A stretch of 64,000 nucleotides of DNA from Thiomicrorhabdus sp. (GTDB lineage: Bacteria; Pseudomonadota; Gammaproteobacteria; Thiomicrospirales; Thiomicrospiraceae): NCBI RefSeq assembly GCF_963662555.1, contig NZ_OY759719.1, positions 372,001 to 436,000 of the forward strand. The letters are read 5' to 3'. The notes under the pieces are model-generated. The model was not told the DNA's origin. It worked only from the letters and a program-made list of their open reading frames with translations, and did not search any database. Shown in pieces: positions 1 to 64,000 of this stretch; position 1 is the stretch's first letter, and every line of letters begins with the position of its first letter. The translations under genes were made by a program, and so were the position numbers.

Positions 1-1157
1 GCGACTATTCTAGCACGGACGGCGATCGGGGTATGTGTTTGCAATATGGTATAAAGCGGCACAATATACATTCCACCTAACACCGCAAGTATAAATAAAA
101 AAACCAGAGATAAATTTGCTGGCCACAATGTAATAAACTGAGCAATTGTTAATAAGGTTTCATGTGAAACATTTTGCTCATGTACAACACCTGAATGAAT
201 TGCAAAAATACTCCAAACAGTCAGCAACAACATGGCCGACATACCTAATATCATGCCCCAATGCCATTTTATCGTGGCGTGAACAGGCATTAATTTGCCA
301 ACCAAGCCAGAACCTATAGCAATGCCCACTGAGAACAAAGTTAAAAACAGCATCACCACTTTATCATTAGCGTATAAGTCATATTTTACTAAGGCTGGTA
401 TTTGACTGAGCATCACTGCACCAATAAACCAAAACCACGAAATTGCCAGCACTGAAAAAAACGCCGTTTTATGGGTATGGCTCTCTTTAACCACTTGATA
501 GGTACTAGAGAACCTGTTCCAGTTAATCACTAACTGCTTATCAAATTGCTTACTCTCAGCTATTAATAAACTAAACAGATAACCTATAACAGAAACCAAA
601 ATTACCAGGCTTGCCATAATCCATAAACCGCCATCTAATAAAACACCCAGGCCTCCTAAAATAGTCCCTATTAAAATAGCAATAAAAGTGGAGCCACTAA
701 ACAATCCATTACCTTTAATAAGCCTCTTTTCATCTAATATTTCAGGCAATATCGAGTATTTAATTGGCCCAAAAAAGGCCGATTGAGTACCCATCAAAAA
801 TAGTGTAATAAACAGTAACCATAGGTTTTGGCTAAGCAAAGCCAAACCGCCTATCAGCATAATTAAAATCTCAGCGAGTTTAATTTTTTTAATAAGAACA
901 CTTTTAGGATATCTGTCTGCAATTTGCCCAGCAAAAGCAGAGAAAATAAAGAAAGGTAAAATAAATAGGCCTGCTGCTAAGGTAATTAACAAGCCTGTAT
1001 CTACAGCACTATTGGTAAGTTTGAAGGTGATGAGCATCACCATAGCATTTTTATAAAGATTATCATTGAAAGCACCTAAAAATTGCACCCAAAATAGTGG
1101 GTAAAAGCTTCTATTTAATAATAAGCATCGTTGCTTTTTTTTAGGTGTATCAATCAT
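1..1157 (-). CDS. MFS transporter, LplT-like (3' part cut by the window edge)
   Basis: About 385 codons are open from an ATG at 1157 to the window edge with no stop, so the C-terminus is missing. The N-terminus reads FWVQFLGAFNDNLYKNAMVM, the signature of LplT-type lysophospholipid transporters and of LplT-acyltransferase fusions. Many hydrophobic helices follow. LplT flips lysophospholipids across the inner membrane for re-acylation. Whether an acyltransferase or AMP-ligase domain follows cannot be seen here. A degenerate parS-like sequence lies inside the gene at 156-171. The family call is firm at MFS level and moderate for substrate. Confidence 0.75.
   Translation of the reverse strand, partial: MIDTPKKKQRCLLLNRSFYPLFWVQFLGAFNDNLYKNAMVMLITFKLTNSAVDTGLLITLAAGLFILPFFIFSAFAGQIADRYPKSVLIKKIKLAEILIMLIGGLALLSQNLWLLFITLFLMGTQSAFFGPIKYSILPEILDEKRLIKGNGLFSGSTFIAILIGTILGGLGVLLDGGLWIMASLVILVSVIGYLFSLLIAESKQFDKQLVINWNRFSSTYQVVKESHTHKTAFFSVLAISWFWFIGAVMLSQIPALVKYDLYANDKVVMLFLTLFSVGIAIGSGLVGKLMPVHATIKWHWGMILGMSAMLLLTVWSIFAIHSGVVHEQNVSHETLLTIAQFITLWPANLSLVFLFILAVLGGMYIVPLYTILQTHTPIAVRARIV
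156..171. other. degenerate parS-like site
   Basis: GGTTTCATGTGAAACA differs from the parS consensus TGTTTCACGTGAAACA at the first base and at one core base (CATGTG for CACGTG). It lies inside the transporter gene. It may be a weak ParB site or chance. Confidence 0.3.
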
Positions 1158-1249
1158 TTAATCAATTCATTTCGTAAAATTCAGGTTAGTTTAACTCATA
1201 TCTCCTATGTGATATATCCAAAATCACAGCGTCACTTTATTGATAACTC

Positions 1250-1957
1250 TTAAATTTTGATATAGTTCCAACCAGAATTTAGCCTTTCTACTACAGCGTC
1301 AATAGCAGGTTTATCATGCTGAACTTGCGGCAAAAGTTTCATTGGCTTACCCCTGTTTTTAGCACGTTCTAAAGTTCTTTTGCATGCAAATAACGTTAAA
1401 TTAGGGTATTTACTCATAAGGTGTACTAACTTTTTACTATTGGGGTTATCTACTTCTAACAACTCAACTCCCTTGTGGTTGGAGATAAGATCAACCCTAA
1501 CATTTGGATCCGAATCCGTAAGTAAGCTTTCAAGCTCTTTAATCGCTTGGAGCTCTTTTTCAGGTAAGTCAGAATCTAAATGTACTAAATAATTGGCCGA
1601 ACCTTCTGCTACTGATTTATGCATAAAAGGTGAATCTGCCACACTATTTACCATATATATCTTTAAAGCACCTGCCCCAAGTAACAAACCTAAAATAAGC
1701 GATGCAACCGCAGTTTTTGGTGCTGACCAGCTTTTGGTTTGTCTGTTTTCAAATACGTTAGATTTAGTATTTTTTGGCTTAGGGATATTCTCTGTATAAA
1801 CTAAAGACACTTTAGTTTTAACCTGATTAAGCTCGTCTAAATGCTCTTTAAGTTTTTTATCTACTGCAATAGCCGCTTCTACTTCTGCTGACTCTTCACG
1901 ACTCAACTCTCCGTCTAAATACGCGTGTAAATGATAGGTTTCAATAGAATGTTTCAT
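1250..1957 (-). CDS. Anti-sigma factor with a periplasmic DsrE-like domain
   Basis: The 235-aa protein has three parts. Residues 1-55 resemble an anti-sigma zinc-finger (zf-HC2 type, HAYLDGELS) but have no Cys ligands. Residues 82-103 form one membrane segment. Residues 120-235 are periplasmic and align by eye with the DsrE-like proteins encoded at 2750-3735: a GV-x-L stretch, a conserved Cys192 in FACKRTL, and a GW-x-I end. It starts 2 nt after the ECF sigma gene stops, with GGAGATAG as ribosome site, so the two are co-translated. The likely job is to hold the sigma factor at the inner membrane and release it on a periplasmic, possibly sulfur or redox, signal. The fold of the C-terminal domain is inferred from sequence similarity only. 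Confidence 0.7.
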   Translation of the reverse strand: MKHSIETYHLHAYLDGELSREESAEVEAAIAVDKKLKEHLDELNQVKTKVSLVYTENIPKPKNTKSNVFENRQTKSWSAPKTAVASLILGLLLGAGALKIYMVNSVADSPFMHKSVAEGSANYLVHLDSDLPEKELQAIKELESLLTDSDPNVRVDLISNHKGVELLEVDNPNSKKLVHLMSKYPNLTLFACKRTLERAKNRGKPMKLLPQVQHDKPAIDAVVERLNSGWNYIKI

Positions 1958-1959
1958 CT

Positions 1960-2538
1960 CTATCTCCGCAATGGAACGATGTTGGTTCCATACTTTTCAA
2001 TGTGTTTCATACGTTTTAATAAACTCTCTCTGCCACGCGATATTCTACTCATCACAGTGCCTATAGGAGTATCTGTTATTTCTGCAATTTGTTGGTAACT
2101 AAAACCTTGCAAATCTACTAAAGCAATGGCTTCTCGTTGTTCAAAAGGTAAACTCGCCATCGCTTTACATAAGCATTCTGAATTTTGCTGAGCAATCATC
2201 TCTGTTTCACTGCAATCTTGAGCAAAAAATTGATCAATTTCATCCTCATTTGTCCACTGCCATCGTTTGTTAAAACGCATAATATCTAAAAAGGTATTTC
2301 GCATAATTGTGACGAGAAATGCGTCTAAATGCTCTAAATTTTCAATATCTTTAGATTTTTCTAATGCCTTTAACAAAGTCTCTTGAACCAAATCTTCCGC
2401 TTGAGCTGCCTGGTGACACCAAGCAAACGCTAAACGGTATAGATTCTGGTATTTCTCTGTAAACAAAGCATTTAATTGTCGTTTTTTATGTTTGTCACCA
2501 AACAAATTTTTAACCTTATTGGATAAAGTCATAGTCAT
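1960..2538 (-). CDS. ECF-type RNA polymerase sigma factor
   Basis: This 192-aa protein carries sigma region 2 (YRLAFAWCHQAAQAEDLVQETLLKAL, residues about 35-60) and region 4 (LPFEQREAIALVDLQGFSYQQIAEI, about 135-160). No region 1.1 or 3 is present, which is the ECF architecture. It is the first gene of a two-gene unit with the membrane anti-sigma factor and is divergent from the DsrE/porin genes. A housekeeping-type promoter is visible upstream on the minus strand (TTGGGT at 2636-2631, TAATAT at 2614-2609, 16-bp spacing). Its target is probably the divergent promoter at 2673-2700. Confidence 0.92.
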   Translation of the reverse strand: MTMTLSNKVKNLFGDKHKKRQLNALFTEKYQNLYRLAFAWCHQAAQAEDLVQETLLKALEKSKDIENLEHLDAFLVTIMRNTFLDIMRFNKRWQWTNEDEIDQFFAQDCSETEMIAQQNSECLCKAMASLPFEQREAIALVDLQGFSYQQIAEITDTPIGTVMSRISRGRESLLKRMKHIEKYGTNIVPLRR

Positions 2539-2608
2539 TTCTGTTTCTTATTCAAATTAGCCCTTTTTCGATACTAATCTATAATTTTTTATTTGTAAAA
2601 CCTTTTAT

Positions 2609-2636
2609 ATATTAGCAATTTACGATATTAACCCAA
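2609..2636 (-). promoter_or_regulatory. Sigma-70-like promoter for the ECF sigma gene
   Basis: On the minus strand TTGGGT (2636-2631) and TAATAT (2614-2609) are separated by 16 bp and lie about 70 bp before the sigma start codon. Confidence 0.4.
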
Positions 2637-2672
2637 CTACTAGGCCAATAAATTCTTTCATCTCAAATCAAT

Positions 2673-2700
2673 GGAATAATCTCTTCGGTTCAAACGTTTA
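2673..2700 (+). promoter_or_regulatory. Candidate ECF promoter for the DsrE/porin genes
   Basis: GGAATA (2673-2678) and CGTTTA (2695-2700) are separated by 16 bp, a typical ECF -35/-10 arrangement (GGAA...CGT). The start codon is 50 bp downstream. An inverted repeat GGTTCAAA (2687-2694) / TTTGAACC (2720-2727) overlaps the spacer and the likely start of transcription, so a second regulator may bind here. Confidence 0.5.
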
Positions 2701-2749
2701 CTAGTTAAGCGCGCCGAAATTTGAACCTAAATTATCAAGGATAATATTT

Positions 2750-3208
2750 ATGCAAAAATCGTATTTACTTAACACAATAGGCTTTTTATTCAGTCTATTG
2801 TTTTGCCTACCCAGTTTTGCAGCTCAAACAGAAGCTCCTTTGCCAGATACTTTCGCAGAACACAAAATTGTTTTACAAATTAGTGACAGCGATCCTTTTA
2901 AACAAACCTTGGTACTCAACGTTGCCGGTAACCTTCAACGTTACTACGGTGCTGATAATGTTGATATTGAAGTAGTAGCCTTTGGTCCAGGTGTTCGTTT
3001 AATGTTTGACGGTAATACCAATAGCCAACGCATTAACACTCTAATGGATTCCGGGATTCGATTTAGTGCTTGTCAAAACACAATCAACCATATGGCCAAA
3101 AAACTGGGCTATACCCCAAAAATTCAAAAAAATGTAGGGATTGTTCCTGCAGGTGCAGGTCGCATTTTGCAGCTTAATGCCGCTGGTTGGCAAATCCTTA
3201 AACCCTAA
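2750..3208 (+). CDS. Periplasmic DsrE family protein 1
   Basis: The 152-aa precursor has a signal peptide (residues 1-24, cleavage after PSFA). The mature part is a single DsrE/YchN-type domain: a VLQISDSDP first strand, a Rossmann-like middle, and a conserved Cys108 in FSACQNT. DsrE-fold proteins carry or relay sulfur on such a Cys in sulfur oxidation and tRNA thiolation; that role here is inferred. It is the first gene downstream of the candidate ECF promoter and is followed 29 bp later by a second DsrE gene. Confidence 0.8.
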   Translation: MQKSYLLNTIGFLFSLLFCLPSFAAQTEAPLPDTFAEHKIVLQISDSDPFKQTLVLNVAGNLQRYYGADNVDIEVVAFGPGVRLMFDGNTNSQRINTLMDSGIRFSACQNTINHMAKKLGYTPKIQKNVGIVPAGAGRILQLNAAGWQILKP

Positions 3209-3237
3209 ACGTTCTAAATTAATTTAAAGAGGTTATT

Positions 3238-3735
3238 ATGAAAACATTTACTCATTTATTTACTGCACTATTTCTTACTGTAATCGGTTTAATTTCTAGC
3301 ACCACAGCTTCTGCCGAAGACAGTTCTTCACGTTACGGCCATCAAAAAGTGGTTTATCACATCAACTATGACGATGCAAAAAAGCAGTTTAGCACCTTAA
3401 GAAACATTCAAAACCATATTAATGCTGTAGGTGCTGACAATGTCGATATTCGCGTTGTACTACACGGTAATGGTTTATCACTTCTTCTTAAGCCAGATGC
3501 CTTAAAAAGAGTGCCTAGATTTAAAACGGCAAATGCCGTAGATAAGATTACTCAACGAGTAGATGCCTTAAAGTTACAAGGTGTGCATTTTAATGTTTGT
3601 AACAATACGTTAAAGGGTAGAGATGTAAATTTAGAAGAAGATTTATACGATGCAAATCAAGATGATGTTGTACCTAGTGGTGTTGCAGAATTAGCTTATT
3701 TACAAGGCCTAGGTTACACATATCTTCGACCTTAA
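3238..3735 (+). CDS. Periplasmic DsrE family protein 2
   Basis: The 165-aa precursor has a signal peptide ending near TASA-E (residue 26). The DsrE-like domain starts VVYHINYDD and carries the conserved Cys121 in FNVCNNTL, at the position equivalent to Cys108 of the preceding protein. An insertion (about residues 125-145, acidic) lies after the Cys. AAAGAGG precedes the ATG at good spacing. Its pairing with DsrE protein 1 suggests a heteromeric periplasmic sulfur-binding unit, possibly sharing a ligand with the anti-sigma factor. Confidence 0.8.
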   Translation: MKTFTHLFTALFLTVIGLISSTTASAEDSSSRYGHQKVVYHINYDDAKKQFSTLRNIQNHINAVGADNVDIRVVLHGNGLSLLLKPDALKRVPRFKTANAVDKITQRVDALKLQGVHFNVCNNTLKGRDVNLEEDLYDANQDDVVPSGVAELAYLQGLGYTYLRP

Positions 3736-3820
3736 GAACCCCACACTCAAATCAAAATCAAAATCAAATAATAATAATTAATACAAAAATATTAGCTCAT
3801 AAAAATGAGAGAGGACAGTC

Positions 3821-5134
3821 ATGTTTAACAAAAAGCTCAAACTCAAAAAAAGTACATTAATCATTGCACTGGCAGGTGTTTTAGGTGCACAGTCAGCCCA
3901 AGCAGCCAACTGGTTAATGTTACAAGGTACCGAAAAAGCCGATCAAGCCCCTAGAGCTAAGCTATGGGGATTTGCTCAAATTGATTATCAACAAACTGAT
4001 GACACGAAAATTCAAGCAGGTCCAAACATTGGTAAATCTGCCGCATTTAACCAACTTCCACCTCAGTTAAGTACTTCAAGTGGTTTTAACGTTAAACGTG
4101 CTCGTATAGGAGTAAGAGGCGCTAACTTTCCATTAGATAAAAATGTTAACTATTTTTTAATGATGGAATTTGGAAATAACGGAATAACCACTGGCGAAAA
4201 TGGTTCGCAAGGTCAATTAACAGATGCCAGCATCACCTTAAACCATATAAAAGGTGCTCGTGTAAGAGTGGGTTTATTTAAAAACCCAGGTTCTGAAGAA
4301 TCGTTTAAAGGGATTCCGGTTTTTAACTATGTCAACTTTACGAGTGGTACAGATCGCCTATTAATTGAACGTAAGCTTGCTGATTCAACAGTGACTAATG
4401 GAGTTGGAACTGGCGTAAGAACAGATGCCGTATTTGCTGGACGAGATACTGGTATCCAGATATTTGATACCTTTAAAAGTGGTGACTGGGAAAACAGTTA
4501 TGCAATTAAATATGGCAATGGTAATGGCTTAGCTCTGAATGACGACAACAAAAGCAAAGACCTTTATCTATATCTATCTACTGAAAAGGTTTTTAACAAT
4601 TCTCAAGGCCCTAGACGTCATAGCCTAAAAATGTATGCGTGGTCAGATCAAGGAAAACGTACCTACAACAACACTGATTATGACCGTAATCGTGCGGGGG
4701 TTGGTATGACTTATTTTGATGGCAAGTACCGAGCTGCTGCTGAATACATTACGGCTGATGGGATGATTTTTGGTGGTCCAGTTGGTGCCGTAGCAGGAAA
4801 CCCTTTAACGGTATTTACTGACCAAAAAGCAGACGCTTACCAATTAGACCTTGGTTACCGAGTGATGCCTAATCTTGAATTAAATGCTCGTTATGATGTA
4901 TTAGACAGCGCAACGGCTAAAGATTCGCAATCTGGTACAGGTAAAGATAAGCACCGAGTATTTACAACTACAACTCTAGGTGCTCAGTACTTCTTTAATA
5001 AAAAGACATCTGCCCGTTTAAACTATGAAATCCGTAATATTGATGCACCTGATGTCCCGTCATCAGCTCCTGTTCAAACTATATTAAATGGTATAGATAA
5101 CCGCATCTCAGCTCAGTTGATGATGGTATTTTAA
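3821..5134 (+). CDS. OprP/OprO-type outer-membrane porin
   Basis: The 437-aa precursor has a signal peptide (to about residue 29, AQSAQA-A). The first strand reads AKLWGFAQIDYQQTDD, the typical opening of phosphate-selective porin O/P family barrels. Alternating beta-strand patterns run throughout and the protein ends on Phe (LMMVF), as outer-membrane proteins do. It sits 86 bp after the DsrE pair, probably in the same ECF-controlled unit, and may bring in an anion such as phosphate or a sulfur oxyanion. The substrate is not readable from sequence. Confidence 0.82.
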   Translation: MFNKKLKLKKSTLIIALAGVLGAQSAQAANWLMLQGTEKADQAPRAKLWGFAQIDYQQTDDTKIQAGPNIGKSAAFNQLPPQLSTSSGFNVKRARIGVRGANFPLDKNVNYFLMMEFGNNGITTGENGSQGQLTDASITLNHIKGARVRVGLFKNPGSEESFKGIPVFNYVNFTSGTDRLLIERKLADSTVTNGVGTGVRTDAVFAGRDTGIQIFDTFKSGDWENSYAIKYGNGNGLALNDDNKSKDLYLYLSTEKVFNNSQGPRRHSLKMYAWSDQGKRTYNNTDYDRNRAGVGMTYFDGKYRAAAEYITADGMIFGGPVGAVAGNPLTVFTDQKADAYQLDLGYRVMPNLELNARYDVLDSATAKDSQSGTGKDKHRVFTTTTLGAQYFFNKKTSARLNYEIRNIDAPDVPSSAPVQTILNGIDNRISAQLMMVF

Positions 5135-5153
5135 TATCTATTCTTAACAAATA

Positions 5154-5183
5154 AAAAAGGCCTTCAATTACTGAAAGCCTTTT
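5154..5183. terminator. Terminator after the porin gene (bidirectional)
   Basis: AAAGGC and TTCA pair with TGAA and GCCTTT around a short loop. A-rich sequence lies on the left and T-rich on the right, so it can serve the porin gene and, on the minus strand, prlC. Confidence 0.7.
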
Positions 5184-5234
5184 ACATTCATTCTCGTTGT
5201 ATTGGTTCATTTTAGCCCTAAGATAAACCAATTT

Positions 5235-5267
5235 GCCCTTACATCTTTTTGGTGTAAGGGCTTTTTT
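5235..5267 (+). terminator. Second strong terminator in tandem
   Basis: GCCCTTACA pairs with TGTAAGGGC around an 9-nt loop and is followed by six T. It is oriented for plus-strand transcription although the porin gene already has a terminator 50 bp earlier. Confidence 0.75.
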
Positions 5268-5315
5268 ATTTGTATCAATTGATTAAATAGTGACTCATGA
5301 TAATTGAATTTTAAT

Positions 5316-7379
5316 TTAAGCCGCAATACCACTGTGTCTTAATAACGCATCAATCTCTGGTTCACGGCCTCTAAAGGTTTTAAACAATACCATTGGATCA
5401 ATTGACCCACCTGCCGCTAAAATTGTATTTTTAAAATGCATTCCTGTATCTAAATTTAAAATACCGGTTTCTTCAAACAGACTAAACGCATCTGCAGATA
5501 AAACTTCTGCCCATTTGTAGCTGTAATACCCTGCCGCGTATCCGCCGGCAAAGATATGACTAAAGCTGTGAAGCTGTCTGTTATAACTTGGTGGTTGTAC
5601 TACGGCCACTTCATCGCGAATACGTTGAGAAAGATTCAAAATATCTTCTGGTGAATCTGGGTTGTAAAAAGTGTGCAGTTCAAAGTCAACCAATGCAAAT
5701 TCAATTTGGCGCAACATCATCATGGCCGACTGAAAACCACGACCTTTTTTGAGTGCTTCAAATAAATCATTGGGTAAGCTTTCACCCGTCTCAACATGTG
5801 ATGAGATGAAATCTAATCCTTCTCTCTCCCAACAAAAGTTTTCCATAAACTGAGAAGGAAGTTCAACCGCATCCCAAGGCACGCCAGCAATACCAGAAAC
5901 ATCTAATTGTTCCATTTTGGTAAATAGATGATGAATCCCGTGACCAAATTCATGAAATAACGTAGTTACCTCATCATGAGTTAAGCACGCTTCTTTATCG
6001 CCAATAGGCGGAGTAAAGTTACACACTAAATAGGCCACAGGTGTTTGTAATTTTCCTTTAGGATGTTGCCAACGCGTAATCGCTGAATCCATCCAAGCTC
6101 CACCACGTTTATTTTCACGCGCGTATAAATCTAAATAAAAGTGCCCTACTACTTGATTGGTTTCATCAGTTAATTCAAAAAATCGAACATCTTTATGCCA
6201 AGTCTCAACACCGGTTTTTACGTTAATCTTAATACCAAACAGTTTTTGAGTAATTGAGAATAATCCCTGCAAAACCTTTTCTACTGGAAAATAAGGGCGT
6301 AGTTTTTCTTGGGATAGAGATAAGGTTTTATTTTTTAGTTTTTCAGATGCATAAGTAACATCCCAAGGTTGAAAATCTTCAATACCCAGTTCAGTTTTAG
6401 CAAAAGCTTTTAAGGTTTCTAATTCTTGTTGAGCCTGTGGTTTTGACTTAGCCGCTAAATCTCTTAAAAAGCCTAAAACCTGATCGGTTGACTCTGCCAT
6501 TTTGGTGGCTAATGAGTATTCTGCATAATTTTCGAAACCTAATAAAGTCGCTAATTGATGACGATCTGCACGAATAATCTCAATTAATTCACTGTTATCA
6601 AAAGCCGTATTATCCGCCTGGTCTGAAGCACGAGTAGAAAATGCTTTGTAGACTTCTGCACGTAGCTCTCTATTGTCTGCATGCGTCATAACCGCTAAAT
6701 ACGAAGGAAAATCTAAAGTAACACACCAGCCTGTTAACGACTTTTGCTCTGCTAACTGTTGTAATAATCCCATTGCCGATTCTGGCAGGCCTGCTAAGTC
6801 TTGTTTATCTTCGATATGCTTTGACCAAGCCTGAGTTGACTTAAGGACGTTATTTCCAAACTGGCTGCTATTTTGCGATAAACGTTGTTTAAGATCTTTG
6901 TAAATCGCTTGTTTATCAGCAGGTAAAGCAATACCGCTTAAACGAAAATTACGCAATGCGTTTTCAATGACTTTTTTCTGTGCAAGGTTGTAACTATGGT
7001 ATTCATCACTTTGTGAAATAGCATTAAACTTTTCATAGAGACCTGCATTTTGACCATTCTCAGTGTAATACTGTGTTACCTTCTCTAAACAGTTAGTATA
7101 GGCTTTGTGCCATTCGTCACTGTTCATTACCGCATCTAAATGCCCAACAGGCCCCCACACTTTTTCAAAACGGTTATCAATGCTTTCAAGAGGTTCTACA
7201 AAATTTTGCCAAGTCGGTTCTTGTGTTGAAGAGACTAATTCATCAATAATTTTTTTATTATCTGCTAATAATTGTGAAACGGCTGATTCTATGTGTTCCA
7301 CGTGAAACGCAGAAAATTCAGGAAAATGTGAATCCGATAAAAAAGGATTTTGAGTTACGGCTGTTGAAGATTGTGTCAT
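5316..7379 (-). CDS. prlC: Oligopeptidase A (M3 zinc metallopeptidase)
   Basis: At 687 aa this is full length for OpdA/PrlC. The M3 zinc motif HEFGH lies near residue 475 (TLFHEFGHGIHHLF), with the downstream metal-ligand Glu region intact. The enzyme is cytoplasmic and degrades short peptides and cleaved signal peptides. A parS-like site is embedded in its first codons (7294-7309, encoding FHVEH). In Pseudomonas this gene also lies near the origin. Monocistronic by context; yjbQ starts 146 bp upstream. Confidence 0.96.
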   Translation of the reverse strand: MTQSSTAVTQNPFLSDSHFPEFSAFHVEHIESAVSQLLADNKKIIDELVSSTQEPTWQNFVEPLESIDNRFEKVWGPVGHLDAVMNSDEWHKAYTNCLEKVTQYYTENGQNAGLYEKFNAISQSDEYHSYNLAQKKVIENALRNFRLSGIALPADKQAIYKDLKQRLSQNSSQFGNNVLKSTQAWSKHIEDKQDLAGLPESAMGLLQQLAEQKSLTGWCVTLDFPSYLAVMTHADNRELRAEVYKAFSTRASDQADNTAFDNSELIEIIRADRHQLATLLGFENYAEYSLATKMAESTDQVLGFLRDLAAKSKPQAQQELETLKAFAKTELGIEDFQPWDVTYASEKLKNKTLSLSQEKLRPYFPVEKVLQGLFSITQKLFGIKINVKTGVETWHKDVRFFELTDETNQVVGHFYLDLYARENKRGGAWMDSAITRWQHPKGKLQTPVAYLVCNFTPPIGDKEACLTHDEVTTLFHEFGHGIHHLFTKMEQLDVSGIAGVPWDAVELPSQFMENFCWEREGLDFISSHVETGESLPNDLFEALKKGRGFQSAMMMLRQIEFALVDFELHTFYNPDSPEDILNLSQRIRDEVAVVQPPSYNRQLHSFSHIFAGGYAAGYYSYKWAEVLSADAFSLFEETGILNLDTGMHFKNTILAAGGSIDPMVLFKTFRGREPEIDALLRHSGIAA
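7294..7309. other. parS-like site in prlC
   Basis: TGTTCCACGTGAAACG matches the bacterial parS consensus TGTTNCACGTGAAACA at all but the last base. Confidence 0.7.
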
Positions 7380-7484
7380 AAGGTCTAGGTCTTTTATTTG
7401 GGTTATTTGTATATATTATTAAGTTTAAGTATTGATATAGCGTATAACTCTTTGTATGGCTATTTATTAAAAATTCAACTCAAT

Positions 7485-7500
7485 TTACCAGGCCTGGTAA
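7485..7500. repeat. Iterated palindrome TTACCAGGCCTGGTAA, exact
   Basis: Exact 16-mer, extending to a perfect 22-bp palindrome (7482-7503). It lies in the gap between prlC and yjbQ. Confidence 0.9.
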
Positions 7501-7525
7501 ATTTAAATAGTCATTTGGTTAACGA

Positions 7526-7945
7526 TTACTCACCTTGAATAGTGACTACCAAGGTTCTTGCTCCACCATGATTACGATGCTCGCACAAATAGATGCCCTG
7601 CCAAGTTCCTAAGTTTGGATAACCATTACTAATAGGAATGGTTAAATCAAAACCTAAAAGACTGCCTTTTAAATGTGCAGGCATATCATCTGAACCTTCA
7701 TAAGTATGAGTAAAATAGGATTTATTTTCAGCTACGACGTCATTAAAGAAGCTTTCAAAATCATCACGCACTGAAGGATCAGCATTTTCATTAATAGTAA
7801 GTGATGCTGAGGTATGCTTAATTAGGATATGCATTAATCCTATATTAATATCTCGCAGTTCAGGTAGGTTAGAAAGGATTTCATTGGTAACTAAATGAAA
7901 CCCTCTTGATTGTGCCTTTAAGGTAATTGTTTTTTGAATCCACAC
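7526..7945 (-). CDS. yjbQ: YjbQ family protein (secondary thiamine-phosphate synthase-like)
   Basis: The 139-aa protein is full length for the UPF0047/YjbQ family, with IKHTSASLTINENADPSVRDD and the C-terminal HRNHGGARTLVVTIQGE. Family members have weak thiamine-phosphate synthase activity in vitro, but the true role is unclear. The start is GTG at 7945, with AAGGAA placed 8 nt before it. Confidence 0.92.
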   Translation of the reverse strand: MWIQKTITLKAQSRGFHLVTNEILSNLPELRDINIGLMHILIKHTSASLTINENADPSVRDDFESFFNDVVAENKSYFTHTYEGSDDMPAHLKGSLLGFDLTIPISNGYPNLGTWQGIYLCEHRNHGGARTLVVTIQGE

Positions 7946-8002
7946 AGGCTTTCCTTAAAATAGAAAATATTGAATTTGATACCTTTGCAGGTCTTATCTA
8001 TT

Positions 8003-9217
8003 CTAAGAATTTGGCACACGTAATACTAGTGTGGCAGACATTAAAATAAATGCCGTAGCAAATAATAAACAAGCTTCCATACCCAATGTTTGGTATACAT
8101 AGCCTGATAATACCGTTCCCATTAAACGACCACCCGCATTAGCCATGTAATAAAATCCAACGTCTTTAGAAGCACCATCTTCATTAGCCATCGAAACAAT
8201 TAAGTATGAATGTACTGATGAGTTAAGGGCAAAAAACAGAGCAAATAGAGCCAAACCAATAATTATGACTAATTGCGGGCTATTAGATAATTGCCAAGCC
8301 ATCACTAAAGGCACTACAGCTAAAGCTAGAGCCAGCTTCATGGCGGTGCTTACAGTTGGGTTACTGTCTGTTGGGTTGCTTTCTGCAGAATAAACGTTTT
8401 GTTTTTTAGATAAGCCCAGTATTTTAGGTGTCGCGGCTTGGATGAATCCATAACCAATGATCCACAATGCCATAAAGCTTCCAACCTCATGAAAACTCCA
8501 GTCCAATACACCTTGTAAATAAATTGGCAAAGCCACCACAAACCAAATATCACGTGCACCAAATAAAAAGAAGCGAGCGGCAGACAACCAGTTGATGGCA
8601 GGAGATTTTGAAAACATCTCATTAAATTTACTTTTATTTTTAGATTTACCCAAAGAGCCATCTAAAAATAACAGTGAAACCGTTAAAGCGACCATTAACA
8701 TCGCAGACATCACCCACATTGCATTAGCAAAACCAACTAGCTCAAGTAACACCGCACCTAAAAAGAACCCTACCCCTTTTAAAGCATTTTTAGAACCTGT
8801 TAAAACACTCACCCATTTATATAGCGTTCCGTCGGTATCACTTGCCAAAGATTTAATACTGCTTTTGGCACTCATTTTATTTAAGTCTTTGGCTATACCA
8901 GACAAAGCTTGAGCAAACATAACGTAAACCACACTCAACCATTCATTAGGCACTGTTAACATGACCAGTGCAATAATTTGCAATCCCAGGCCAATATTCA
9001 TGGTGACATTAAGTCCTAATCTTGCACCTAACCACCCACCCACTAAATTGGTTACAATGCCAAAAAACTCATAAAACAAAAACAGCATGGCAATAGCTAG
9101 TGGCGTATAACCTAACTGATAAAAATACAGTAATACCAACATGCGTAATGCACCGTCAGTTAAGGTATATGCCCAATAGTTGGCAGTTACAATTCCATAT
9201 TGTTGATTACTATTCAT
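8003..9217 (-). CDS. arsJ: Organoarsenical efflux MFS transporter ArsJ
   Basis: The 404-aa, 12-helix protein carries the ArsJ signature at its N-terminus: TANYWAYTLTDGALRMLVLL, then AMLFLFYEFFGIVTNLVGGW and SGIAKDLNKMSAKSSIK. ArsJ exports 1-arseno-3-phosphoglycerate, made when a GAPDH uses arsenate in place of phosphate. Such a GAPDH is encoded at 12090-13112. Usually the two genes touch; here a chemoreceptor gene on the other strand lies between them. Confidence 0.93.
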   Translation of the reverse strand: MNSNQQYGIVTANYWAYTLTDGALRMLVLLYFYQLGYTPLAIAMLFLFYEFFGIVTNLVGGWLGARLGLNVTMNIGLGLQIIALVMLTVPNEWLSVVYVMFAQALSGIAKDLNKMSAKSSIKSLASDTDGTLYKWVSVLTGSKNALKGVGFFLGAVLLELVGFANAMWVMSAMLMVALTVSLLFLDGSLGKSKNKSKFNEMFSKSPAINWLSAARFFLFGARDIWFVVALPIYLQGVLDWSFHEVGSFMALWIIGYGFIQAATPKILGLSKKQNVYSAESNPTDSNPTVSTAMKLALALAVVPLVMAWQLSNSPQLVIIIGLALFALFFALNSSVHSYLIVSMANEDGASKDVGFYYMANAGGRLMGTVLSGYVYQTLGMEACLLFATAFILMSATLVLRVPNS

Positions 9218-9599
9218 TACTTCCCTTTTATGCTTGTATTTTAAGTAAATAAGCTCGTAATAAATGTCTACTATAGTAAAGAAATGCGACAGTAAAGTTA
9301 AATAAATAATATTCCAATCAAAAAATAATAACCGTACCTACAATATGATAGAAAAATGCCATATAAAATCGAATAATTGAATTTTAAATAGCATTGTTTT
9401 AATGGTGTGTCCAAAATTAACCTTTGTTTTATTTCCTTCCTTAAATTTCTCTACAACAGCAAACAATATAAGCCAACACTAATATAAGTATATGTTTTAA
9501 CTTAATAATTTTACAAAGCTTTCTATTTATTAAAAACCTTTTTGGTAAGCATTTTGCTTAGAAAACAGTCTTAGCAACTATAGGCAAAGGAAGATTGGC
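9218..9599. other. Gap between arsJ and the chemoreceptor gene
   Basis: 382 bp, AT-rich, between two divergent genes. It must hold both promoters. I see no RNA gene, palindrome copy or conserved small ORF. GGAAG precedes the chemoreceptor ATG. Confidence 0.5.
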
Positions 9600-11924
9600 A
9601 TGACTATCAGTAAAAGGATGTACTTAATTGCTTTTTCAGCATTTATTTTAGGTGTGGGAATGATACTAATTTTTACTTCATCTCTCTCTAAAATTGAAGA
9701 ATTGAAAAATGCCGAAGTGCAACTTCAAAAAATCCAGACGGAAATTTTGATGTTGCGCCGAAATGAAAACGACTTTTTGATGCGTAAAGACCTTAAATAC
9801 CAAAATCGATTTAGCAAGTCATATCAATCTCTAATACAAAATATTACAAATTTAGAAAGTTTCCTAAAACAAGAAGGTGCCAATGTTAAGGACATCCAGT
9901 CTTTAAGGCAATATTTAGAAACTTATAACACATCCTTCTCTCAACTCGTTGCTGCATACCAAAAGGTTGGCTTAGACCCAAAATCAGGATTACAAGGTTC
10001 ACTTAGAAACGCTGTTCATAATATTGAGTCAAAACTTAAAACTTATAATCAATCACAACTTACTGCAGATATGTTGATGTTAAGAAGACGAGAAAAAGAC
10101 TTTTTACTGCGCATGGACATAAAGTATTTGGATAAATTTAATAAAGACATTATTAGTTTCAATAAAACACTTTCTGATTCAGAACTGGCTATTACCGATA
10201 AAGACATTATCACTGACCTTCTAAAAAAATATCAAACCGACTTTGAAAACATGGTCAACGGCTATGTTGCTTTAGGATTAGACAGTAATAGCGGTCTCCA
10301 AGAAAAGATGCGTCATGCAGTTCATAATACCGATGAATCCCTAAAAGAGATTAATAAAGGTATTGCCACGCTATTAGCTAATAACATCCAAGCCAAAAAA
10401 TGGTTGGCTATTATTCTAGCAATTGTACTTTCATCTATACTTATCATAATGAGTTTAATGACCGCTAGAAGTATATCGCGCGCTATCAAAGAACTAAGTG
10501 AAATCATAATGACCGTTGGTAAAACCAATGACTTTAATTTACGCTGTAACTATGACAAAAAAGACGAAATTCTCGATGTTAGCAATGCGTTTAATCATAT
10601 GCTTGAAAACTTTCAAAATGCTATAAATGAAGCGAATACAACCTTATACGAAATTTCTCAAGGTCATTTTGACAAACGAATCAAAGCAAATTTGGTTGGC
10701 GACCTCAACCAGTTAAAGGTTGGTGTAAACAGCTCGGCAGAAAGTGTTGAGTTTATGATGATGGAGCTGAGTAATGTAATGCAGGCTCTAGGTTCTGGCC
10801 AGTTCAATGTCAAAATGAATAAAGATGTGCCAAAAACATTCCGTGAAGGCATTGAAACTGTATTGGACAATATGCACCACTCAATAGAAGAAATTAACCA
10901 AGTCATGAGCAATATGAGCCAAGGTGAATTTCATCACCGAATAGAGTCAGAAGCACAAGGTGATATGGCTATAATGAAGAATAACATCAATACTTCAATG
11001 GAAAGCTTAGATCAAGCAATTCAAGATATTCTTAATGTAGTTGTGGCTCAATCCAAAGGAGATTTAACGCAAAATATCACTGGAACCTATAGTGGCCAAT
11101 TAGAGACGCTTAAAGAAGCCGTAAATACTACGGCAAATACACTCATAAATACCGTAAAACAAGCCTCAGAGGTTTCTAAAACCGTAAATCTCGCAGCAAC
11201 AGAAGTTGCTCAAGGATCAAGCGAATTGAGTAGCCGTGTACAACAACAGGCTGCCGCAATTGAAGAAACTTCATCCACAATGGAGGAGATGAGTTCAACA
11301 GTAAAAAATAACTCAGAACATGCAAAACAAGCTTCAGAATTAGCACATGAAGTGAATGATAAATCATCAGCAGGCTCTCAAGTTATGGATCAAACCATTC
11401 ATGCCATGAATTCCATACAAGAATCCAGCCATAAAATTTCTGATATTGTCAGTATGATCGATAGTATAGCCTTCCAAACTAACTTGCTTGCATTGAACGC
11501 AGCTGTTGAAGCAGCTAGAGCAGGAGAACATGGACGAGGGTTTGCAGTAGTGGCTGGTGAGGTAAGAAATTTGGCACAAAAATCAGCCGATGCGGCTAAA
11601 GAGATAACAAACCTAATTGGGGAAAGTGTAAATAGAATAGATCAAGGAACCAAACTCGCGTCGGAATCAGGGTCTGTATTAAGTAACATAAACCAGTCTA
11701 TCAATGAAGTCGCTGAGATGATTGAACAAATTGCTCAGGCTTCATTCCAGCAAAATGAAGGAATTCAACAAGTACATAAAGCTATCGACCAAATTGATCA
11801 AGTTACCCAACAAAATGCCGCTTTAGTAGAAGAAACAACCTCAGCGGCAGAAAGCATGTTAGAACAAACGGATGCATTAGAAAATGAGATGGCGTTCTTT
11901 CAAACCACTAAAGCGACTAAATGA
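9600..11924 (+). CDS. Methyl-accepting chemotaxis protein, HBM-like sensor
   Basis: The 774-aa receptor has TM1 (residues 7-28), a periplasmic region of about 235 residues, and TM2 (268-289). The periplasmic part is an internal duplication: [11 protein letters not shown] at 50-60 and [12 protein letters not shown] at 159-170, and again GLDPKSGLQ near 124 and GLDSNSGLQ near 226. This fits a helical bimodular (HBM) sensor. Three or four HAMP-like units follow, then the signalling hairpin tip ([32 protein letters not shown]). The usual C-terminal NWETF-type pentapeptide is absent. Ligand unknown; it separates arsJ from the other ars genes. Confidence 0.93.
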
Positions 11925-12016
11925 GAGCACTCAACTCAATCTATATAAGAAGGTAAGTTAGGTTCAACTATAGATAAAAAACTAGCTTAGTTACAACAAC
12001 TGAATCGACTTATATG

Positions 12017-12044
12017 AAATGAGAGCTTATGCTCTCATTTTTTT
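12017..12044 (+). terminator. Terminator of the chemoreceptor gene
   Basis: AAATGAGAGC pairs with GCTCTCATTT across a 4-nt loop and is followed by a T run. Confidence 0.8.
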
Positions 12045-12089
12045 AGATAAAAACTGAATCTCAAATAGATGCAACAAATCCAATTTAGC

Positions 12090-13112
12090 CTAAGCTACAG
12101 ATAGATTTTCTTTAGCGACTTTAACGGCTAATTCCATCATACGTGATACATAACCAATTTCATTATCATACCAAGCAAGTAGCTTCACTTGAGTACCATT
12201 CACTACCATAGTTGAAGGTGCATCAATAACACTTGAACAGGTTTCACCTTCGTAATCAACAGACACTAAAGGACGTGTTTCAAAGCCTAAAATATCTTTT
12301 AGATAAGTTTCTGAAGCTTCTTTAAGTATGCCGTTTACTTCTTCAACTGAAGTTGGTTTTTCCATTTCTAAAACTAAATCAGTTAAGGATGCATTCATCA
12401 ATGGAACACGAACCGCAATACCATTCAACTTACCATTTAGCTCTGGAAAAATGGTACCAATAGCCGAAGCAGAACCTGTTGAAGTTGGAATTAGTGATTC
12501 AAAACTGGCACGAGCTCTGCGTAAATCTTTATGCCCGTGATCCACGACTTTTTGAGTATTGGTTCTGTCATGCATCGTGGTAATCATGCCGTGTTTAATG
12601 CCTAATTTTTCATGCATTACTTTGATAACTGGTGCAATACAATTAGTCGTACAAGAAGCTGCTGTAATGATTGGGTCATGACCTGGTGAAAAAGTGTCAT
12701 CATTAATTCCCATTACAATGTTCTTAATCCCTTCTTTCATAGGTGCAGCAACAATCACTTGTTCTATACCTTGATCAAGATACGGCTGAATGGTTTCAAC
12801 AGTTCTAAATTTACCTGTCGATTCAATCACAACATCTACATTTAAATCGCCCCATTGGGTTTCAGAAACCGATTTGTTCATTGAATAACCAATGGCGTTA
12901 TCACCCACTATAATTTGACCATTTTGTTCAACTGCCTCATGGTGCCAACGGCCATGTGCTGAATCAAAATTAAGTAAATGAGCAGAACCAGCTGCATCAG
13001 TAGCAATCTCATTTATATGCACAATCTCAATTTCTGGCCAGTCAAATGCCACACGCATTGCCAATCGACCCATACGGCCAAAACCATTTATTGCTACTCT
13101 AATCGTTTTCAT
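12090..13112 (-). CDS. Glyceraldehyde-3-phosphate dehydrogenase, ArsJ partner
   Basis: The 340-aa enzyme has the NAD-binding GFGRMGRL loop and the catalytic SCTTNC with its conserved surroundings ([22 protein letters not shown]). I chose ATG 13112, which AAGG precedes at 8 nt, over a TTG two codons earlier. As last gene of an ars operon, in a genome with arsJ, it is best read as the dedicated GAPDH that makes 1-arseno-3-phosphoglycerate. A role in central carbon metabolism cannot be excluded. Confidence 0.88.
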
Positions 13113-13149
13113 TTTCAAAACCTTATAATCCTATTATTGACATAACCTG

Positions 13150-13617
13150 TTATTGACTTAAATTGTGTATTTCTTCTTGTAGCTTTAAGTGCTCAAGTTT
13201 GCTAATTGGTAACTGCACAAATACATTAATTCGACTTTCTAATGAGTGAAGTATTTCTCTAATAACATCCATATGTAAGTCATCGCTATATGGGCTATCT
13301 ATTCCCCATACAGCGGTAATGGTGTGTTCTGGCCAAATAGGACAAACCTCCCCTCTCACTTTGTCACAGAGAATAAAAACAAAATCCATTTTAGGAGATT
13401 CATCTTTCGAAAATTCACTGACACTTTTAGAGTGCAAACCTTCTGTTGGTAACTGTGCCTTCTCCAGCAACTGAATAACATGGGGGTTAATTTCACCACT
13501 TGGTTCACTGCCTGCACTATATGCAGTAAATTTATCTTTACCCCAATGATTCAAAAGAGCTTCTGCGAGGATACTTCTCACAGAATTTTCTAGATCTATG
13601 AATAAAACGTTATACAT
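13150..13617 (-). CDS. Arsenate-reductase-like protein without catalytic Cys
   Basis: The 155-aa protein follows the LMW-phosphatase-type ArsC family over its full length: NSVRSILAEALLNHWG, AYSAGSEPSGEINP, CDKVRGEVCPIWPEHTITAVWGI. The P-loop C-x5-R, normally LCTGNSARS, reads IDLENSVRS: Asp8 (codon 13596-13594) stands where the nucleophilic Cys belongs, while Arg14 remains. Cys84 and Cys92 of the family are kept. It cannot be a normal arsenate reductase. It may bind oxyanions or act as a regulator or scaffold. It is the fourth gene of the ars operon, 19 bp after the thioredoxin-like gene. Confidence 0.8.
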   Translation of the reverse strand: MYNVLFIDLENSVRSILAEALLNHWGKDKFTAYSAGSEPSGEINPHVIQLLEKAQLPTEGLHSKSVSEFSKDESPKMDFVFILCDKVRGEVCPIWPEHTITAVWGIDSPYSDDLHMDVIREILHSLESRINVFVQLPISKLEHLKLQEEIHNLSQ

Positions 13618-13636
13618 ACCGTTTTCCTGATTTTTA

Positions 13637-14266
13637 TTAATTTTTTGTTAACCATTCTGTAACTAATTGCTTTGAAGGCATACCACCACTATGAACAACC
13701 TGCTCATTAATAACAACACCCGGTGTGCTCATTACACCATAAGACGCAATCTCAGCTACATCCTCAACCTTAATGACGTTAACCTTAATACCTTTCTCAG
13801 TAGCGGTTGATTCAATTAATTTAATTGTGTTTTCACATGTCGTACAACCTGTACCAAGTACTTTAATTTTTATACTATCACCGTCGCAGCATGATGCTTC
13901 TTTGGCTGTATCTGGACTTGAACAACATGACTCTTTTTTACTGTCAGAACAACAAGAATTCTCTTTTGTTTCACGTGAAACATCTTCACTACAACATGAG
14001 CTTGAAGTAGCTGCCTCTTTAGACGATGAACAACAAGTTCCACTAGTATCTGAAATACAACATGCACCTGTTTTTGGGTCATGGGGTAAAAAACGACTGG
14101 CAGGACACCAACCCGTGAAAGTTGCTTGTAATGCATTAAGCCCTGCAAATAAAGTTAACCAAAGCCACGTAGGCTTAAGTAAATCAACTTGCCCAGTAAA
14201 ATGGGCTAACAAAATTGGCACTATAATCATTAATGAAATCATACGAATCATAATATTACCTTTCAT
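13637..14266 (-). CDS. Membrane-anchored Cys-pair protein with thioredoxin-like domain
   Basis: The 209-aa protein is a three-part fusion. Residues about 6-60 are a YgaP/DUF2892-like membrane domain (ending GWCPASRFLPHDPKTGACC). Residues about 60-130 are a linker with six CC pairs spaced by Ser/Lys/Glu-rich runs. Residues about 130-209 are a redox-active-disulfide (TIGR00412-type) thioredoxin fold with C-x2-C (GCTTC) and cis-Pro STPG. It sits between the permease and the ArsC-like gene. The CC pairs suggest soft-metal or arsenite binding, and the CXXC suggests delivery or reduction at the inner membrane. A perfect parS is embedded in the linker coding sequence. Confidence 0.8.
   Translation of the reverse strand: MKGNIMIRMISLMIIVPILLAHFTGQVDLLKPTWLWLTLFAGLNALQATFTGWCPASRFLPHDPKTGACCISDTSGTCCSSSKEAATSSSCCSEDVSRETKENSCCSDSKKESCCSSPDTAKEASCCDGDSIKIKVLGTGCTTCENTIKLIESTATEKGIKVNVIKVEDVAEIASYGVMSTPGVVINEQVVHSGGMPSKQLVTEWLTKN
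13967..13982. other. parS site, exact consensus
   Basis: TGTTTCACGTGAAACA, a perfect ParB-binding palindrome, lies in the Cys-rich linker coding sequence where it is read as VSRET. Confidence 0.88.
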
Positions 14267-14299
14267 AAAAACTCCTGTTTAAAGATAAAAATAGTTAAA

Positions 14300-15295
14300 T
14301 TACAAACTTACCAGGCCTGGTAAATTGAATTGAATAAAATTAAAAATATATCCGACTAAGATAAACGATACCGCTAATACTGTTACAAATATCGCTAATG
14401 CTGGCCATTGAATAACTTTTCTTAGAATCAGGATCTCAGGTAAAGATAAAGCAGCAATACTCATCATTAACGCTAAGCTCGTTCCTAAAGGCACTCCTTT
14501 TCCAAGCATCGCCTCAACAATAGGAATTACACCTGTTGCGTTTGAATATAGGGGAATCCCCAATAAAACTGCAGCGGGAACGCTCCACCAATTAGACGCA
14601 TCTGATAAAGTTTCTGATACCCAAGCCTCAGGAACATATCCGTGAAACAAAGCTCCAACCGCTATACCAATTACCACCCAATACCATATACGTTTAACAA
14701 TAACTTTTACTTCATTCCAAGCAAAACTATGTCTTGATTCAAGTGTATTGTGGGTAGACTCAGTAACACCTTGTTGCTTCATTTTAATATCCCAAACATA
14801 GGACTCTACCCAACGTTCCGGTTTAAATCTTTCAATTATTAGCGAACCTATGTACGCAACAGTGATACCTGCAATGACATACATTAGAGCCATTTCCCAA
14901 CCTAATAAAGATATAAGCAAGACAACAGCAACTTCATTAATCATCGGACTAGCGATCAAAAAAGCAAAGGTAATACCTAAAGGAATACGTGCCTCAACAA
15001 ACCCAATAAATAACGGTACTGAAGAACAAGAACAAAAAGGCGTAACTGAACCTAAAGTTATTGCAAGGCTACGCCCTATCCATTTAGGTTTACCAGCCAC
15101 AACATCTCTGATTTTTTCAGTTGATACAAAGGCTCTTAAAAGTCCCATTAAATATATAATTGCAACCAGCAAAAAGAATATCTTGGTACTGTCCATAATA
15201 AAAAACTGTACCGCAGAACCTATTTGAGTATCTGGAGATAGCCCTAGCAATTCAAAGGAAAACCAATCCCCTAAAATTGTAAATATTTCAAACAT
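14300..15295 (-). CDS. UPF0718/DUF318 permease of the ars operon
   Basis: The 331-aa polytopic protein carries the family motif TPFCSCSSVPLF (near residue 95) and a second conserved region, LYSNATGVIPIVEAML. Relatives include ArsP (organoarsenical efflux) and SO_0444-type metal efflux permeases; they often pair with a small thioredoxin-like protein, as here. TAGGAGA precedes the ATG and the MBL gene ends 9 bp upstream. The last codons are formed by the iterated palindrome, so the tail reads NLPGLVSL. Efflux is likely; the substrate is inferred from the operon. Confidence 0.82.
   Translation of the reverse strand: MFEIFTILGDWFSFELLGLSPDTQIGSAVQFFIMDSTKIFFLLVAIIYLMGLLRAFVSTEKIRDVVAGKPKWIGRSLAITLGSVTPFCSCSSVPLFIGFVEARIPLGITFAFLIASPMINEVAVVLLISLLGWEMALMYVIAGITVAYIGSLIIERFKPERWVESYVWDIKMKQQGVTESTHNTLESRHSFAWNEVKVIVKRIWYWVVIGIAVGALFHGYVPEAWVSETLSDASNWWSVPAAVLLGIPLYSNATGVIPIVEAMLGKGVPLGTSLALMMSIAALSLPEILILRKVIQWPALAIFVTVLAVSFILVGYIFNFIQFNLPGLVSL
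14308..14323. repeat. Iterated palindrome, exact, inside the permease 3' end
   Basis: TTACCAGGCCTGGTAA exact, read in frame as the near-terminal residues LPGLV of the permease. Confidence 0.88.
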
Positions 15296-15304
15296 TACAG
15301 TCTC

Positions 15305-16240
15305 CTACATACCGTTTTCAAACTGTAAATAGGTACGGTTAAGAATTGTTTTATGCCAAGTATCATAATGTTCTAAATGTTTAAATTCAGGCCAGTCTTT
15401 ATTATCTTCTACTGCTTGCCCCACTCCTAACATCTCATCCGCTGCAGCAGACATAACACTCACTAATTTGTCTAAATAATTGCCTGTATCCTTTCTCGCT
15501 TTATCCCAATCACAAACCTGACCATGCCCTGGAACAATTACTTTAGCTGGTAAAGCTTCTGCAGCATGAAAAGCCTTTTGCCAACTTGCTACGTTAGAAA
15601 AAGGAAGGACTCCCAACATACGATCTACATAAATAAGATCGCCAGAAAATAATGTTTTTTGTTCAGGCAACCAGACTACGGCATCACCTGGAAAGTGTGC
15701 ATCTCCGAAATGTATCAATTCAAACTTAACATCACCAATTGTAAATTTAGCCTTATCACCTGGAAATGGTTTTAATGATGTAACAGGTTTAGTGGATGCA
15801 AAAATATCTGTTACTTTTGTCATTTTTTCAACCTGGCCAGCTCCCATTGATAATTGAGTTTTTACTGTTTGTTCTAAGGCATATATCTTGGCACCTTTAT
15901 CAGAAAAGTATCCATTACCTAACCAACGATGATCCTGACTTCCTGTATTAATTACTGCAATGATGGGTAAATCTGTTACTTTCTTTACTGCTTTCTCAAG
16001 GGCCTTAGCTGAAGGAATTCCAGCACCAGAATCTATCAATACAGCTCCCTGTTTAGTCAAAACAAGGCCAATATTATTATTTAATCCTAAATTTTCAGGA
16101 GTACGATTTGTTAATGGACCAATATACGCATAGGTCTTATCTGCTACCTTTTTAAAGTCGAACTCCATAGCAAATACTGGTTTAGATAGAACTAGTAGAC
16201 TAAGAATAAAGACACTAGTGATTGTTTTTAAAAGATTCAT
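15305..16240 (-). CDS. Periplasmic MBL-fold hydrolase with altered metal site
   Basis: The 311-aa precursor has a signal peptide (to about residue 24). Its metallo-beta-lactamase fold resembles the SoxH / quinoprotein-associated hydrolases: LIDSGAGIPS, GDAHFPGDAVVWLPEQKTLFSGDLIYVDRML, VPGHG. The usual HxHxDH is replaced by the sequence NTGSQDHRWLGNGYF, keeping only the DH part, so zinc binding must differ. First gene of the ars operon, GGAG before the ATG, divergent from arsR. The reaction is unknown. Confidence 0.8.
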   Translation of the reverse strand: MNLLKTITSVFILSLLVLSKPVFAMEFDFKKVADKTYAYIGPLTNRTPENLGLNNNIGLVLTKQGAVLIDSGAGIPSAKALEKAVKKVTDLPIIAVINTGSQDHRWLGNGYFSDKGAKIYALEQTVKTQLSMGAGQVEKMTKVTDIFASTKPVTSLKPFPGDKAKFTIGDVKFELIHFGDAHFPGDAVVWLPEQKTLFSGDLIYVDRMLGVLPFSNVASWQKAFHAAEALPAKVIVPGHGQVCDWDKARKDTGNYLDKLVSVMSAAADEMLGVGQAVEDNKDWPEFKHLEHYDTWHKTILNRTYLQFENGM

Positions 16241-16256
16241 AAATTAACTCCAAAAT

Positions 16257-16282
16257 TATATATCCGTATAAGCGGATATATA
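16257..16282. promoter_or_regulatory. Probable ArsR operator
   Basis: A perfect inverted repeat, TATATATCCG (16257-16266) and CGGATATATA (16273-16282) with a 6-bp centre, lies between the divergent ars operon and arsR. Size and place fit an ArsR/SmtB operator controlling both directions. Confidence 0.65.
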
Positions 16283-16357
16283 CATATTGTTAGTCTTTTT
16301 ATGGTAAATTACAAGCTAAATAATCAATTTAATAAAACTTTAATAGAAGTGAATGTG

Positions 16358-16699
16358 ATGAATCTAGAAAACCTAAGCCAAATATTTAAAGCTTTATCCG
16401 ACCCAATTCGATTACGAATTCTTTACCAATTAATGCAAAAAGAGTCTTTCTGTGTATGTGAAATTGTTGAGATATTAGAAATTAGCCAAAGTACCGTTTC
16501 TAGACACTTAGCGTATATGAAAAACTCTGGTTTAGTCAAATCTTGGCGAGAAGGTGTTTGGATGCATTATTCACTGGTAAAAGAGAACATTGAAATTATA
16601 GAAATGGCTAACTTGAAATTACAACTAGAACAATGTGATGCCATAATAAATGACATAAAAAAAATTGAGCAAGGCAATCTTATCTGTTCAACAAAATAA
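16358..16699 (+). CDS. arsR: ArsR family arsenic-responsive repressor
   Basis: From ATG 16358 the protein is 113 aa, a winged helix with SQIFKALSDPIRLRILYQL and the recognition helix QSTVSRHLAYM. Cys32 and Cys34 (FCVCE) match the ELCVCDL arsenite site of classical ArsR. Extra Cys near the C-terminus could give a third ligand. An upstream ATG at 16301 has no ribosome site and adds 19 non-family residues, so I prefer 16358. It is divergent from the five-gene ars operon and shares its operator. Confidence 0.9.
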   Translation: MNLENLSQIFKALSDPIRLRILYQLMQKESFCVCEIVEILEISQSTVSRHLAYMKNSGLVKSWREGVWMHYSLVKENIEIIEMANLKLQLEQCDAIINDIKKIEQGNLICSTK

Positions 16700-16714
16700 G
16701 TTTCACGTGAAACT
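16699..16714. other. parS-like site after arsR
   Basis: AGTTTCACGTGAAACT is a perfect palindrome that differs from the consensus only at the two end bases. It lies between the convergent arsR and Na/Pi transporter genes and overlaps the end of arsR. Confidence 0.75.
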
Positions 16715-16921
16715 AAAAATGTAATTTAAAGTGATCTTTTAAAAAAACATGTTTTAAAAAATAAAAAACTCAAAATAGATTAAAAATCCTTAAATATAAG
16801 CTCATATAGCAATTATTTTAGAAAACCTAACTCTTTGTATTAGTAATATTAAAAAAACCGCAAGAATGCACAAATTTGAAAGCCAATTTTTGGGTGAAAA
16901 TTCAAAATTTTAAAATTTGGG

Positions 16922-18748
16922 TTAATCAACTTTTTCAAATCCAGGGTTAGGAATTTTATTCTCTATTGGTGCTTCTGTTAATTCCAACCTTGCTATTCGT
17001 TTTGCCAAAGTATGTAATTGCTTAAAACCATCTATCAATTGCATTTCAAATCTGAAAATAGTTAACCTCTCTTCAGTTGGTTGAAACCGTTTAATTTGAT
17101 GTTTAAGGGCATCTTGAATAAGAAGATCTATCGTTGGTTTAATTGCAATGACAGAAAGAGCAGGTTCTTTGTCATGCTGACAAATGCTTAATAGTGCTCT
17201 ATCTATCGATTTACCCACTTCATTTGATAATTGTCCAACCAATTGGTTCATTGTTTCACTAGGTTTACTATTGTTTTGAATCATACTATGTAAAACGTTA
17301 AAAATATTTGATTCTATTGTTTCTAGCATAGCTTCAAGCACGTTTACAACATTTAACAACTTTAAATACTCATTTTGTTCACTTGGTGTAAATTCTACTT
17401 GGCCTATTCTTCCCAGATATCGCAATATTTTTCGCTGGTAGCTTCTAAAACGCTGAATATTTAAATCTTCTCTAGTCAACTTATCTAAATTCGGACATTC
17501 AATCAAAGACACTACTCGCTTATAAAACAAAGAATGTTTTTGTTGGTAAACTTCAACCTCTTGACGAACAGCCTGCATGGCCATAGAAGGTGTACTGATA
17601 AAGGTTTCATCTAAAAATTCAGTTTTAAACTCAGTAGAATATTTTTCTTCATCCAAAACGGGGATTATTTTATTAACTACCCAAATAAAAACAGGTATTA
17701 ACGGTAAAAATATCAACAATGAAATAAAATTAAACACCGTATTAGCGTTAGCAATTTGTCGTGGTGTATATTCTGCTAAGAACGCCATGCTCATAGCGTT
17801 TTGTTTAATATCTATAACCTCTGGACCAGATAAGTACGTGGCAAAATGAGCCAATTCTGGGATAAAAGGCAAAAATATTATCACCCCCGTGAGATTAAAA
17901 AGCAGGTGAATATAACCCGTTCTTTTGGCCTCTCTCGATTTACCTATAGTGGCTAACAGTGCGGTTACAGTAGTACCCATATTAGCACCCATTGCCAAAG
18001 CTATGCCTGCTGGTAAGGTTAAAAAGCCATTACTTGCCATAACTATAATAATACCAATGGTGGCAGAAGATGACTGTACTAAGGCAGTAAAGATAAACCC
18101 CACTAAAATACCGTAAAGAGGGTTTTGCATTTCAATCATCAGGTCTAAAAAAGGTTGATAATCTTTAAGCGGCGCCATGCCTTCACTCATGACATTCATC
18201 CCAAAAAAGATAAGCCCTAGACCCATAATTAGACGGCCAATGGCAATTTTTCTATTTAGCTTAGAGAAAAATTGAATGGCAAAACCAACTGCAATCATCA
18301 ATAGAGCAAAATTAGTTACCTTAAAAGCAATAACTTGAGCTGTCATCGTAGTACCTAAATTGGCACCCATAATAACTCCTGCTGCCTGTCCAACTGTCAT
18401 TAATCCAGCTGAAACGAAACCAACAGTAAGAACACTAGTAACTGATGAAGATTGAATAACAGCAGTGACTCCAGCACCAGTAATGGCTCCCATTACCCTA
18501 TTAGTAGTGAGTTTAGCTAGGAGGTTTTTCATTTGCTCACCGGCTACCACAAGTAAGCTTTGAATTAATTGTTCCATTCCATATAAAAACAGTGCTAAAC
18601 CACCTAACAGACCCATTAACATCACAAACCAATCAATTTTAGTGCTGTCTTGATCTGCAAATATCAAAGTTGAAAATAAAGCAAAGCAGATGGGTATAAC
18701 GAATTTTAGAAAATATAAAAAAGACTGTAAAAAGGTTTGGGAAGTCAT
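16922..18748 (-). CDS. Na+/phosphate cotransporter with PhoU-like tail
   Basis: The 608-aa protein has the duplicated NptA/YjbB core: VIQSSSVTSVLTVGFV with GANLGTTMTAQ, and VQSSSATIGIIIV with GANMGTTVTALLAT. The QSSS repeats are the substrate site. About 230 C-terminal residues are helical and PhoU-like. It moves phosphate across the inner membrane with Na+. Its position next to the ars genes may matter, since arsenate competes with phosphate, but nothing in the sequence proves a link. Confidence 0.92.
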   Translation of the reverse strand: MTSQTFLQSFLYFLKFVIPICFALFSTLIFADQDSTKIDWFVMLMGLLGGLALFLYGMEQLIQSLLVVAGEQMKNLLAKLTTNRVMGAITGAGVTAVIQSSSVTSVLTVGFVSAGLMTVGQAAGVIMGANLGTTMTAQVIAFKVTNFALLMIAVGFAIQFFSKLNRKIAIGRLIMGLGLIFFGMNVMSEGMAPLKDYQPFLDLMIEMQNPLYGILVGFIFTALVQSSSATIGIIIVMASNGFLTLPAGIALAMGANMGTTVTALLATIGKSREAKRTGYIHLLFNLTGVIIFLPFIPELAHFATYLSGPEVIDIKQNAMSMAFLAEYTPRQIANANTVFNFISLLIFLPLIPVFIWVVNKIIPVLDEEKYSTEFKTEFLDETFISTPSMAMQAVRQEVEVYQQKHSLFYKRVVSLIECPNLDKLTREDLNIQRFRSYQRKILRYLGRIGQVEFTPSEQNEYLKLLNVVNVLEAMLETIESNIFNVLHSMIQNNSKPSETMNQLVGQLSNEVGKSIDRALLSICQHDKEPALSVIAIKPTIDLLIQDALKHQIKRFQPTEERLTIFRFEMQLIDGFKQLHTLAKRIARLELTEAPIENKIPNPGFEKVD

Positions 18749-18794
18749 GACATGAACCTTTTAGAATAAATTTTAATAACCATAGCATAGTGGC

Positions 18795-18824
18795 AAAAAA
18801 AAAGCCCCGCAATAGCGAGGCTTT
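18795..18824 (-). terminator. Terminator of the rhodanese gene
   Basis: AAAGCC/GGCTTT hairpin with GC-rich inner stem. On the minus strand it is followed by a run of T (A run at 18795-18803). Confidence 0.75.
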
Positions 18825-18852
18825 AAATAATCAGTTAGTACTTAAACTGTGA

Positions 18853-19482
18853 TTAGAAAATAAACGTTGTTTTGTCTTTATCTAACTTGTAAGTCCAAGG
18901 TAGACCAGCATTTTTCCAACCATTTACAACACGCTTACCTTTATTTTCACCAGATTTTGCTTTGTCACCTTCAAAACCTTCATAAGCGCTCCATACGTTG
19001 GTGTAACCATTTTTCTTCATTAAGTCTGCCGCACGAGCAGAACGGTCACCTGAACGACACATCAAAATGATTTCTGTATTTTTACCATGGTTAATACCGG
19101 TTTTCTTCATTAAGTCTTCTACCTGACCAACAAATCCAGAATTAAAATCTGATTTATAGGTTTTTTTCTTTTTATCCCAATCAGAATAGTCAAAGGTAAT
19201 ATAAGGAACATTACCATCAATATTGACCGCGTGCCCTACAAACTGTAGCTCAGCAGGGCTACGAATATCAACAAATAATACGTTTTTACCACCATTTTTC
19301 TTAATATCGTAAGACTGTTTAGGGGTTAAGTAGTGGTGTGCGATAGTCAATTTCTTTTTAGGAAGTTTTGCTTCGATTGAAGCAGAATCTGTTTTTACAC
19401 CTTCAACAATTTCTGATGCAAATACTGAAGTGCTTAAAACACTTACTGTTAAGAAAAGTGCTGATAATACATGACGCTTCAT
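18853..19482 (-). CDS. Periplasmic rhodanese-domain protein
   Basis: The 209-aa precursor has a signal peptide (cleavage near SVFA-S). A single rhodanese domain covers about residues 55-195, with VDIRSPAELQFVGHA and the active-site loop LMCRSGDRS. The intact Cys means sulfur transfer is possible. Such exported rhodaneses are common in sulfur oxidisers. It is monocistronic, with its own terminator. Confidence 0.87.
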   Translation of the reverse strand: MKRHVLSALFLTVSVLSTSVFASEIVEGVKTDSASIEAKLPKKKLTIAHHYLTPKQSYDIKKNGGKNVLFVDIRSPAELQFVGHAVNIDGNVPYITFDYSDWDKKKKTYKSDFNSGFVGQVEDLMKKTGINHGKNTEIILMCRSGDRSARAADLMKKNGYTNVWSAYEGFEGDKAKSGENKGKRVVNGWKNAGLPWTYKLDKDKTTFIF

Positions 19483-19629
19483 ACTTGGTTCTCCATTAGT
19501 AATAAAAATAACAAATCGGCGTAATTATATTAGCAAGTACTTAATTAAGCTTATTAAAAATTTCTATTTATCCAAAAATTATCTGTTAATACGGGTTCAA
19601 TATTAAAAATAACTAAAATTTAGATTTTT

Positions 19630-19645
19630 AGTTTCACGTGAAACA
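19630..19645. other. parS-like site
   Basis: AGTTTCACGTGAAACA matches the parS consensus except at the first base. It lies between the flavin reductase and rhodanese genes. Confidence 0.82.
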
Positions 19646-19659
19646 CGTGATAAAAGTAT

Positions 19660-20262
19660 TTAAGGGCGAGGTAAGGTAATGTCTTCTTTTGAATAACAGT
19701 AATTATCACCACCTAATTTACCAATAGTATCTAGCAGATTAGCCTGGATTATATTGTCTTGTAATACCGAATCATCAACATGTATTGCTACAACATCTAA
19801 TAACACCAAAACCCCGCCAACAGGTTTGTCAGAGATAGTTATAACCTCACGCAAAGTACATTCATAACGAACCGCTGCCGCTTTAATACTAGGTGGGCTC
19901 ACTTTATAACTGGCTGTGGTTTCAATTCCTATTTCATCAATTTCACTTTGAGTAGAAGAAAAATTGGCACAACTAGCATTCATTAAATCGGCTTGCTCGG
20001 CAGGAACAATATGTACGACACACTCTTTGGTTTCAAGTAAATTTGCTAGAGTATCTTTGGTTAATAAGTCTCTTGAGGGTACATTGGTGAAGGTTAAAAC
20101 GGGTGGATTACAACTGGCAACACTAAAAAAAGAATAAGGTGCTAGATTAGTTAAACCCTGGGCATTTTGAGTACTAATCCAAGCAATTGGACGAGGAATT
20201 ATCCCTCCTGTTAATAGTTGATAAAGCTCTATAGGAGTTGAGTCTTGTGTTGCTACATACAT
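19660..20262 (-). CDS. Flavin reductase-like (FMN-binding split barrel) protein
   Basis: From ATG 20262 (GAGAG 8 nt upstream; a TTG 15 nt earlier is less likely) the protein is 200 aa. It has the flavoredoxin/DIM6-NTAB pattern: PRPIAWISTQNAQGLTNLAPYSFFSVASCNPP and SRDLLTKDTLANL. It probably binds FMN and reduces or carries flavin. The partner is unknown. An exact copy of the iterated palindrome lies 62 bp upstream. Confidence 0.85.
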   Translation of the reverse strand: MYVATQDSTPIELYQLLTGGIIPRPIAWISTQNAQGLTNLAPYSFFSVASCNPPVLTFTNVPSRDLLTKDTLANLLETKECVVHIVPAEQADLMNASCANFSSTQSEIDEIGIETTASYKVSPPSIKAAAVRYECTLREVITISDKPVGGVLVLLDVVAIHVDDSVLQDNIIQANLLDTIGKLGGDNYCYSKEDITLPRP

Positions 20263-20323
20263 AATATTTACTCTCAATTATTAGATAATGTAAATATTAT
20301 GACATACAAATATAAAACTAATA

Positions 20324-20339
20324 TTACCAGGCCTGGTAA
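20324..20339. repeat. Iterated palindrome, exact
   Basis: TTACCAGGCCTGGTAA in the gap between leuA and the flavin reductase gene. Confidence 0.9.
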
Positions 20340-20423
20340 AAATGAATATACCGTTTATTAGTAGTTTTATAGCTTTAAAAGCACAACAGAAGCTTATGGA
20401 TTTAATTATTACAAAGTAGCGAT

Positions 20424-22091
20424 TTATGCATCCTTATTCAATCCTTTCAATAGAGCCATTACCATTGCTGAAACGGTATCTTTTGCTTTAGCAACGCCTA
20501 CTGAACGACTATTATCTATTTGTAAATACACATAAGCCATTGCTTGAGCATTTTTACCCTGTTCACCATTTGGACTTTCATCTAAAGTGTGTAGAGCATG
20601 TTCAGCATAATCCATAACATCAACAGAATGCCCTGTACGTTTATGCCAGGCATCACATAATGCACTCAAAGTTCCATTACCTGTACCTTTCCATACTTCA
20701 CCGTTCACCTCTAAAGACAAGTGTTCCAAATCACCTTCTCTATGCAATTGATAATGATTAATTTGAATATCGTTATCATCTAATTGATACTGATTGGTAA
20801 AAGCAGTATATAGCTCTTTATGACTAACCACTCCGCCCTGCTTTTCAGCCAATTTTTGGGCAACAGGTGCAAAATCTAGCTGTACCCATTTTGGAAGGTT
20901 TAAACCATATTCTTGAGCCAAAACAAAGGCAGAACCTGCTTTACCTGATTGACTGTTTACTCTAATAATTGCCTCATAATCACGGCCAATATCTTTAGGA
21001 TCAATCGGTAAATAAGCAACATTCCAAGGAGCATCGGGCTTTTGTTTTAATAAACATTTACGAATTGCATCTTGATGACTACCTGAATAGGCAGTATAAA
21101 CAACATCACCAACCCAGGGATGACGTGGATGCGTATGAATTTTGGTTACTTCTTCAACCACAGAAATCCATTTATCTGGATGTGATAAATCTAATTCAGG
21201 GTCAATCCCTTCACTAAATAAGTTCATCGCTAAGGTAACAATATCCATATTACCAGTACGCTCGCCATTCCCTAATAAAGTGCCTTCAATACGGTCAGCT
21301 CCAGCTAATAGCGATAATTCTGCTGCTGCTACCGCACAACCACGATCATTGTGAGTATGTATTGAAATCAAAGCGGATTCGCGATTATTTAAATGGCTAA
21401 TAAAATATTCAACCTGATCGGCAAAACGATTTGGAGAAGTACTTTCTACTGTGGCCGGTAAGTTTAAAATGCATTTGTTGTCCGGAGTTGGTTGCCAAAC
21501 ATCCATAACTGCTTGGCAAACTTCAACCGCATAATCGGTTTCAGTTTGCGAAAAACTCTCAGGAGAGTATTGAAAAATCCACTTAGAACCTGGGTGAGAT
21601 TCATTGGCTTTTTGTGAATACTCTTTAACCCATTCAGCACCCTGCACTGCCATCGCTTTGATTTCATCTTTACTTTTTTCAAATACATTCTCACGCTGTA
21701 CAACAGACGTAGTGTTGTACACATGAATCACCGCCTGCTTAACCCCTCTTAAGGCTTCATAAGTACGCTCAATCAAATGCTCACGAGCTTGTACCAAAAC
21801 TTGAACAGTGACATCATCTGGAATCAAATCTTCTTCAATTAAACGACGAGTAAAATCAAATTCAAGCTGACTAGCAGACGGAAAACCAATTTCAATGGTT
21901 TTAAAACCGATTGCAATCAATTCATTCCAAAGTGCTATTTTTTGGTCTACGGTCATTGGATTTGCTAAGGCTTGGTTACCATCACGCAGATCAACACTGA
22001 CCCATATTGGGGATTTTTCTAAAAATTTGTTTGGCCACTGACGGTTAGCTAAGATAGGTGTTGGAGTACGGCGATATTTATTTGGATTCAT
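20424..22091 (-). CDS. leuA: 2-isopropylmalate synthase
   Basis: The 555-aa enzyme opens in the way of the long LeuA type ([24 protein letters not shown]). It carries the catalytic [11 protein letters not shown] and the metal-binding [11 protein letters not shown]. The C-terminal regulatory domain is full length. It condenses 2-oxoisovalerate with acetyl-CoA, the first step to leucine. It is divergent from an Lrp-type gene that probably controls it. A palindrome copy lies on each side. Confidence 0.96.
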
Positions 22092-22139
22092 GTTTATTCT
22101 CTACGGCTTTGCAGACTAATTTGATTAACCATTATTGTA

Positions 22140-22155
22140 TTACCAGGCCTGGTAT
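22140..22155. repeat. Iterated palindrome, one mismatch
   Basis: TTACCAGGCCTGGTAT in the leuA-lrp intergenic region, 49 bp upstream of the leuA start. Confidence 0.85.
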
Positions 22156-22199
22156 ATTTTATTGCTAACTATTCAACTATTTATTCATTATTTAATATA

Positions 22200-22242
22200 A
22201 AATTCTAATATATTATAAATAAGTAAAATTAAATTCTAATAT
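22200..22242. promoter_or_regulatory. Direct repeat in the leuA/lrp control region
   Basis: The 12-mer AAATTCTAATAT occurs at 22200-22211 and 22231-22242, 31 bp apart, about three helical turns. It ends 10 bp before the lrp ATG. Spacing and place fit binding by an Lrp/AsnC octamer, probably for autoregulation. Confidence 0.45.
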
Positions 22243-22252
22243 TGGTGAAATC

Positions 22253-22717
22253 ATGCAATTAGATAAATATGACAAAGCAATTTTAAATGCCTTACAAAAC
22301 AATGGCCGCTTAAGTAATCAAGAGCTGGCAGATCAGATAGGGTTATCACCTTCAGCTTGTTTAAGACGGTTTAAGGCTTTAGAAGAGTCAGAAGTAATTA
22401 TTGGCTATAGAACCTTATTAGATTCTAAAAAACTGGGCTTGGATTTAATGGCTCTGTTACATATCTCTATGGACAAACACACTAAAGAACGTTTTTCTCA
22501 GTTTGAAAAATCTGTGCAATCAATGCCCAATGTTTTAGAGTGTTTACTACTCACAGGGCAAACTGCCGACTATCAATTAAAAGTGCTTGTAAAAGATTTG
22601 GAAGCTTATCAAGATTTATTACTTAACCACATTACTCAAATTACCGGAGTTAGTGGCGTGCACACCAGTTTTGTATTAAGAAAAGTAGTTAATAAAACAG
22701 GCATTCCTATCTCATAA
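22253..22717 (+). CDS. Lrp/AsnC family transcriptional regulator
   Basis: The 154-aa protein has the Lrp N-terminal HTH (LDKYDKAILNALQNNGRLSNQELADQIGLSPSACLRRFKAL) and a RAM effector domain. Size matches the family. It is divergent from leuA, so leucine-responsive control of leuA is the simplest reading. GGTGA precedes the ATG. Confidence 0.92.
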   Translation: MQLDKYDKAILNALQNNGRLSNQELADQIGLSPSACLRRFKALEESEVIIGYRTLLDSKKLGLDLMALLHISMDKHTKERFSQFEKSVQSMPNVLECLLLTGQTADYQLKVLVKDLEAYQDLLLNHITQITGVSGVHTSFVLRKVVNKTGIPIS

Positions 22718-22738
22718 CTCATATTCTCTCTTAGACTC

Positions 22739-22765
22739 TAGTCTTATTATTTTTAAATAAGACTA
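22739..22765. terminator. Possible hairpin terminator between convergent genes
   Basis: TAGTCTTATT pairs with AATAAGACTA around a short T-rich loop and overlaps the stop codon of the HD-GYP gene. No clear T run follows, so termination is uncertain. Confidence 0.4.
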
Positions 22766-24157
22766 ATCTAAATCTAACTCAGGAATTTTAGATTTAAGAG
22801 CTTCTAATACAACCTCATCAATAGCTGTGCCACATTCAGACTCCATAATCTGAATAGTCTTCTCTACTGGAACGGCATCTCTATAAGGCCTTTTAGCTGT
22901 AATTGCATCAAAGATATCTGCGGTAGTAATAATTCTGGTATCTAAAGTAATTTCCTCAGCACTTAAACCATATGGATATCCCTTTCCATCTAAACGCTCA
23001 TGATGTGCACCTGAAATTTTTGCTAAGGTTGAAAAAGGCGATAAGTGAGATAATATCTTTTCAGTATAAAAAGCATGTTTTTCAACCATTTCACGCTCTT
23101 CATTGGTCAGCTTTCCTGGTTTATCTAAAATACTATTACTGACGCCCAGTTTTCCAATATCATGCAGCATTGCTCCACGTTTTAAATGTTTTCGATGGAC
23201 TTCGGAAAATCCTAATTTTTCAGAAATTTTATCCGTATACAGTGCTACACGGCTACTATGGTTAAACGTATAAGAACTTTTAGAATCGACAATCATACCA
23301 AACGCTGCTGTAATATCATCTAAACGCTTATCTGACACAGTCATTACAAAAGAAGAGGGTTCTAGAAGCTGAACTTCCTGTTGCATATTGTCTTGAGCTA
23401 ACTTATTCCAGAAATTAAAATTGCTTTCTAAACCTTGATAAATCTTTACTAACTCTGGGTTAAACCATGTTTCACTTCTAGAAGCCACCTCATTCAATGA
23501 AGAAACCTTGCCACCTAACTGGAAAAAAACATCTGCTACTTGTGCTAAAAGGGCTATTTGAGAAGTAAGTGGTATTTCATTACCCGCTAATCGGTATGGC
23601 TTACCATTACCATTCCAGTGTTCATCTAAATAACGAATTCCATTCGCTATCTCTTCAGTAAACCCTAAACGAATAGCTATATCTGCACCACGTTCACATC
23701 GAGTTTCTATCAGCTCGGTTGCCAACTCTTCTCCATGCACGGCTAAATTTAATAAACGTTTGGTTTTATCTAAAAACCCTTCACCAACACCAGTATGCTT
23801 TAAAACAAACTCTGAAATTTGTTTAAAGCTCTCATTATCAACAAACTTAAAATCTTGTTTTGCTTGTCGATCATCCCCTCCATACAATTCATATAAACGA
23901 GCGGCATTACTACTACAACCAGCATCTTTTAGCAGCAAAGTATAATAAAGGTTCCATTGATCTTGTTGACTAAGACCTAAAGTTTCACCTATGTGCATAC
24001 CAATCCAACAACAACGGATACTATGTCCCGGAGGCTGACCTTCTGTTAAATCGAGAGCATAACTAAGGGCTCCTATTACTTCAGAAAGTAATAATGGCGC
24101 ATCAAAATCTTGTTCTAATAACAGAGAGTTATTGAAAGTATTATTTGGAGATGACAT
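22763..24157 (-). CDS. HD-GYP domain protein with degenerate N-terminal HD
   Basis: The 464-aa protein has an N-terminal HD-like domain (GHSIRCC and LLLKDAGCSS in place of HDxG) and a complete C-terminal HD-GYP: HSSRVALYTDKI, MLHDIGKLG, HAFYTEKIL, and HHERLDGKGYPYGL. HD-GYP domains hydrolyse cyclic-di-GMP; all expected metal ligands appear present. There is no membrane segment. It may oppose the diguanylate-cyclase-like protein at 54656, although that one is degenerate. Confidence 0.9.
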   Translation of the reverse strand: MSSPNNTFNNSLLLEQDFDAPLLLSEVIGALSYALDLTEGQPPGHSIRCCWIGMHIGETLGLSQQDQWNLYYTLLLKDAGCSSNAARLYELYGGDDRQAKQDFKFVDNESFKQISEFVLKHTGVGEGFLDKTKRLLNLAVHGEELATELIETRCERGADIAIRLGFTEEIANGIRYLDEHWNGNGKPYRLAGNEIPLTSQIALLAQVADVFFQLGGKVSSLNEVASRSETWFNPELVKIYQGLESNFNFWNKLAQDNMQQEVQLLEPSSFVMTVSDKRLDDITAAFGMIVDSKSSYTFNHSSRVALYTDKISEKLGFSEVHRKHLKRGAMLHDIGKLGVSNSILDKPGKLTNEEREMVEKHAFYTEKILSHLSPFSTLAKISGAHHERLDGKGYPYGLSAEEITLDTRIITTADIFDAITAKRPYRDAVPVEKTIQIMESECGTAIDEVVLEALKSKIPELDLD

Positions 24158-24345
24158 AAAAACTACCGCTTAGTAAAAGAATAAAATAATTCTATTAAAC
24201 CATAGTTTAAATACTCTCAGTCATACACAAACTATATCGTTTGAAATAAAGTTTTGTTTTTATGTTTTTTGCTAAAAATACAGAATGATAAAAGGGATAA
24301 GAACTGAGTAAATAATGCTTTAGCTAGAAAAGTATAAATAACTAA

Positions 24346-24624
24346 TTAACTTTCGGCAGTAGTTGCTTTTTTTAATTTCTTGGCAAAACCAACACCTTCT
24401 TTGGTTTTTGCCTTCAAGTTCAGATTTGTAACAATCTCATGATAATCTAAACCTGCTTTTTTCATCTCTACAAAACAAACTACAATCACTGCAATTGGAT
24501 TAGGGACCTCGCCCTTCTTTTTGTATGATTGAATATTTTTTTCACTCACCTTAATTAATTTACTAAACTTAGGTAAGGTAATTTCAGCATCTAATAAATG
24601 CTTTTTAAATTCAATAAATGTCAT
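24346..24624 (-). CDS. Small HTH-like protein, unknown function
   Basis: From ATG 24624 the protein is 92 aa (a TTG two codons earlier is also possible). Residues about 5-45 have a helix-turn-helix look (LPKFSKLIKVSEKNIQSYKKKGEVP). The C-terminus is Lys-rich. It resembles small XRE-like proteins, but I do not recognise a family. It stands alone. Confidence 0.55.
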   Translation of the reverse strand: MTFIEFKKHLLDAEITLPKFSKLIKVSEKNIQSYKKKGEVPNPIAVIVVCFVEMKKAGLDYHEIVTNLNLKAKTKEGVGFAKKLKKATTAES

Positions 24625-24942
24625 TTGCAAATCCAGTTTAGAAAGATCAAAGCTTAATTATATAGAATAATAGAACATAAAAAATAACCAATATTTATAT
24701 AAAATGACCTTGCTAAGCAATCCTTAATGGCAAAAAATTCTTAAAATTCCCATTAATTTTGATACAAATTTCGTCAAATCCAGATGTTAAATTCAACTTA
24801 TCTATCATTCGAACAAACTTTAGCTCATTTTTCACCATTACAAGATCACTAGAAATGTATTAAAAAAATTGTTACAATTACCATAATTTATTACTATTAG
24901 TAAGTAATAGATGATATTTTTAATAAAATTAAGGTTTTAAAA
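24625..24942. other. Gap before the histone-like gene
   Basis: About 318 AT-rich bases between divergent genes. I see a short stem CTATTA/TAATAG near 24896-24911 and AAGG before the next ATG. No palindrome copy or RNA gene is evident. Confidence 0.4.
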
Positions 24943-25143
24943 ATGGCTAAAGCACTAAAGAAAAAAATTGTTAAAAAAGCAACATCAAAAGCGACAATGA
25001 AAGCAGTAGCAAAAAAAGACATTAAAAAGAAAAATGTAAAAAGTGTTATTAAATCTGCAACTAAAAAAGTCATGAAAAAAGGACTTACTAGTAAGAAAAA
25101 ACTAAAAGTTGCTGCTAAAAAAGCTGTCAAAAAAGCGGCATAA
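24943..25143 (+). CDS. Histone H1-like Lys/Ala-rich basic protein
   Basis: The 66-aa protein is almost wholly Lys, Ala, Val, Ser and Thr, with repeated KKA/KKV blocks and no acidic residue except one Asp. It resembles bacterial H1-like nucleoid proteins and the tails of AlgP/HU fusions. It probably coats DNA or RNA. AAGG precedes the ATG and a GC hairpin follows. Confidence 0.65.
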   Translation: MAKALKKKIVKKATSKATMKAVAKKDIKKKNVKSVIKSATKKVMKKGLTSKKKLKVAAKKAVKKAA

Positions 25144-25148
25144 TATTT

Positions 25149-25192
25149 AAATTGCCTGCATGATGCCCCTTTTGACTAAAGGGGCAATTTAT
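25149..25192 (+). terminator. Hairpin after the histone-like gene
   Basis: GCCCCTTT pairs with AAAGGGGC (25165-25185), inside an outer AAATTGCC/GGCAATTT match. The T run is weak. Confidence 0.5.
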
Positions 25193-25387
25193 CTAAAGCT
25201 AATCTTTAAACCTCTCACAAAACCTATTTTGACCTCCTTCCTACTTAATTTATCGTATATAAACAGTTAAATTTGTTTATAAATTTTTATTTTTTGTCGT
25301 TATGGTATAAATCTAGCTAAGTTTTTATTGATATAGAATTTTGTAAATTTATAATGAACAAATTAAATTAAGAAGTTGGTTAAAATT

Positions 25388-25933
25388 ATGGCAATCGATA
25401 AAAATATAAATATTCTAGTAGTGGATGACTTTTCTACTATGATCAGAATAGTAACCAATTTATTAAAAGAACTTGGCTTTACTAATATTGACGATGCAAA
25501 TGACGGTTCGAAAGCTTGGCCAATGATTCAATCTGGTAAATACGACTTTATTGTTAGTGACTGGAACATGCCTGAAATGACAGGGATTGAATTATTAAAG
25601 AAAGTGCGTGCAGATGAAAACTTTAAAGACATGCCTTTTATGCTGATTACTGCTGAACAAAAACGTAGCCAAATTCTAGAAGCCGCACAAGCGGGTGTTG
25701 ATGGGTATATTGTTAAACCTTTCACTGCTGCAATACTAAAAGAAAAAATTGATAAGATCGCTGAGCGTAAAAGCCTTGAAAAACGTGGCGTTAAAATTGC
25801 ACCACCTCCACAAGCTAGTCAAAACTATGCTGCTCAACAAAAAGCAAAACTTCAGCAGATGCTGGCAGCTTTACCTCCTGAAAAACGCAAAGCCTATTTA
25901 GAAAAGCTTAAACGTGATCAATATTCTGGCTAA
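25388..25933 (+). CDS. CheY-like response regulator with basic C-terminal tail
   Basis: From ATG 25388 (a TTG at 25376 is unlikely) the protein is 181 aa. The receiver domain is complete: acidic pair VDD, phospho-Asp in SDWNMPEMTG, Thr in LITAEQK, Lys in KPFT. It is very close to chemotaxis CheY. Residues about 130-181 add a Pro/Gln/Lys tail (QKAKLQQMLAALPPEKRKAYLEKL), probably helical. No output DNA-binding domain. It may serve the chemoreceptor at 9600 or the flagellar motor; no che genes are adjacent. Confidence 0.88.
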   Translation: MAIDKNINILVVDDFSTMIRIVTNLLKELGFTNIDDANDGSKAWPMIQSGKYDFIVSDWNMPEMTGIELLKKVRADENFKDMPFMLITAEQKRSQILEAAQAGVDGYIVKPFTAAILKEKIDKIAERKSLEKRGVKIAPPPQASQNYAAQQKAKLQQMLAALPPEKRKAYLEKLKRDQYSG

Positions 25934-25970
25934 TATTAAGTTTTAAATTTTGAACTTCAAAGATATATAA

Positions 25971-26010
25971 AAAACCCCCATATAACTTTTAACGTTATAT
26001 GGGGTTTTTT
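25971..26010. terminator. Bidirectional terminator
   Basis: CCCCATATAAC pairs with GTTATATGGGG around a 7-nt loop, with A run left and T run right, between convergent genes. Confidence 0.88.
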
Positions 26011-26020
26011 AATGGAATAG

Positions 26021-26515
26021 CTATTTATAATTCGATTGCTTTATGCAGCTTCTCTTTTTAACTAAATGAGTTTGATTCGGATCTATCAAAATACCTTTTA
26101 AGGCCGAACGCCCTATTAATAAAGGTTTAGAAAAATGGCTTCTATTCACTAAATTAACTTCTATTTTTCTTTTTTCTCCTGCAATACATACATTCAATAA
26201 AATAACAGGCCTGCTCTGAAAACCTTCTTTTTTAGTTTTTATCTTCGTTTCTTTATAAAATGGAGTTTCAATTACATAATTTTGGTATGTGGTAAATTTA
26301 ATCCACGCTTGATTGTTTTTTGTATATTGAATAATGTTGGTAGCATGAATAGAAGAATGATCTGCACCACTATCAATTTTTGCAGGCAAAGTAATTTGTT
26401 TATTGTTAGTTAATATTGTTATATCTTCAAGCCAACCAACAACTGTTTGTGCATGAGATAAAGGTGCATAACTTAATAAGATTACATTTAGTAATAAAGT
26501 AGCGAATAATTTCAT
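26021..26515 (-). CDS. Periplasmic retropepsin-like protease (RimB / PF05618 type)
   Basis: From ATG 26515 (AAAGG 8 nt upstream) the protein is 164 aa, with a signal peptide ending SHA-Q. The aspartic-protease-like motif DSGADHSSIHA and the distal NLVNRSHFSKPLLIGRSAL match the family once called ATP-dependent zinc proteases. Such proteins usually neighbour a 7TM-transglutaminase and a RimK-like ligase. The 7TM gene is divergent here and its start codon overlaps this one; no ligase is present in the window. Confidence 0.82.
   Translation of the reverse strand: MKLFATLLLNVILLSYAPLSHAQTVVGWLEDITILTNNKQITLPAKIDSGADHSSIHATNIIQYTKNNQAWIKFTTYQNYVIETPFYKETKIKTKKEGFQSRPVILLNVCIAGEKRKIEVNLVNRSHFSKPLLIGRSALKGILIDPNQTHLVKKRSCIKQSNYK
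26206..26213. repeat. CAGGCCTG octamer in the protease gene
   Basis: Core octamer with shortened flanks (AACAGGCCTGCT), inside coding sequence. Confidence 0.6.
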
Positions 26516-28040
26516 GTTACACCTTTCAAATATCAAAGTGGTTATTGGGTTAATCAGTTTAGCCATTATTATTTTTATAGTAAAAACATTTTGGTTACCT
26601 ATCTCACAACCCTCATTGCATACACAAAGCCAATTAACTATGCATTATGAGTTTAAAGGTAATATACAGCCCAAAACTGAAATTCACCTAGCATTACCCT
26701 ACTCAACAAAAAACAATAGAGTCATTTCTCAATCCATGACTTATAACGGCTGGCGTATTATAAAGCGTAACTATAAAGAAGGTTATGACCGCGGTATTAC
26801 CCTTATTTCAATTGATAAAAAACCAGGCCCAATAACCTTTGACTATTTTTTCTCTCATACAAAATCTAATGATTTAACTACATTTGATCTTAAACCCGAC
26901 GATCGAAAACGATATACACAACTAGATGATTCTGAAAAACAAAGTTTTATTAAATTTCAAACATTTTTAGATAAAAACTCACCAAATATTAACCAAATAA
27001 CGCCTTTTCCAATCAATACATTTATAGAAAATTATTATAAATATTGGGGTAAAACACCTAGTTATGATTCTTTAATTAATAAGCCATGTAATGTTTGGAT
27101 ACAGAAACAAAAAAATATAGTTAATGCCTTACGATCAATTCAAATACCCACAAGAAATGTTTGCGGTATAAGTGTTGATCGCCTAGGTAATAATTTTAAA
27201 AGAAGTTGGCTTGAATTTTATAATGGACAAAATTGGCAAACGTTAGATATTTGGTCTGATAAAACCCAAAAACTTTTCCCATTAACAAAAAACCTTTTGG
27301 AATATTCAAAACTGACTCAAGGTAAAAATATTAAAGAAACAACCGAATTTAATGAGGTACAAATTGAGCCGAGTAAGCAATTTAATATAGAAAAACTCTA
27401 CAATTTAGAACTTTTACCTTTAGATATGCAGGACTTTCTAAAATTACTGCTTACACTGCCCTTTGCTATTTTAATTACTGCCTATTTAAAAACATTATTT
27501 AAAATCGAAACTTACGGTAATTTAACCCCTGCATTGCTTGGAATGGCTTTAGCATTTAATGATTTACTACTCAGTTTAACTATTATGGTTTTGGTTTTTT
27601 TGCCTACAATTTATATACGTAAATTAGTCAGCAATAAAAATAAAATAGTTGAACATACCATTACTTTAACGTTTTTAACGTTAGTACTTATTTTAATTAT
27701 TACTTTCTCAGATATGATGGATTTGTTAACTAATCCTACTGATGCCCTGTTACCCGTTGTGGTTTTAGCTTTATTGATTGATAAGTACTTTGTTAACTAT
27801 AAAAAACAGGGAAACTATCATTCAAATCTAAAGATGTTTAATACCTTAATGCTTTCATTATTGGTGGTAATCATATTGCAGTTTTCAATTATTGGCGATC
27901 AACTGCTTAAACACCCAGAACTACATTTTATTACTATAGCTCTAGCTATATTATTATGTCGCCCATATGAAGAAAAACCACTGACTGAAAGTGAAGAAAA
28001 AATTGAACCAAACAAAGAAAATGAATCACCTAAAAATTAG
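26514..28040 (+). CDS. Inactive transglutaminase fused to a 7TM domain
   Basis: The 508-aa protein has TM1 (about residues 8-28), a periplasmic transglutaminase-like domain (NVCGISVDRLGNNFKRSWLEFYNGQNWQTLDIW), and from about residue 305 seven membrane helices with LKTLFKIETYGNLTPALLGMAL. This is the UUP1/7TM-transglut architecture. The ATG at 26514 overlaps the start codon of the divergent protease and lacks a clear ribosome site; GTG 26538 is an alternative. Function unknown; the family accompanies retropepsin-like and ATP-grasp ligase genes. Confidence 0.82.
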   Translation: MLHLSNIKVVIGLISLAIIIFIVKTFWLPISQPSLHTQSQLTMHYEFKGNIQPKTEIHLALPYSTKNNRVISQSMTYNGWRIIKRNYKEGYDRGITLISIDKKPGPITFDYFFSHTKSNDLTTFDLKPDDRKRYTQLDDSEKQSFIKFQTFLDKNSPNINQITPFPINTFIENYYKYWGKTPSYDSLINKPCNVWIQKQKNIVNALRSIQIPTRNVCGISVDRLGNNFKRSWLEFYNGQNWQTLDIWSDKTQKLFPLTKNLLEYSKLTQGKNIKETTEFNEVQIEPSKQFNIEKLYNLELLPLDMQDFLKLLLTLPFAILITAYLKTLFKIETYGNLTPALLGMALAFNDLLLSLTIMVLVFLPTIYIRKLVSNKNKIVEHTITLTFLTLVLILIITFSDMMDLLTNPTDALLPVVVLALLIDKYFVNYKKQGNYHSNLKMFNTLMLSLLVVIILQFSIIGDQLLKHPELHFITIALAILLCRPYEEKPLTESEEKIEPNKENESPKN

Positions 28041-28120
28041 GTTGGTTATTATCTTAATATCACTAAATTTATTCTGTTAGTTAAACTTAATTTCATAAAA
28101 TTTCAGTTTAATTTAGGCAT

Positions 28121-28160
28121 AAAAAAAGCGGTTAAGAGTTAATTCTTAACCGCTTTTTAC
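28121..28160. terminator. Bidirectional terminator
   Basis: AAGCGGTTAAGA pairs with TCTTAACCGCTT, with A run left and T run right, between convergent genes. Confidence 0.88.
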
Positions 28161-28181
28161 ATTTTTAAAAATCTAAGTTAT

Positions 28182-29600
28182 TTAAAAAAGCTGGCTATTA
28201 ATCATGGTATGTACCCAAATACTGGCTACATAACCTAAAGCAATTGCTGGTGTCCATTTTAAATGACTAAAGAAGGTGTATTGACCTTTTGATTGTCCCA
28301 TTAAGGCCACACCAGCAGCCGAACCAATTGAAAGTAATGAACCCCCTACCCCAGCAGTTAACGTTACTAGCAACCACTGTCCATCGCTCATATCAGGATT
28401 CATAGTAAGTACTGCAAACATGACTGGTATATTATCAACAATAGCAGAAAGTAACCCTACTGCAATATTGGCATTAGTTGCACCCCATTGGGTGTACATC
28501 ACTTCGGAAGCTAAAGATAAATAGCCTAAGGTTCCTAATCCACCTACTGCTAAAATAACACCAAAGAAGAACAATAAAGTATCCCACTCAGCTCGAGCAA
28601 TTTTGTTGAATATATCAAACGTAATAGGCTTAGCTTCGCCGTGGGTTTCACCTTCACCTGTATTGCCATATTCATAAGAGATTTCACCCGTTTTCTTTAA
28701 GTAATAGGCAAAGAATTGTAAATACGCTAATCCCATCATCATTCCTAAAACAGGAGGCATATGTAGGAAGTTGTGCATTGATACTGCCGTTGCAATGGTT
28801 GTAAAAAATAAGAAAACAATACGCTTAGCACCACGACGCATTTTAATGGTTTCATTTAATGGTTCAGGTGCCCCTTTTGGTAAGAAAAAGGTCATTAAAA
28901 TAGCTGGCACGGTAAAGTTAACTAAAGCAGGTATAAATAAGTCAAAAAACTCATTAAAATGCAATAAACCTTTTTGCCAAACCATTAATGTTGTAATGTC
29001 ACCAAACGGACTAAATGCACCACCCGCATTAGCTGCAACCACTACGTTAATAAAACCTAAAGTAACAAATGCTGGCGAATTTGCTCCTACCGCTAATATT
29101 ACCGCACCCATTAATAAAGCAGTAGTTAAGTTATCTGCAACAGGTGAAATAAAGAAAGCTAATAAACCGGTAATCCAAAATAGTTGTTTATAACTAAACC
29201 CCTTAGAAACTAACCAACCACGTAAAGAACCAAACACTTGACGCTCTTCCATTGCGTTGATGTAAGTCATGGCAGCTAATAAGAATAAAAACAATTCTGC
29301 AAATTCTAAAATATTATGTCTTACCGCCTCTTCAGCTACGTTTGGCATATCATTTTGTAACATCACATAGGCAATAATTGACCAAATTAAACCTGCCGCT
29401 AAAATGACGGGTTTAGATTTTCTTAAATGAGAAAACTCTTCAGTCATAACTAAAATATAAGCTAATACAAAAATACCTAAGCTTAAAAAACCTGCCCAAG
29501 TACCAGTTAAATCTAATAGATTTGCACTTTCACTCGAAAATGCCAAACCTGGCATTAATAAACCTAAACTTAAGCTAAAAACAGCTAAAACAGTTTTCAT
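28182..29600 (-). CDS. nhaD: Na+/H+ antiporter NhaD
   Basis: From ATG 29600 (AAAGGG 8 nt upstream; a GTG 21 nt earlier is less likely) the protein is 472 aa. It has a signal-like N-terminus and about 12 membrane segments. Ion-transporter motifs include SPVADNLTTALLMG, AANAGGAFSPFGDITTLMVW and VDNIPVMFAVL, all typical of NhaD. It expels Na+ in exchange for H+. Divergent from nhaA 77 bp away. Confidence 0.92.
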   Translation of the reverse strand: MKTVLAVFSLSLGLLMPGLAFSSESANLLDLTGTWAGFLSLGIFVLAYILVMTEEFSHLRKSKPVILAAGLIWSIIAYVMLQNDMPNVAEEAVRHNILEFAELFLFLLAAMTYINAMEERQVFGSLRGWLVSKGFSYKQLFWITGLLAFFISPVADNLTTALLMGAVILAVGANSPAFVTLGFINVVVAANAGGAFSPFGDITTLMVWQKGLLHFNEFFDLFIPALVNFTVPAILMTFFLPKGAPEPLNETIKMRRGAKRIVFLFFTTIATAVSMHNFLHMPPVLGMMMGLAYLQFFAYYLKKTGEISYEYGNTGEGETHGEAKPITFDIFNKIARAEWDTLLFFFGVILAVGGLGTLGYLSLASEVMYTQWGATNANIAVGLLSAIVDNIPVMFAVLTMNPDMSDGQWLLVTLTAGVGGSLLSIGSAAGVALMGQSKGQYTFFSHLKWTPAIALGYVASIWVHTMINSQLF

Positions 29601-29676
29601 TATTTTCCCTTTAATTTCCACATAATCCCTGTATTATAATGGTTTACACACACTAAATATAAAAGAATACTGCATT

Positions 29677-31050
29677 ATGAAACCTTTAAAAAAATATAAA
29701 ATATTAGCTCCATGGGAAACCATGTTTAACAAAGTAGCGACTCCGTTTGAACGTTTCTTACATCAACAAACTACAACAGGTTTAGTTTTGATGATGATGA
29801 CTGTGGTTGCGTTAATATTAGCTAACTCACCTTTAGCAGAAACCTATGCACACATTTTTCATACTAAACTAGCTATCTCTATAGGCAGTTTTAGTATTGA
29901 TCACACACTACACCATTGGATTAACGATGGTTTGATGGCTTTATTCTTCTTTGTAATTGGTTTAGAAATTAAACGTGAAGTATTGAGTGGTGAATTATCT
30001 GTTCCTAAAAATGCGGCTTTATCTATTATTGCTGCAGTAGGCGGTGTTATTGTTCCAGCCTTAATCTATTTTTACATCAATAAAGGTTTACCAAGTGAAA
30101 ATGGTTGGGGTATTCCAATGGCCACTGATATTGCTTTTGCTATTAGTGCTTTAGTTTTACTAGGTAAACGTGTTCCTGTGGCTTTAGTTACTTTTTTAGT
30201 AGCTTTAGCCATTGTTGATGACTTAATTGCTGTTACTGTTATTGCCCTTTTCTATACTGACCAAATTCATATGTTCTCGCTATTAATGGCTTTTGCATTT
30301 TTTGGGGTATTAATTGTATTTAACCGTTTTGGTATTCATCACCCATTACCTTACTTTTTAGTAGGTGGTTTAATGTGGATCTTTATGTTGGAGTCAGGTG
30401 TCCATGCCACAATTGCTGGTGTACTTACCGCTTTAGCTATTCCTCATAAACCAAAATTTAATCCGAAGTTTTTTGACCAGCATATGAATAAATTGACTGA
30501 AGAATTTCGTCAATATCCAATAGGCGAAAATCATGAATTGCACGATAAACAAAAAGCAGCTCTTCACCACATGGAAGACACTGTTCATGCCGTTCAAGCT
30601 CCTTTAAATCGTTTAGAACATGATTTTCACTTACCAGTAAGTTTAATTGTTATTCCACTTTTTGCCTTAGCAAATGCAGGTATTGCTTTAAACTTTAGCC
30701 AAATGGGCAGTTTACTTTTTGAACCAGTTACCCTTGGTGTAATGAGTGGTTTGGTTTTAGGTAAAGTGATTGGTATTTTTGGCTTTGCTTTTCTTGCTAT
30801 AAAATTGGGTTTAGCAAACCTACCTAAGAATTCTTCTATAAGCCAAATATTTGGGGTCTCATTTTTAGGGGGTATTGGTTTTACTATGTCTATTTTTATT
30901 GCAGAATTAGCTTGGTATAACACAACAGGTGGTGCAGAAATGTTACTACAAGCTAAAACCGGTATTTTATTTGCCTCTGCTTTTGCAGGTTTATTTGGAT
31001 TTATTTGGTTACGTTATATTGCCAAACCTATCCACCTAGAAAAAGAGTAA
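29677..31050 (+). CDS. nhaA: Na+/H+ antiporter NhaA
   Basis: The 457-aa protein is longer than E. coli NhaA (388 aa) mainly through a hydrophilic loop after IPHKPKFNPKFF. The transport-site Asp pair is present in LAIVDDLIAVTVIALFY. The opening ATTGLVLMMMTVVALILANSPL is typical. It exchanges H+ for Na+ across the inner membrane. Divergent with nhaD, so one control region serves two antiporter types. Confidence 0.95.
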   Translation: MKPLKKYKILAPWETMFNKVATPFERFLHQQTTTGLVLMMMTVVALILANSPLAETYAHIFHTKLAISIGSFSIDHTLHHWINDGLMALFFFVIGLEIKREVLSGELSVPKNAALSIIAAVGGVIVPALIYFYINKGLPSENGWGIPMATDIAFAISALVLLGKRVPVALVTFLVALAIVDDLIAVTVIALFYTDQIHMFSLLMAFAFFGVLIVFNRFGIHHPLPYFLVGGLMWIFMLESGVHATIAGVLTALAIPHKPKFNPKFFDQHMNKLTEEFRQYPIGENHELHDKQKAALHHMEDTVHAVQAPLNRLEHDFHLPVSLIVIPLFALANAGIALNFSQMGSLLFEPVTLGVMSGLVLGKVIGIFGFAFLAIKLGLANLPKNSSISQIFGVSFLGGIGFTMSIFIAELAWYNTTGGAEMLLQAKTGILFASAFAGLFGFIWLRYIAKPIHLEKE

Positions 31051-31093
31051 TAAAGATTGATTTAAAATGAGAGTTTGAAGATCTCTAGATAAT

Positions 31094-31138
31094 AAAAAAC
31101 CCCGTTAATTATTCAATATTAACGGGGTTTTTTTATGT
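31094..31138. terminator. Bidirectional terminator
   Basis: CCCCGTTAAT pairs with ATTAACGGGG, with A run left and seven T right, between nhaA and mlaA. Confidence 0.88.
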
Positions 31139-31174
31139 CTAAAGCCTAATAATTCTAATTAACCATTTATACCT

Positions 31175-31939
31175 TTAATTAAAATCAAAATCATCTAAAT
31201 CAGGTTGTGGTGGATTTCCATCATAAATTAGATTAGTACGATACTGTAAATAACTTTCTCGGCTAAAAACGTAAGGATCTGGTTGGTTTTTAATATCCTC
31301 TAACAGTTTAACAATACTGGTATAACTCACAAACTCATCACCAAAATAAATTAAGACTCTCTCATCATTTTCTATATCGATTATATATTTATAAACTGGG
31401 TCATAACCGCTATCAATTATATTTCCAGTTAAACTTCTTGTTGTGTAAGGGCCAAATAGTGGTAGAACCAAATAATTACTCTCATTCCAAACTCCCCATT
31501 TATATAAAGTTTGTCCTAAATCTTCATTTTTAGGGGGTAGTCCTGCTGGTTCAGCTATATCGAGTAATCCTAATAATCCAAATGTTGAATTTAGGGTAAA
31601 ACGCATTATTTCTGACAAACCATCTTCAACCTTACCTTGTAAAAAGCAATTTATGGCCGATAAAGGGGTGCTGAGGTTATTAAAAACATTACTAACACCT
31701 GTTCTTACCGGCTGGGGTACTACACCGTTATAGGCATTAGCAACTGGTCTACCAACGGTATCGTTAAATCCCATATTAAAATCAAACATAACCCGGTTAA
31801 ATGATTCATAAGGATCTTCCGAACTCATCGGTGGCATTTGTTTAGCAGGTTTTGGTTTTGCTTCATCGATATCTGCAAAGCAGTTTAAGCTAAACAAAGA
31901 CCCACTTAAAACAACAGATAGTAGTAGTATTTTTTTCAT
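31175..31939 (-). CDS. mlaA: MlaA (VacJ) family phospholipid-asymmetry protein
   Basis: The 254-aa precursor has the family core DPYESFNRVMFDFNMGFNDTVGRPVANAYNGVVPQPVRTGVSNVFNNL. MlaA extracts mislocalised phospholipids from the outer leaflet. The N-terminus holds a Cys (SLNCFA) but not a good lipobox, so lipidation is doubtful. No mlaBCDEF genes are near. Confidence 0.92.
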   Translation of the reverse strand: MKKILLLSVVLSGSLFSLNCFADIDEAKPKPAKQMPPMSSEDPYESFNRVMFDFNMGFNDTVGRPVANAYNGVVPQPVRTGVSNVFNNLSTPLSAINCFLQGKVEDGLSEIMRFTLNSTFGLLGLLDIAEPAGLPPKNEDLGQTLYKWGVWNESNYLVLPLFGPYTTRSLTGNIIDSGYDPVYKYIIDIENDERVLIYFGDEFVSYTSIVKLLEDIKNQPDPYVFSRESYLQYRTNLIYDGNPPQPDLDDFDFN

Positions 31940-32125
31940 ATTGTTATTTTCTAAGGTTAATTACTTGAGATCTTTACATGAGTCATAGACAAAAGAAAAA
32001 TGTGAGAAAATTTATACTGCTTGAGGCCTGAAACACAGTTAATAGCTAGCTATTGATAAGTTTTAGGACAAAAAGCAGTGAAATCTTAGCCTTTTTTACT
32101 TGTTTGTGATCTTTTGCAAAGGCCT

Positions 32126-33049
32126 CTAATTTTTTGTCAGTGTACAAGGTATTTGAATTTCTTCAATGGCTTGTTTAAATAATTCTAATATTTGTAATCT
32201 AGAAAACGTCTTACGCCATGCAAGGGCAACCGTTCTTTTTGGAACGGGGTCAGCTAAAGGTTTTATGGTAAAAAGCTCTTCATCACGTTCTGAGAGTGAT
32301 GTGCATGGAAAGATAGAGATACCAGCACCAGAAGAAACCATATAACGAATAGTTTCTAATGAACTACCCTCAAATGTTTTTTGTATTCGATTACTTTGAT
32401 AATTTAAATGCATTAAGTTTGGAAAAGATTCTATCACTTGATCTCTAAAACAGTGGCCAGAGCCTAATAATAAAAACGTTTCATTTTCTATAGATTGCAA
32501 CTTTACTGGTTTGTTATTTTTAGCTAAATGATGTTCATTAGGAATAATCGCTTTAAAATCTTCATCATAAAGCGGATAGGTTTCAATATTAGGTTCATCA
32601 AAAGGTAGTGAAAGTATCACAATATCTAATTCACCGGATTGCAACTTATCTGCTAAAACATGTGTGTAATTTTCTTCAATAATAATAGGTACATTAGGTG
32701 CAAATTTATGAAAACTAGGTATCAATTTAGGTAGTAAATACGGTGCAATGGTATAGATAGCACCAATCCTTAATTCACTAGTTAAGTCACCTTGAGCTTC
32801 TTTAGATATTTGCTTAATGTCTTTACTGCGTTCTAAGATTTCTTCTGCAATGGTAATAATTTTTTTACCTACAGAGGTCACCAAAACATCTTGTTTACGT
32901 CTTTCAAATAAAATAACACCAAGTTCTTCTTCTAGTTTTTTAATAGCCACACTTAATGTTGGTTGACTAACAAAGCATGTTTCAGATGCTTTTCTAAAAT
33001 GCTTTTCTTTAGCAACAGCAACAATGTATTTAAGTTCGTTTAATGTCAT
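32126..33049 (-). CDS. oxyR: OxyR-type LysR regulator lacking the second redox Cys
   Basis: The 307-aa protein has the OxyR N-terminal HTH (LKYIVAVAKEKHFRKASETCFVSQPTLSVAIKKLEEELGV). The peroxide-sensing loop is GHCFRDQVIESFPNL: Cys200 aligns with E. coli Cys199, but the residue nine further on, Cys208 in E. coli, is Phe209 (TTT, codon 32425-32423). So the usual disulfide cannot form. It is divergent from a nitroreductase across the DnaA-box region. It may sense peroxide by sulfenic acid or through another partner. Confidence 0.88.
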   Translation of the reverse strand: MTLNELKYIVAVAKEKHFRKASETCFVSQPTLSVAIKKLEEELGVILFERRKQDVLVTSVGKKIITIAEEILERSKDIKQISKEAQGDLTSELRIGAIYTIAPYLLPKLIPSFHKFAPNVPIIIEENYTHVLADKLQSGELDIVILSLPFDEPNIETYPLYDEDFKAIIPNEHHLAKNNKPVKLQSIENETFLLLGSGHCFRDQVIESFPNLMHLNYQSNRIQKTFEGSSLETIRYMVSSGAGISIFPCTSLSERDEELFTIKPLADPVPKRTVALAWRKTFSRLQILELFKQAIEEIQIPCTLTKN

Positions 33050-33380
33050 TTATTTGTCTTTTATTTTGAATTTATTTGGATAAGTGGTGTGTTTAGTAAA
33101 GTATATATTTTTTATATATATAACTTCTTATAGTTCTTATTAGTAACAAGAAATGTGTAGATAAGTGTTAATTTAAGTATTTTATCAAATAGTTAGCTTG
33201 TGATTAAGGTGTGTGTAGAGTTTCTGATAAAGTATGTGTGTAAGTGTGCGTGAAATGTGGATAAAATTTAACTTTGTCTTTTATGTCATAGTTATCCACA
33301 AAAATACATAAGTTATCCCAAGGGCTTAATCTTAAAATACTGGGTTCAACAAAACAAAAAATAATAGGAATATAAACCTC
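33050..33380. other. DnaA-box cluster; candidate oriC or DnaA-regulated region
   Basis: This 331-bp AT-rich gap holds two perfect DnaA boxes in opposite orientation: 33256-33264 (minus) and TTATCCACA at 33292-33300 (plus). One-mismatch boxes lie at 33075-33083 and 33156-33164 (both minus), and a weaker one at 33312-33320. An almost pure A/T tract (33101-33122) could be an unwinding element. It sits mid-window between parS-like sites at 7-20 kb and 54 kb. No dnaA or dnaN is present, so origin status is unproven; it could instead be a DnaA titration or control site. Confidence 0.4.
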
Positions 33381-33992
33381 ATGAAATCAACTAATATCAG
33401 TACTGAATCTTTATTTGATTTATTTCAATCTAGAAGAACATGTTATCAGTTTTTAGATAAGGATGATGTTCCAGTTGATGACACTAAAATAAACATTTGT
33501 TTACAAAGTGCAATTTGGGCTCCAAATCATAAATTGACTCAACCTTGGCGGTTTTGGGTAATAGGCGAAAAAGCTAAAGTTAAATTTGCGGATATTTATG
33601 CAGACAATAGAGCGCAAAAAAAATCCTTACTTGAAGCGTGTTGTTATGACAAATTTTACAAGAGTGCTTATGATAAATTTATGGCAATTCCTAAAGTCAT
33701 TTTAGTAGGTCAACAACGTAGTAAATGCAAAATTACCCAAAAAGAAGATTACGCTGCTTGTGCTTGTGCAATTCAAAATTTTCAACTAATGGCTTGGCAA
33801 CAAAGTTTAGGGGTGCAATGGAGTACTGGACCGATTATTTCAGACAGTAGAACCTATAAAGAACTGCCAATTGAATTTGCTGAAATTGAACTAATTGGTG
33901 CCTTATATATAGGTAATATTGATGATCAATGTATGGGAAATGTGGCACCTAAAAGAAAAACACTGGAAGAAGTAACGGTTTATTTAGATTAA
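33381..33992 (+). CDS. Nitroreductase family protein
   Basis: The 203-aa protein has the FMN-binding pattern SRRTCYQFLDKDDV near the N-terminus and APNHKLTQPWRFWVIG, with WQQSLGVQWSTG toward the C-terminus. It probably uses NAD(P)H to reduce nitro or quinone compounds. It is divergent from oxyR. An exact palindrome copy lies between it and recQ. Confidence 0.87.
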   Translation: MKSTNISTESLFDLFQSRRTCYQFLDKDDVPVDDTKINICLQSAIWAPNHKLTQPWRFWVIGEKAKVKFADIYADNRAQKKSLLEACCYDKFYKSAYDKFMAIPKVILVGQQRSKCKITQKEDYAACACAIQNFQLMAWQQSLGVQWSTGPIISDSRTYKELPIEFAEIELIGALYIGNIDDQCMGNVAPKRKTLEEVTVYLD

Positions 33993-34017
33993 CTGTCACT
34001 ATTTAAATTTTTTGGTT

Positions 34018-34033
34018 TTACCAGGCCTGGTAA
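34018..34033. repeat. Iterated palindrome, exact
   Basis: TTACCAGGCCTGGTAA between the nitroreductase gene and recQ. Confidence 0.9.
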
Positions 34034-34128
34034 AGTGGCTTAAATCACTAAATTAAGGTTTAAACTTGTTTTTTTAAGCATTATCTTCTAATTTACTCGC
34101 TCTTTTTAAATAAAACTGACCCAAATAT

Positions 34129-35919
34129 ATGTCTTTATCTGCACGACAAGTTCTTAAAACAGTTTATGGTTATGATGAATTTCGTAACCAACAAGCTGAG
34201 ATCATTGAAGATGTTATTTCTGGTCAAGATTGTTTTGTTTTAATGCCAACAGGGGGTGGTAAATCCCTTTGTTATCAAATTCCTGCTCTGATTCGCTCAG
34301 GCACTGCCATTGTGGTTTCGCCTTTAATTGCCTTAATGCAAGATCAAGTCTCTGCATTGCAAGGCTATGGTGTATCTGCCGCTTACTATAATTCTAGTTT
34401 AGATGCTCAATCTGCAGAAGAAGTGTTAAGTCAGTTACATTCTGGCCAATTAGATTTGTTGTATGTTTCTCCAGAACGGTTATTGAATCAGCAATTTATT
34501 CAGCGTTTACAAAGTCTTCCTATCGCTTTATTTGCGATTGATGAGGCTCACTGTATTTCTCAATGGGGTCATGATTTTAGACCTGAATACAGTCAAATGG
34601 GTTCATTAAGAGAAAAATTTAACCAAGTTCCTTTTATAGCTCTTACTGCTACGGCTGACAGAACGACTCGACAAGACATCATTGATAAGCTGCATTTTCA
34701 TGAACCTAAAGTTCATATCAGTAGTTTTGATAGACCAAATATTCGTTACAAAGTGTTAGAAAAATATAACCCTATGAAACAGTTATTGGGGTTTTTAGAG
34801 GGTCATCAAAATCAAAGCGGTATTGTCTATGCTTTAAGCCGTAAACGAGTTGAAGAGGTCGCTGAGAAACTTAAAGATGAAGGTATTAATGCCAAAGCTT
34901 ATCACGCTGGATTACCTGCTCAAATTAGACACTCAGTTCATCAACAATTTATTAGAGATGAAGTGGATATAGTGGTGGCAACGGTAGCTTTTGGAATGGG
35001 TATTGATAAACCTAATGTGCGATTTGTAGTGCATTACGATTTACCTAAAAACATTGAAGGCTATTACCAAGAAACAGGCCGTGCAGGGCGAGATGGTTTA
35101 CCTTCTGAAGCATTATTACTTTTTGGTATGCAAGATGTCGCCACCGCCAAACATTTTGTTGAAAATGTTGCAGATGAAAATCAACGCCGTTTAGAGAATT
35201 TTAAACTTTCAAGTATGGTTGATTTTGCTGAAGCTCAGACTTGCAGACGAAATGTATTACTCAACTATTTTGCTGAGCCAAGTCATAAGCCTTGTGGTAA
35301 TTGCGATATTTGTTTGGATCCACCGACTCTATTTGATGGTAAAGAAGTAGCACAAAAAGCATTATCTTGCGTTTATAGAATGAATCAGGGTTTTGGGGCT
35401 AAACAGGTTATTGATGTTTTACGTGGAATGGATAATGAACGTATTCGCAATTTAAATCACAATCAGTTGAGCACTTATGGAATTGGTAAAGAATATTCTG
35501 CTCACGAATGGTCAAGCATACTGCGTCAATTAATTCATTTAGGGTATTTGTACCAAGATATACAAAATTATTCGGTATTAAAGCTTACAGAGCTTTCTGG
35601 TGATGTATTAAAAGGTAAGGTAGAGGTTCAATTAGCCTTTCCTAAAAAACAAACAACAAAAGTAACCAGGCCTGGTAAAAAATCTTCTAAAGAAACGTTG
35701 TTAGATAAAGACAGGGAATGTTTTGAAGAATTAAGAACATTGCGTAAAGAGATTGCAGAGAGTGAAGATATTCCCGCTTACCAAGTTTTTGGCGATGCTA
35801 CTTTAGTTGAAATGGCTCAAAAGCGACCACAAACCGATGCTGAATTATTAGCTATAAGTGGTGTAGGAGAGACTAAACTTTCACGCTATGGCTTTGAATT
35901 TTTGGCCGCTTTAAGATAA
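34129..35919 (+). CDS. recQ: ATP-dependent DNA helicase RecQ
   Basis: The 596-aa protein has Walker A (MPTGGGKSLCYQIP), DEAH box (FAIDEAHCISQWGHDFRPEY), helicase motif VI (QETGRAGRDGLPSEALL), the RQC zinc Cys (CRRN, CGNCDIC) and a C-terminal HRDC domain. It acts in recombination and fork repair. Just before HRDC the linker is encoded by a one-mismatch copy of the iterated palindrome (35663-35678, read VTRPGK). Confidence 0.97.
   Translation: MSLSARQVLKTVYGYDEFRNQQAEIIEDVISGQDCFVLMPTGGGKSLCYQIPALIRSGTAIVVSPLIALMQDQVSALQGYGVSAAYYNSSLDAQSAEEVLSQLHSGQLDLLYVSPERLLNQQFIQRLQSLPIALFAIDEAHCISQWGHDFRPEYSQMGSLREKFNQVPFIALTATADRTTRQDIIDKLHFHEPKVHISSFDRPNIRYKVLEKYNPMKQLLGFLEGHQNQSGIVYALSRKRVEEVAEKLKDEGINAKAYHAGLPAQIRHSVHQQFIRDEVDIVVATVAFGMGIDKPNVRFVVHYDLPKNIEGYYQETGRAGRDGLPSEALLLFGMQDVATAKHFVENVADENQRRLENFKLSSMVDFAEAQTCRRNVLLNYFAEPSHKPCGNCDICLDPPTLFDGKEVAQKALSCVYRMNQGFGAKQVIDVLRGMDNERIRNLNHNQLSTYGIGKEYSAHEWSSILRQLIHLGYLYQDIQNYSVLKLTELSGDVLKGKVEVQLAFPKKQTTKVTRPGKKSSKETLLDKDRECFEELRTLRKEIAESEDIPAYQVFGDATLVEMAQKRPQTDAELLAISGVGETKLSRYGFEFLAALR
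35663..35678. repeat. Iterated palindrome, one mismatch, inside recQ
   Basis: TAACCAGGCCTGGTAA lies in the RQC-HRDC linker coding region. Confidence 0.85.
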
Positions 35920-35932
35920 ATTTAAGATATTT

Positions 35933-36271
35933 TTAAAAATTAAGAAGTTCTTCATCTTCAATAATTGAGTTATTGTTAGATAAGTTACGAATGTTCTTTT
36001 TAAATAAAATTTTGTTTTGTACCACTTCTGGTAAGTCGGTAAATAGCATTAAATTTTTATCAATTAGAATATCAATCACATCTTCAATGACACGCACCAT
36101 ATCTAAATCTAATTGATTTAATACCTTCTGAATAATCTCTTCACTATTGGGAGAAGTTTCAATGAACTCTTTTAATTTAGGATCATGCAGACTAATTCCT
36201 TCTAAATTTTGTCCTGGTGAAAAATGAATATTATTGATATCACCATCTGTATTACGTTCGATATAAATCAT
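35933..36271 (-). CDS. Conserved small gammaproteobacterial protein
   Basis: The 112-aa acidic protein opens MIYIERNTDGDI and has VRVIEDVIDILIDKNLMLFTDLPEVVQNKILF. I know similar proteins only under the misleading name tryptophan synthase beta-like. No domain or catalytic motif is visible and no membrane segment. It is convergent with recQ and downstream of the acetolactate synthase gene, with a palindrome copy between. Confidence 0.7.
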   Translation of the reverse strand: MIYIERNTDGDINNIHFSPGQNLEGISLHDPKLKEFIETSPNSEEIIQKVLNQLDLDMVRVIEDVIDILIDKNLMLFTDLPEVVQNKILFKKNIRNLSNNNSIIEDEELLNF

Positions 36272-36309
36272 AGACTTAGCCTGTATTAAAAAGGGTTAAT
36301 AAGCCTGTT

Positions 36310-36325
36310 TTACCAGGCCTGGTAA
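36310..36325. repeat. Iterated palindrome, exact
   Basis: TTACCAGGCCTGGTAA between the small conserved gene and the acetolactate synthase gene. Confidence 0.9.
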
Positions 36326-36344
36326 TTTTAAAAATTAAACTCAG

Positions 36345-38000
36345 TTAATCATCCATCTCTGATAAAACATTACCTAATAACTCAGTTAAACGATCATTTT
36401 GCGAGTAATCTACTGGGCAATCTATAATCGTAACGGTATTATTTTTAAGTGCTGTCTGTAAAGTAGGTAATAATTGATCTGCAGATTCAATGCGGACGCC
36501 CTCTGCACCAAATGATTTTGCATAATCTACAAAGTTAGGATTCTTAAAATCAATATACGCTGGGCGACCAAAGCGGCGTTGTTGTTTCCACTCGATTAAA
36601 CCATATTGGCTATCATTCCAAATCAGAATAACAATTGGTGCTTGGCAACGTAATGCGGTTTCAATTTCTTGCGAATTCATCATAAAGCCAGCATCTCCTG
36701 TCACAGCCACTATAGCTTTATCTGGATAGGCGAGCTTTGCCGCGACTGCACCAGGTACAGCAATACCCATACCAGCAAAACCATTTGAAATAATACAGGT
36801 ATTAGGTTCATCACAACGGAACATACGTGCCATCCACATCTTGTGTGCACCAACATCACTAATTGCAATATCGTCAGAATTCATGGCGGTACGTAAATCC
36901 CAAATTATCTTTTGCGGTAACATTGGCCAATCGTCACTTTTACGACAACGATTCATCTCTTGAATCATCGCTTCACGTAATAAAAACTCAATTTCGGTTG
37001 ATTCAATAGGTTTTTCAAGGATTTCATCCAATGCTTCACCTAAGCCGGCAAGATTAGCCCCAATATTTCCAATTAACTCAATTTCAGGAATATAACGATT
37101 GTCCACTTCCGCTTTTTTAGTATCGATATGAATGATGGTGTGTTGGCGATTAGGGTTCCAAAGATGCGGGTGGTATTCAACCATATCAAAACCAACACAG
37201 ATAACTAAGTCGGCTTTTGCAAACCCTGCATTTTCATAATCGCCTTTTTGTAGGCCAGCTGTTCCCATAGACATATCATTCCAAAACGGAACAATCCCTT
37301 TAGCCATAAAAGTGTTAACTACGGGTATTTTATGAGTTTCTACAAATTGTTGAATATAGTCACCTGCTCTGGCACGAACCGCACCGTTACCCACTAAAAT
37401 GAGTGGATTTTTAGCTTTAGTAACTAAATCTGCTGCTTGTTTTAATAAGCTTCGATGTGCAAAAGTTAAGCGGTTTGTACTCACAGGTAATGGCAATTCA
37501 TCGGTATCCATTTCGGTGATGTTTTCAGGTAAATCTATAAAGGTTGCACCTGGTTTTTCAGCTTCAGCAACTTTAAAAGCTTTACGCACTACTTCTGGAA
37601 TGGTTTCTGGCTCTAATACTTGAGTTGCGTATTTTGTAATGGGTTTAAACATACTAACTAAATCCACTACTTGGTGCGACTCTTTATGTAAACGAGTGGT
37701 GGCTGCTTGGCCAGCTATAGCAACTAAAGGAGCATTATCCATATTGGCATCAGCAACCCCTGTTACTAGGTTGGTTGCACCAGGTCCAAGGGTTGACATA
37801 CATACACCAGATTTGCCAGTTAAACGGCCATAAACATCAGCCATAAAGGCCGCACCTTGTTCATGTCGAGTTGTTATAAATTTAATATTAGAATCAAGAA
37901 GGGCATCCATAATATCCAGGTTTTCTTCTCCTGGAATACCAAATATAAATTCAACTTCTTCGTTTTCTAAACATTTAACAAATAGTTTGGCCGCTTTCAT
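36345..38000 (-). CDS. Acetolactate synthase large-subunit-like ThDP enzyme
   Basis: The 551-aa protein has the ThDP activation Glu region (TRHEQGAAFMADVYGRLTGK) and the C-terminal ThDP/Mg motif (VTGDAGFMMNSQEIETALR...ILIWND). The opening FGIPGEENLDIMDAL is that of the stand-alone, AlsS-like acetolactate synthase rather than IlvB/IlvG. No small regulatory subunit gene follows. It would make acetolactate from pyruvate. Palindrome copies lie on both sides. Confidence 0.88.
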   Translation of the reverse strand: MKAAKLFVKCLENEEVEFIFGIPGEENLDIMDALLDSNIKFITTRHEQGAAFMADVYGRLTGKSGVCMSTLGPGATNLVTGVADANMDNAPLVAIAGQAATTRLHKESHQVVDLVSMFKPITKYATQVLEPETIPEVVRKAFKVAEAEKPGATFIDLPENITEMDTDELPLPVSTNRLTFAHRSLLKQAADLVTKAKNPLILVGNGAVRARAGDYIQQFVETHKIPVVNTFMAKGIVPFWNDMSMGTAGLQKGDYENAGFAKADLVICVGFDMVEYHPHLWNPNRQHTIIHIDTKKAEVDNRYIPEIELIGNIGANLAGLGEALDEILEKPIESTEIEFLLREAMIQEMNRCRKSDDWPMLPQKIIWDLRTAMNSDDIAISDVGAHKMWMARMFRCDEPNTCIISNGFAGMGIAVPGAVAAKLAYPDKAIVAVTGDAGFMMNSQEIETALRCQAPIVILIWNDSQYGLIEWKQQRRFGRPAYIDFKNPNFVDYAKSFGAEGVRIESADQLLPTLQTALKNNTVTIIDCPVDYSQNDRLTELLGNVLSEMDD

Positions 38001-38138
38001 GGAGTGCTCGCTTTTTGGATATTTTTATCATTCTAAGAGTAAGTAAATTGTAATGATTAAAATGAGTGATAAATCATTTAATTACTCTTTTATTAAACTT
38101 TATTATGTGAACTTTATTATGAAGACTAAAAAGCCAAA

Positions 38139-38154
38139 TAACCAGGCCTGGTAA
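38139..38154. repeat. Iterated palindrome, one mismatch
   Basis: TAACCAGGCCTGGTAA, upstream of the acetolactate synthase gene and downstream of dsbA. Confidence 0.85.
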
Positions 38155-38229
38155 CTTAATAATTATTAAGATTAATAGAGAATAAAGAAAACCTAGAAGG
38201 GGATTTGTTTGATATTGTTTTGAATGGTC

Positions 38230-38282
38230 TAAAAAATAAAAAAAACCGCTTAAAATCATGAGGTGATTAAAAACGGTTTTAA
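38230..38282 (-). terminator. Terminator of the resB-ccsA-dsbA group
   Basis: AAACCG/CGGTTT outer stem and AATCA/TGATT inner stem, followed on the minus strand by a long T run. Confidence 0.8.
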
Positions 38283-38286
38283 GAGA

Positions 38287-38925
38287 CTATTTATTGGCAA
38301 GTTCGGTAACGGTTTTCCACATTTTATCGCGGGTACCGTTCATTCCTACATCAGTGAGATATTTACCATTTACAATAATAGATGGTACACCTTCAACGCC
38401 GTAATCTTTAGTTAATTTACCAGCGTGTCGCACTAACTGATCAACTTTAAAACCTTTAAAAGTTGAAATAAAGTCAGCTTCTTTAACCCCAAATTGGGTA
38501 AAGAATTTAGCAATAGCTTCAACGGTAAAAAGCGGTTTTTTGTCTCTGTGTAAGGCATTAAAAAACGGTGTATGAGATTGTTCAACCACACCTAATTCTT
38601 GAGCGGTAAAGAACACACGAGCCATAAAAATCCAGTTTGGATTATTAAACACGACTGGCATTCTTTCAAAATGAATATCTTTAGGTTTGGTTTTTAACCA
38701 CTTATGGATACTTGGTTCTAAGTGATAACAGTGCGGACAACCATAACCAAACACTTCAACGACTTTTTTAGGGTACGGAGCGGTTGGTTGTGGCTCAGGT
38801 ACTAATTGATATTCAACACCTTCTTGCAACTCAAATTCTTGTGATGCAAGCGGTGCCGCAGATACGGAAAAAGCTTGGGTAGCCAATAAACCTGTTAGAC
38901 CTGTTAAAAATGCTCTACGTTGCAT
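38287..38925 (-). CDS. dsbA: Thiol:disulfide interchange protein DsbA
   Basis: The 212-aa precursor carries the active site CPHC (GYGCPHCYHLEPSIHKW) and the cis-Pro GVPSIIVNGKY. It makes disulfides in the periplasm. The signal peptide starts MQRRAFLTGL, a twin-arginine-like pattern, so export through Tat is possible. AAGGAA precedes the ATG. It follows ccsA by 33 bp. Confidence 0.95.
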   Translation of the reverse strand: MQRRAFLTGLTGLLATQAFSVSAAPLASQEFELQEGVEYQLVPEPQPTAPYPKKVVEVFGYGCPHCYHLEPSIHKWLKTKPKDIHFERMPVVFNNPNWIFMARVFFTAQELGVVEQSHTPFFNALHRDKKPLFTVEAIAKFFTQFGVKEADFISTFKGFKVDQLVRHAGKLTKDYGVEGVPSIIVNGKYLTDVGMNGTRDKMWKTVTELANK

Positions 38926-38958
38926 AGTTAATTCCTTAAAATCACTTAAATACGCTGT

Positions 38959-40137
38959 TTACAGCTCACCGTATGAGTGTAAACCAGATAAGAACATGTT
39001 TACACCCAAGAACGCAAAGGTGGTAACTAATAGACCAATAAGAGCCCACCAAGCCATAGGAGTTCCACGCCAACCTTTAGACATACGAATATGTAACCAA
39101 GCTGCATAGTTTAGCCAAACAATTAATGCCCAGGTTTCTTTTGGATCCCATGACCAATATCCACCCCAAGCTTCTGCGGCCCACATTGCACCTAATACAG
39201 TAGCAATAGTAAAGAATGCAAAACCTAAAGAGATGGTTTTATACATTAAGTCATCCATCACTTCTAAAGATGGCATTCTTTTAGCAAAACCACTATCTGG
39301 ATTTTTCTCAAGAGCCCTGTTTGTTAAGAGATAAGCTAAACCAATCATGGCAGCAATTGAGAAAGAACCGTAACCAATAAAGTTAGCTGGAACGTGTATC
39401 TTCATCCAGTAGCTTTTTAATGCAGGAACAAGTGGTTGGATTACGTTTGCTTGTTTATCAAATGTATACCATAGCAAGAATGCTACAGCGGCACTGATAA
39501 CCAACATAACAAAGCCACCTAACGCACGAGTTTTATAACGTTGTTCATAAAACAGATATAACAGGCCTGTAATAACAGTAAATAAAATAAATACTTCATA
39601 TAGGCTACTGACTGGAATGTGGCCGTAATCAAAGTTAATGATATACGATTCACGCCAGCGAACCATCATACCCACTAAACCAAACGTTACGGCACTCCAT
39701 GCGAATACTGATGCACTTTTACCAGCAAATTCTGATTTGGTAATTAGAGCAAAAAAGTAAGTTACACCTGAAAGAATAAACAGGGCACTCATCCACATAG
39801 TAGCCGATTGGCTCGATACTAAAAATTTAAGGAAGAACGCGTGTTCATTAGCGGTGATCACGTTATCGTGAATTTGATAACTCCACAAAGCCAGGAATGT
39901 TAAGCCTGTTACCCAAAGTGTTAACTGTTGAATACTTTGCCATAGGCGACCTAAAATAATTAATCCAATAGCAGTACCCGCAAGAATCCCTACTTCAAAT
40001 TGATCCATTAAGCTGCCATATTGGTTCCATGCATAAATAGCCCCTAAAATAACAAATAGTGCCCAGGCAATATCTCTTATGGATAGGGATGTTTTTGTTG
40101 AATCTTTAAATTCATCCATATAGTTTTCAGTTTGCAT
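38959..40137 (-). CDS. ccsA: Cytochrome c biogenesis protein CcsA (ResC)
   Basis: The 392-aa membrane protein has the haem-handling WWD motif WGGYWSWDPKETWALIVW and conserved His in the flanking loops. With ResB it forms the System II haem export and attachment complex. It lies 32 bp after resB and just before dsbA. Confidence 0.93.
   Translation of the reverse strand: MQTENYMDEFKDSTKTSLSIRDIAWALFVILGAIYAWNQYGSLMDQFEVGILAGTAIGLIILGRLWQSIQQLTLWVTGLTFLALWSYQIHDNVITANEHAFFLKFLVSSQSATMWMSALFILSGVTYFFALITKSEFAGKSASVFAWSAVTFGLVGMMVRWRESYIINFDYGHIPVSSLYEVFILFTVITGLLYLFYEQRYKTRALGGFVMLVISAAVAFLLWYTFDKQANVIQPLVPALKSYWMKIHVPANFIGYGSFSIAAMIGLAYLLTNRALEKNPDSGFAKRMPSLEVMDDLMYKTISLGFAFFTIATVLGAMWAAEAWGGYWSWDPKETWALIVWLNYAAWLHIRMSKGWRGTPMAWWALIGLLVTTFAFLGVNMFLSGLHSYGEL
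39562..39569. repeat. CAGGCCTG octamer in ccsA
   Basis: Core octamer inside the palindrome ACAGGCCTGT, coding region. Confidence 0.6.
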
Positions 40138-40169
40138 AATCGTAGCCTTATTACTTTTATGAATAGCGG

Positions 40170-42248
40170 TTAATTTTCATTTTGTGACTTATTATTATAA
40201 TCTTGAATCTGGGTCACAATAGATTCAAATTCTTTGGTTGTTTCTGGTAAATTTCTATTATCTTTTGCAGCAACAGTTACTTCTGTTCCATCATTGTCAC
40301 CATTTTCATTGGTTTTTTGCTCAATATGAATCCAAGCACGGCGTTGTCTTACATAAAATAAGAAGAACACACCAATAATTAGCATAGCACTACCGAAATA
40401 CACCACATCTTTACCTGGCGATTTAGTAATTTGCAGGCCTGTAGCTTGTATTTCTTTGAAGTTTTTAAGTTCAAAGTACATCGGTGGGCCATAGGCTGAT
40501 AATGAAGAAATGGTATTTAATGCATCTTCAAACCATTTTTTATCAAAATCAGAGATATCATCATTATAGCCTTTTACAACACCTTCTTCTTTTAGCACAT
40601 CCATATAGATGGTTTGTAAGGCAAATGATGTTTGACTGAAATAGAAATCAGAGACTTTTTTCTGATCTTTTTCAGGTACGTTTTTCTTCACAAAGTTAGT
40701 AATGCCGTTAAAGCCTTTGCTTCGGAATAACATGACTAATTGTTGTAATAGTTTTAATTGAGTGTCATAAGCCTTTTGGGTCATGTCTGGAGCTTTTGGA
40801 TAAAGTTTTTCAAATAGCTCTTTAGTGACTAAAGGATTATTAATTTTAGCTAACAGTTTAAAGAAACGTTCTTTAGTACGTTTTGCATCAGCAGGAATAA
40901 ATAAGTATTTAAATGGATCTGCATTACTACTACGAACCCCAGTCATAAAGAACCAACGGCCTTCTTGTTTACTTGGTAAGAAGTAATTTTCATATTCCCA
41001 AGCAGTACCTTGATCGTTACGAACTTTAAAAATAATCGTTGGCCCATTATTGTGCATTTTATGGCCTGTTTCTTTAAATTCTGCTTCCGTTGCTGGAACG
41101 ATATTGTGCATTTTAAAGTCGTCAAACTCGGCTTTAAAGGTTCCAACAGGGGTTTTTAAAGGTTCAATACTTTTAACACTTGTGTTTAGGGTAATCGAGT
41201 TTTCAATAGGTGAAAGTAGAGGGTGGACTTTAATCTCTAATTTAGTTCCGCCATCACCAAATGATGATTGATAAATCGCGTAGTTTTTATAATAAAGAGG
41301 GTGGTTAACCGAAATAGTTTTAACAATAGGTTTATCTAAATCAGGAGCAGTAAGAATTAAATCACTTTCAAATGATTTAGGCATACCTGTATCGTAATAT
41401 TCAATTCTAAAGTTTTTGTTTTTAACAGTAAACGGCAGTTTTTGTACTAGGTAGCCGTTTTCATAAGGTAAAAATAAAACATCCGTTTTTTCACCTTCAG
41501 GAACATTAACCGAGCCTCTAAATGAAAGGTTTTCTGGACCTAACCAAGATTTTTGGTTAACTTTATCTAAACTTACAGATCGGGTTTCTGCTTGCAAACC
41601 ACCTGTTAATTCTCTGTATTTAAGTAGTAAGTTACTGTCTAATAACGCACCTATACAAATAACAATGATTGAAATGTGTGTGAAAAAATAACCTAAACGA
41701 TTCCAACGACCTTTTAAGCCAGCAATGGTGATACTGCCATCATCGCGTTGATGAACTTTAGTTTTATAACCATTGTATTTTAACAATGCTTGAGCATAAC
41801 CTTTTTGTTCTTCAAATTCTAACTTACCTTCAAAAACCGTATTATTTGGTTGATGAATTAAGGCTTTCTTTGAAAGTTTTTCACTATATTGCTTTATGTC
41901 TTTTAAAAAGGTTGGTGTATTACGGGTAACACATACACTTGTTGAGAATAGTAAAAAGAGTAAAACTAAAACGAACCAAGCTGCTCCATAAACGTGAAAC
42001 AGACCTAATTCGTTAAAAACTTGGCTCCAAAATGGGCCAAACTTAATAATGTAGTCTTGTACGGTTTGGTCTTGTTTTAAGACAGTACCAATTACAGAGG
42101 CGATAGAAAGCATAACCAATAAGGTAACGGCTAGGTTCATAGACCCTAAAAAGTTCATAAAAACACTAGGTTTTTTTATAGCAGAAGCTTTTTTAGGCTC
42201 GTTTTTTGGTATTGGTGTATTGTTTTCGGCTTGTGTCATTTTAGTCAT
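40170..42248 (-). CDS. resB: Cytochrome c biogenesis protein ResB (Ccs1)
   Basis: The 692-aa protein has three N-terminal membrane segments (from about residue 30, FLGSMNLAVTLLVMLSIASVIGTVLKQDQ), a large periplasmic domain and a fourth membrane segment near residue 620. This is the ResB/Ccs1 plan. It delivers haem and reductant to apocytochrome c with CcsA. Confidence 0.92.
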   Translation of the reverse strand: MTKMTQAENNTPIPKNEPKKASAIKKPSVFMNFLGSMNLAVTLLVMLSIASVIGTVLKQDQTVQDYIIKFGPFWSQVFNELGLFHVYGAAWFVLVLLFLLFSTSVCVTRNTPTFLKDIKQYSEKLSKKALIHQPNNTVFEGKLEFEEQKGYAQALLKYNGYKTKVHQRDDGSITIAGLKGRWNRLGYFFTHISIIVICIGALLDSNLLLKYRELTGGLQAETRSVSLDKVNQKSWLGPENLSFRGSVNVPEGEKTDVLFLPYENGYLVQKLPFTVKNKNFRIEYYDTGMPKSFESDLILTAPDLDKPIVKTISVNHPLYYKNYAIYQSSFGDGGTKLEIKVHPLLSPIENSITLNTSVKSIEPLKTPVGTFKAEFDDFKMHNIVPATEAEFKETGHKMHNNGPTIIFKVRNDQGTAWEYENYFLPSKQEGRWFFMTGVRSSNADPFKYLFIPADAKRTKERFFKLLAKINNPLVTKELFEKLYPKAPDMTQKAYDTQLKLLQQLVMLFRSKGFNGITNFVKKNVPEKDQKKVSDFYFSQTSFALQTIYMDVLKEEGVVKGYNDDISDFDKKWFEDALNTISSLSAYGPPMYFELKNFKEIQATGLQITKSPGKDVVYFGSAMLIIGVFFLFYVRQRRAWIHIEQKTNENGDNDGTEVTVAAKDNRNLPETTKEFESIVTQIQDYNNKSQNEN
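40434..40441. repeat. CAGGCCTG octamer in resB
   Basis: Core octamer, coding region, without the AT flanks. Confidence 0.55.
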
Positions 42249-42535
42249 ATTTTCGTTATGGTTGTTTTATCTAGTGAATAACATCTTGTTTTTGTCGTTT
42301 GTTATTTTAAGTAAAGCCATTCATTATATGAGCTGACTTTATTTAAACGGCAAGTTAACTAGATAGAATCGGTTAAAAAATAGGATAGAGTATATACCTA
42401 TGTAAATCATTGATAAAGTATTAAAATATGATTTTTTATTAAGGTTTAATTGACCGTTAAACCCCTTTAATTTAAAGGTTATTGATGATTTAGTTCATTA
42501 TTAGCTAACCCATTTATGGAACTGACAATAAGACT

Positions 42536-43234
42536 ATGCAACACCCTCTGTATCAGCAAGCCACTTATTTAAAAAGTGTACCCACAATTGATTTATGCCC
42601 AGAAGAACTTACTCATGAAGTTGCCTTTGCCGGGCGTTCTAATGCAGGTAAATCAAGTGCATTAAATGTGATTACCACACAAAGAACTCTAGCAAGAACG
42701 AGTAAAACGCCAGGTCGTACTCAGTTAATCAATTTTTTTCCAGTAGATGAAACCCGTGCATTAGTCGATTTGCCTGGTTATGGTTTTGCTAAGGTAAACG
42801 TTAAAGTTAAACGTGCTTGGGAAGCCGGTTTAAGTACCTATTTAGAAAAACGTGAGGCATTAAAAGGTTTAATCTTATTGGTTGACTCAAGAATGGAACC
42901 AACTGAAATTGATTTAGTTATGCTTGATTGGACTTTAGATATTGGGTTGCCTGTTCATGTGCTTTTGACTAAATCAGATAAACTTAAGAAAGGGCCAGCA
43001 AAGGCAAGTTTGCATGCTATGCAAAGCATTATTGATGAAAACTATCCGCATGCAACGGTACAGTTGTTTTCTTCTTTGAATAAGCAGGGTTTAAATGAAG
43101 TGTGGGACAAGTTAGATAGTTGGATGAACTTTGAACGACCTAAAAGAGAAGAGGTTGTTCAGCATAGACACTTGGCTGAAAAAGGCACTAAGCTTAAGAA
43201 AAAGAAAAAAAAGAGCAATATTAGAACCTTTTGA
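42536..43234 (+). CDS. engB: Ribosome-biogenesis GTPase EngB (YihA)
   Basis: The 232-aa protein has G1 GRSNAGKSS, G3 DLPGYGFA, and G4 TKSDK. It is needed for 50S assembly in relatives. The C-terminus has an extra basic tail (KGTKLKKKKKKSNIRTF). It neighbours the dsbA-ccs genes and polA, as in other gammaproteobacteria near the origin. Confidence 0.96.
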   Translation: MQHPLYQQATYLKSVPTIDLCPEELTHEVAFAGRSNAGKSSALNVITTQRTLARTSKTPGRTQLINFFPVDETRALVDLPGYGFAKVNVKVKRAWEAGLSTYLEKREALKGLILLVDSRMEPTEIDLVMLDWTLDIGLPVHVLLTKSDKLKKGPAKASLHAMQSIIDENYPHATVQLFSSLNKQGLNEVWDKLDSWMNFERPKREEVVQHRHLAEKGTKLKKKKKKSNIRTF

Positions 43235-43275
43235 GGTTAGTAAAGTTTTTCTAATACTGCTCTAGTTAATGTTAT

Positions 43276-43635
43276 TTATGCTTTTTTAAATCTTTTCATT
43301 TTCTTAATCTGTTCAGGGTTAAGAATATTGTGAATTTGTTGTTTGGTTTCTTTATAAAGTTCACGTTTCTTTTCTGCTTTGTTTTTTAAGATCTGTTTTA
43401 ACTTATGTTGCTGTTTTTTAGTTAAATCAAGTCTTTTAGCCATACGTTCAACTTTAAAATTAATGCGATTTTCCATTTTTGCTTGGCGTTCTGCTAGGCT
43501 TAATTTTTGATAATATTGTTTTGAATCATGATGACATTTTTTATCACCTTTTCCATACATGTGTGAATCTGCAAGAACGGCAAATGAAGCTGAGCTTAAA
43601 ACAATAGCGGTAACAAGAGTTGTTAGTTTTTTCAT
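43276..43635 (-). CDS. Spy/CpxP-like periplasmic protein
   Basis: The 119-aa precursor has a signal peptide (cleavage near VLA-D) and two LTxxQ-like repeats (LDLTKKQQHKLKQIL and LNPEQIKKMKRF). Such proteins are small helical periplasmic chaperones or stress sensors. It is downstream of a BaeSR-like two-component system and probably one of its targets. Rich in His near MYGKGDKKCHHDSK, so metal sensing is possible. Confidence 0.8.
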   Translation of the reverse strand: MKKLTTLVTAIVLSSASFAVLADSHMYGKGDKKCHHDSKQYYQKLSLAERQAKMENRINFKVERMAKRLDLTKKQQHKLKQILKNKAEKKRELYKETKQQIHNILNPEQIKKMKRFKKA

Positions 43636-43822
43636 GAGAAAATCTCCTAATCATGATTGTTTTATAAACAGAATTTTTGTTGTTTACCTTTTAAGTTGTA
43701 AACATTTTGTTTTCTGTTTTGGTCAGGTGTAGTTTCTCAATTAAGTGTGCAAACATTGTGCAAGTAAAATGATAGTTTGTGAAAGGTGAGGTTGATAGTG
43801 GATTTGAAGAGTTTAATTCTAT

Positions 43823-44509
43823 TTAATCTAATAAAAACTTATAACCAACTCCATAAACCGATTGAATCCAATCATTTTCGCCAAAAGCAGAGTTCAGTTT
43901 TTGGCGTAATTTTTTGATGTGGCTATCGATTGTTCTATCAGAAACCACGCGATTGTCATGGTATATGTTATCTATGATTTGTGAACGTGAAAAGATTCTA
44001 CCTGGTGATTTTGAGAGGGTTTGCAAAATTTCAAATTCAACCGCTGAAAGATCTGTGCTTTTGCTTTTAAAGTGAACTTGATAACGTTGTTCATCAAGCT
44101 GCCAATCACTAGACTGAATGGCTTGAACAGGTAAATTTGCACGACGTAGTAGAGCTTTGACTCTGGCTACCACTTCACGTGGACTGAACGGTTTGCATAT
44201 ATAGTCATCAGCACCTAACTCTAAACCTAAAATACGATCTAACTCTTCTATACGGGCAGTAATCATCATAATTGGTACTTGGCTAAAGCCGCGGATTTGT
44301 TTACATAACTCTAATCCATTGCCATAAAGGTTGCTATTTGGAAGCATAACATCAAGTAATACACAATCAGCTTGATTATGTTGTAACCAGTTTATTACAC
44401 CTTCGCCAGATTCAAAATACTGAGTTTGGTAACCGTGGCTTTGCAGGTATTCAATGACAATTTCGGCAATTTTTATTTCATCTTCAACAATAACAATGGT
44501 TTGGTTCAT
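43823..44509 (-). CDS. baeR: OmpR-family response regulator, BaeR-like
   Basis: The 228-aa protein has a receiver domain (VEDE, phospho-Asp in VLLDVMLPN, KPFSPREV) and a winged-helix output domain (SRTIDSHIKKLRQKL). The stretch ELDRILGLELGADDYICKPFSPREVVARVKALLRR is close to BaeR. It starts 2 nt after the kinase gene ends. Confidence 0.88.
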   Translation of the reverse strand: MNQTIVIVEDEIKIAEIVIEYLQSHGYQTQYFESGEGVINWLQHNQADCVLLDVMLPNSNLYGNGLELCKQIRGFSQVPIMMITARIEELDRILGLELGADDYICKPFSPREVVARVKALLRRANLPVQAIQSSDWQLDEQRYQVHFKSKSTDLSAVEFEILQTLSKSPGRIFSRSQIIDNIYHDNRVVSDRTIDSHIKKLRQKLNSAFGENDWIQSVYGVGYKFLLD

Positions 44510-44511
44510 GA

Positions 44512-45951
44512 TTAACTTACCTTTGATTCATAAGATGGTAAAAGGATGCTAACCTTTAAGCCACCTAATTCGGATAGTTCAGTTGTAAACTCACCTTCAT
44601 GGGCTTGCACGACTTGATTAACCATAGCTAATCCTAATCCTGTTCCACCTGTTCTTCGATTGCGTGAGGCTTCTGCTCGGTAAAAGCGTTCTTTAAGGTG
44701 TTTTAATTCTTGTTCACTAACGCCAGGAGCACTGTCTTCAACACAGAGTGTCCATGCATTATTGTTTTTGCTTAAACTTAATTGTATTTTCCCTATAGAA
44801 CCATTTGGTTGCACTGCATCTGTGTAGTCAATGGAATTTTGTAATAAGTTGTTGAGCAATTGTTGTAAACGTTCGCTATCACCTTGCACCCAAGCTTTGG
44901 TTTCAAACTTAGTGATTTGCATCATTAACCCTTTCTGCTGAGCTTTATTTTCAAATTGAGCTGCAGTTTGTCTGAGTAATTGGCTTAAATCTAGGCGTTG
45001 CATTGAGTATTGTAAGGCACCAACATCACTTAAACTTAGTTGGTATAAATCTTCTATTAATCGCTGTAATAGAGCTACTTCATGATGCAATTGCTCAAGG
45101 TTTTTTTCATTTATTGGACGAATGCCATCACGCATCGCTTCAATTGATCCTCTGAGCACAGTTAGCGGTGTACGCAACTCGTGTGAGATATCCGCTATCC
45201 ACTGATTACGGCTAAGCTGAGAGGCTTCAAGTGTTTTGGCTAGATGATTAACATCTCGTTGCAGCTCACCAAATTCATCTTTACGTTTAATGTTTAAACG
45301 GTGTGTAAAATCGCCAGAAGTTAAGTTACGCATGGCTTCTGTTATTTGACGAATAGGTGCAATTAAATGATTGGCTAAAGGCCAAATAATTAAAAGAGCC
45401 AATAAGGTAATAAATAAAGAGCCTAAACTGAGCAATTTAAATTGGTTTTGGGCAAATTCAATATCCGTTTTCTCAATGAGTTCTTTCAAAGGGTGATAGC
45501 CAATTTGACCAATAATCTGGCCATTCTGGGTAATAGGCAAATGGACATTCGATTTTTCTAAGGTGGTACCAAAAGTAATTTGACCTGCGGGATTCATCAG
45601 GCTTACACGGTTTTCAAACTCATCAGACGGAAAACTACGCTTACGTTTTTTGTTCTCTTTATTAATAACATATTTAAGAGGGATAGGGTTTTCTTGAAGA
45701 TCTACTCTGTGAGACAGACGTAACAATCTTAACCAAATGACTTCTGGAACTTGATTAATCGATTCAACAGGTTCATTTTGTAAATAAAAGTCTAAATTGC
45801 TTTGTAAACGTTCAAGGCGTTGCTGGTCTCGTTGATCAATGTAATGCAGCATTGTTTTATGAAGAACAAACTGATTACTCCATAGTAATGCTCCAAGGAC
45901 AATAAAGCCAAATAGTAGTAATAAAGTAATTAACTTTAAGCGAATACCCAT
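44512..45951 (-). CDS. baeS: Sensor histidine kinase, BaeS-like
   Basis: The 479-aa kinase has TM1 (about 5-25), a periplasmic loop of about 140 residues, TM2 (about 172-192), HAMP, HisKA with ISHELRTPLTVLRGS, and an ATPase with N box (LNNLLQNSIDYT) and GTGLGLAMV. With the regulator and the Spy-like protein it forms an envelope-stress unit. Confidence 0.9.
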   Translation of the reverse strand: MGIRLKLITLLLLFGFIVLGALLWSNQFVLHKTMLHYIDQRDQQRLERLQSNLDFYLQNEPVESINQVPEVIWLRLLRLSHRVDLQENPIPLKYVINKENKKRKRSFPSDEFENRVSLMNPAGQITFGTTLEKSNVHLPITQNGQIIGQIGYHPLKELIEKTDIEFAQNQFKLLSLGSLFITLLALLIIWPLANHLIAPIRQITEAMRNLTSGDFTHRLNIKRKDEFGELQRDVNHLAKTLEASQLSRNQWIADISHELRTPLTVLRGSIEAMRDGIRPINEKNLEQLHHEVALLQRLIEDLYQLSLSDVGALQYSMQRLDLSQLLRQTAAQFENKAQQKGLMMQITKFETKAWVQGDSERLQQLLNNLLQNSIDYTDAVQPNGSIGKIQLSLSKNNNAWTLCVEDSAPGVSEQELKHLKERFYRAEASRNRRTGGTGLGLAMVNQVVQAHEGEFTTELSELGGLKVSILLPSYESKVS

Positions 45952-46121
45952 GAATTTTTTCCAAAATTAATCTTAATAAGGTGGTTTAAAACGTTTGTAA
46001 TAACGAGTTTTAGAGTTGTGTCTATATAAATATTGTCTTTGCAAACTACGATAAAAACTATAACTAAGTTATAGGGTTTAAAGGTGCAAATAATGTGCAA
46101 GTTTTGGTTAAGAGAGCTTAT

Positions 46122-46162
46122 AAAAAAGCAAAAAAGCCATTAAGAATAAACTTCTTAGTGGC
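46122..46162 (-). terminator. Terminator of the DUF6502/DUF5666 unit
   Basis: GCCATTAAGAA pairs with TTCTTAGTGGC (one wobble). On the minus strand a T-rich run follows. Confidence 0.7.
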
Positions 46163-46192
46163 TCTGTTGTTTTCAGTTTGATCTAAATCAGA

Positions 46193-47299
46193 TCATTTTT
46201 TTAATGGCATTTGGCTTCTTAACTCATTGATATTTTGTATATTATCTTTAATTTCTTGAAGTTGATACATCTGCTCCAATTGGTTTTGTATTATCGTTTT
46301 TTGTTCTATAAGAGTTTCATGAGCCTCTTTGATTTCTAGAGGCTCCAGAGGCTTTTTTATTTGGCCACCTTTGGGCATTTTTGGTATTTCTTTCAAATTG
46401 TTAAATTCACCGTCTTGTTTAACCTTTTGATTTTTTACCATTCGATAATAATCATGCAGATGATAACCAGTTATTTTTCCATTATTTACATCTGCTTTTA
46501 ACAGATATTTTTGATTCATTTTGTGATTTCCAGAGTTCTCAATAAGATTAATATTAAGTCCCGAGAAAACTTTATTCCAATCAGAAAGCTGTGTTTTATT
46601 GGTTTCAATAATAACGTTATTTACTTTATTAGAAAAATGCACATCAGGAATTACTTGATAAATATGCTTGCTTTCTGTGTTGTAGCTTAATCTTGTCGCA
46701 ACCCAACGGTTATCATTATCAGGATATCCATTTACAGCAACCATTTCGCCTGCTTTAACATTAAGGCCATCCGCAATACGGGTTTGCTTGTTAATGATTA
46801 CAGTATGTCCATCAACTACAATTAAATTATCTTCAACTTTTTCTACCAGGCCTGCTAAAGGATAAAATACTTGAATTGTATTTGCCCAAGGTTGTTTATG
46901 ACCGAGCTCAGTCTCAACCACCACTTGTTGTCCAAGTTGTAGGGTCTCTTTAGTTGAGAGGTTTGATGTTACCTTAACGTTTTTGCTGTATTCAACTTCA
47001 ACACCATTAACCCAAATACTGCCAAATTCGGTAATAGTACCAATGATACCAGTACCTCCAAATCCAGAGTTAGATGCTACTTGACCAGTTCCACCAAAAC
47101 CTGAGGTTTTGGCGACTTGAGTGGTTTGATCGGCTGTTTTTCCAGTACCACCAAATCCAGAGTTAGAGGCTGTTTTAACCTCAGTTGGTGTTAACTGACA
47201 AGCACTTAATAATAAGGCCGCTGTTATAACAACAAGTGCTTTTTTTAAGTTAAAAAAACGGTATGACAAATAATTGCAAAGGGCAGTAAAGATGAACAT
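46193..47299 (-). CDS. DUF5666-like lipoprotein with GFGGTG repeats
   Basis: From ATG 47299 (AGGA upstream; a longer start at 47335 would overlap the previous gene) the protein is 368 aa. The lipobox is LLSACQ. Three SGFGGTG repeats follow, then a domain with GTITEFGSIWVNGVEV and repeated small-barrel units (LVEKVEDNLIVVDGHTVIINKQTRI). The C-terminus is Lys/Glu/Gln-rich. Function unknown. It pairs with a DUF6502 gene, as in other proteobacteria. Confidence 0.75.
   Translation of the reverse strand: MFIFTALCNYLSYRFFNLKKALVVITAALLLSACQLTPTEVKTASNSGFGGTGKTADQTTQVAKTSGFGGTGQVASNSGFGGTGIIGTITEFGSIWVNGVEVEYSKNVKVTSNLSTKETLQLGQQVVVETELGHKQPWANTIQVFYPLAGLVEKVEDNLIVVDGHTVIINKQTRIADGLNVKAGEMVAVNGYPDNDNRWVATRLSYNTESKHIYQVIPDVHFSNKVNNVIIETNKTQLSDWNKVFSGLNINLIENSGNHKMNQKYLLKADVNNGKITGYHLHDYYRMVKNQKVKQDGEFNNLKEIPKMPKGGQIKKPLEPLEIKEAHETLIEQKTIIQNQLEQMYQLQEIKDNIQNINELRSQMPLKK
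46847..46854. repeat. CAGGCCTG octamer in the DUF5666 gene
   Basis: CTACCAGGCCTGCTAA, coding, read LAGLV on the minus strand. Confidence 0.65.
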
Positions 47300-47303
47300 G
47301 AAT

Positions 47304-48182
47304 TTATTCCTGCTCTGATGAACTTGATTGCTCATTTTTTAATAAAGCACGGCTAAAATAGGCACCTACATGCATCTCTTTGGTTGCATTTTCAGCTGCA
47401 TTATCTAAAGCAGAATCTTGTTCCTGCAACTGGTTTGCCAATTGGTTGATTTCAGTTAAAACTGCCATCATGCGTTCTTTTGAAAGAGCTTCTATTTTTT
47501 CAATTGATTCATCGGTAAGATTTGAATAATAAACAGCTCTATCAAACATAGCTGGTGTTTTATTTTCAAGGTTGTGGGCAACAGCTGTAAGGTGGCTACC
47601 AATATTTTTACCAGCAAAGAATAACTTTTCTTCAAAGTCTTCTGCTGGAACATAGCCTGTTTCCTTAAGCTGGATTTTATCGACCCCTTTCTCTTGAAGA
47701 AGCTCAACCAAACCTTGGCTTAACCATTCATCTAAAATTGATCTTGGGTGTTTATCTTTAGACACTGAAAAAACCATCTCTTCAAAAGATGGGCTACCAT
47801 CTTGTTGACAACGAAATAAGACTAATGGGTTTCCTTCAGAATCTATATAACCTTGGTGACCCATCCAAATTGAGATAAGTTGCGAGCTCAAGCTAGCCTT
47901 TAACTCTTTTTCTGTTGGTTGATTAATGTTTTCAGTACGAATACGTTTTACATCACCACGGTGAATACCTGTGAGTAAGCTAATTCGGCTATCGGTTAGT
48001 TTTTTGGTTTCTATAGAAAAGGACTCTTCGGCAACTTCTACATAGGTACGCTTAAGCAGGTTTAATAAACCTACATAAGTAATATCTTGATGAATTAACA
48101 GGCGAACTAAAGGCCTAAGCATATTGCTTAAAGCTTTGGCTAATGCCTTTTCTTTAATGGAGGTTGAAGATTCTTGAGTCAT
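47304..48182 (-). CDS. DUF6502 family protein
   Basis: The 292-aa cytoplasmic protein has the family opening LAKALSNMLRPLVRLLIHQDITYVGLLNLLKRTYVEVAEESF and SRISLLTGIHRGDVKRIR, which looks like a winged-helix DNA-binding region. Its partner is the DUF5666 lipoprotein just downstream. It could control the cluster; no experimental role is known to me. Confidence 0.75.
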   Translation of the reverse strand: MTQESSTSIKEKALAKALSNMLRPLVRLLIHQDITYVGLLNLLKRTYVEVAEESFSIETKKLTDSRISLLTGIHRGDVKRIRTENINQPTEKELKASLSSQLISIWMGHQGYIDSEGNPLVLFRCQQDGSPSFEEMVFSVSKDKHPRSILDEWLSQGLVELLQEKGVDKIQLKETGYVPAEDFEEKLFFAGKNIGSHLTAVAHNLENKTPAMFDRAVYYSNLTDESIEKIEALSKERMMAVLTEINQLANQLQEQDSALDNAAENATKEMHVGAYFSRALLKNEQSSSSEQE

Positions 48183-48193
48183 ATTTCTATACT

Positions 48194-48916
48194 TTAAAAT
48201 TTGGTGGTTAAACTCACACCAATACTGTTGGTCTGAGTACTATCATAGCCTGCAAATGCAGATAAGCTATAGGTTTCGTTAATTGGCTTGCTAACAAATG
48301 CAGCAATACCTAATTGATCATCTAAATTTTTAAACACACTTTCTCTGTAATCTAAGCTCACGCCAACACTGGTATTTTTTCCATAAATACGGCCAGTTCC
48401 AATTGAGGCAAAAGCGGTGTCTTGCATATTTTGTCCAGTAACTTTACCAACAAACTTATAACCTACGGAACCAAAAAATGAGACTTTTTGGTTGGCAACG
48501 GCAAAATAATCTAGTTGTACTGAAGTATCGTTTTTACCGGTACTTAAACTTTTATTTTCATCACCAGTAGGTAGTTTTTCTCTGAGTTTTAAAGCAAAGT
48601 TGTTGGTTACGTCGTAACCTAATGAAAGTGTCGTATCCCCGATACCTTGTTCTTTTAAATTGCCGCTTTCAATTGTGAGATAAGACATAGACACACCAAA
48701 AGAAAGTTTGTCTTTTTTAACTGAAATAAGCAGTGGAACAGAGGTCGATGAAACATCGTCACTGTTAATGGTTTCACTTTGACCATTAGCATAAAATAAA
48801 CCAGTTGTTAGTTTTGTGCTGTCTGCAGCCTGTGCTACTTTGCTTAAAGCAATAGAGCCAATCACAATAAGGATGATTGGTAACAAAATGATTTTAAAAA
48901 TTGAGTGATTCATCAT
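48194..48916 (-). CDS. Outer-membrane beta-barrel-like protein
   Basis: The 240-aa precursor has a signal peptide (to about residue 30, AQAAD). The rest alternates hydrophobic and polar residues in barrel strands (KLSFGVSMSYLTIE, TSVGVSLDYRES) and ends on Phe (SLTTKF). It resembles transporter-like outer-membrane proteins of unknown substrate. It is co-directional with the DUF6502/DUF5666 pair, 11 bp upstream. Confidence 0.75.
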   Translation of the reverse strand: MMNHSIFKIILLPIILIVIGSIALSKVAQAADSTKLTTGLFYANGQSETINSDDVSSTSVPLLISVKKDKLSFGVSMSYLTIESGNLKEQGIGDTTLSLGYDVTNNFALKLREKLPTGDENKSLSTGKNDTSVQLDYFAVANQKVSFFGSVGYKFVGKVTGQNMQDTAFASIGTGRIYGKNTSVGVSLDYRESVFKNLDDQLGIAAFVSKPINETYSLSAFAGYDSTQTNSIGVSLTTKF

Positions 48917-48994
48917 TTACCTTTTTATATGGCGTAGGGCATAAACAAGTCTTAAAGTTTAGCCCTATATATAGCCATACATTTTTAATGCTTT

Positions 48995-49348
48995 TTAATC
49001 TGTTACCGCTTCTGTTTCAGGCGATTCCGTTGTAGGAGCTTCAGTTGTTGTTTCTTCTTTAGAAGCAATGACATCATTATTTGCATTAATTTCTAATTGA
49101 GCTTTAACACGGTTCTGAGCCTGTTCCATTGATTGTGTCATGGCTTGAGTCTGTTCCATGATTTGAGTCATGGCTTGAATTTTTTCCATGTTTTGAGTCA
49201 TGGTTTGCACTTTTTCTTGTGAATGCATAGCCATCTCTTGTTGTGCTTGCATATTTGTCATATCCATCGCCATGGTTGCAAAAGTAGCAGTAACTAAAGC
49301 AGCTGCAGCAAGAGTTTTTAAAATATTTTTTTGAGTTTGAGTGTTCAT
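48995..49348 (-). CDS. Small exported Met/Gln-repeat protein
   Basis: From ATG 49348 (GGAGAC 9 nt upstream) the protein is 117 aa. A signal-like N-terminus (ILKTLAAAALVTATFATMA) is followed by about three copies of a ten-residue repeat of the form xQxMTQxMEx, predicted helical, then a Glu/Thr-rich tail. Met-rich helices can bind Cu(I) or Ag(I), but this is a guess. I do not recognise a family. First gene of the DUF6502/DUF5666 cluster. Confidence 0.65.
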   Translation of the reverse strand: MNTQTQKNILKTLAAAALVTATFATMAMDMTNMQAQQEMAMHSQEKVQTMTQNMEKIQAMTQIMEQTQAMTQSMEQAQNRVKAQLEINANNDVIASKEETTTEAPTTESPETEAVTD

Positions 49349-49665
49349 AGAACTGTCTCCAATGTGAGTATTATACAAAATATGTTAAACGTTTACATTT
49401 ATAATATTACTTAAATGGAGAGTTTATTGTCAATTAAAATGTAAAATAATTACATAATTTATTGAAATGAATCCAATATTCGCTTTTTTAAAAAGTAGAA
49501 AAGTATTTTAACTATATGAATATTAACAATATATTATTGTAAGTAGTGAAAGGATAAAGAAAGAGATACCAGGCCTCTATTTTTTAAATAAAGACCTGTT
49601 TTTGGATAAAATATTATGAAATTATTGAGGATTTAATCAGATGTTAATCAGCATTCGTTATAAAG
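49349..49665. other. Gap before polA 3' end
   Basis: About 315 AT-rich bases. TATAAT-like sequence near 49370 may be the promoter of the small repeat gene. A partial palindrome (ACCAGGCCTC at 49568-49577) begins an imperfect stem with AAAGACCTG that could be a polA terminator. No RNA gene seen. Confidence 0.4.
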
Positions 49666-52503
49666 TTAGTGTGCTTCATCCCAGTTATTACCTTCGCCAA
49701 TTTCAACAATAAGTGGTACTTTAAGTTCTAATGCCGATTCCATTAGGCGTTTTATTTCAGGTTTAACCGCTTCTAATTGAGATTCAGCCACTTCAAACAC
49801 CAATTCATCGTGCACTTGCATAATCATTTGAATATCAAAATCACAGGTTTGTAGCCAGCTTTCAATTTGTATCATTGCTGTTTTAATGATGTCAGCAGCG
49901 GTACCTTGCATAGGTGCGTTAATCGCTGTGCGTTCAGCGTATTGTCTTAGTTGACCATTACGAGCATTAATGTCAGGCAAGTACAATCTACGTCCTAAGA
50001 GAGTCTCTACATATCCTGTGTCTTTAGCTTGATCTTTGGTGTTTTGCATATAGTGTAATACGCCAGGGTAGCGTGAGAAATACAGGTCGATGTACTCTTG
50101 AGCTAAATTACGACCGACGTTTAATTGTTTAGCTAAACCAAATGCAGACATTCCGTAAATCAAACCAAAATTAACTGCTTTGGCACTGCGACGTTGTTCT
50201 GTGGTGACTTCTTCTAAAGGGACACCAAAAATTTCTGCAGCGGTGGCTTGGTGAATGTCTTTACCTTGTGCAAATGCATCTAAAAGGCCTTGGTCACCGG
50301 ATAAATGAGCCATGATTCGTAATTCAATTTGCGAATAATCAGCTGCTAGCATTTTATAACCAGGCTTGGTAACAAAGGCTTGGCGAATTCGACGACCTTC
50401 TGCAGAACGGATTGGAATATTTTGCAGGTTGGGTTCAGTTGAAGATAAACGTCCAGTAGACGCCACCGCCTGCATGTACGAGGTGTGAACTCGACCGGTA
50501 TCCTTATCAATCTGTTTAGGTAAAGAATCGGTATAGGTTGATTTTAGTTTGGCTAAACTACGGTATTCTAAAATAAGAATCGGAATCTCATGGCCTTGTT
50601 CCGCTAATTCGGCCAATACTGGCTCTGCAGTAGAGGGTTGGCCCTTTGGTGTTTTTTTAATAACTGGTAGCTGTAGGTTCTCAAATAAAATCACTTGTAG
50701 TTGCTTTGAAGAGTTGAGGTTAAAGTTCTCTCCAGCGATTAAATGTGCCTTTTGTTCGAGTTCTGTTAGTTTTTTGCTTAGTTCATCACTTTGAATGGCA
50801 AGCATCTCTGTATCAAGTAATACACCGTTACGTTCCATATGTGCCAAAACAGGCATTAATGGCATCTCTATGTCGGTAAATACCTTTTTAAGGGTTGGTT
50901 CTGCTTCTAATTGTTGCCAAAGTGTTTGATGTAGTTGCAAAGTAATATCGGCATCTTCTGCAGCATAATGCGCTGCAGTTTCAATTTCAATTTGGTTAAA
51001 GGTCAGTTGTTTTTTGCCTTTACCTGCAATTTCTTCAAAGTGTGTGGTGCGGTGATTTAGATATTTAAGGGCTAAATCATCCATATTATGGCGAGTAGCT
51101 ACACTGTTTAAGCTATAAGATTCGAGCATGGTATCAAACTGCATACCTTTAAGTGAAATACCGTGATTTTGAAACACATGCCAATCATATTTTAAATTTT
51201 GACCACATTTAGCAACATTTGGGTTTTCTAATATAGGTTTTAAACGATTTAATACCATTTCAATATCAAGTTGCTCGGGTGCACCTTCATAGTCATGAGT
51301 TAAAGGAATATAACAGGCCTGGTTACCAGGGTTTTTTGGATCTTTAACCGCTAAACATAACCCAACAATTTTTGCTTGTAAGGTGTTCAATGAGGTGGTT
51401 TCGGTATCAATGGCAAATAGTTCAGAAGCTTCAATGCGGTTTACCCAGTTATCAAATGCTTCTTGGGTAAAGACAGTTTCGTAGTTAGAAGCTACAGTAG
51501 TTGCTTGAACTGCTGGTGAATTTTCATCGTTAGAATCTGAGTTTGTATCATTGTTAGTATTTTTCTTTTGAATGGTTTGGCTATGTGCTTTTGCACCTGT
51601 TGATTTTGAGAAAGGCACGTGACCACTCATTACTTGATTTAGCCAATTCTTTAGGTCATATTCCGTGAACAATTCTTGTAAACGTTGCATATCAGGTGGT
51701 TGGCGTTGAATATCATCTAGGCTAACAGGTAAGTCGCAATCTACTTTAATAGTGGTTAACTCTTTAGAAAGAGCTAGTTGATCTAGGTTATTACGAAGGT
51801 TTTCACCAATTTTGCCACCAATCATAGGGGCGTTTTCAACCAAATTGTGGATGTTGCCAAAAGAATTAAGCCATTTAACAGCTGTTTTAGGGCCGCACTT
51901 AGGAATTCCTGGGATATTGTCGGCACTATCTCCCACTAAGGCCAAATAATCAATGATTTGATCTGGACGAACGCCAAACTTTTCAACGACGGTTTCTGGT
52001 GTTGATAAACTGTCGTTCATAGTGTTAATTAATGTCACATGTTCATTTACAAGTTGTGCCAAATCTTTATCACCCGTTGAGATGAGAGTGTCGTGTTTGG
52101 CTTGGGTTGCTTGATGAGCAAAGGTTCCCATTACATCATCCGCTTCTACGCCATCAATAACCAATAATGGCAAACCTAATGCTTTAACAATTTCATGAAT
52201 TGGCTCTATTTGAGTGCGGAGTTCATCGGGCATTGGCGGGCGATGGGCTTTATATTCGCTGTACATTTCATGACGAAAAGTTTTGCCTTTGGCATCAAAA
52301 ATGACCGCCATTTTCTCTGGTTGATATTGCTCAAGCAATTTACCGAGCATATTAATTACCCCAAAAATCGCGCCCGTTGCCTGACCTTTGCCATTTGTTA
52401 GAGGCGGCATAGCATGAAAGGCTCTAAATAGATAAGAGGAACCATCTACTAAAATAAAAGGGCTATCGGGATTAAAACTGATTTGCGAATTTGAATCGGT
52501 CAT
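49666..52503 (-). CDS. polA: DNA polymerase I
   Basis: The 945-aa protein has all three domains: 5'-3' nuclease (residues 1-290, with ISTGDKDLAQLV and GDSADNIPGIPKCGPKTA), 3'-5' exonuclease (about 345-530, FAIDTETTSLN) and polymerase (about 560-945, ADYSQIELRIMAHLSGD, RRSAKAVNFGLIYGMSAFGLA, QVHDELVFEV). Proofreading Asp/Glu residues are present. It processes Okazaki fragments and repairs DNA. Confidence 0.98.
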   Translation of the reverse strand: MTDSNSQISFNPDSPFILVDGSSYLFRAFHAMPPLTNGKGQATGAIFGVINMLGKLLEQYQPEKMAVIFDAKGKTFRHEMYSEYKAHRPPMPDELRTQIEPIHEIVKALGLPLLVIDGVEADDVMGTFAHQATQAKHDTLISTGDKDLAQLVNEHVTLINTMNDSLSTPETVVEKFGVRPDQIIDYLALVGDSADNIPGIPKCGPKTAVKWLNSFGNIHNLVENAPMIGGKIGENLRNNLDQLALSKELTTIKVDCDLPVSLDDIQRQPPDMQRLQELFTEYDLKNWLNQVMSGHVPFSKSTGAKAHSQTIQKKNTNNDTNSDSNDENSPAVQATTVASNYETVFTQEAFDNWVNRIEASELFAIDTETTSLNTLQAKIVGLCLAVKDPKNPGNQACYIPLTHDYEGAPEQLDIEMVLNRLKPILENPNVAKCGQNLKYDWHVFQNHGISLKGMQFDTMLESYSLNSVATRHNMDDLALKYLNHRTTHFEEIAGKGKKQLTFNQIEIETAAHYAAEDADITLQLHQTLWQQLEAEPTLKKVFTDIEMPLMPVLAHMERNGVLLDTEMLAIQSDELSKKLTELEQKAHLIAGENFNLNSSKQLQVILFENLQLPVIKKTPKGQPSTAEPVLAELAEQGHEIPILILEYRSLAKLKSTYTDSLPKQIDKDTGRVHTSYMQAVASTGRLSSTEPNLQNIPIRSAEGRRIRQAFVTKPGYKMLAADYSQIELRIMAHLSGDQGLLDAFAQGKDIHQATAAEIFGVPLEEVTTEQRRSAKAVNFGLIYGMSAFGLAKQLNVGRNLAQEYIDLYFSRYPGVLHYMQNTKDQAKDTGYVETLLGRRLYLPDINARNGQLRQYAERTAINAPMQGTAADIIKTAMIQIESWLQTCDFDIQMIMQVHDELVFEVAESQLEAVKPEIKRLMESALELKVPLIVEIGEGNNWDEAH
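51314..51321. repeat. CAGGCCTG octamer in polA
   Basis: AACAGGCCTGGTTA, coding. A further degenerate copy, TAACCAGGCTTGGTAA, lies near 50359. Confidence 0.6.
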
Positions 52504-52708
52504 TTATATTGCTCATTGTGATAAAATTTGCACTTACTGCTTGGGCTTTAAAAATTAGCTTTGATTAGCTAATTGATTGGCCAATATTTAGCAGTGAGTT
52601 GAAATAATTTATTTAATTAATTTGAGGCTTTTACACAAATATTTGTTTTGTAAAAGTCCCAACGGATTATTCTACCGAATAATCGATGCATATAAGAGAC
52701 TTTACTCT

Positions 52709-53653
52709 ATGTCTGTCTATACAGTCGTTGAAGAACAACAATTAGTGGCCTTTTTAGAAGATTATGATGTTGGTACTTTAGAATCCTTCCAAGGAATCAG
52801 TGCCGGAATTGAAAACACCAATTACTTTGTAAACACGACAAAGCATGGCCAACTAGAGCAGTTTGTTTTAACGATTTTTGAACACCATACCTTTGAAGAA
52901 TTGCCTTATTTCTTAAATATTATGGCGTTTATGGCAGAACACAATATTCCAACAGCTCATCCAATGCCAACACACTCCAATGGCTATTTAAAAGAGTTAT
53001 GCGGTAAGCCTGCTGCTCTTGTAGAGCGACTAGTAGGTAATACTGTAGAAGACCCATCTATTGAACAATGTGGTGTTATGGGTGGGCAATTAGCTCGTTT
53101 TCATATTGCGGGACAACATTATGAAGGCAATCGTGAAAATGACCGTGATTTAAATTGGATGCAAACCACTTATACAAGCATTAAAGGTTATTTAGCAGAC
53201 GATGAATGCCAGATGATTGAAAAGGAATTTGCTTTTCAAGCTCAAACCGATTGGGCAGAACTTCCAAAGGGTGTGATTCATGCCGACTTATTTTGTGACA
53301 ATGCCATGTTTAATGGTGATGCCTTAACTGGGATAATTGATTTGTATTACGCCTGTAATTCGACACTATTATACGATTTAGCCGTCATGGTAAATGATTG
53401 GTGTCGTGTACATGCTGATGAGCCATCAAAAATCGAATTTGATAAAGAACGTATAGATGCCATGATATCGGCTTACCAAACGCAACGCTCTTTAACAGAG
53501 CAAGAACAAGTAGCCTGGCCAGCTGCTTTGCGTTTAGCGGCACTTAGATTTTTCTTATCTCGTCTTAAAGATAAACATATTCCTCGAGAAGGTGAAATGA
53601 CACAAATCAAAGATCCTAATGTCTTTAAACGTGTGTTACAGCTTCATCAATAA
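52709..53653 (+). CDS. thrB: Homoserine kinase (ThrB, aminoglycoside-kinase-like type)
   Basis: From ATG 52709 the protein is 314 aa, the usual length (an upstream ATG at 52622 adds 29 odd residues). It has FQGISAGIENTNYFV, the catalytic VIHADLFCDNAMF, and GIIDLYYACNSTLLYDLAVMVNDWC. It phosphorylates homoserine on the way to threonine. In Pseudomonas it also lies next to polA. Confidence 0.94.
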   Translation: MSVYTVVEEQQLVAFLEDYDVGTLESFQGISAGIENTNYFVNTTKHGQLEQFVLTIFEHHTFEELPYFLNIMAFMAEHNIPTAHPMPTHSNGYLKELCGKPAALVERLVGNTVEDPSIEQCGVMGGQLARFHIAGQHYEGNRENDRDLNWMQTTYTSIKGYLADDECQMIEKEFAFQAQTDWAELPKGVIHADLFCDNAMFNGDALTGIIDLYYACNSTLLYDLAVMVNDWCRVHADEPSKIEFDKERIDAMISAYQTQRSLTEQEQVAWPAALRLAALRFFLSRLKDKHIPREGEMTQIKDPNVFKRVLQLHQ

Positions 53654-53705
53654 ATCAGTTTTTCTATTTTAATATATTTACTATATAGATTTCTCTTACT
53701 TAGAT

Positions 53706-53721
53706 TTACCAGGCCTGGTAA
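53706..53721. repeat. Iterated palindrome, exact, longest copy
   Basis: TTACCAGGCCTGGTAA extended to a perfect 26-bp palindrome (53701-53726), between thrB and tsaC. Confidence 0.92.
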
Positions 53722-53728
53722 ATCTACT

Positions 53729-53908
53729 TTATGTTTTTTTGTTTAGTTCTGATTCTACTCTAAGATCAATAACCATGATGTTATGGTTAGGAGCCTCAAT
53801 TTCATTTACTTGAATCAGCATTTTGATGCTGGCGTATAAAAACGTTGTTTTAAATTCATCACAAATGAGGTCTTTGTAAATGGTTTTTACTAGGCCTGGT
53901 AAGTTTGA
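53729..53908 (-). pseudogene. Open frame without start codon, possible gene remnant
   Basis: The minus strand is open for about 59 codons up to TAA at 53731-53729, with protein-like content (DLICDEFKTTFLYASIKMLIQ then NHNIMVIDLRVESELNKKT). There is no ATG/GTG/TTG before the middle and a stop bounds the 5' side. It may be a decayed gene or chance. Otherwise the gap 53654-54033 holds only two palindrome copies. Confidence 0.25.
53887..53902. repeat. Iterated palindrome, one mismatch
   Basis: TTACTAGGCCTGGTAA, 181 bp after the 26-bp copy in the same gap. Confidence 0.85.
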
Positions 53909-54081
53909 TTAATTAGATAGACATAGGTTTAAAGTAGAGTTTATATCAATATATTAAAAGTGTGTTTTCAACTGCAAGTAGATTGCCACATGCTAGGCAA
54001 ATTCATGTATTTATATAGTTTATTGGATTACAATTGGGCGGTACTTTAAATCCATTAGCACAAATAAAATCGGAATACTCA

Positions 54082-54648
54082 GTGTCGTTATCCTCAAAAA
54101 TTCAGCAACAAGTTAATCAGGCAGTGTTGTATTTACAGCAAGGTAAAACAATTGCTTATCCAACTGAAGCGGTTTATGGGTTAGGTTGTGATCCTTTTAA
54201 TGAAAAGGCAGTGGCAGATTTGTTTCACGTGAAACAGAGGCCTCTAGAAAAAGGCGTTATTCTAGTGGCGGCTTCTGTTGCACAAATTACCGAGTGGGTT
54301 GAGTTGGATGGGGCTTCTTGGCAGCAGCAAGTTTTAGAGACTTGGCCTGGGCCAGTTACTTGGATTTTACCTATTAAAAAGCCCATGCCCGATTGGATTA
54401 CTGGAGGGCGAGATACAGTTGCAATTAGGATTTCTAGCCACCCGATTGTGCAGGCATTGTGTAAGCAGTTTTCTGGGCCAATAGTATCAACCAGTGCCAA
54501 TATTTCTAGCCAACCACCAGCTAAGTCTTGTGAGCAAATTATTAAGGTATTTGATGATAAGGTTTATTGTGTTGACGCTGAGCTTGGCGGATTAGACCAA
54601 CCAACACAAATAAGAGATGCCAGAACGGCACAGGTGCTTAGGCCATAA
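54082..54648 (+). CDS. tsaC: Threonylcarbamoyl-AMP synthase (TsaC/YrdC)
   Basis: From GTG 54082 the protein is 188 aa, the usual TsaC size; a TTG at 54034 would add 16 residues. It has the YrdC core: IAYPTEAVYGLGCDPFNEKAV, KQRPLEKGVIL, WPGPVTWILP and STSANISSQPPAKS. It makes the t6A precursor for tRNA. A perfect parS is embedded at 54221-54236 (read FHVK). In Pseudomonas this gene is at the origin, next to hemF. Confidence 0.93.
   Translation: MSLSSKIQQQVNQAVLYLQQGKTIAYPTEAVYGLGCDPFNEKAVADLFHVKQRPLEKGVILVAASVAQITEWVELDGASWQQQVLETWPGPVTWILPIKKPMPDWITGGRDTVAIRISSHPIVQALCKQFSGPIVSTSANISSQPPAKSCEQIIKVFDDKVYCVDAELGGLDQPTQIRDARTAQVLRP
54221..54236. other. parS site, exact consensus, in tsaC
   Basis: TGTTTCACGTGAAACA, a perfect ParB-binding palindrome. 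Confidence 0.88.
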
Positions 54649-54655
54649 AAATAAC

Positions 54656-55750
54656 CTAACGGGCAATAATAGTTTGGTTTTTACCCTGTTTTATTGCTTG
54701 TTGTAGAGCTTGATTAGCCTGTTTAAAATAGTCGTCAAAATCAAAATATTGGCTATTTTCTGTTTTTAACAGGCCTGCTGAAATGGTTAATTTTTGATAT
54801 TCACTGTTTTCATTTTTAATATTCAAATCGGCAATTAGTTGGTGGACTTTCTTTAATTTTTGAATAACGGCTTTAGGCTGTTTGATTAAGATAGTAAGAG
54901 CAAATTCATTACCACCAGTACGAAATAAAATACCCTCTAGAGAGCCCACCAGTTGTTGTAATGCTTCGGCGACTTTTTGAATGGCCGCATCTCCTTGTTG
55001 ATGACCATATTGTTCATTGTAAGCTCTAAAGTCATCTAATTTAATTAATCCAAAAATTACGCTGGGTTGTTGCTGTTGTATTTGTACCGACAGAAGAGGT
55101 GAGACCAACGGTAAATATTGGCGATTATAAAGCTGGGTTAAAGGATCTTTGGTTGTTGGAAAAATTTGATTTGCTTTATCTGAATTTTTGTCACTAGATT
55201 TATTTTTTAAATAGACGTTTTCGTAAGTAAAATCAATCATGAAAATAATATATAAAATCGCAAAATAGGCAAAGCTAAAACGTAATAGTCCAGTGATATC
55301 CCACTGACTATTTAGCCAATTGCTTAAGCCAAGATAAAGCTCGGCAAAGACGATAATAAAGAACAGTAAACTAAGAAATGTGCCCCAAAGTCTTCCACGA
55401 CTAATAATCGCTACGATTGGAAAAATAATCGTCCAAACTAGACCAAAGCCATAATTTTGGTTGATATAGTTAAAAGCGAGTAAAAACACGGCATATGCCA
55501 CTAGACCGATGGTTACGGGAGTTATGATATCTTGAGATTTTTTGAAGTAAATGTGTACTACCAATAGCATGCCTGCTGATGTTGCAGAGATGATGGTTAC
55601 GTAGATGTTTTTTAAAATAAAGGCATTATAAAGGCCAAAAACTCCCATTATGATATAACCCAATGGAATAATGGTCGTCAGTATCATCTCTTGGCGATAC
55701 TCTTCAAGAGAAACTGGATTCTTAAATGTTGGAAAATACTTTTTAATCAA
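54656..55750 (-). CDS. Membrane GGDEF-domain protein with GGNEF site
   Basis: The 364-aa protein has six membrane helices (about residues 22-175) and a C-terminal GGDEF domain (from about 202, DPLTQLYNRQYL). The signature is GGNEF (279-283): the metal-binding third residue is Asn281 (codon 54910-54908), not Asp or Glu. The other metal Asp (FGLIKLDDF) is kept. Cyclase activity is therefore doubtful; it may bind GTP or cyclic-di-GMP. Convergent with tsaC. Confidence 0.88.
   Translation of the reverse strand: MIKKYFPTFKNPVSLEEYRQEMILTTIIPLGYIIMGVFGLYNAFILKNIYVTIISATSAGMLLVVHIYFKKSQDIITPVTIGLVAYAVFLLAFNYINQNYGFGLVWTIIFPIVAIISRGRLWGTFLSLLFFIIVFAELYLGLSNWLNSQWDITGLLRFSFAYFAILYIIFMIDFTYENVYLKNKSSDKNSDKANQIFPTTKDPLTQLYNRQYLPLVSPLLSVQIQQQQPSVIFGLIKLDDFRAYNEQYGHQQGDAAIQKVAEALQQLVGSLEGILFRTGGNEFALTILIKQPKAVIQKLKKVHQLIADLNIKNENSEYQKLTISAGLLKTENSQYFDFDDYFKQANQALQQAIKQGKNQTIIAR
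54770..54777. repeat. CAGGCCTG octamer in the GGDEF gene
   Basis: TAACAGGCCTGCTG, coding. Confidence 0.55.
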
Positions 55751-55805
55751 AGTGTTTATCTCTAAATTTTTCTGTTAATTGTAGGCTTTAGATACAAAAC
55801 AAATA

Positions 55806-56642
55806 TTAGCGTATATAGCTTTTTTGCCTTATAGCTTGCCTATATAACGGCTCTACTTTTTTAGCGTAGGCGTTTAAATCTTTGATTCGACTTGCGTGAG
55901 AAGGGTGAGTACTGAGTATTTCAGGTGGTCGCCCCCCATCAGACTGTTTTTCCATTTTTTGCCAAACACTGACCGCAGCATAAGGGTTATAGCCTGCTCT
56001 TGCTGCAAGCTCTACGCCCATTCTATCTGCTTCAACCTCATGGGTACGGCTGTTGGGTAATGTAACGGTAACTTGCAAAGCCATTGCCGCTGCATCCAGT
56101 GTTGGGCCACGGGCTCCAGTAAAAATGCTTAATGCACTTAGTCCAACTTGGGTTAACGCTTGTTCTGAGGCTCTCTCTCTACCATGTTCTCGCAAAGCAT
56201 GAGCAATTTCGTGACCCATAATAGCCGCAATTTCAGCATCGGTTAATTTAAGTTTATTGATAATACCTGTATAAAACGCAATTTTGCCTCCAGGCATACA
56301 CCAAGCATTTAATTGATCAGACTCTAAAACATTAACTTCCCACTTCCACTTAGGGGCATCTTCTCTAAAAATGGCGGTTTGTGGGATAATTCTGTTAGCA
56401 ATAGATCGCACACGTTTAAGCATGGCACTATTGGTATTGAGTTTTTTAGCTGTTTTGGCTTCTTTTAAAACAGAGTTGTAGGCAAGCTGGGCTCCTTTTT
56501 GCATCTCTGCCGGAGAAACCAAAAGGAGTTGTTCTCGTTTTATACCCACTGTGCCTTGTTTAGTACTGGTCGTTGTACAACCTACCAGGCCTGCTAAAAA
56601 TAAAACAATGATTAGATGTTTTGAATAAGAGAGTATTTGCAT
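55806..56642 (-). CDS. M48 family metallopeptidase lipoprotein (LoiP/YcaL-like)
   Basis: From ATG 56642 the protein is 278 aa. The lipobox is LVGC (LAGLVGCTTT). The zinc site HEIAHALREH lies near residue 137, with a downstream Glu in EVEADRMGVELAARAGYNP. It is a periplasmic, membrane-anchored quality-control protease. An octamer copy (56586-56593) encodes the lipobox LAGLV. Likely in one unit with the DUF4197 gene upstream. Confidence 0.9.
   Translation of the reverse strand: MQILSYSKHLIIVLFLAGLVGCTTTSTKQGTVGIKREQLLLVSPAEMQKGAQLAYNSVLKEAKTAKKLNTNSAMLKRVRSIANRIIPQTAIFREDAPKWKWEVNVLESDQLNAWCMPGGKIAFYTGIINKLKLTDAEIAAIMGHEIAHALREHGRERASEQALTQVGLSALSIFTGARGPTLDAAAMALQVTVTLPNSRTHEVEADRMGVELAARAGYNPYAAVSVWQKMEKQSDGGRPPEILSTHPSHASRIKDLNAYAKKVEPLYRQAIRQKSYIR
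56586..56593. repeat. CAGGCCTG octamer at the M48 lipobox
   Basis: CTACCAGGCCTGCTAA, coding, read LAGLV. Confidence 0.65.
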
Positions 56643-56681
56643 AACCAAATTCCGTAATTACTACCTCGACTTAATGGTTCA

Positions 56682-57473
56682 TTACTGGCCAAAAACTTTT
56701 TTCAATAATTCGGTTGATTGTTTAACTGGGTCCTTACGAATAGCGGCTTCTTCTTGTGCCATGTAATAAAACATGCCACTCATGCCTTTATCTAATACAT
56801 GGTCAAGCAAGTCAGCTTTTACATTTGGAACAAAAGGTAAGTTTTTGTATTTGTTAATGGCTTTGTCATAAGCTTGAATGGCTCCAACCTCATTTAAAGA
56901 GTTTTCTATAATGGGTGTCATTTTGGCTTTAAGCTCTGGCTCTGTTTTAGATTTTAAATACTGTGTGGCAGAATCTTTTGGGCCATCGTAAATCTTTTTA
57001 ACGTCTTCAAACTTCATATCTTGAATGGCTTTAATAAATAAAGCTTTTGCCTGTGGAGTAGCCACTTCAGCAGCACGATTAAGTTTAGTTTCAAGGTCAT
57101 CCATATATTTACCCATACCAAATCTATCAAGCGTTGATTGAACCGTTTTTAAAGAATCTGGAAGCGGAATATGTACTTTAGGATCACTATTAAAGCCATT
57201 TAAAGTACCTAGCTTATCAACTACTACCTCAGAACTTTTTGATAAAGCTTGTTTAAAAGCCTTTTGTATTTCTTCACTAGATAAATTACTGGGGATGGCA
57301 GGATTGGTTACCGTATTATTTGTGCTTGAGCTCGATTTATCTTGTAGACTTTTTAATAAATCAGCACCCTGATCTAACCAGCTGGCTTGAACTGGGTTTA
57401 CCAGGCCTGTTAAAACAAAACATAACGGTAGAGCAGCTAAAGTGTTTAGGGAGAAGGTTCTGTTTTTGTTCAT
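56682..57473 (-). CDS. DUF4197 periplasmic protein
   Basis: The 263-aa precursor has a signal peptide (to VQA-S) and the DUF4197 features IQKAFKQALSKSSEVVVDKLG, VHIPLPDSLKTVQSTLDRFGMG and a C-terminal GMSGMFYYMAQEEAAIRKDP. Function unknown. GAGG precedes the ATG. A one-mismatch palindrome (57398-57413) encodes part of the signal peptide (LTGLVN). Confidence 0.88.
   Translation of the reverse strand: MNKNRTFSLNTLAALPLCFVLTGLVNPVQASWLDQGADLLKSLQDKSSSSTNNTVTNPAIPSNLSSEEIQKAFKQALSKSSEVVVDKLGTLNGFNSDPKVHIPLPDSLKTVQSTLDRFGMGKYMDDLETKLNRAAEVATPQAKALFIKAIQDMKFEDVKKIYDGPKDSATQYLKSKTEPELKAKMTPIIENSLNEVGAIQAYDKAINKYKNLPFVPNVKADLLDHVLDKGMSGMFYYMAQEEAAIRKDPVKQSTELLKKVFGQ
57398..57413. repeat. Iterated palindrome, one mismatch, in a signal peptide
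   Basis: TTACCAGGCCTGTTAA inside the DUF4197 gene. Confidence 0.8.
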
Positions 57474-57651
57474 AAAGCGGCCTCATAAAATAATAGGTAT
57501 TGATACTAACAAAGCTAGAATACCGAAATTTAAGAACTATTCAATGAAAATAAGGTTAATAAAGTTTGCGTAATAAATCTATTACATAAATTTTTATAAC
57601 CAAATCACTTCACTCGTGCGAAGCTCACATTTAAAGCAGTTAATTTAGTCT

Positions 57652-58221
57652 TTACTTAGCTGGTATTGGATTGAGTTTTTTTTGATTGCTTAATGATTCG
57701 CTATCTATTTTTTTGTAGATACTGTGTTTACCCTGAGTACGGAATTCGTAGTTAAGGAGACAGATCTTTTTATCATCTATCGCAATCTCTTTGGTAAACA
57801 GAATGACGCCTTTTTTATCTTTATATCTCTCATAATCAAATTCTGGTAATTTGTATTGTAAGTTCCACACTTTGCTATCAACCGCCTTAGCACAAGAATC
57901 AAACGCAACAATTTGTCCTGATTTATGTAAAAAACATTGTTTTAAAGTTTGTATAAAGGTGTAGTCTGTCTTAAAAGATTGGCCTGGTTTTCCAGATATT
58001 TGGGTTAAAGATACCTCTGTACTTGGGCCATCAATACCACCAGGATGTTTGGACATAAAAAATTTCCAGACACCCGGTGTGGCGGTATTTTTAGAAATAA
58101 ATTCATCGCAATGGGTAATACCAAATTCATGAAATTGTTTTAATAGCTGTGTTTGATCATCATTAGCATAAGCTAGCCAGCTATGTAAAATAAGGGTTAA
58201 AAATAAAAGTGGTTTCATCAT
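57652..58221 (-). CDS. Exported protein of unknown function
   Basis: The 189-aa precursor has a signal peptide (LTLILHSWLAYA-N). The mature part has four or five Cys that could form disulfides and no motif I recognise. It is co-directional with the DUF4197 and M48 genes but 178 bp upstream of them. Confidence 0.6.
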   Translation of the reverse strand: MMKPLLFLTLILHSWLAYANDDQTQLLKQFHEFGITHCDEFISKNTATPGVWKFFMSKHPGGIDGPSTEVSLTQISGKPGQSFKTDYTFIQTLKQCFLHKSGQIVAFDSCAKAVDSKVWNLQYKLPEFDYERYKDKKGVILFTKEIAIDDKKICLLNYEFRTQGKHSIYKKIDSESLSNQKKLNPIPAK

Positions 58222-58414
58222 GTTTGCTCTTAGAGTTAAGTAGTTTAGCTTAATTTAACGTATTGATATTATGCGTTAATCTAACGTTATTTTTGGCAAA
58301 ATTATTTATTTTAAAAAATGGTGCACGCATTATTGAAATTAGAACAGGGTAGATTGCTTTGCAAACATGCAAATAAAATTAAGAACGACTAGAATAACCC
58401 TACTCATTATTTAA

Positions 58415-59380
<966 letters not shown>

Positions 59381-59385
59381 ATTTT

Positions 59386-59754
59386 ATGGATAAATTACGA
59401 GTAGATAAATGGCTATGGGCGGCACGTTTTTTTAAAACTCGTGGTGTAGCTCTTGAAGCGATTAAAGGCGGCAAAATTGAGCTAAACGGTTTTAAACCTA
59501 AGCCAAGTAAAACCTTAAGTGTGGGTGATAAACTTAAAATCACCCAAGTGCATCGTCAAGTAGAGGTTACTGTACTGATTGTGAGTGATAAACGGGGTAA
59601 TGCCGAACAAGCTGCAACGCTTTATCAATTAGACAATGAAGTATTAAATCAACGAAAACCAACCGCTGATATGGCATTGGTTGGCTATCGAGAAAAAGGT
59701 ATGGGACGACCAACCAAACGTGATAGAAGAAAAATTGATTCTTTTGAACTTTAA
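59386..59754 (+). CDS. hslR: Heat-shock ribosome-associated protein Hsp15 (S4 domain)
   Basis: From ATG 59386 the protein is 122 aa (a start at 59359 would overlap hemF). It opens MDKLRVDKWLWAARFFKTRG, the Hsp15 signature, with an S4 RNA-binding domain and a basic tail (GRPTKRDRRKID). It rescues stalled 50S-peptidyl-tRNA in relatives. 5 bp after hemF, so co-transcribed. Confidence 0.93.
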   Translation: MDKLRVDKWLWAARFFKTRGVALEAIKGGKIELNGFKPKPSKTLSVGDKLKITQVHRQVEVTVLIVSDKRGNAEQAATLYQLDNEVLNQRKPTADMALVGYREKGMGRPTKRDRRKIDSFEL

Positions 59755-59800
59755 TTTATAGAATTTTTATTGGTTTAAGTTTTATTTTGTGGAGAGAAAA

Positions 59801-60478
59801 ATGAAAAAAATTATAGTATCTAGTGTATTGGGTGGAATGGTTGCTATGTCGCCATTTGCAAGTAAAGCATCTGAATTAAATTCTGTAGGAGTTGGTATTA
59901 ATTACGGTTTATTCGCTGGGCCTACTTTAGAGTTAACCTATCCAATCAATAATTCTTGGCAAGTTAGAGGTGCACTGTCTTCAGGTATGGATATGAGTGA
60001 AACAGCAACAACGGATATTGAATACAAAGTTAAAACAAAAAATGGTATTAACCGATTGGCTTTAGATTACCATCCTTTTGAAAACAGTTTTTTTCTCTCT
60101 GCAGGCTATGCAGTTAATAATTTTAATGTTGCTGCTGATGCACAAAAGAATGGTTCAGATATTACGATTGGTGATACCACTTATAGTGGTAATGTGACAC
60201 TGAACGGTACGTTAGACTGGAATAATGCACCTAGTCTGAGTTTAGGGTGGGGGAACTCTCCAGAAAAAGGCTGGGGTGGTTTAATTGAGTTGGGAGCCAT
60301 CTTTACCGGTACTACAAATGTTAATATTATAGGTACAGGTACATTGAACGGAAATGATGTTTCTACTGATCCTTCAATTCAAGCAGAGATCGCTAAAGAA
60401 GAGAAAAAAGTACAGGATAAACTGTCTGAATATGATTTTCTACCGATATTACAAGCTGGTGTGACTTACCGTTTTTAA
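59801..60478 (+). CDS. Outer-membrane beta-barrel-like protein
   Basis: From ATG 59801 (GGAGAG 6 nt upstream) the precursor is 225 aa. The signal peptide ends SKASE. The rest is strand-rich (VGVGINYGLFAGPTLELTY) and ends YRF, as outer-membrane proteins do. No family beyond OmpA/OmpW-like barrels is recognised. Confidence 0.72.
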   Translation: MKKIIVSSVLGGMVAMSPFASKASELNSVGVGINYGLFAGPTLELTYPINNSWQVRGALSSGMDMSETATTDIEYKVKTKNGINRLALDYHPFENSFFLSAGYAVNNFNVAADAQKNGSDITIGDTTYSGNVTLNGTLDWNNAPSLSLGWGNSPEKGWGGLIELGAIFTGTTNVNIIGTGTLNGNDVSTDPSIQAEIAKEEKKVQDKLSEYDFLPILQAGVTYRF

Positions 60479-60528
60479 GTAATTTTGAAATAGCATTCTT
60501 CAATAGAATGGCTTGTTTATAATGAATA

Positions 60529-60558
60529 AAAGCACCCAAATGGGTGCTTTTTTGTGGG
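60529..60558. terminator. Bidirectional terminator
   Basis: AAAGCACCCA pairs with TGGGTGCTTT, A-rich left and T run right. It would also serve the small minus-strand ORFs that end at 60574. Confidence 0.8.
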
Positions 60559-60573
60559 TGCTTTTTTATTTAA

Positions 60574-60729
60574 CTACGGTTTGTAATTGTTTACTAACAT
60601 TACTACCTGTCCATGGGTGGAGATTCCATGCCATTCATTTTTTTGGTTAACAAAAGTTCCCACCACATTGTTTTCACCTGATGTAATATCTACCAGGCCT
60701 GTTAAATAACCTGCATTAGGACATCGCAT
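60574..60729 (-). CDS. Possible small ORF (51 aa), second part of a split gene
   Basis: The frame from ATG 60729 reads MRCPNAGYLTGLVDITSGEN and continues in protein-like fashion to a stop at 60574. No ribosome site is visible; its ATG lies before the stop of the small ORF upstream. The two together could be one gene of about 85 codons broken by a frameshift. A palindrome-like copy (60690-60705) is read LTGLVD. Confidence 0.35.
   Translation of the reverse strand: MRCPNAGYLTGLVDITSGENNVVGTFVNQKNEWHGISTHGQVVMLVNNYKP
60690..60705. repeat. Iterated palindrome, two mismatches
   Basis: CTACCAGGCCTGTTAA, octamer at 60694-60701. Confidence 0.7.
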
Positions 60730-60823
60730 CAAATTTATGATGGTTTTTATGATCGGCTTTTTCCATGGTTTTGAGTTGAGTTAAAAAAACAGATATTTTT
60801 CGTTCATTCACTTTAATACGCAT
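60716..60823 (-). CDS. Possible small ORF (35 aa), first part of a split gene
   Basis: ATG at 60823, reading MRIKVNERKISVFLTQLKTM and ending at TAA 60718-60716. It overlaps the next small ORF by 14 bp in another frame. Basic, His-rich at the end. No ribosome site stands out. Could be the intact 5' part of a frameshifted gene. Confidence 0.3.
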   Translation of the reverse strand: MRIKVNERKISVFLTQLKTMEKADHKNHHKFDAMS

Positions 60824-60863
60824 ATAATCAGTCAATTACTTTCTAAATGAACTTGGAATTCTT

Positions 60864-62744
60864 ATGACAAATTTTTCTGATTGTGTTGTTCTATTTGATG
60901 ACCAAAATTTAGAGCTATTTGAAAGTTCTGTAATCCCTCATCTAGATAAAAACTGGGCTACTTTGCCTTTTACGTCTATTAATGAATTATCTTTGCCAGA
61001 TAATGCGAATATTTTATTTTGGTTAGGCGATTTAGCTTTATATGACTTGATTCCCTTTGCGGTTGAAAAGAGTTGGACAGTTGGCTTTTTACCTCATCCA
61101 GATTTAAACCGGTTTTATCGTACCTTTCCGGTTTCTAAAAAAATTGAGGAAGTATTAGAGGATATAAAAACCACAAAAGAGCCTGTTACAAGCGATTTAT
61201 TATTTTGTAATAATCACCTTGTTTTAGGTTCGGTTATGTTGGGTAACCCAACCATAATGCGACCCGCTTCTAATATAGATAATAGTATTTGGAGCAAGCT
61301 TAAATACTTAACAGTCATGACTTTTAATTTGAGTAAGGTGAGTCTTTCACCTTTTAAACTTCAAACAGAAAAAGGTTCAATAGTTAACACGGCAGCATTG
61401 GGAATTACCTTCGTATATCGTCCAAGTGGAAGTGACTTTACTAAAAGAGTGATTGGTGAAACTGAAATAGATCAATCTACATTAAATGCTATTGTTTTAG
61501 CACCAAGAAGCATTTCAGAAGTGGTTCGTTTTCTCTTTTCACGTTTATTTCCGTATAAAGAGGGCACACAGAGTCTAGCCAATTATATTGGCCATATTAC
61601 AACGCGTACAATTCATGTTTCAGCACCTCAACCTCTATCCTTTACTATTGATGCGGTTCCTTATACGGATGATAAATTAGATATTTCCGTACAAGCCGAT
61701 GCACTTAAGGTTATGAGTCAAAAACTCCCGAATAAAGAGGCGGCCAAAGAGATTAAAGAGTCTATTTGTGTCTCTACTTTACCTAAAGGGCAAGCTGTTA
61801 AAGAGCTTAGTGACCGTTCATTACCTTGGATTCATCACGTTGATCATGAAGAGGTAAAAGAGACTTTTGTTAATCTAAAAGAGAGTGCTCAAATTACCGA
61901 GTCATATTTGGTATTAATGGTACTTTCAACCCTTCTTGCTACGGTTGGCTTGTTTGCCAATTCAGCACCTGTCATTATTGGTGCTATGATTTTAGCCCCT
62001 CTCATGGCACCCATTATTTCTTTATCTATGGGGGTGCTTCGCCAAAATGTTGATTTTATATTAACCAGTGTTAAAACCCTTCTTGTTGGGATTTTTCTGG
62101 CCCTTATTTTTGGTATTTTGCTCACTCTCATTACACCTTTACAAGTCGTTACTACAGAGATTGCTGCACGTTTGAGCCCTACCATTTTAGATTTAGCGGT
62201 TGCTGTGATTTCTGGTATTGCAGGTGCTTATGCGAGTGCTCGTTCAGAGGTGGCAAAAAGCTTAGCGGGAGTCGCTATTGCTGTGGCATTAGTTCCTCCA
62301 TTAGCGGTTTCAGGTATTGGTATTGGTTGGCTTGATTGGCATACATTTTCAGCTGCTTTTTTATTATTTATTACTAACTTAGTGGGAATTGTTTTAGCTT
62401 CGACCATCACGTTTTTGGTGATGGGATTTAGTCCGTTTCATTTAGCTAAAAAAGGGGTTGCTTACGCATTAGGATTTGTACTATTAGTGAGTATTCCTTT
62501 GAATTTTTCATTTGCAAAATTAGTGGATAAACAACATGTTATTTCTGAACTTGAGGGTTGGAATTTTGGAGAAATACAGGTTAGAGATGTGCAAATTCGA
62601 GAATTGTCACCGTTATACCTTTCAGCTACCTTGTTGTCTGATAAAGGGATTAATTCTGAGCAAGTAGATAAGGTTAAGGCAGAGATTGAGAAAAGGTTAA
62701 ACCGAAAAATTAAATTAGAAGCTAAGGTTGCGATTTTGCGTTAA
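60864..62744 (+). CDS. DUF389 (TIGR00341) membrane protein with DAGK-like N-terminus
   Basis: The 626-aa protein has an N-terminal soluble part whose end (PLSFTIDAVPYTDDKLDISVQADALKVM) resembles the C-terminal domain of YegS/diacylglycerol-kinase-like proteins. The membrane part (about 345-560) is DUF389: LMVLSTLLATVGLFANSAPVIIGAMILAPLMAPIISLSMG and ASARSEVAKSLAGVAIAVALVPPLAVSGI. Function unknown. Confidence 0.82.
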   Translation: MTNFSDCVVLFDDQNLELFESSVIPHLDKNWATLPFTSINELSLPDNANILFWLGDLALYDLIPFAVEKSWTVGFLPHPDLNRFYRTFPVSKKIEEVLEDIKTTKEPVTSDLLFCNNHLVLGSVMLGNPTIMRPASNIDNSIWSKLKYLTVMTFNLSKVSLSPFKLQTEKGSIVNTAALGITFVYRPSGSDFTKRVIGETEIDQSTLNAIVLAPRSISEVVRFLFSRLFPYKEGTQSLANYIGHITTRTIHVSAPQPLSFTIDAVPYTDDKLDISVQADALKVMSQKLPNKEAAKEIKESICVSTLPKGQAVKELSDRSLPWIHHVDHEEVKETFVNLKESAQITESYLVLMVLSTLLATVGLFANSAPVIIGAMILAPLMAPIISLSMGVLRQNVDFILTSVKTLLVGIFLALIFGILLTLITPLQVVTTEIAARLSPTILDLAVAVISGIAGAYASARSEVAKSLAGVAIAVALVPPLAVSGIGIGWLDWHTFSAAFLLFITNLVGIVLASTITFLVMGFSPFHLAKKGVAYALGFVLLVSIPLNFSFAKLVDKQHVISELEGWNFGEIQVRDVQIRELSPLYLSATLLSDKGINSEQVDKVKAEIEKRLNRKIKLEAKVAILR

Positions 62745-62828
62745 GCAAAGTTTTTAGATTAACAAGTTGCTCAAATTCTCCATAGTGACAGCACAAAATA
62801 AATACCCTGGAACTAATCTAATAGACAT

Positions 62829-62858
62829 AAAAAAACCCGCTAAAAGAGCGGGTTTTTA
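62829..62858 (-). terminator. Terminator of phosphoribulokinase gene
   Basis: AAACCCGCT pairs with AGCGGGTTT (short A-rich loop), flanked by A run and T run, so it works in both directions. Confidence 0.85.
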
Positions 62859-62882
62859 ATGCCATATGCAAAAGCTTAATAA

Positions 62883-63821
62883 TTAAGCATTTGCCATTGC
62901 AGCACGTTTTTTAGCAATTAGATTTTGAATGATTGGTGTCATCATTAAATCCATTGCTTGAACCATATGTGAACCGCTACAAACTAACGTTTCTGCATTC
63001 TGTAAGAAAGCACCTTCAATTTGGTCTTTAACGGCTTCTAGATCAACATCTTGGTGACGAACGTGACAGATGATTAAAGAATCTTCTGGTGCTGGTCCCA
63101 TTGGTGCATCTGGAGACATGGTTGAGAATGGATCAGACGTATCAATTAACGGTACACGGTGGAAATTGATGTGAGTACGGTGGAACTGAGGAACGATTGT
63201 CTCAATATAGTCAGGCATACGCTCAAGAATGGTGTCACGTACCTGTTGAACTGAATATGGACGTTCTGCTGTATCACGGTAGATTTTTTGCATCCACTCG
63301 ATGTTGATAGATGGTGCTACACCAATCCCTAAATCAACATACTGTGCTACGTTGTGCATACCTTCTTCAGGACCGTGATCCATACGTTTAACCATTCCGT
63401 GAAGACCTTCATAGAAAAGTACATCCGTACCTTCAGGAATTGGCTCCCAAGGAGTAAACTCACCAGATTGGTAGTTAGTACCACCTAAACGTGCATTATG
63501 TTCAGCTGCTTCTTCATCGCTGTGAATATAGTAACGACGCTTACCTGTAGCCGTTTCTTTATACTCTTTAAAAAGAGCTTCTAGTTCGGCAAATTCGTTA
63601 GCAGCTTCTGCAAAGTGAGTTAATGTTGGACCACCGTTTGCTTTTGATTCAGCGACTTTTTCTTTCATTTCAGCACGGCTGTACTTGTGATAGCTGTCAC
63701 CTTCAACAATAGCAACGTTTAGGTTTTCGCGATCAAAAATCTTTTCTACAGCACGTTTAACAAAAGAAGTACCTGCTCCAGATGAACCAGTTACGGTAAC
63801 GATAGGGTGTTGTACTGACAT
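62883..63821 (-). CDS. prk: Phosphoribulokinase
   Basis: The 312-aa enzyme is the proteobacterial type, with P-loop VTGSSGAGTS, EGDSYHKYSR, YIHSDEEAAEHN and FYEGLHGMV. It makes ribulose-1,5-bisphosphate, the CO2 acceptor of the Calvin cycle, so the organism is an autotroph. AGGAGA precedes the ATG. An exact palindrome copy and a strong inverted repeat lie upstream. Confidence 0.97.
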   Translation of the reverse strand: MSVQHPIVTVTGSSGAGTSFVKRAVEKIFDRENLNVAIVEGDSYHKYSRAEMKEKVAESKANGGPTLTHFAEAANEFAELEALFKEYKETATGKRRYYIHSDEEAAEHNARLGGTNYQSGEFTPWEPIPEGTDVLFYEGLHGMVKRMDHGPEEGMHNVAQYVDLGIGVAPSINIEWMQKIYRDTAERPYSVQQVRDTILERMPDYIETIVPQFHRTHINFHRVPLIDTSDPFSTMSPDAPMGPAPEDSLIICHVRHQDVDLEAVKDQIEGAFLQNAETLVCSGSHMVQAMDLMMTPIIQNLIAKKRAAMANA

Positions 63822-63845
63822 GAACTGTCTCCTAATTTAATAAAA

Positions 63846-63861
63846 TTACCAGGCCTGGTAA
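63846..63861. repeat. Iterated palindrome, exact
   Basis: TTACCAGGCCTGGTAA extended to a perfect 20-bp palindrome (63844-63863), 25 bp before the prk start codon. Confidence 0.92.
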
Positions 63862-63912
63862 TTCTGTGTTTTACTTTATAAATTCTTTATAGCTTTAGAC
63901 TTGTGCGGCATA

Positions 63913-63964
63913 TTAGAAACCAAAAGCGGTTTTTTTTCAAAAATAAATCACTTTTGGTTTCTAA
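63913..63964. promoter_or_regulatory. 14-bp inverted repeat upstream of prk
   Basis: TTAGAAACCAAAAG (63913-63926) and CTTTTGGTTTCTAA (63951-63964) are perfect complements separated by 24 bp. It may be an operator for prk or, with the internal GGTTTTTTTT, a terminator for a gene off the right edge. Confidence 0.5.
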
Positions 63965-64000
63965 GGTTTTGCCTTAAAAGAGCTTTTTACACGTCTAAGT

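What the first reader, a model, noticed from the sequence alone, without database searches (positions are those of the whole stretch)
6786..63861. Highly iterated palindrome CAGGCCTG / TTACCAGGCCTGGTAA across the window
By eye I count 20 copies of CAGGCCTG (first bases 6786, 7489, 14312, 20328, 22144, 26206, 34022, 35667, 36314, 38143, 39562, 40434, 46847, 51314, 53710, 54770, 56586, 57402, 60694, 63850). At roughly 35% GC fewer than one is expected. Twelve sit in a 16-mer TTACCAGGCCTGGTAA with at most one mismatch. Eight of those twelve are intergenic, one straddles a gene end, and others are tolerated in coding sequence, often read LAGLV or LTGLV. Perfect palindromes without a loop are not terminators. 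Known analogues are HIP1 of cyanobacteria, DNA-uptake sequences, and nucleoid-occlusion sites (SlmA, Noc). Here the reader is unknown.
Basis: partly seen in the sequence, partly recalled or inferred. Interest (0 to 1): 0.78.

Follow-up and report, generated by a model that had tools for sequence, protein, structure and literature searches.

The report
Genome-wide palindrome tag with species dialects
A family of sulfur-oxidising bacteria carries hundreds to about a thousand copies per genome of one short DNA word, and some lineages have a related word instead, which looks most like a self-recognition tag for taking up DNA from kin, although the protein that reads it is unknown.

Summary
All 20 CAGGCCTG copies are where stated; the genome has 904 (reversed-string control 1) and 222 exact 16-mers. 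In the Thiomicrorhabdus/Hydrogenovibrio/Thiomicrospira family 32 of 62 genomes hold 236-1173 copies and 30 hold 0-74. Six of those 30 have another iterated word at 361-1025 copies: D2 tttACCGGCCGGTaaa (1 genome), D3 AAAcTcAACAGGCCGGGTa (2), D4 AAAATCTgCCAGGYTGGG (3). D3 and D4 are not palindromes. Sites arise by point substitution, often synonymous, at orthologous codons. There is no terminus gap and no strong strand polarity. Three methyltransferase families have no match in this genome, unlike cyanobacterial HIPs. Best reading: a DNA-uptake-sequence-like tag with lineage dialects, which would be a third such family. Uptake itself is untested; HIP-like or chromosome-binding functions remain possible.

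The parts
6786..6793 (.). CAGGCCTG octamer, inside ORF 5316-7379 (peptidase M3)
7485..7500 (.). exact TTACCAGGCCTGGTAA, intergenic
14308..14323 (.). exact 16-mer, 3' end of ORF 14300-15295 (-)
20324..20339 (.). exact 16-mer, intergenic
22140..22155 (.). 16-mer with 1 mismatch, intergenic
26206..26213 (.). octamer, inside ORF 26021-26566
34018..34033 (.). exact 16-mer, intergenic
35663..35678 (.). 16-mer with 1 mismatch, inside ORF 34129-35919 (RecQ-type helicase)
36310..36325 (.). exact 16-mer, intergenic
38139..38154 (.). 16-mer with 1 mismatch, intergenic
39562..39569 (.). octamer, inside ORF 38959-40137
40434..40441 (.). octamer, inside ORF 40170-42248 (ResB)
46843..46858 (.). 16-mer with 2 mismatches, octamer intact, inside ORF 46193-47335
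50357..50372 (.). near-copy TAACCAGGCTTGGTAA in polA; six of the 19 relatives aligned have an intact octamer at this codon position
51310..51325 (.). octamer with weak flanks, inside polA ORF 49666-52503 (-)
53706..53721 (.). exact 16-mer, intergenic
53887..53902 (.). near-copy TTACTAGGCCTGGTAA, octamer broken at its first base, intergenic
54766..54781 (.). octamer with weak flanks, inside ORF 54656-55750
56582..56597 (.). 16-mer with 2 mismatches, octamer intact, inside ORF 55806-56648
57398..57413 (.). 16-mer with 1 mismatch, octamer intact, inside ORF 56682-57473
60690..60705 (.). 16-mer with 2 mismatches, octamer intact, between ORFs
63846..63861 (.). exact 16-mer, after ORF 62883-63821

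Best explanation
A genome-wide self-tag that works like the DNA uptake sequences of Neisseriaceae (DUS) and Pasteurellaceae (USS). Shown: the word is iterated hundreds to about 1,000 times per genome, scattered along the chromosome at close to random spacing in the stretches sampled, gained and lost by point substitution, with lineage-specific dialects, two of them asymmetric. Inferred: during natural transformation a surface or periplasmic protein (I would guess a type IV minor pilin) binds the word on extracellular DNA, so DNA carrying it is taken up preferentially through the pilus/ComEC route. Fragments that carry a copy replace homologous DNA more often, so copies accumulate where they do little harm (gene ends, permissive codons).
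For: Copy number: D1 236-1173 in 32 of 62 genomes; D2 1025 in G007 (control 1), at most 15 in the other 59 genomes searched; by CAGGYYGGG, D3 736 in G003 and 446 in G017, D4 361, 403 and 444 in G038, G039 and G044 (controls 12-51). Dialects share CAGG or GGCC letters and have A/T-rich flanks. A polA tree of 21 genomes puts D3 (one clade, 100/100) with D1 genomes, D2 beside no-motif genomes (85/85) and D4 beside a D1 genome (90/87). Gain by substitution at orthologous codons, e.g. GCC GGC CGG in VAFAGRSNA only in the D2 genome. In G000 intergenic copies favour convergent (4.8-fold) and tandem (3.2-fold) over divergent (1.2-fold) gaps. Asymmetric dialects lie on both strands. ComEC in 55 of 60 genomes; pilin leader motifs in 15 of 15 examined. 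Dialects, conserved inner cores and A/T-rich USS flanks are traits of DUS/USS according to PMC12616744 (introduction read).
Against: No reader found: ComP_DUS 0 of 60 over cut-off, though none of the 14 control genomes rang either, so its reach is unproven. The minor-pilin cluster of motif genomes is also in no-motif G009, G010 and G011. ComEC is in 20 of the 23 no-motif genomes searched, and missing from one D1 (G016) and one D3 genome (G017), both incomplete. No report of competence in this family among the papers listed (most subscription papers not held). The commonest dialect is a perfect palindrome, unlike DUS or USS. One-mismatch octamers as a set are near Markov expectation (108 against 97 over 12 variants), although flank-selected sites show 18 one-off cores against 0-2 in resampled sequence. 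G052 shows no intergenic preference, and G001, G007 and G003 show about 2.5-fold excess in divergent gaps too, on 2-4 sites each. G003 keeps D3 although its ComEC frame is short.
Confidence: 0.5

Rival explanations
1. A HIP1-like highly iterated palindrome: a DNA methyltransferase marks the word or its inner AGGCCT, and methylation-directed mismatch repair or a methylation-dependent function creates and keeps copies.
For: Octameric GC-rich palindrome, top 8-mer of the genome sample. Elhai 2015 (PMC4390886: abstract, parts of two sections and passages read) reports alternate palindromes in place of HIP1 in some cyanobacteria, much as D2 stands in for D1 here. Seven further-degree one-off sites do lean to outer bases (6 of 18 flank-selected one-offs at base 1).
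Against: C5 (PF00145), N4/N6 (PF01555) and D12 (PF02086) methyltransferases have no match in G000, G007 (D2) or G038 (D4); 10 of the 31 D1 genomes searched have none of the three. The other 21 do have at least one. AGGCCT outside the octamer is 128 against about 145 expected. D3 and D4 are asymmetric. Type I and type IIG methyltransferase families were not searched.
Confidence: 0.2
2. Binding sites for a chromosome-organising or division protein (SlmA-, Noc- or NAP-like) spread over the chromosome.
For: Palindromes suit a dimeric protein; sites are scattered over the whole chromosome (20-kb counts: mean 6.7, variance 7.9).
Against: No gap near the GC-skew-inferred terminus (10, 4, 7 and 4 copies in the 20-kb stretches at 1.485, 1.62, 1.755 and 1.89 Mb); asymmetric dialects D3 and D4; 24 of 62 genomes have no motif that I know of, and 9 of those 24 were sampled in part without finding one.
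Confidence: 0.15
3. A recombination or segregation signal of the Chi or KOPS kind, read directionally by RecBCD-like or FtsK-like enzymes.
For: Hundreds to a thousand copies, lineage-specific words. G038 and G039 lean to one strand (205 of 361 and 220 of 403).
Against: D1 and D2 are palindromes and have no direction. D3 and D4 are near-balanced overall (345/391, 221/225, 156/205, 183/220, 218/226) and mixed within single 20-kb stretches. Replichore-resolved polarity was not measured.
Confidence: 0.07
4. Dispersed terminator or regulatory hairpins, or a mobile repeat element.
For: In G000 intergenic copies are 3- to 5-fold enriched in tandem and convergent gaps, and the RNA could fold with a GGCC loop.
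Against: 94 of the 155 classified copies in G000 are genic, and 68 of 71 in G052; T-runs of 4 or more follow 13 and precede 9 of 39 tandem-gap sites; base preference fades about 8 nt from the core and sites appear by substitution in aligned genes.
Confidence: 0.05

Closest known systems
DUS of Neisseriaceae / USS of Pasteurellaceae
   Same: Short word at hundreds to thousands of copies per genome, lineage dialects with related cores, A/T-rich flanks as in USS (PMC12616744 introduction; here).
   Different: Commonest dialects D1 and D2 are perfect palindromes; no ComP_DUS-type pilin over cut-off; uptake preference not demonstrated; that paper knows such discrimination only in the two other families.
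HIP1 and alternate HIPs of cyanobacteria
   Same: GC-rich octameric palindrome far above expectation; a different word in place of the usual one in some genomes (PMC4390886).
   Different: No match to three methyltransferase families in 10 of 31 D1 genomes; two dialects asymmetric; no surplus of the inner hexamer outside the octamer. HIPs are reported at about 500-2500 per Mb; here about 335 per Mb (904 in 2.70 Mb).
SlmA (SBS) and Noc (NBS) sites (recalled)
   Same: Chromosome-wide palindromes.
   Different: Known sites are fewer and absent near the terminus (recalled, no call); here there is no terminus gap.

Membership tests
DNA uptake sequence (DUS/USS) | Short motif at hundreds to thousands of copies per genome | tested here: met
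DNA uptake sequence (DUS/USS) | Dialects that follow subclades and share an inner core | tested here: inconclusive
   Four dialects; D3 is one clade in the polA tree, D2 is in one genome, and of the three D4 genomes only one is in the tree. Shared letters CAGG (D1, D3, D4) and GGCC (D1, D2, D3) make a loose core.
DNA uptake sequence (DUS/USS) | Sequence-specific DNA uptake or transformation | not testable with these tools
   needs an uptake assay
DNA uptake sequence (DUS/USS) | Dedicated receptor pilin (ComP in Neisseriaceae; ComN/PpdA predicted in Pasteurellaceae) | tested here: not met
   PF16732 over cut-off in 0 of 60 genomes, one weak match (its 14 control genomes also gave none). ComN/PpdA not searched. 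Other pilins are present but none tracks the motif in the 15 genomes examined.
DNA uptake sequence (DUS/USS) | Competence machinery present | tested here: met
   ComEC domain in 55 of 60 genomes, G000 included; DprA, ComEA and PilQ not tested
HIP (highly iterated palindrome) | Palindromic octamer grossly over-represented | tested here: met
   D1; D2; not so for D3 and D4
HIP (highly iterated palindrome) | Methyltransferase specific for the word or its centre | tested here: not met
   PF00145, PF01555 and PF02086 without match in G000, G007 and G038; type I/IIG families not searched
HIP (highly iterated palindrome) | One-off variants biased to the outer bases of the octamer | tested here: inconclusive
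   outer-base variants at Markov expectation without flank selection; 6 of 18 flank-selected one-offs are at base 1
SlmA/Noc nucleoid-occlusion sites | Depletion near the terminus | tested here: not met
   (terminus placed by GC-skew sign change between 1.64 and 1.755 Mb)
Chi/KOPS | Strand polarity along replichores | tested here: inconclusive
   overall and local strand counts mixed; replichores not resolved

The most novel reading that the evidence does not exclude
A third, independently evolved DNA-uptake-sequence system, in the Thiomicrospira/Thiomicrorhabdus/Hydrogenovibrio family, whose widespread form is a perfect palindrome (read identically in either orientation) and which appears to have switched twice to an asymmetric word: a natural series in which a receptor's specificity and hundreds of genomic tags changed together.
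Probability: 0.42. Interest if true: 0.88.

Novelty: new variant of a known kind. Interest (0 to 1): 0.74.

Why it matters
[quoted passage not shown] A third family, in sulfur oxidisers, with at least four dialects including palindromic and asymmetric ones and genomes without any known word, would give an independent replicate for how such tags start, spread and change. If instead it is HIP-like, it shows such palindromes outside cyanobacteria and, in several genomes, without three common methyltransferase families.

Tried and rejected
Methyltransferase link: three families searched, no enzyme common to the motif genomes. ComEC as a presence/absence correlate: near-universal. ComP_DUS pilin: nothing over cut-off. 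Minor-pilin clusters in 15 genomes: the set beside a pilA-like gene in G000 has only distant matches (27-34% identity) in no-motif G005, G030 and G031 but better ones in no-motif G009, G010 and G011, so it does not single out a receptor. Terminator reading: weak. Terminus avoidance: none. Even spacing: pairs closer than 600 bp are 23 against 29.9 random in G000 and 12 against 16.5 in G001, but 27 against 23.0 in G052, 16 against 11.7 in G007 and 10 against 6.7 in G003; not convincing. Other enriched words in no-motif genomes: G031's is one local array with a 60-bp period and G009's a dispersed repeat with conserved flanks, so I did not count them as dialects. Viral carriers: 4 stretches in IMG/VR with an exact 16-mer, one (L123) with 4 octamers in 8.3 kb and three with 1 each; not followed. 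Literature: among the papers listed, none whose title or abstract start links this family to an uptake sequence or iterated palindrome (listings capped at 10-20, one search listed 20 of 759); the octamer string gave 848 papers, 15 listed, none of these on bacterial genome motifs by title. The XCL-2 genome paper was not held.

Not done: order-level distribution, type I/IIG methyltransferases, other competence genes; 15 of the 24 no-motif genomes were not sampled for other words. Of the 9 sampled, G048 was read for 26 kb and G050 for 10 kb only. The full D3 word was not read in G017, only counted.
Full report
OBSERVATION. The 20 octamers are exact and at the stated places, against 0.28 expected from dinucleotide shuffles. 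The 16-mer occurs 12 times with at most one mismatch, but one of these (53887) lacks an intact octamer. The window is bases 372,001-436,000 of a single-contig genome of 2,696,250 bases. That genome holds 904 octamers (reversed-string control 1) and 222 exact 16-mers (control 0). I sampled 20 stretches of 20 kb plus the window (464 kb): 154 octamers against 3.5 expected from dinucleotides, the top 8-mer of all. Twenty-kilobase counts run 3-12 with mean 6.7 and variance 7.9, close to a random scatter.

ANATOMY. In those 464 kb the octamer counts 308 on both strands against 8.4 for a second-order Markov model, while its 12 distinct one-mismatch forms sum to 108 against 97. AGGCCT outside the octamer is not in surplus (436 in all, 308 of them in octamers, 154 expected overall). 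The wider consensus is aatTTACCAGGCCTGGTAAatt, fading within about 8 bases on either side. Among sites whose eight flank bases match at six or more places, 107 have a perfect core and 18 a one-off core, against 0 and 2 one-offs in two Markov resamples, so decayed sites do exist.

PLACE. With a simple ORF caller, 89 of 154 octamers lie in ORFs that make up 83% of the sequence. With a shorter ORF limit and one more stretch, G000 shows 94 genic, 39 tandem-gap, 18 convergent-gap, 4 divergent-gap and 8 unplaced sites out of 163: 3.2-fold enriched in tandem, 4.8-fold in convergent and 1.2-fold in divergent gaps. G001 (61 sites) is enriched in tandem (3.5), convergent (4.6) and, on 4 sites, divergent gaps (2.5). 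In G052, of another genus, 68 of 71 placed sites are genic with no gap preference. GC skew changes sign between the window and 0.47 Mb and between 1.64 and 1.755 Mb; octamers show no gap at the presumed terminus.

THE FAMILY. Of 62 genomes of the family, 32 hold 236-1173 octamers and 30 hold 0-74. The exact 16-mer varies more: 9 of 32 genomes of the genus have it, from 3 to 222 copies, so the core is shared and the flanks are local.

DIALECTS. Word counts in stretches of low-count genomes showed other words. G007 has tttACCGGCCGGTaaa: ACCGGCCGGT occurs 1025 times there (control 1) and at most 15 times in the other 59 genomes of that search. G003 has AAAcTcAACAGGCCGGGTa, and G038, G039 and G044 have AAAATCTgCCAGGYTGGG. 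The pattern CAGGYYGGG, summed over strands, gives 736 (G003), 446 (G017), 361, 403 and 444, against controls of 12-51. That pattern is not perfectly clean: elsewhere it reaches 217 in G037 (control 143), 181 in G040 (108), 178 in G050 (165) and 134 in G054 (36). G017 is called D3 by count and by its place beside G003 in the tree; its full word was not read. Searches covered 60 of the 62 genomes (G022 and G024 not drawn). The remaining 24 genomes have no word that I know of; nine of these were sampled in part (G005, G009, G010, G011, G023, G030, G031, and short pieces of G048 and G050) without a comparable one (two candidate words proved to be a local array and a dispersed repeat). G009 and G011, near G007 in the tree, have 15 copies each of the D2 word against controls of 3 and 2.

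HISTORY. A polA protein tree of 21 genomes (rooted at the midpoint for drawing only) has D1 both in distant genera and in Thiomicrorhabdus, D3 as one clade (100/100) grouped with two D1 genomes, D2 next to a no-motif clade (85/85), D4 next to a D1 genome (90/87), and no-motif genomes in three places. D1 as the older state is the simplest reading but is inference. Codon alignments of genes around polA show gains and losses by substitution: the D2 word appears only in G007 in VAFAGRSNA, ASTGRLSST and ELAGRSFQA, peptides nearly identical in the genomes aligned; one polA position holds an intact octamer in six genomes (G012, G008, G013, G006, G001, G052) and a broken one in G000.

READER. No match to C5, N4/N6 or D12 methyltransferase models in G000. 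Counting any match at E<=0.001, 10 of the 31 D1 genomes in those searches (G000, G002, G004, G006, G027, G029, G037, G058, G060, G061) have none of the three and 21 have at least one; G007 and G038 also have none, while G003 has a D12 match, G039 and G017 an N4/N6 match and G044 two C5 matches. ComEC is found in 55 of 60, ComP_DUS over cut-off in 0 of 60 (no control genome rang), pilin leader motifs in 15 of 15 genomes examined. No pilin cluster separated motif from no-motif genomes among those 15.

INTERPRETATION. What has to be explained is a long word, one dialect per lineage, hundreds of tags replaced together, asymmetric as well as symmetric forms, placement in many permissive sites, no terminus effect and no strong strand bias. 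Uptake sequences explain these with known biology: biased uptake plus recombination is a drive that spreads whichever word the receptor prefers. A HIP-like origin explains palindromes and replacement but not the missing methyltransferases or the asymmetric dialects. A chromosome-binding protein remains possible. Every step from tag to uptake is inference; receptor, competence and preference are unshown. I therefore file it as working like an uptake-sequence system, not as a proven member.

LITERATURE. Read: abstract, section 2.3, part 1 of section 3.4 and passages of PMC4390886; abstract and introduction of PMC12616744; passages of PMC6501319 and PMC3757466, neither of which reports such a word in the passages seen. 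PMC3630211, PMC1626085 and PMC1939737 were seen only as search listings with the start of the abstract.

Noticed in passing
L304 (G003:C1:85709-89269): In G003 the ComEC reading frame is short (594 aa) and ends about 100 bases from the end of a D12-type methyltransferase ORF on the other strand, so ComEC looks cut short there although the D3 tags persist.
   Followed up: partly
L161 (G038:C1:1-20000): A very dense repeat, with single 8-mers at 27-81 copies in 20 kb; possibly a large repeat array.
   Followed up: no
L206:9900-15300 (G031): A local array of about 97 copies of a conserved repeat with a 60-bp period and differing sequence between copies, CRISPR-like by eye.
   Followed up: no
L211-L215 (G039): Several 10-12-mers recur in 16 separate 400-base bins of 100 kb, in at least two stretches, besides the D4 word.
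   Followed up: no
L219-L222 (G009): A dispersed repeat around AAGTCCCCATTGA with conserved flanks, five copies in 80 kb.
   Followed up: no
L146-L147 (G001): CCCGCGGG and TCAATCCA-type words at 37-41 copies in 40 kb, probably a local array.
   Followed up: no
G010 (whole genome): A no-motif genome fairly close to the window's D1 group by polA (84% identity) still has 32 octamers against 8 for the control string, possibly remnants.
   Followed up: no
G034: An 81%-complete genome with 9 stretches matching the C5 methyltransferase model, some of them fragments on one contig, more than its relatives.
   Followed up: no
L263:3925-8740 (G000): A set of long pilin-like genes near a pilA-like gene is only about 47-58% identical to its counterpart in G012, whose polA is 94% identical: fast-evolving pilins.
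   Followed up: partly
window 64000 and just beyond: GC skew changes sign between the window and 0.47 Mb of G000, so the replication origin may lie close to the window's right end.
   Followed up: no
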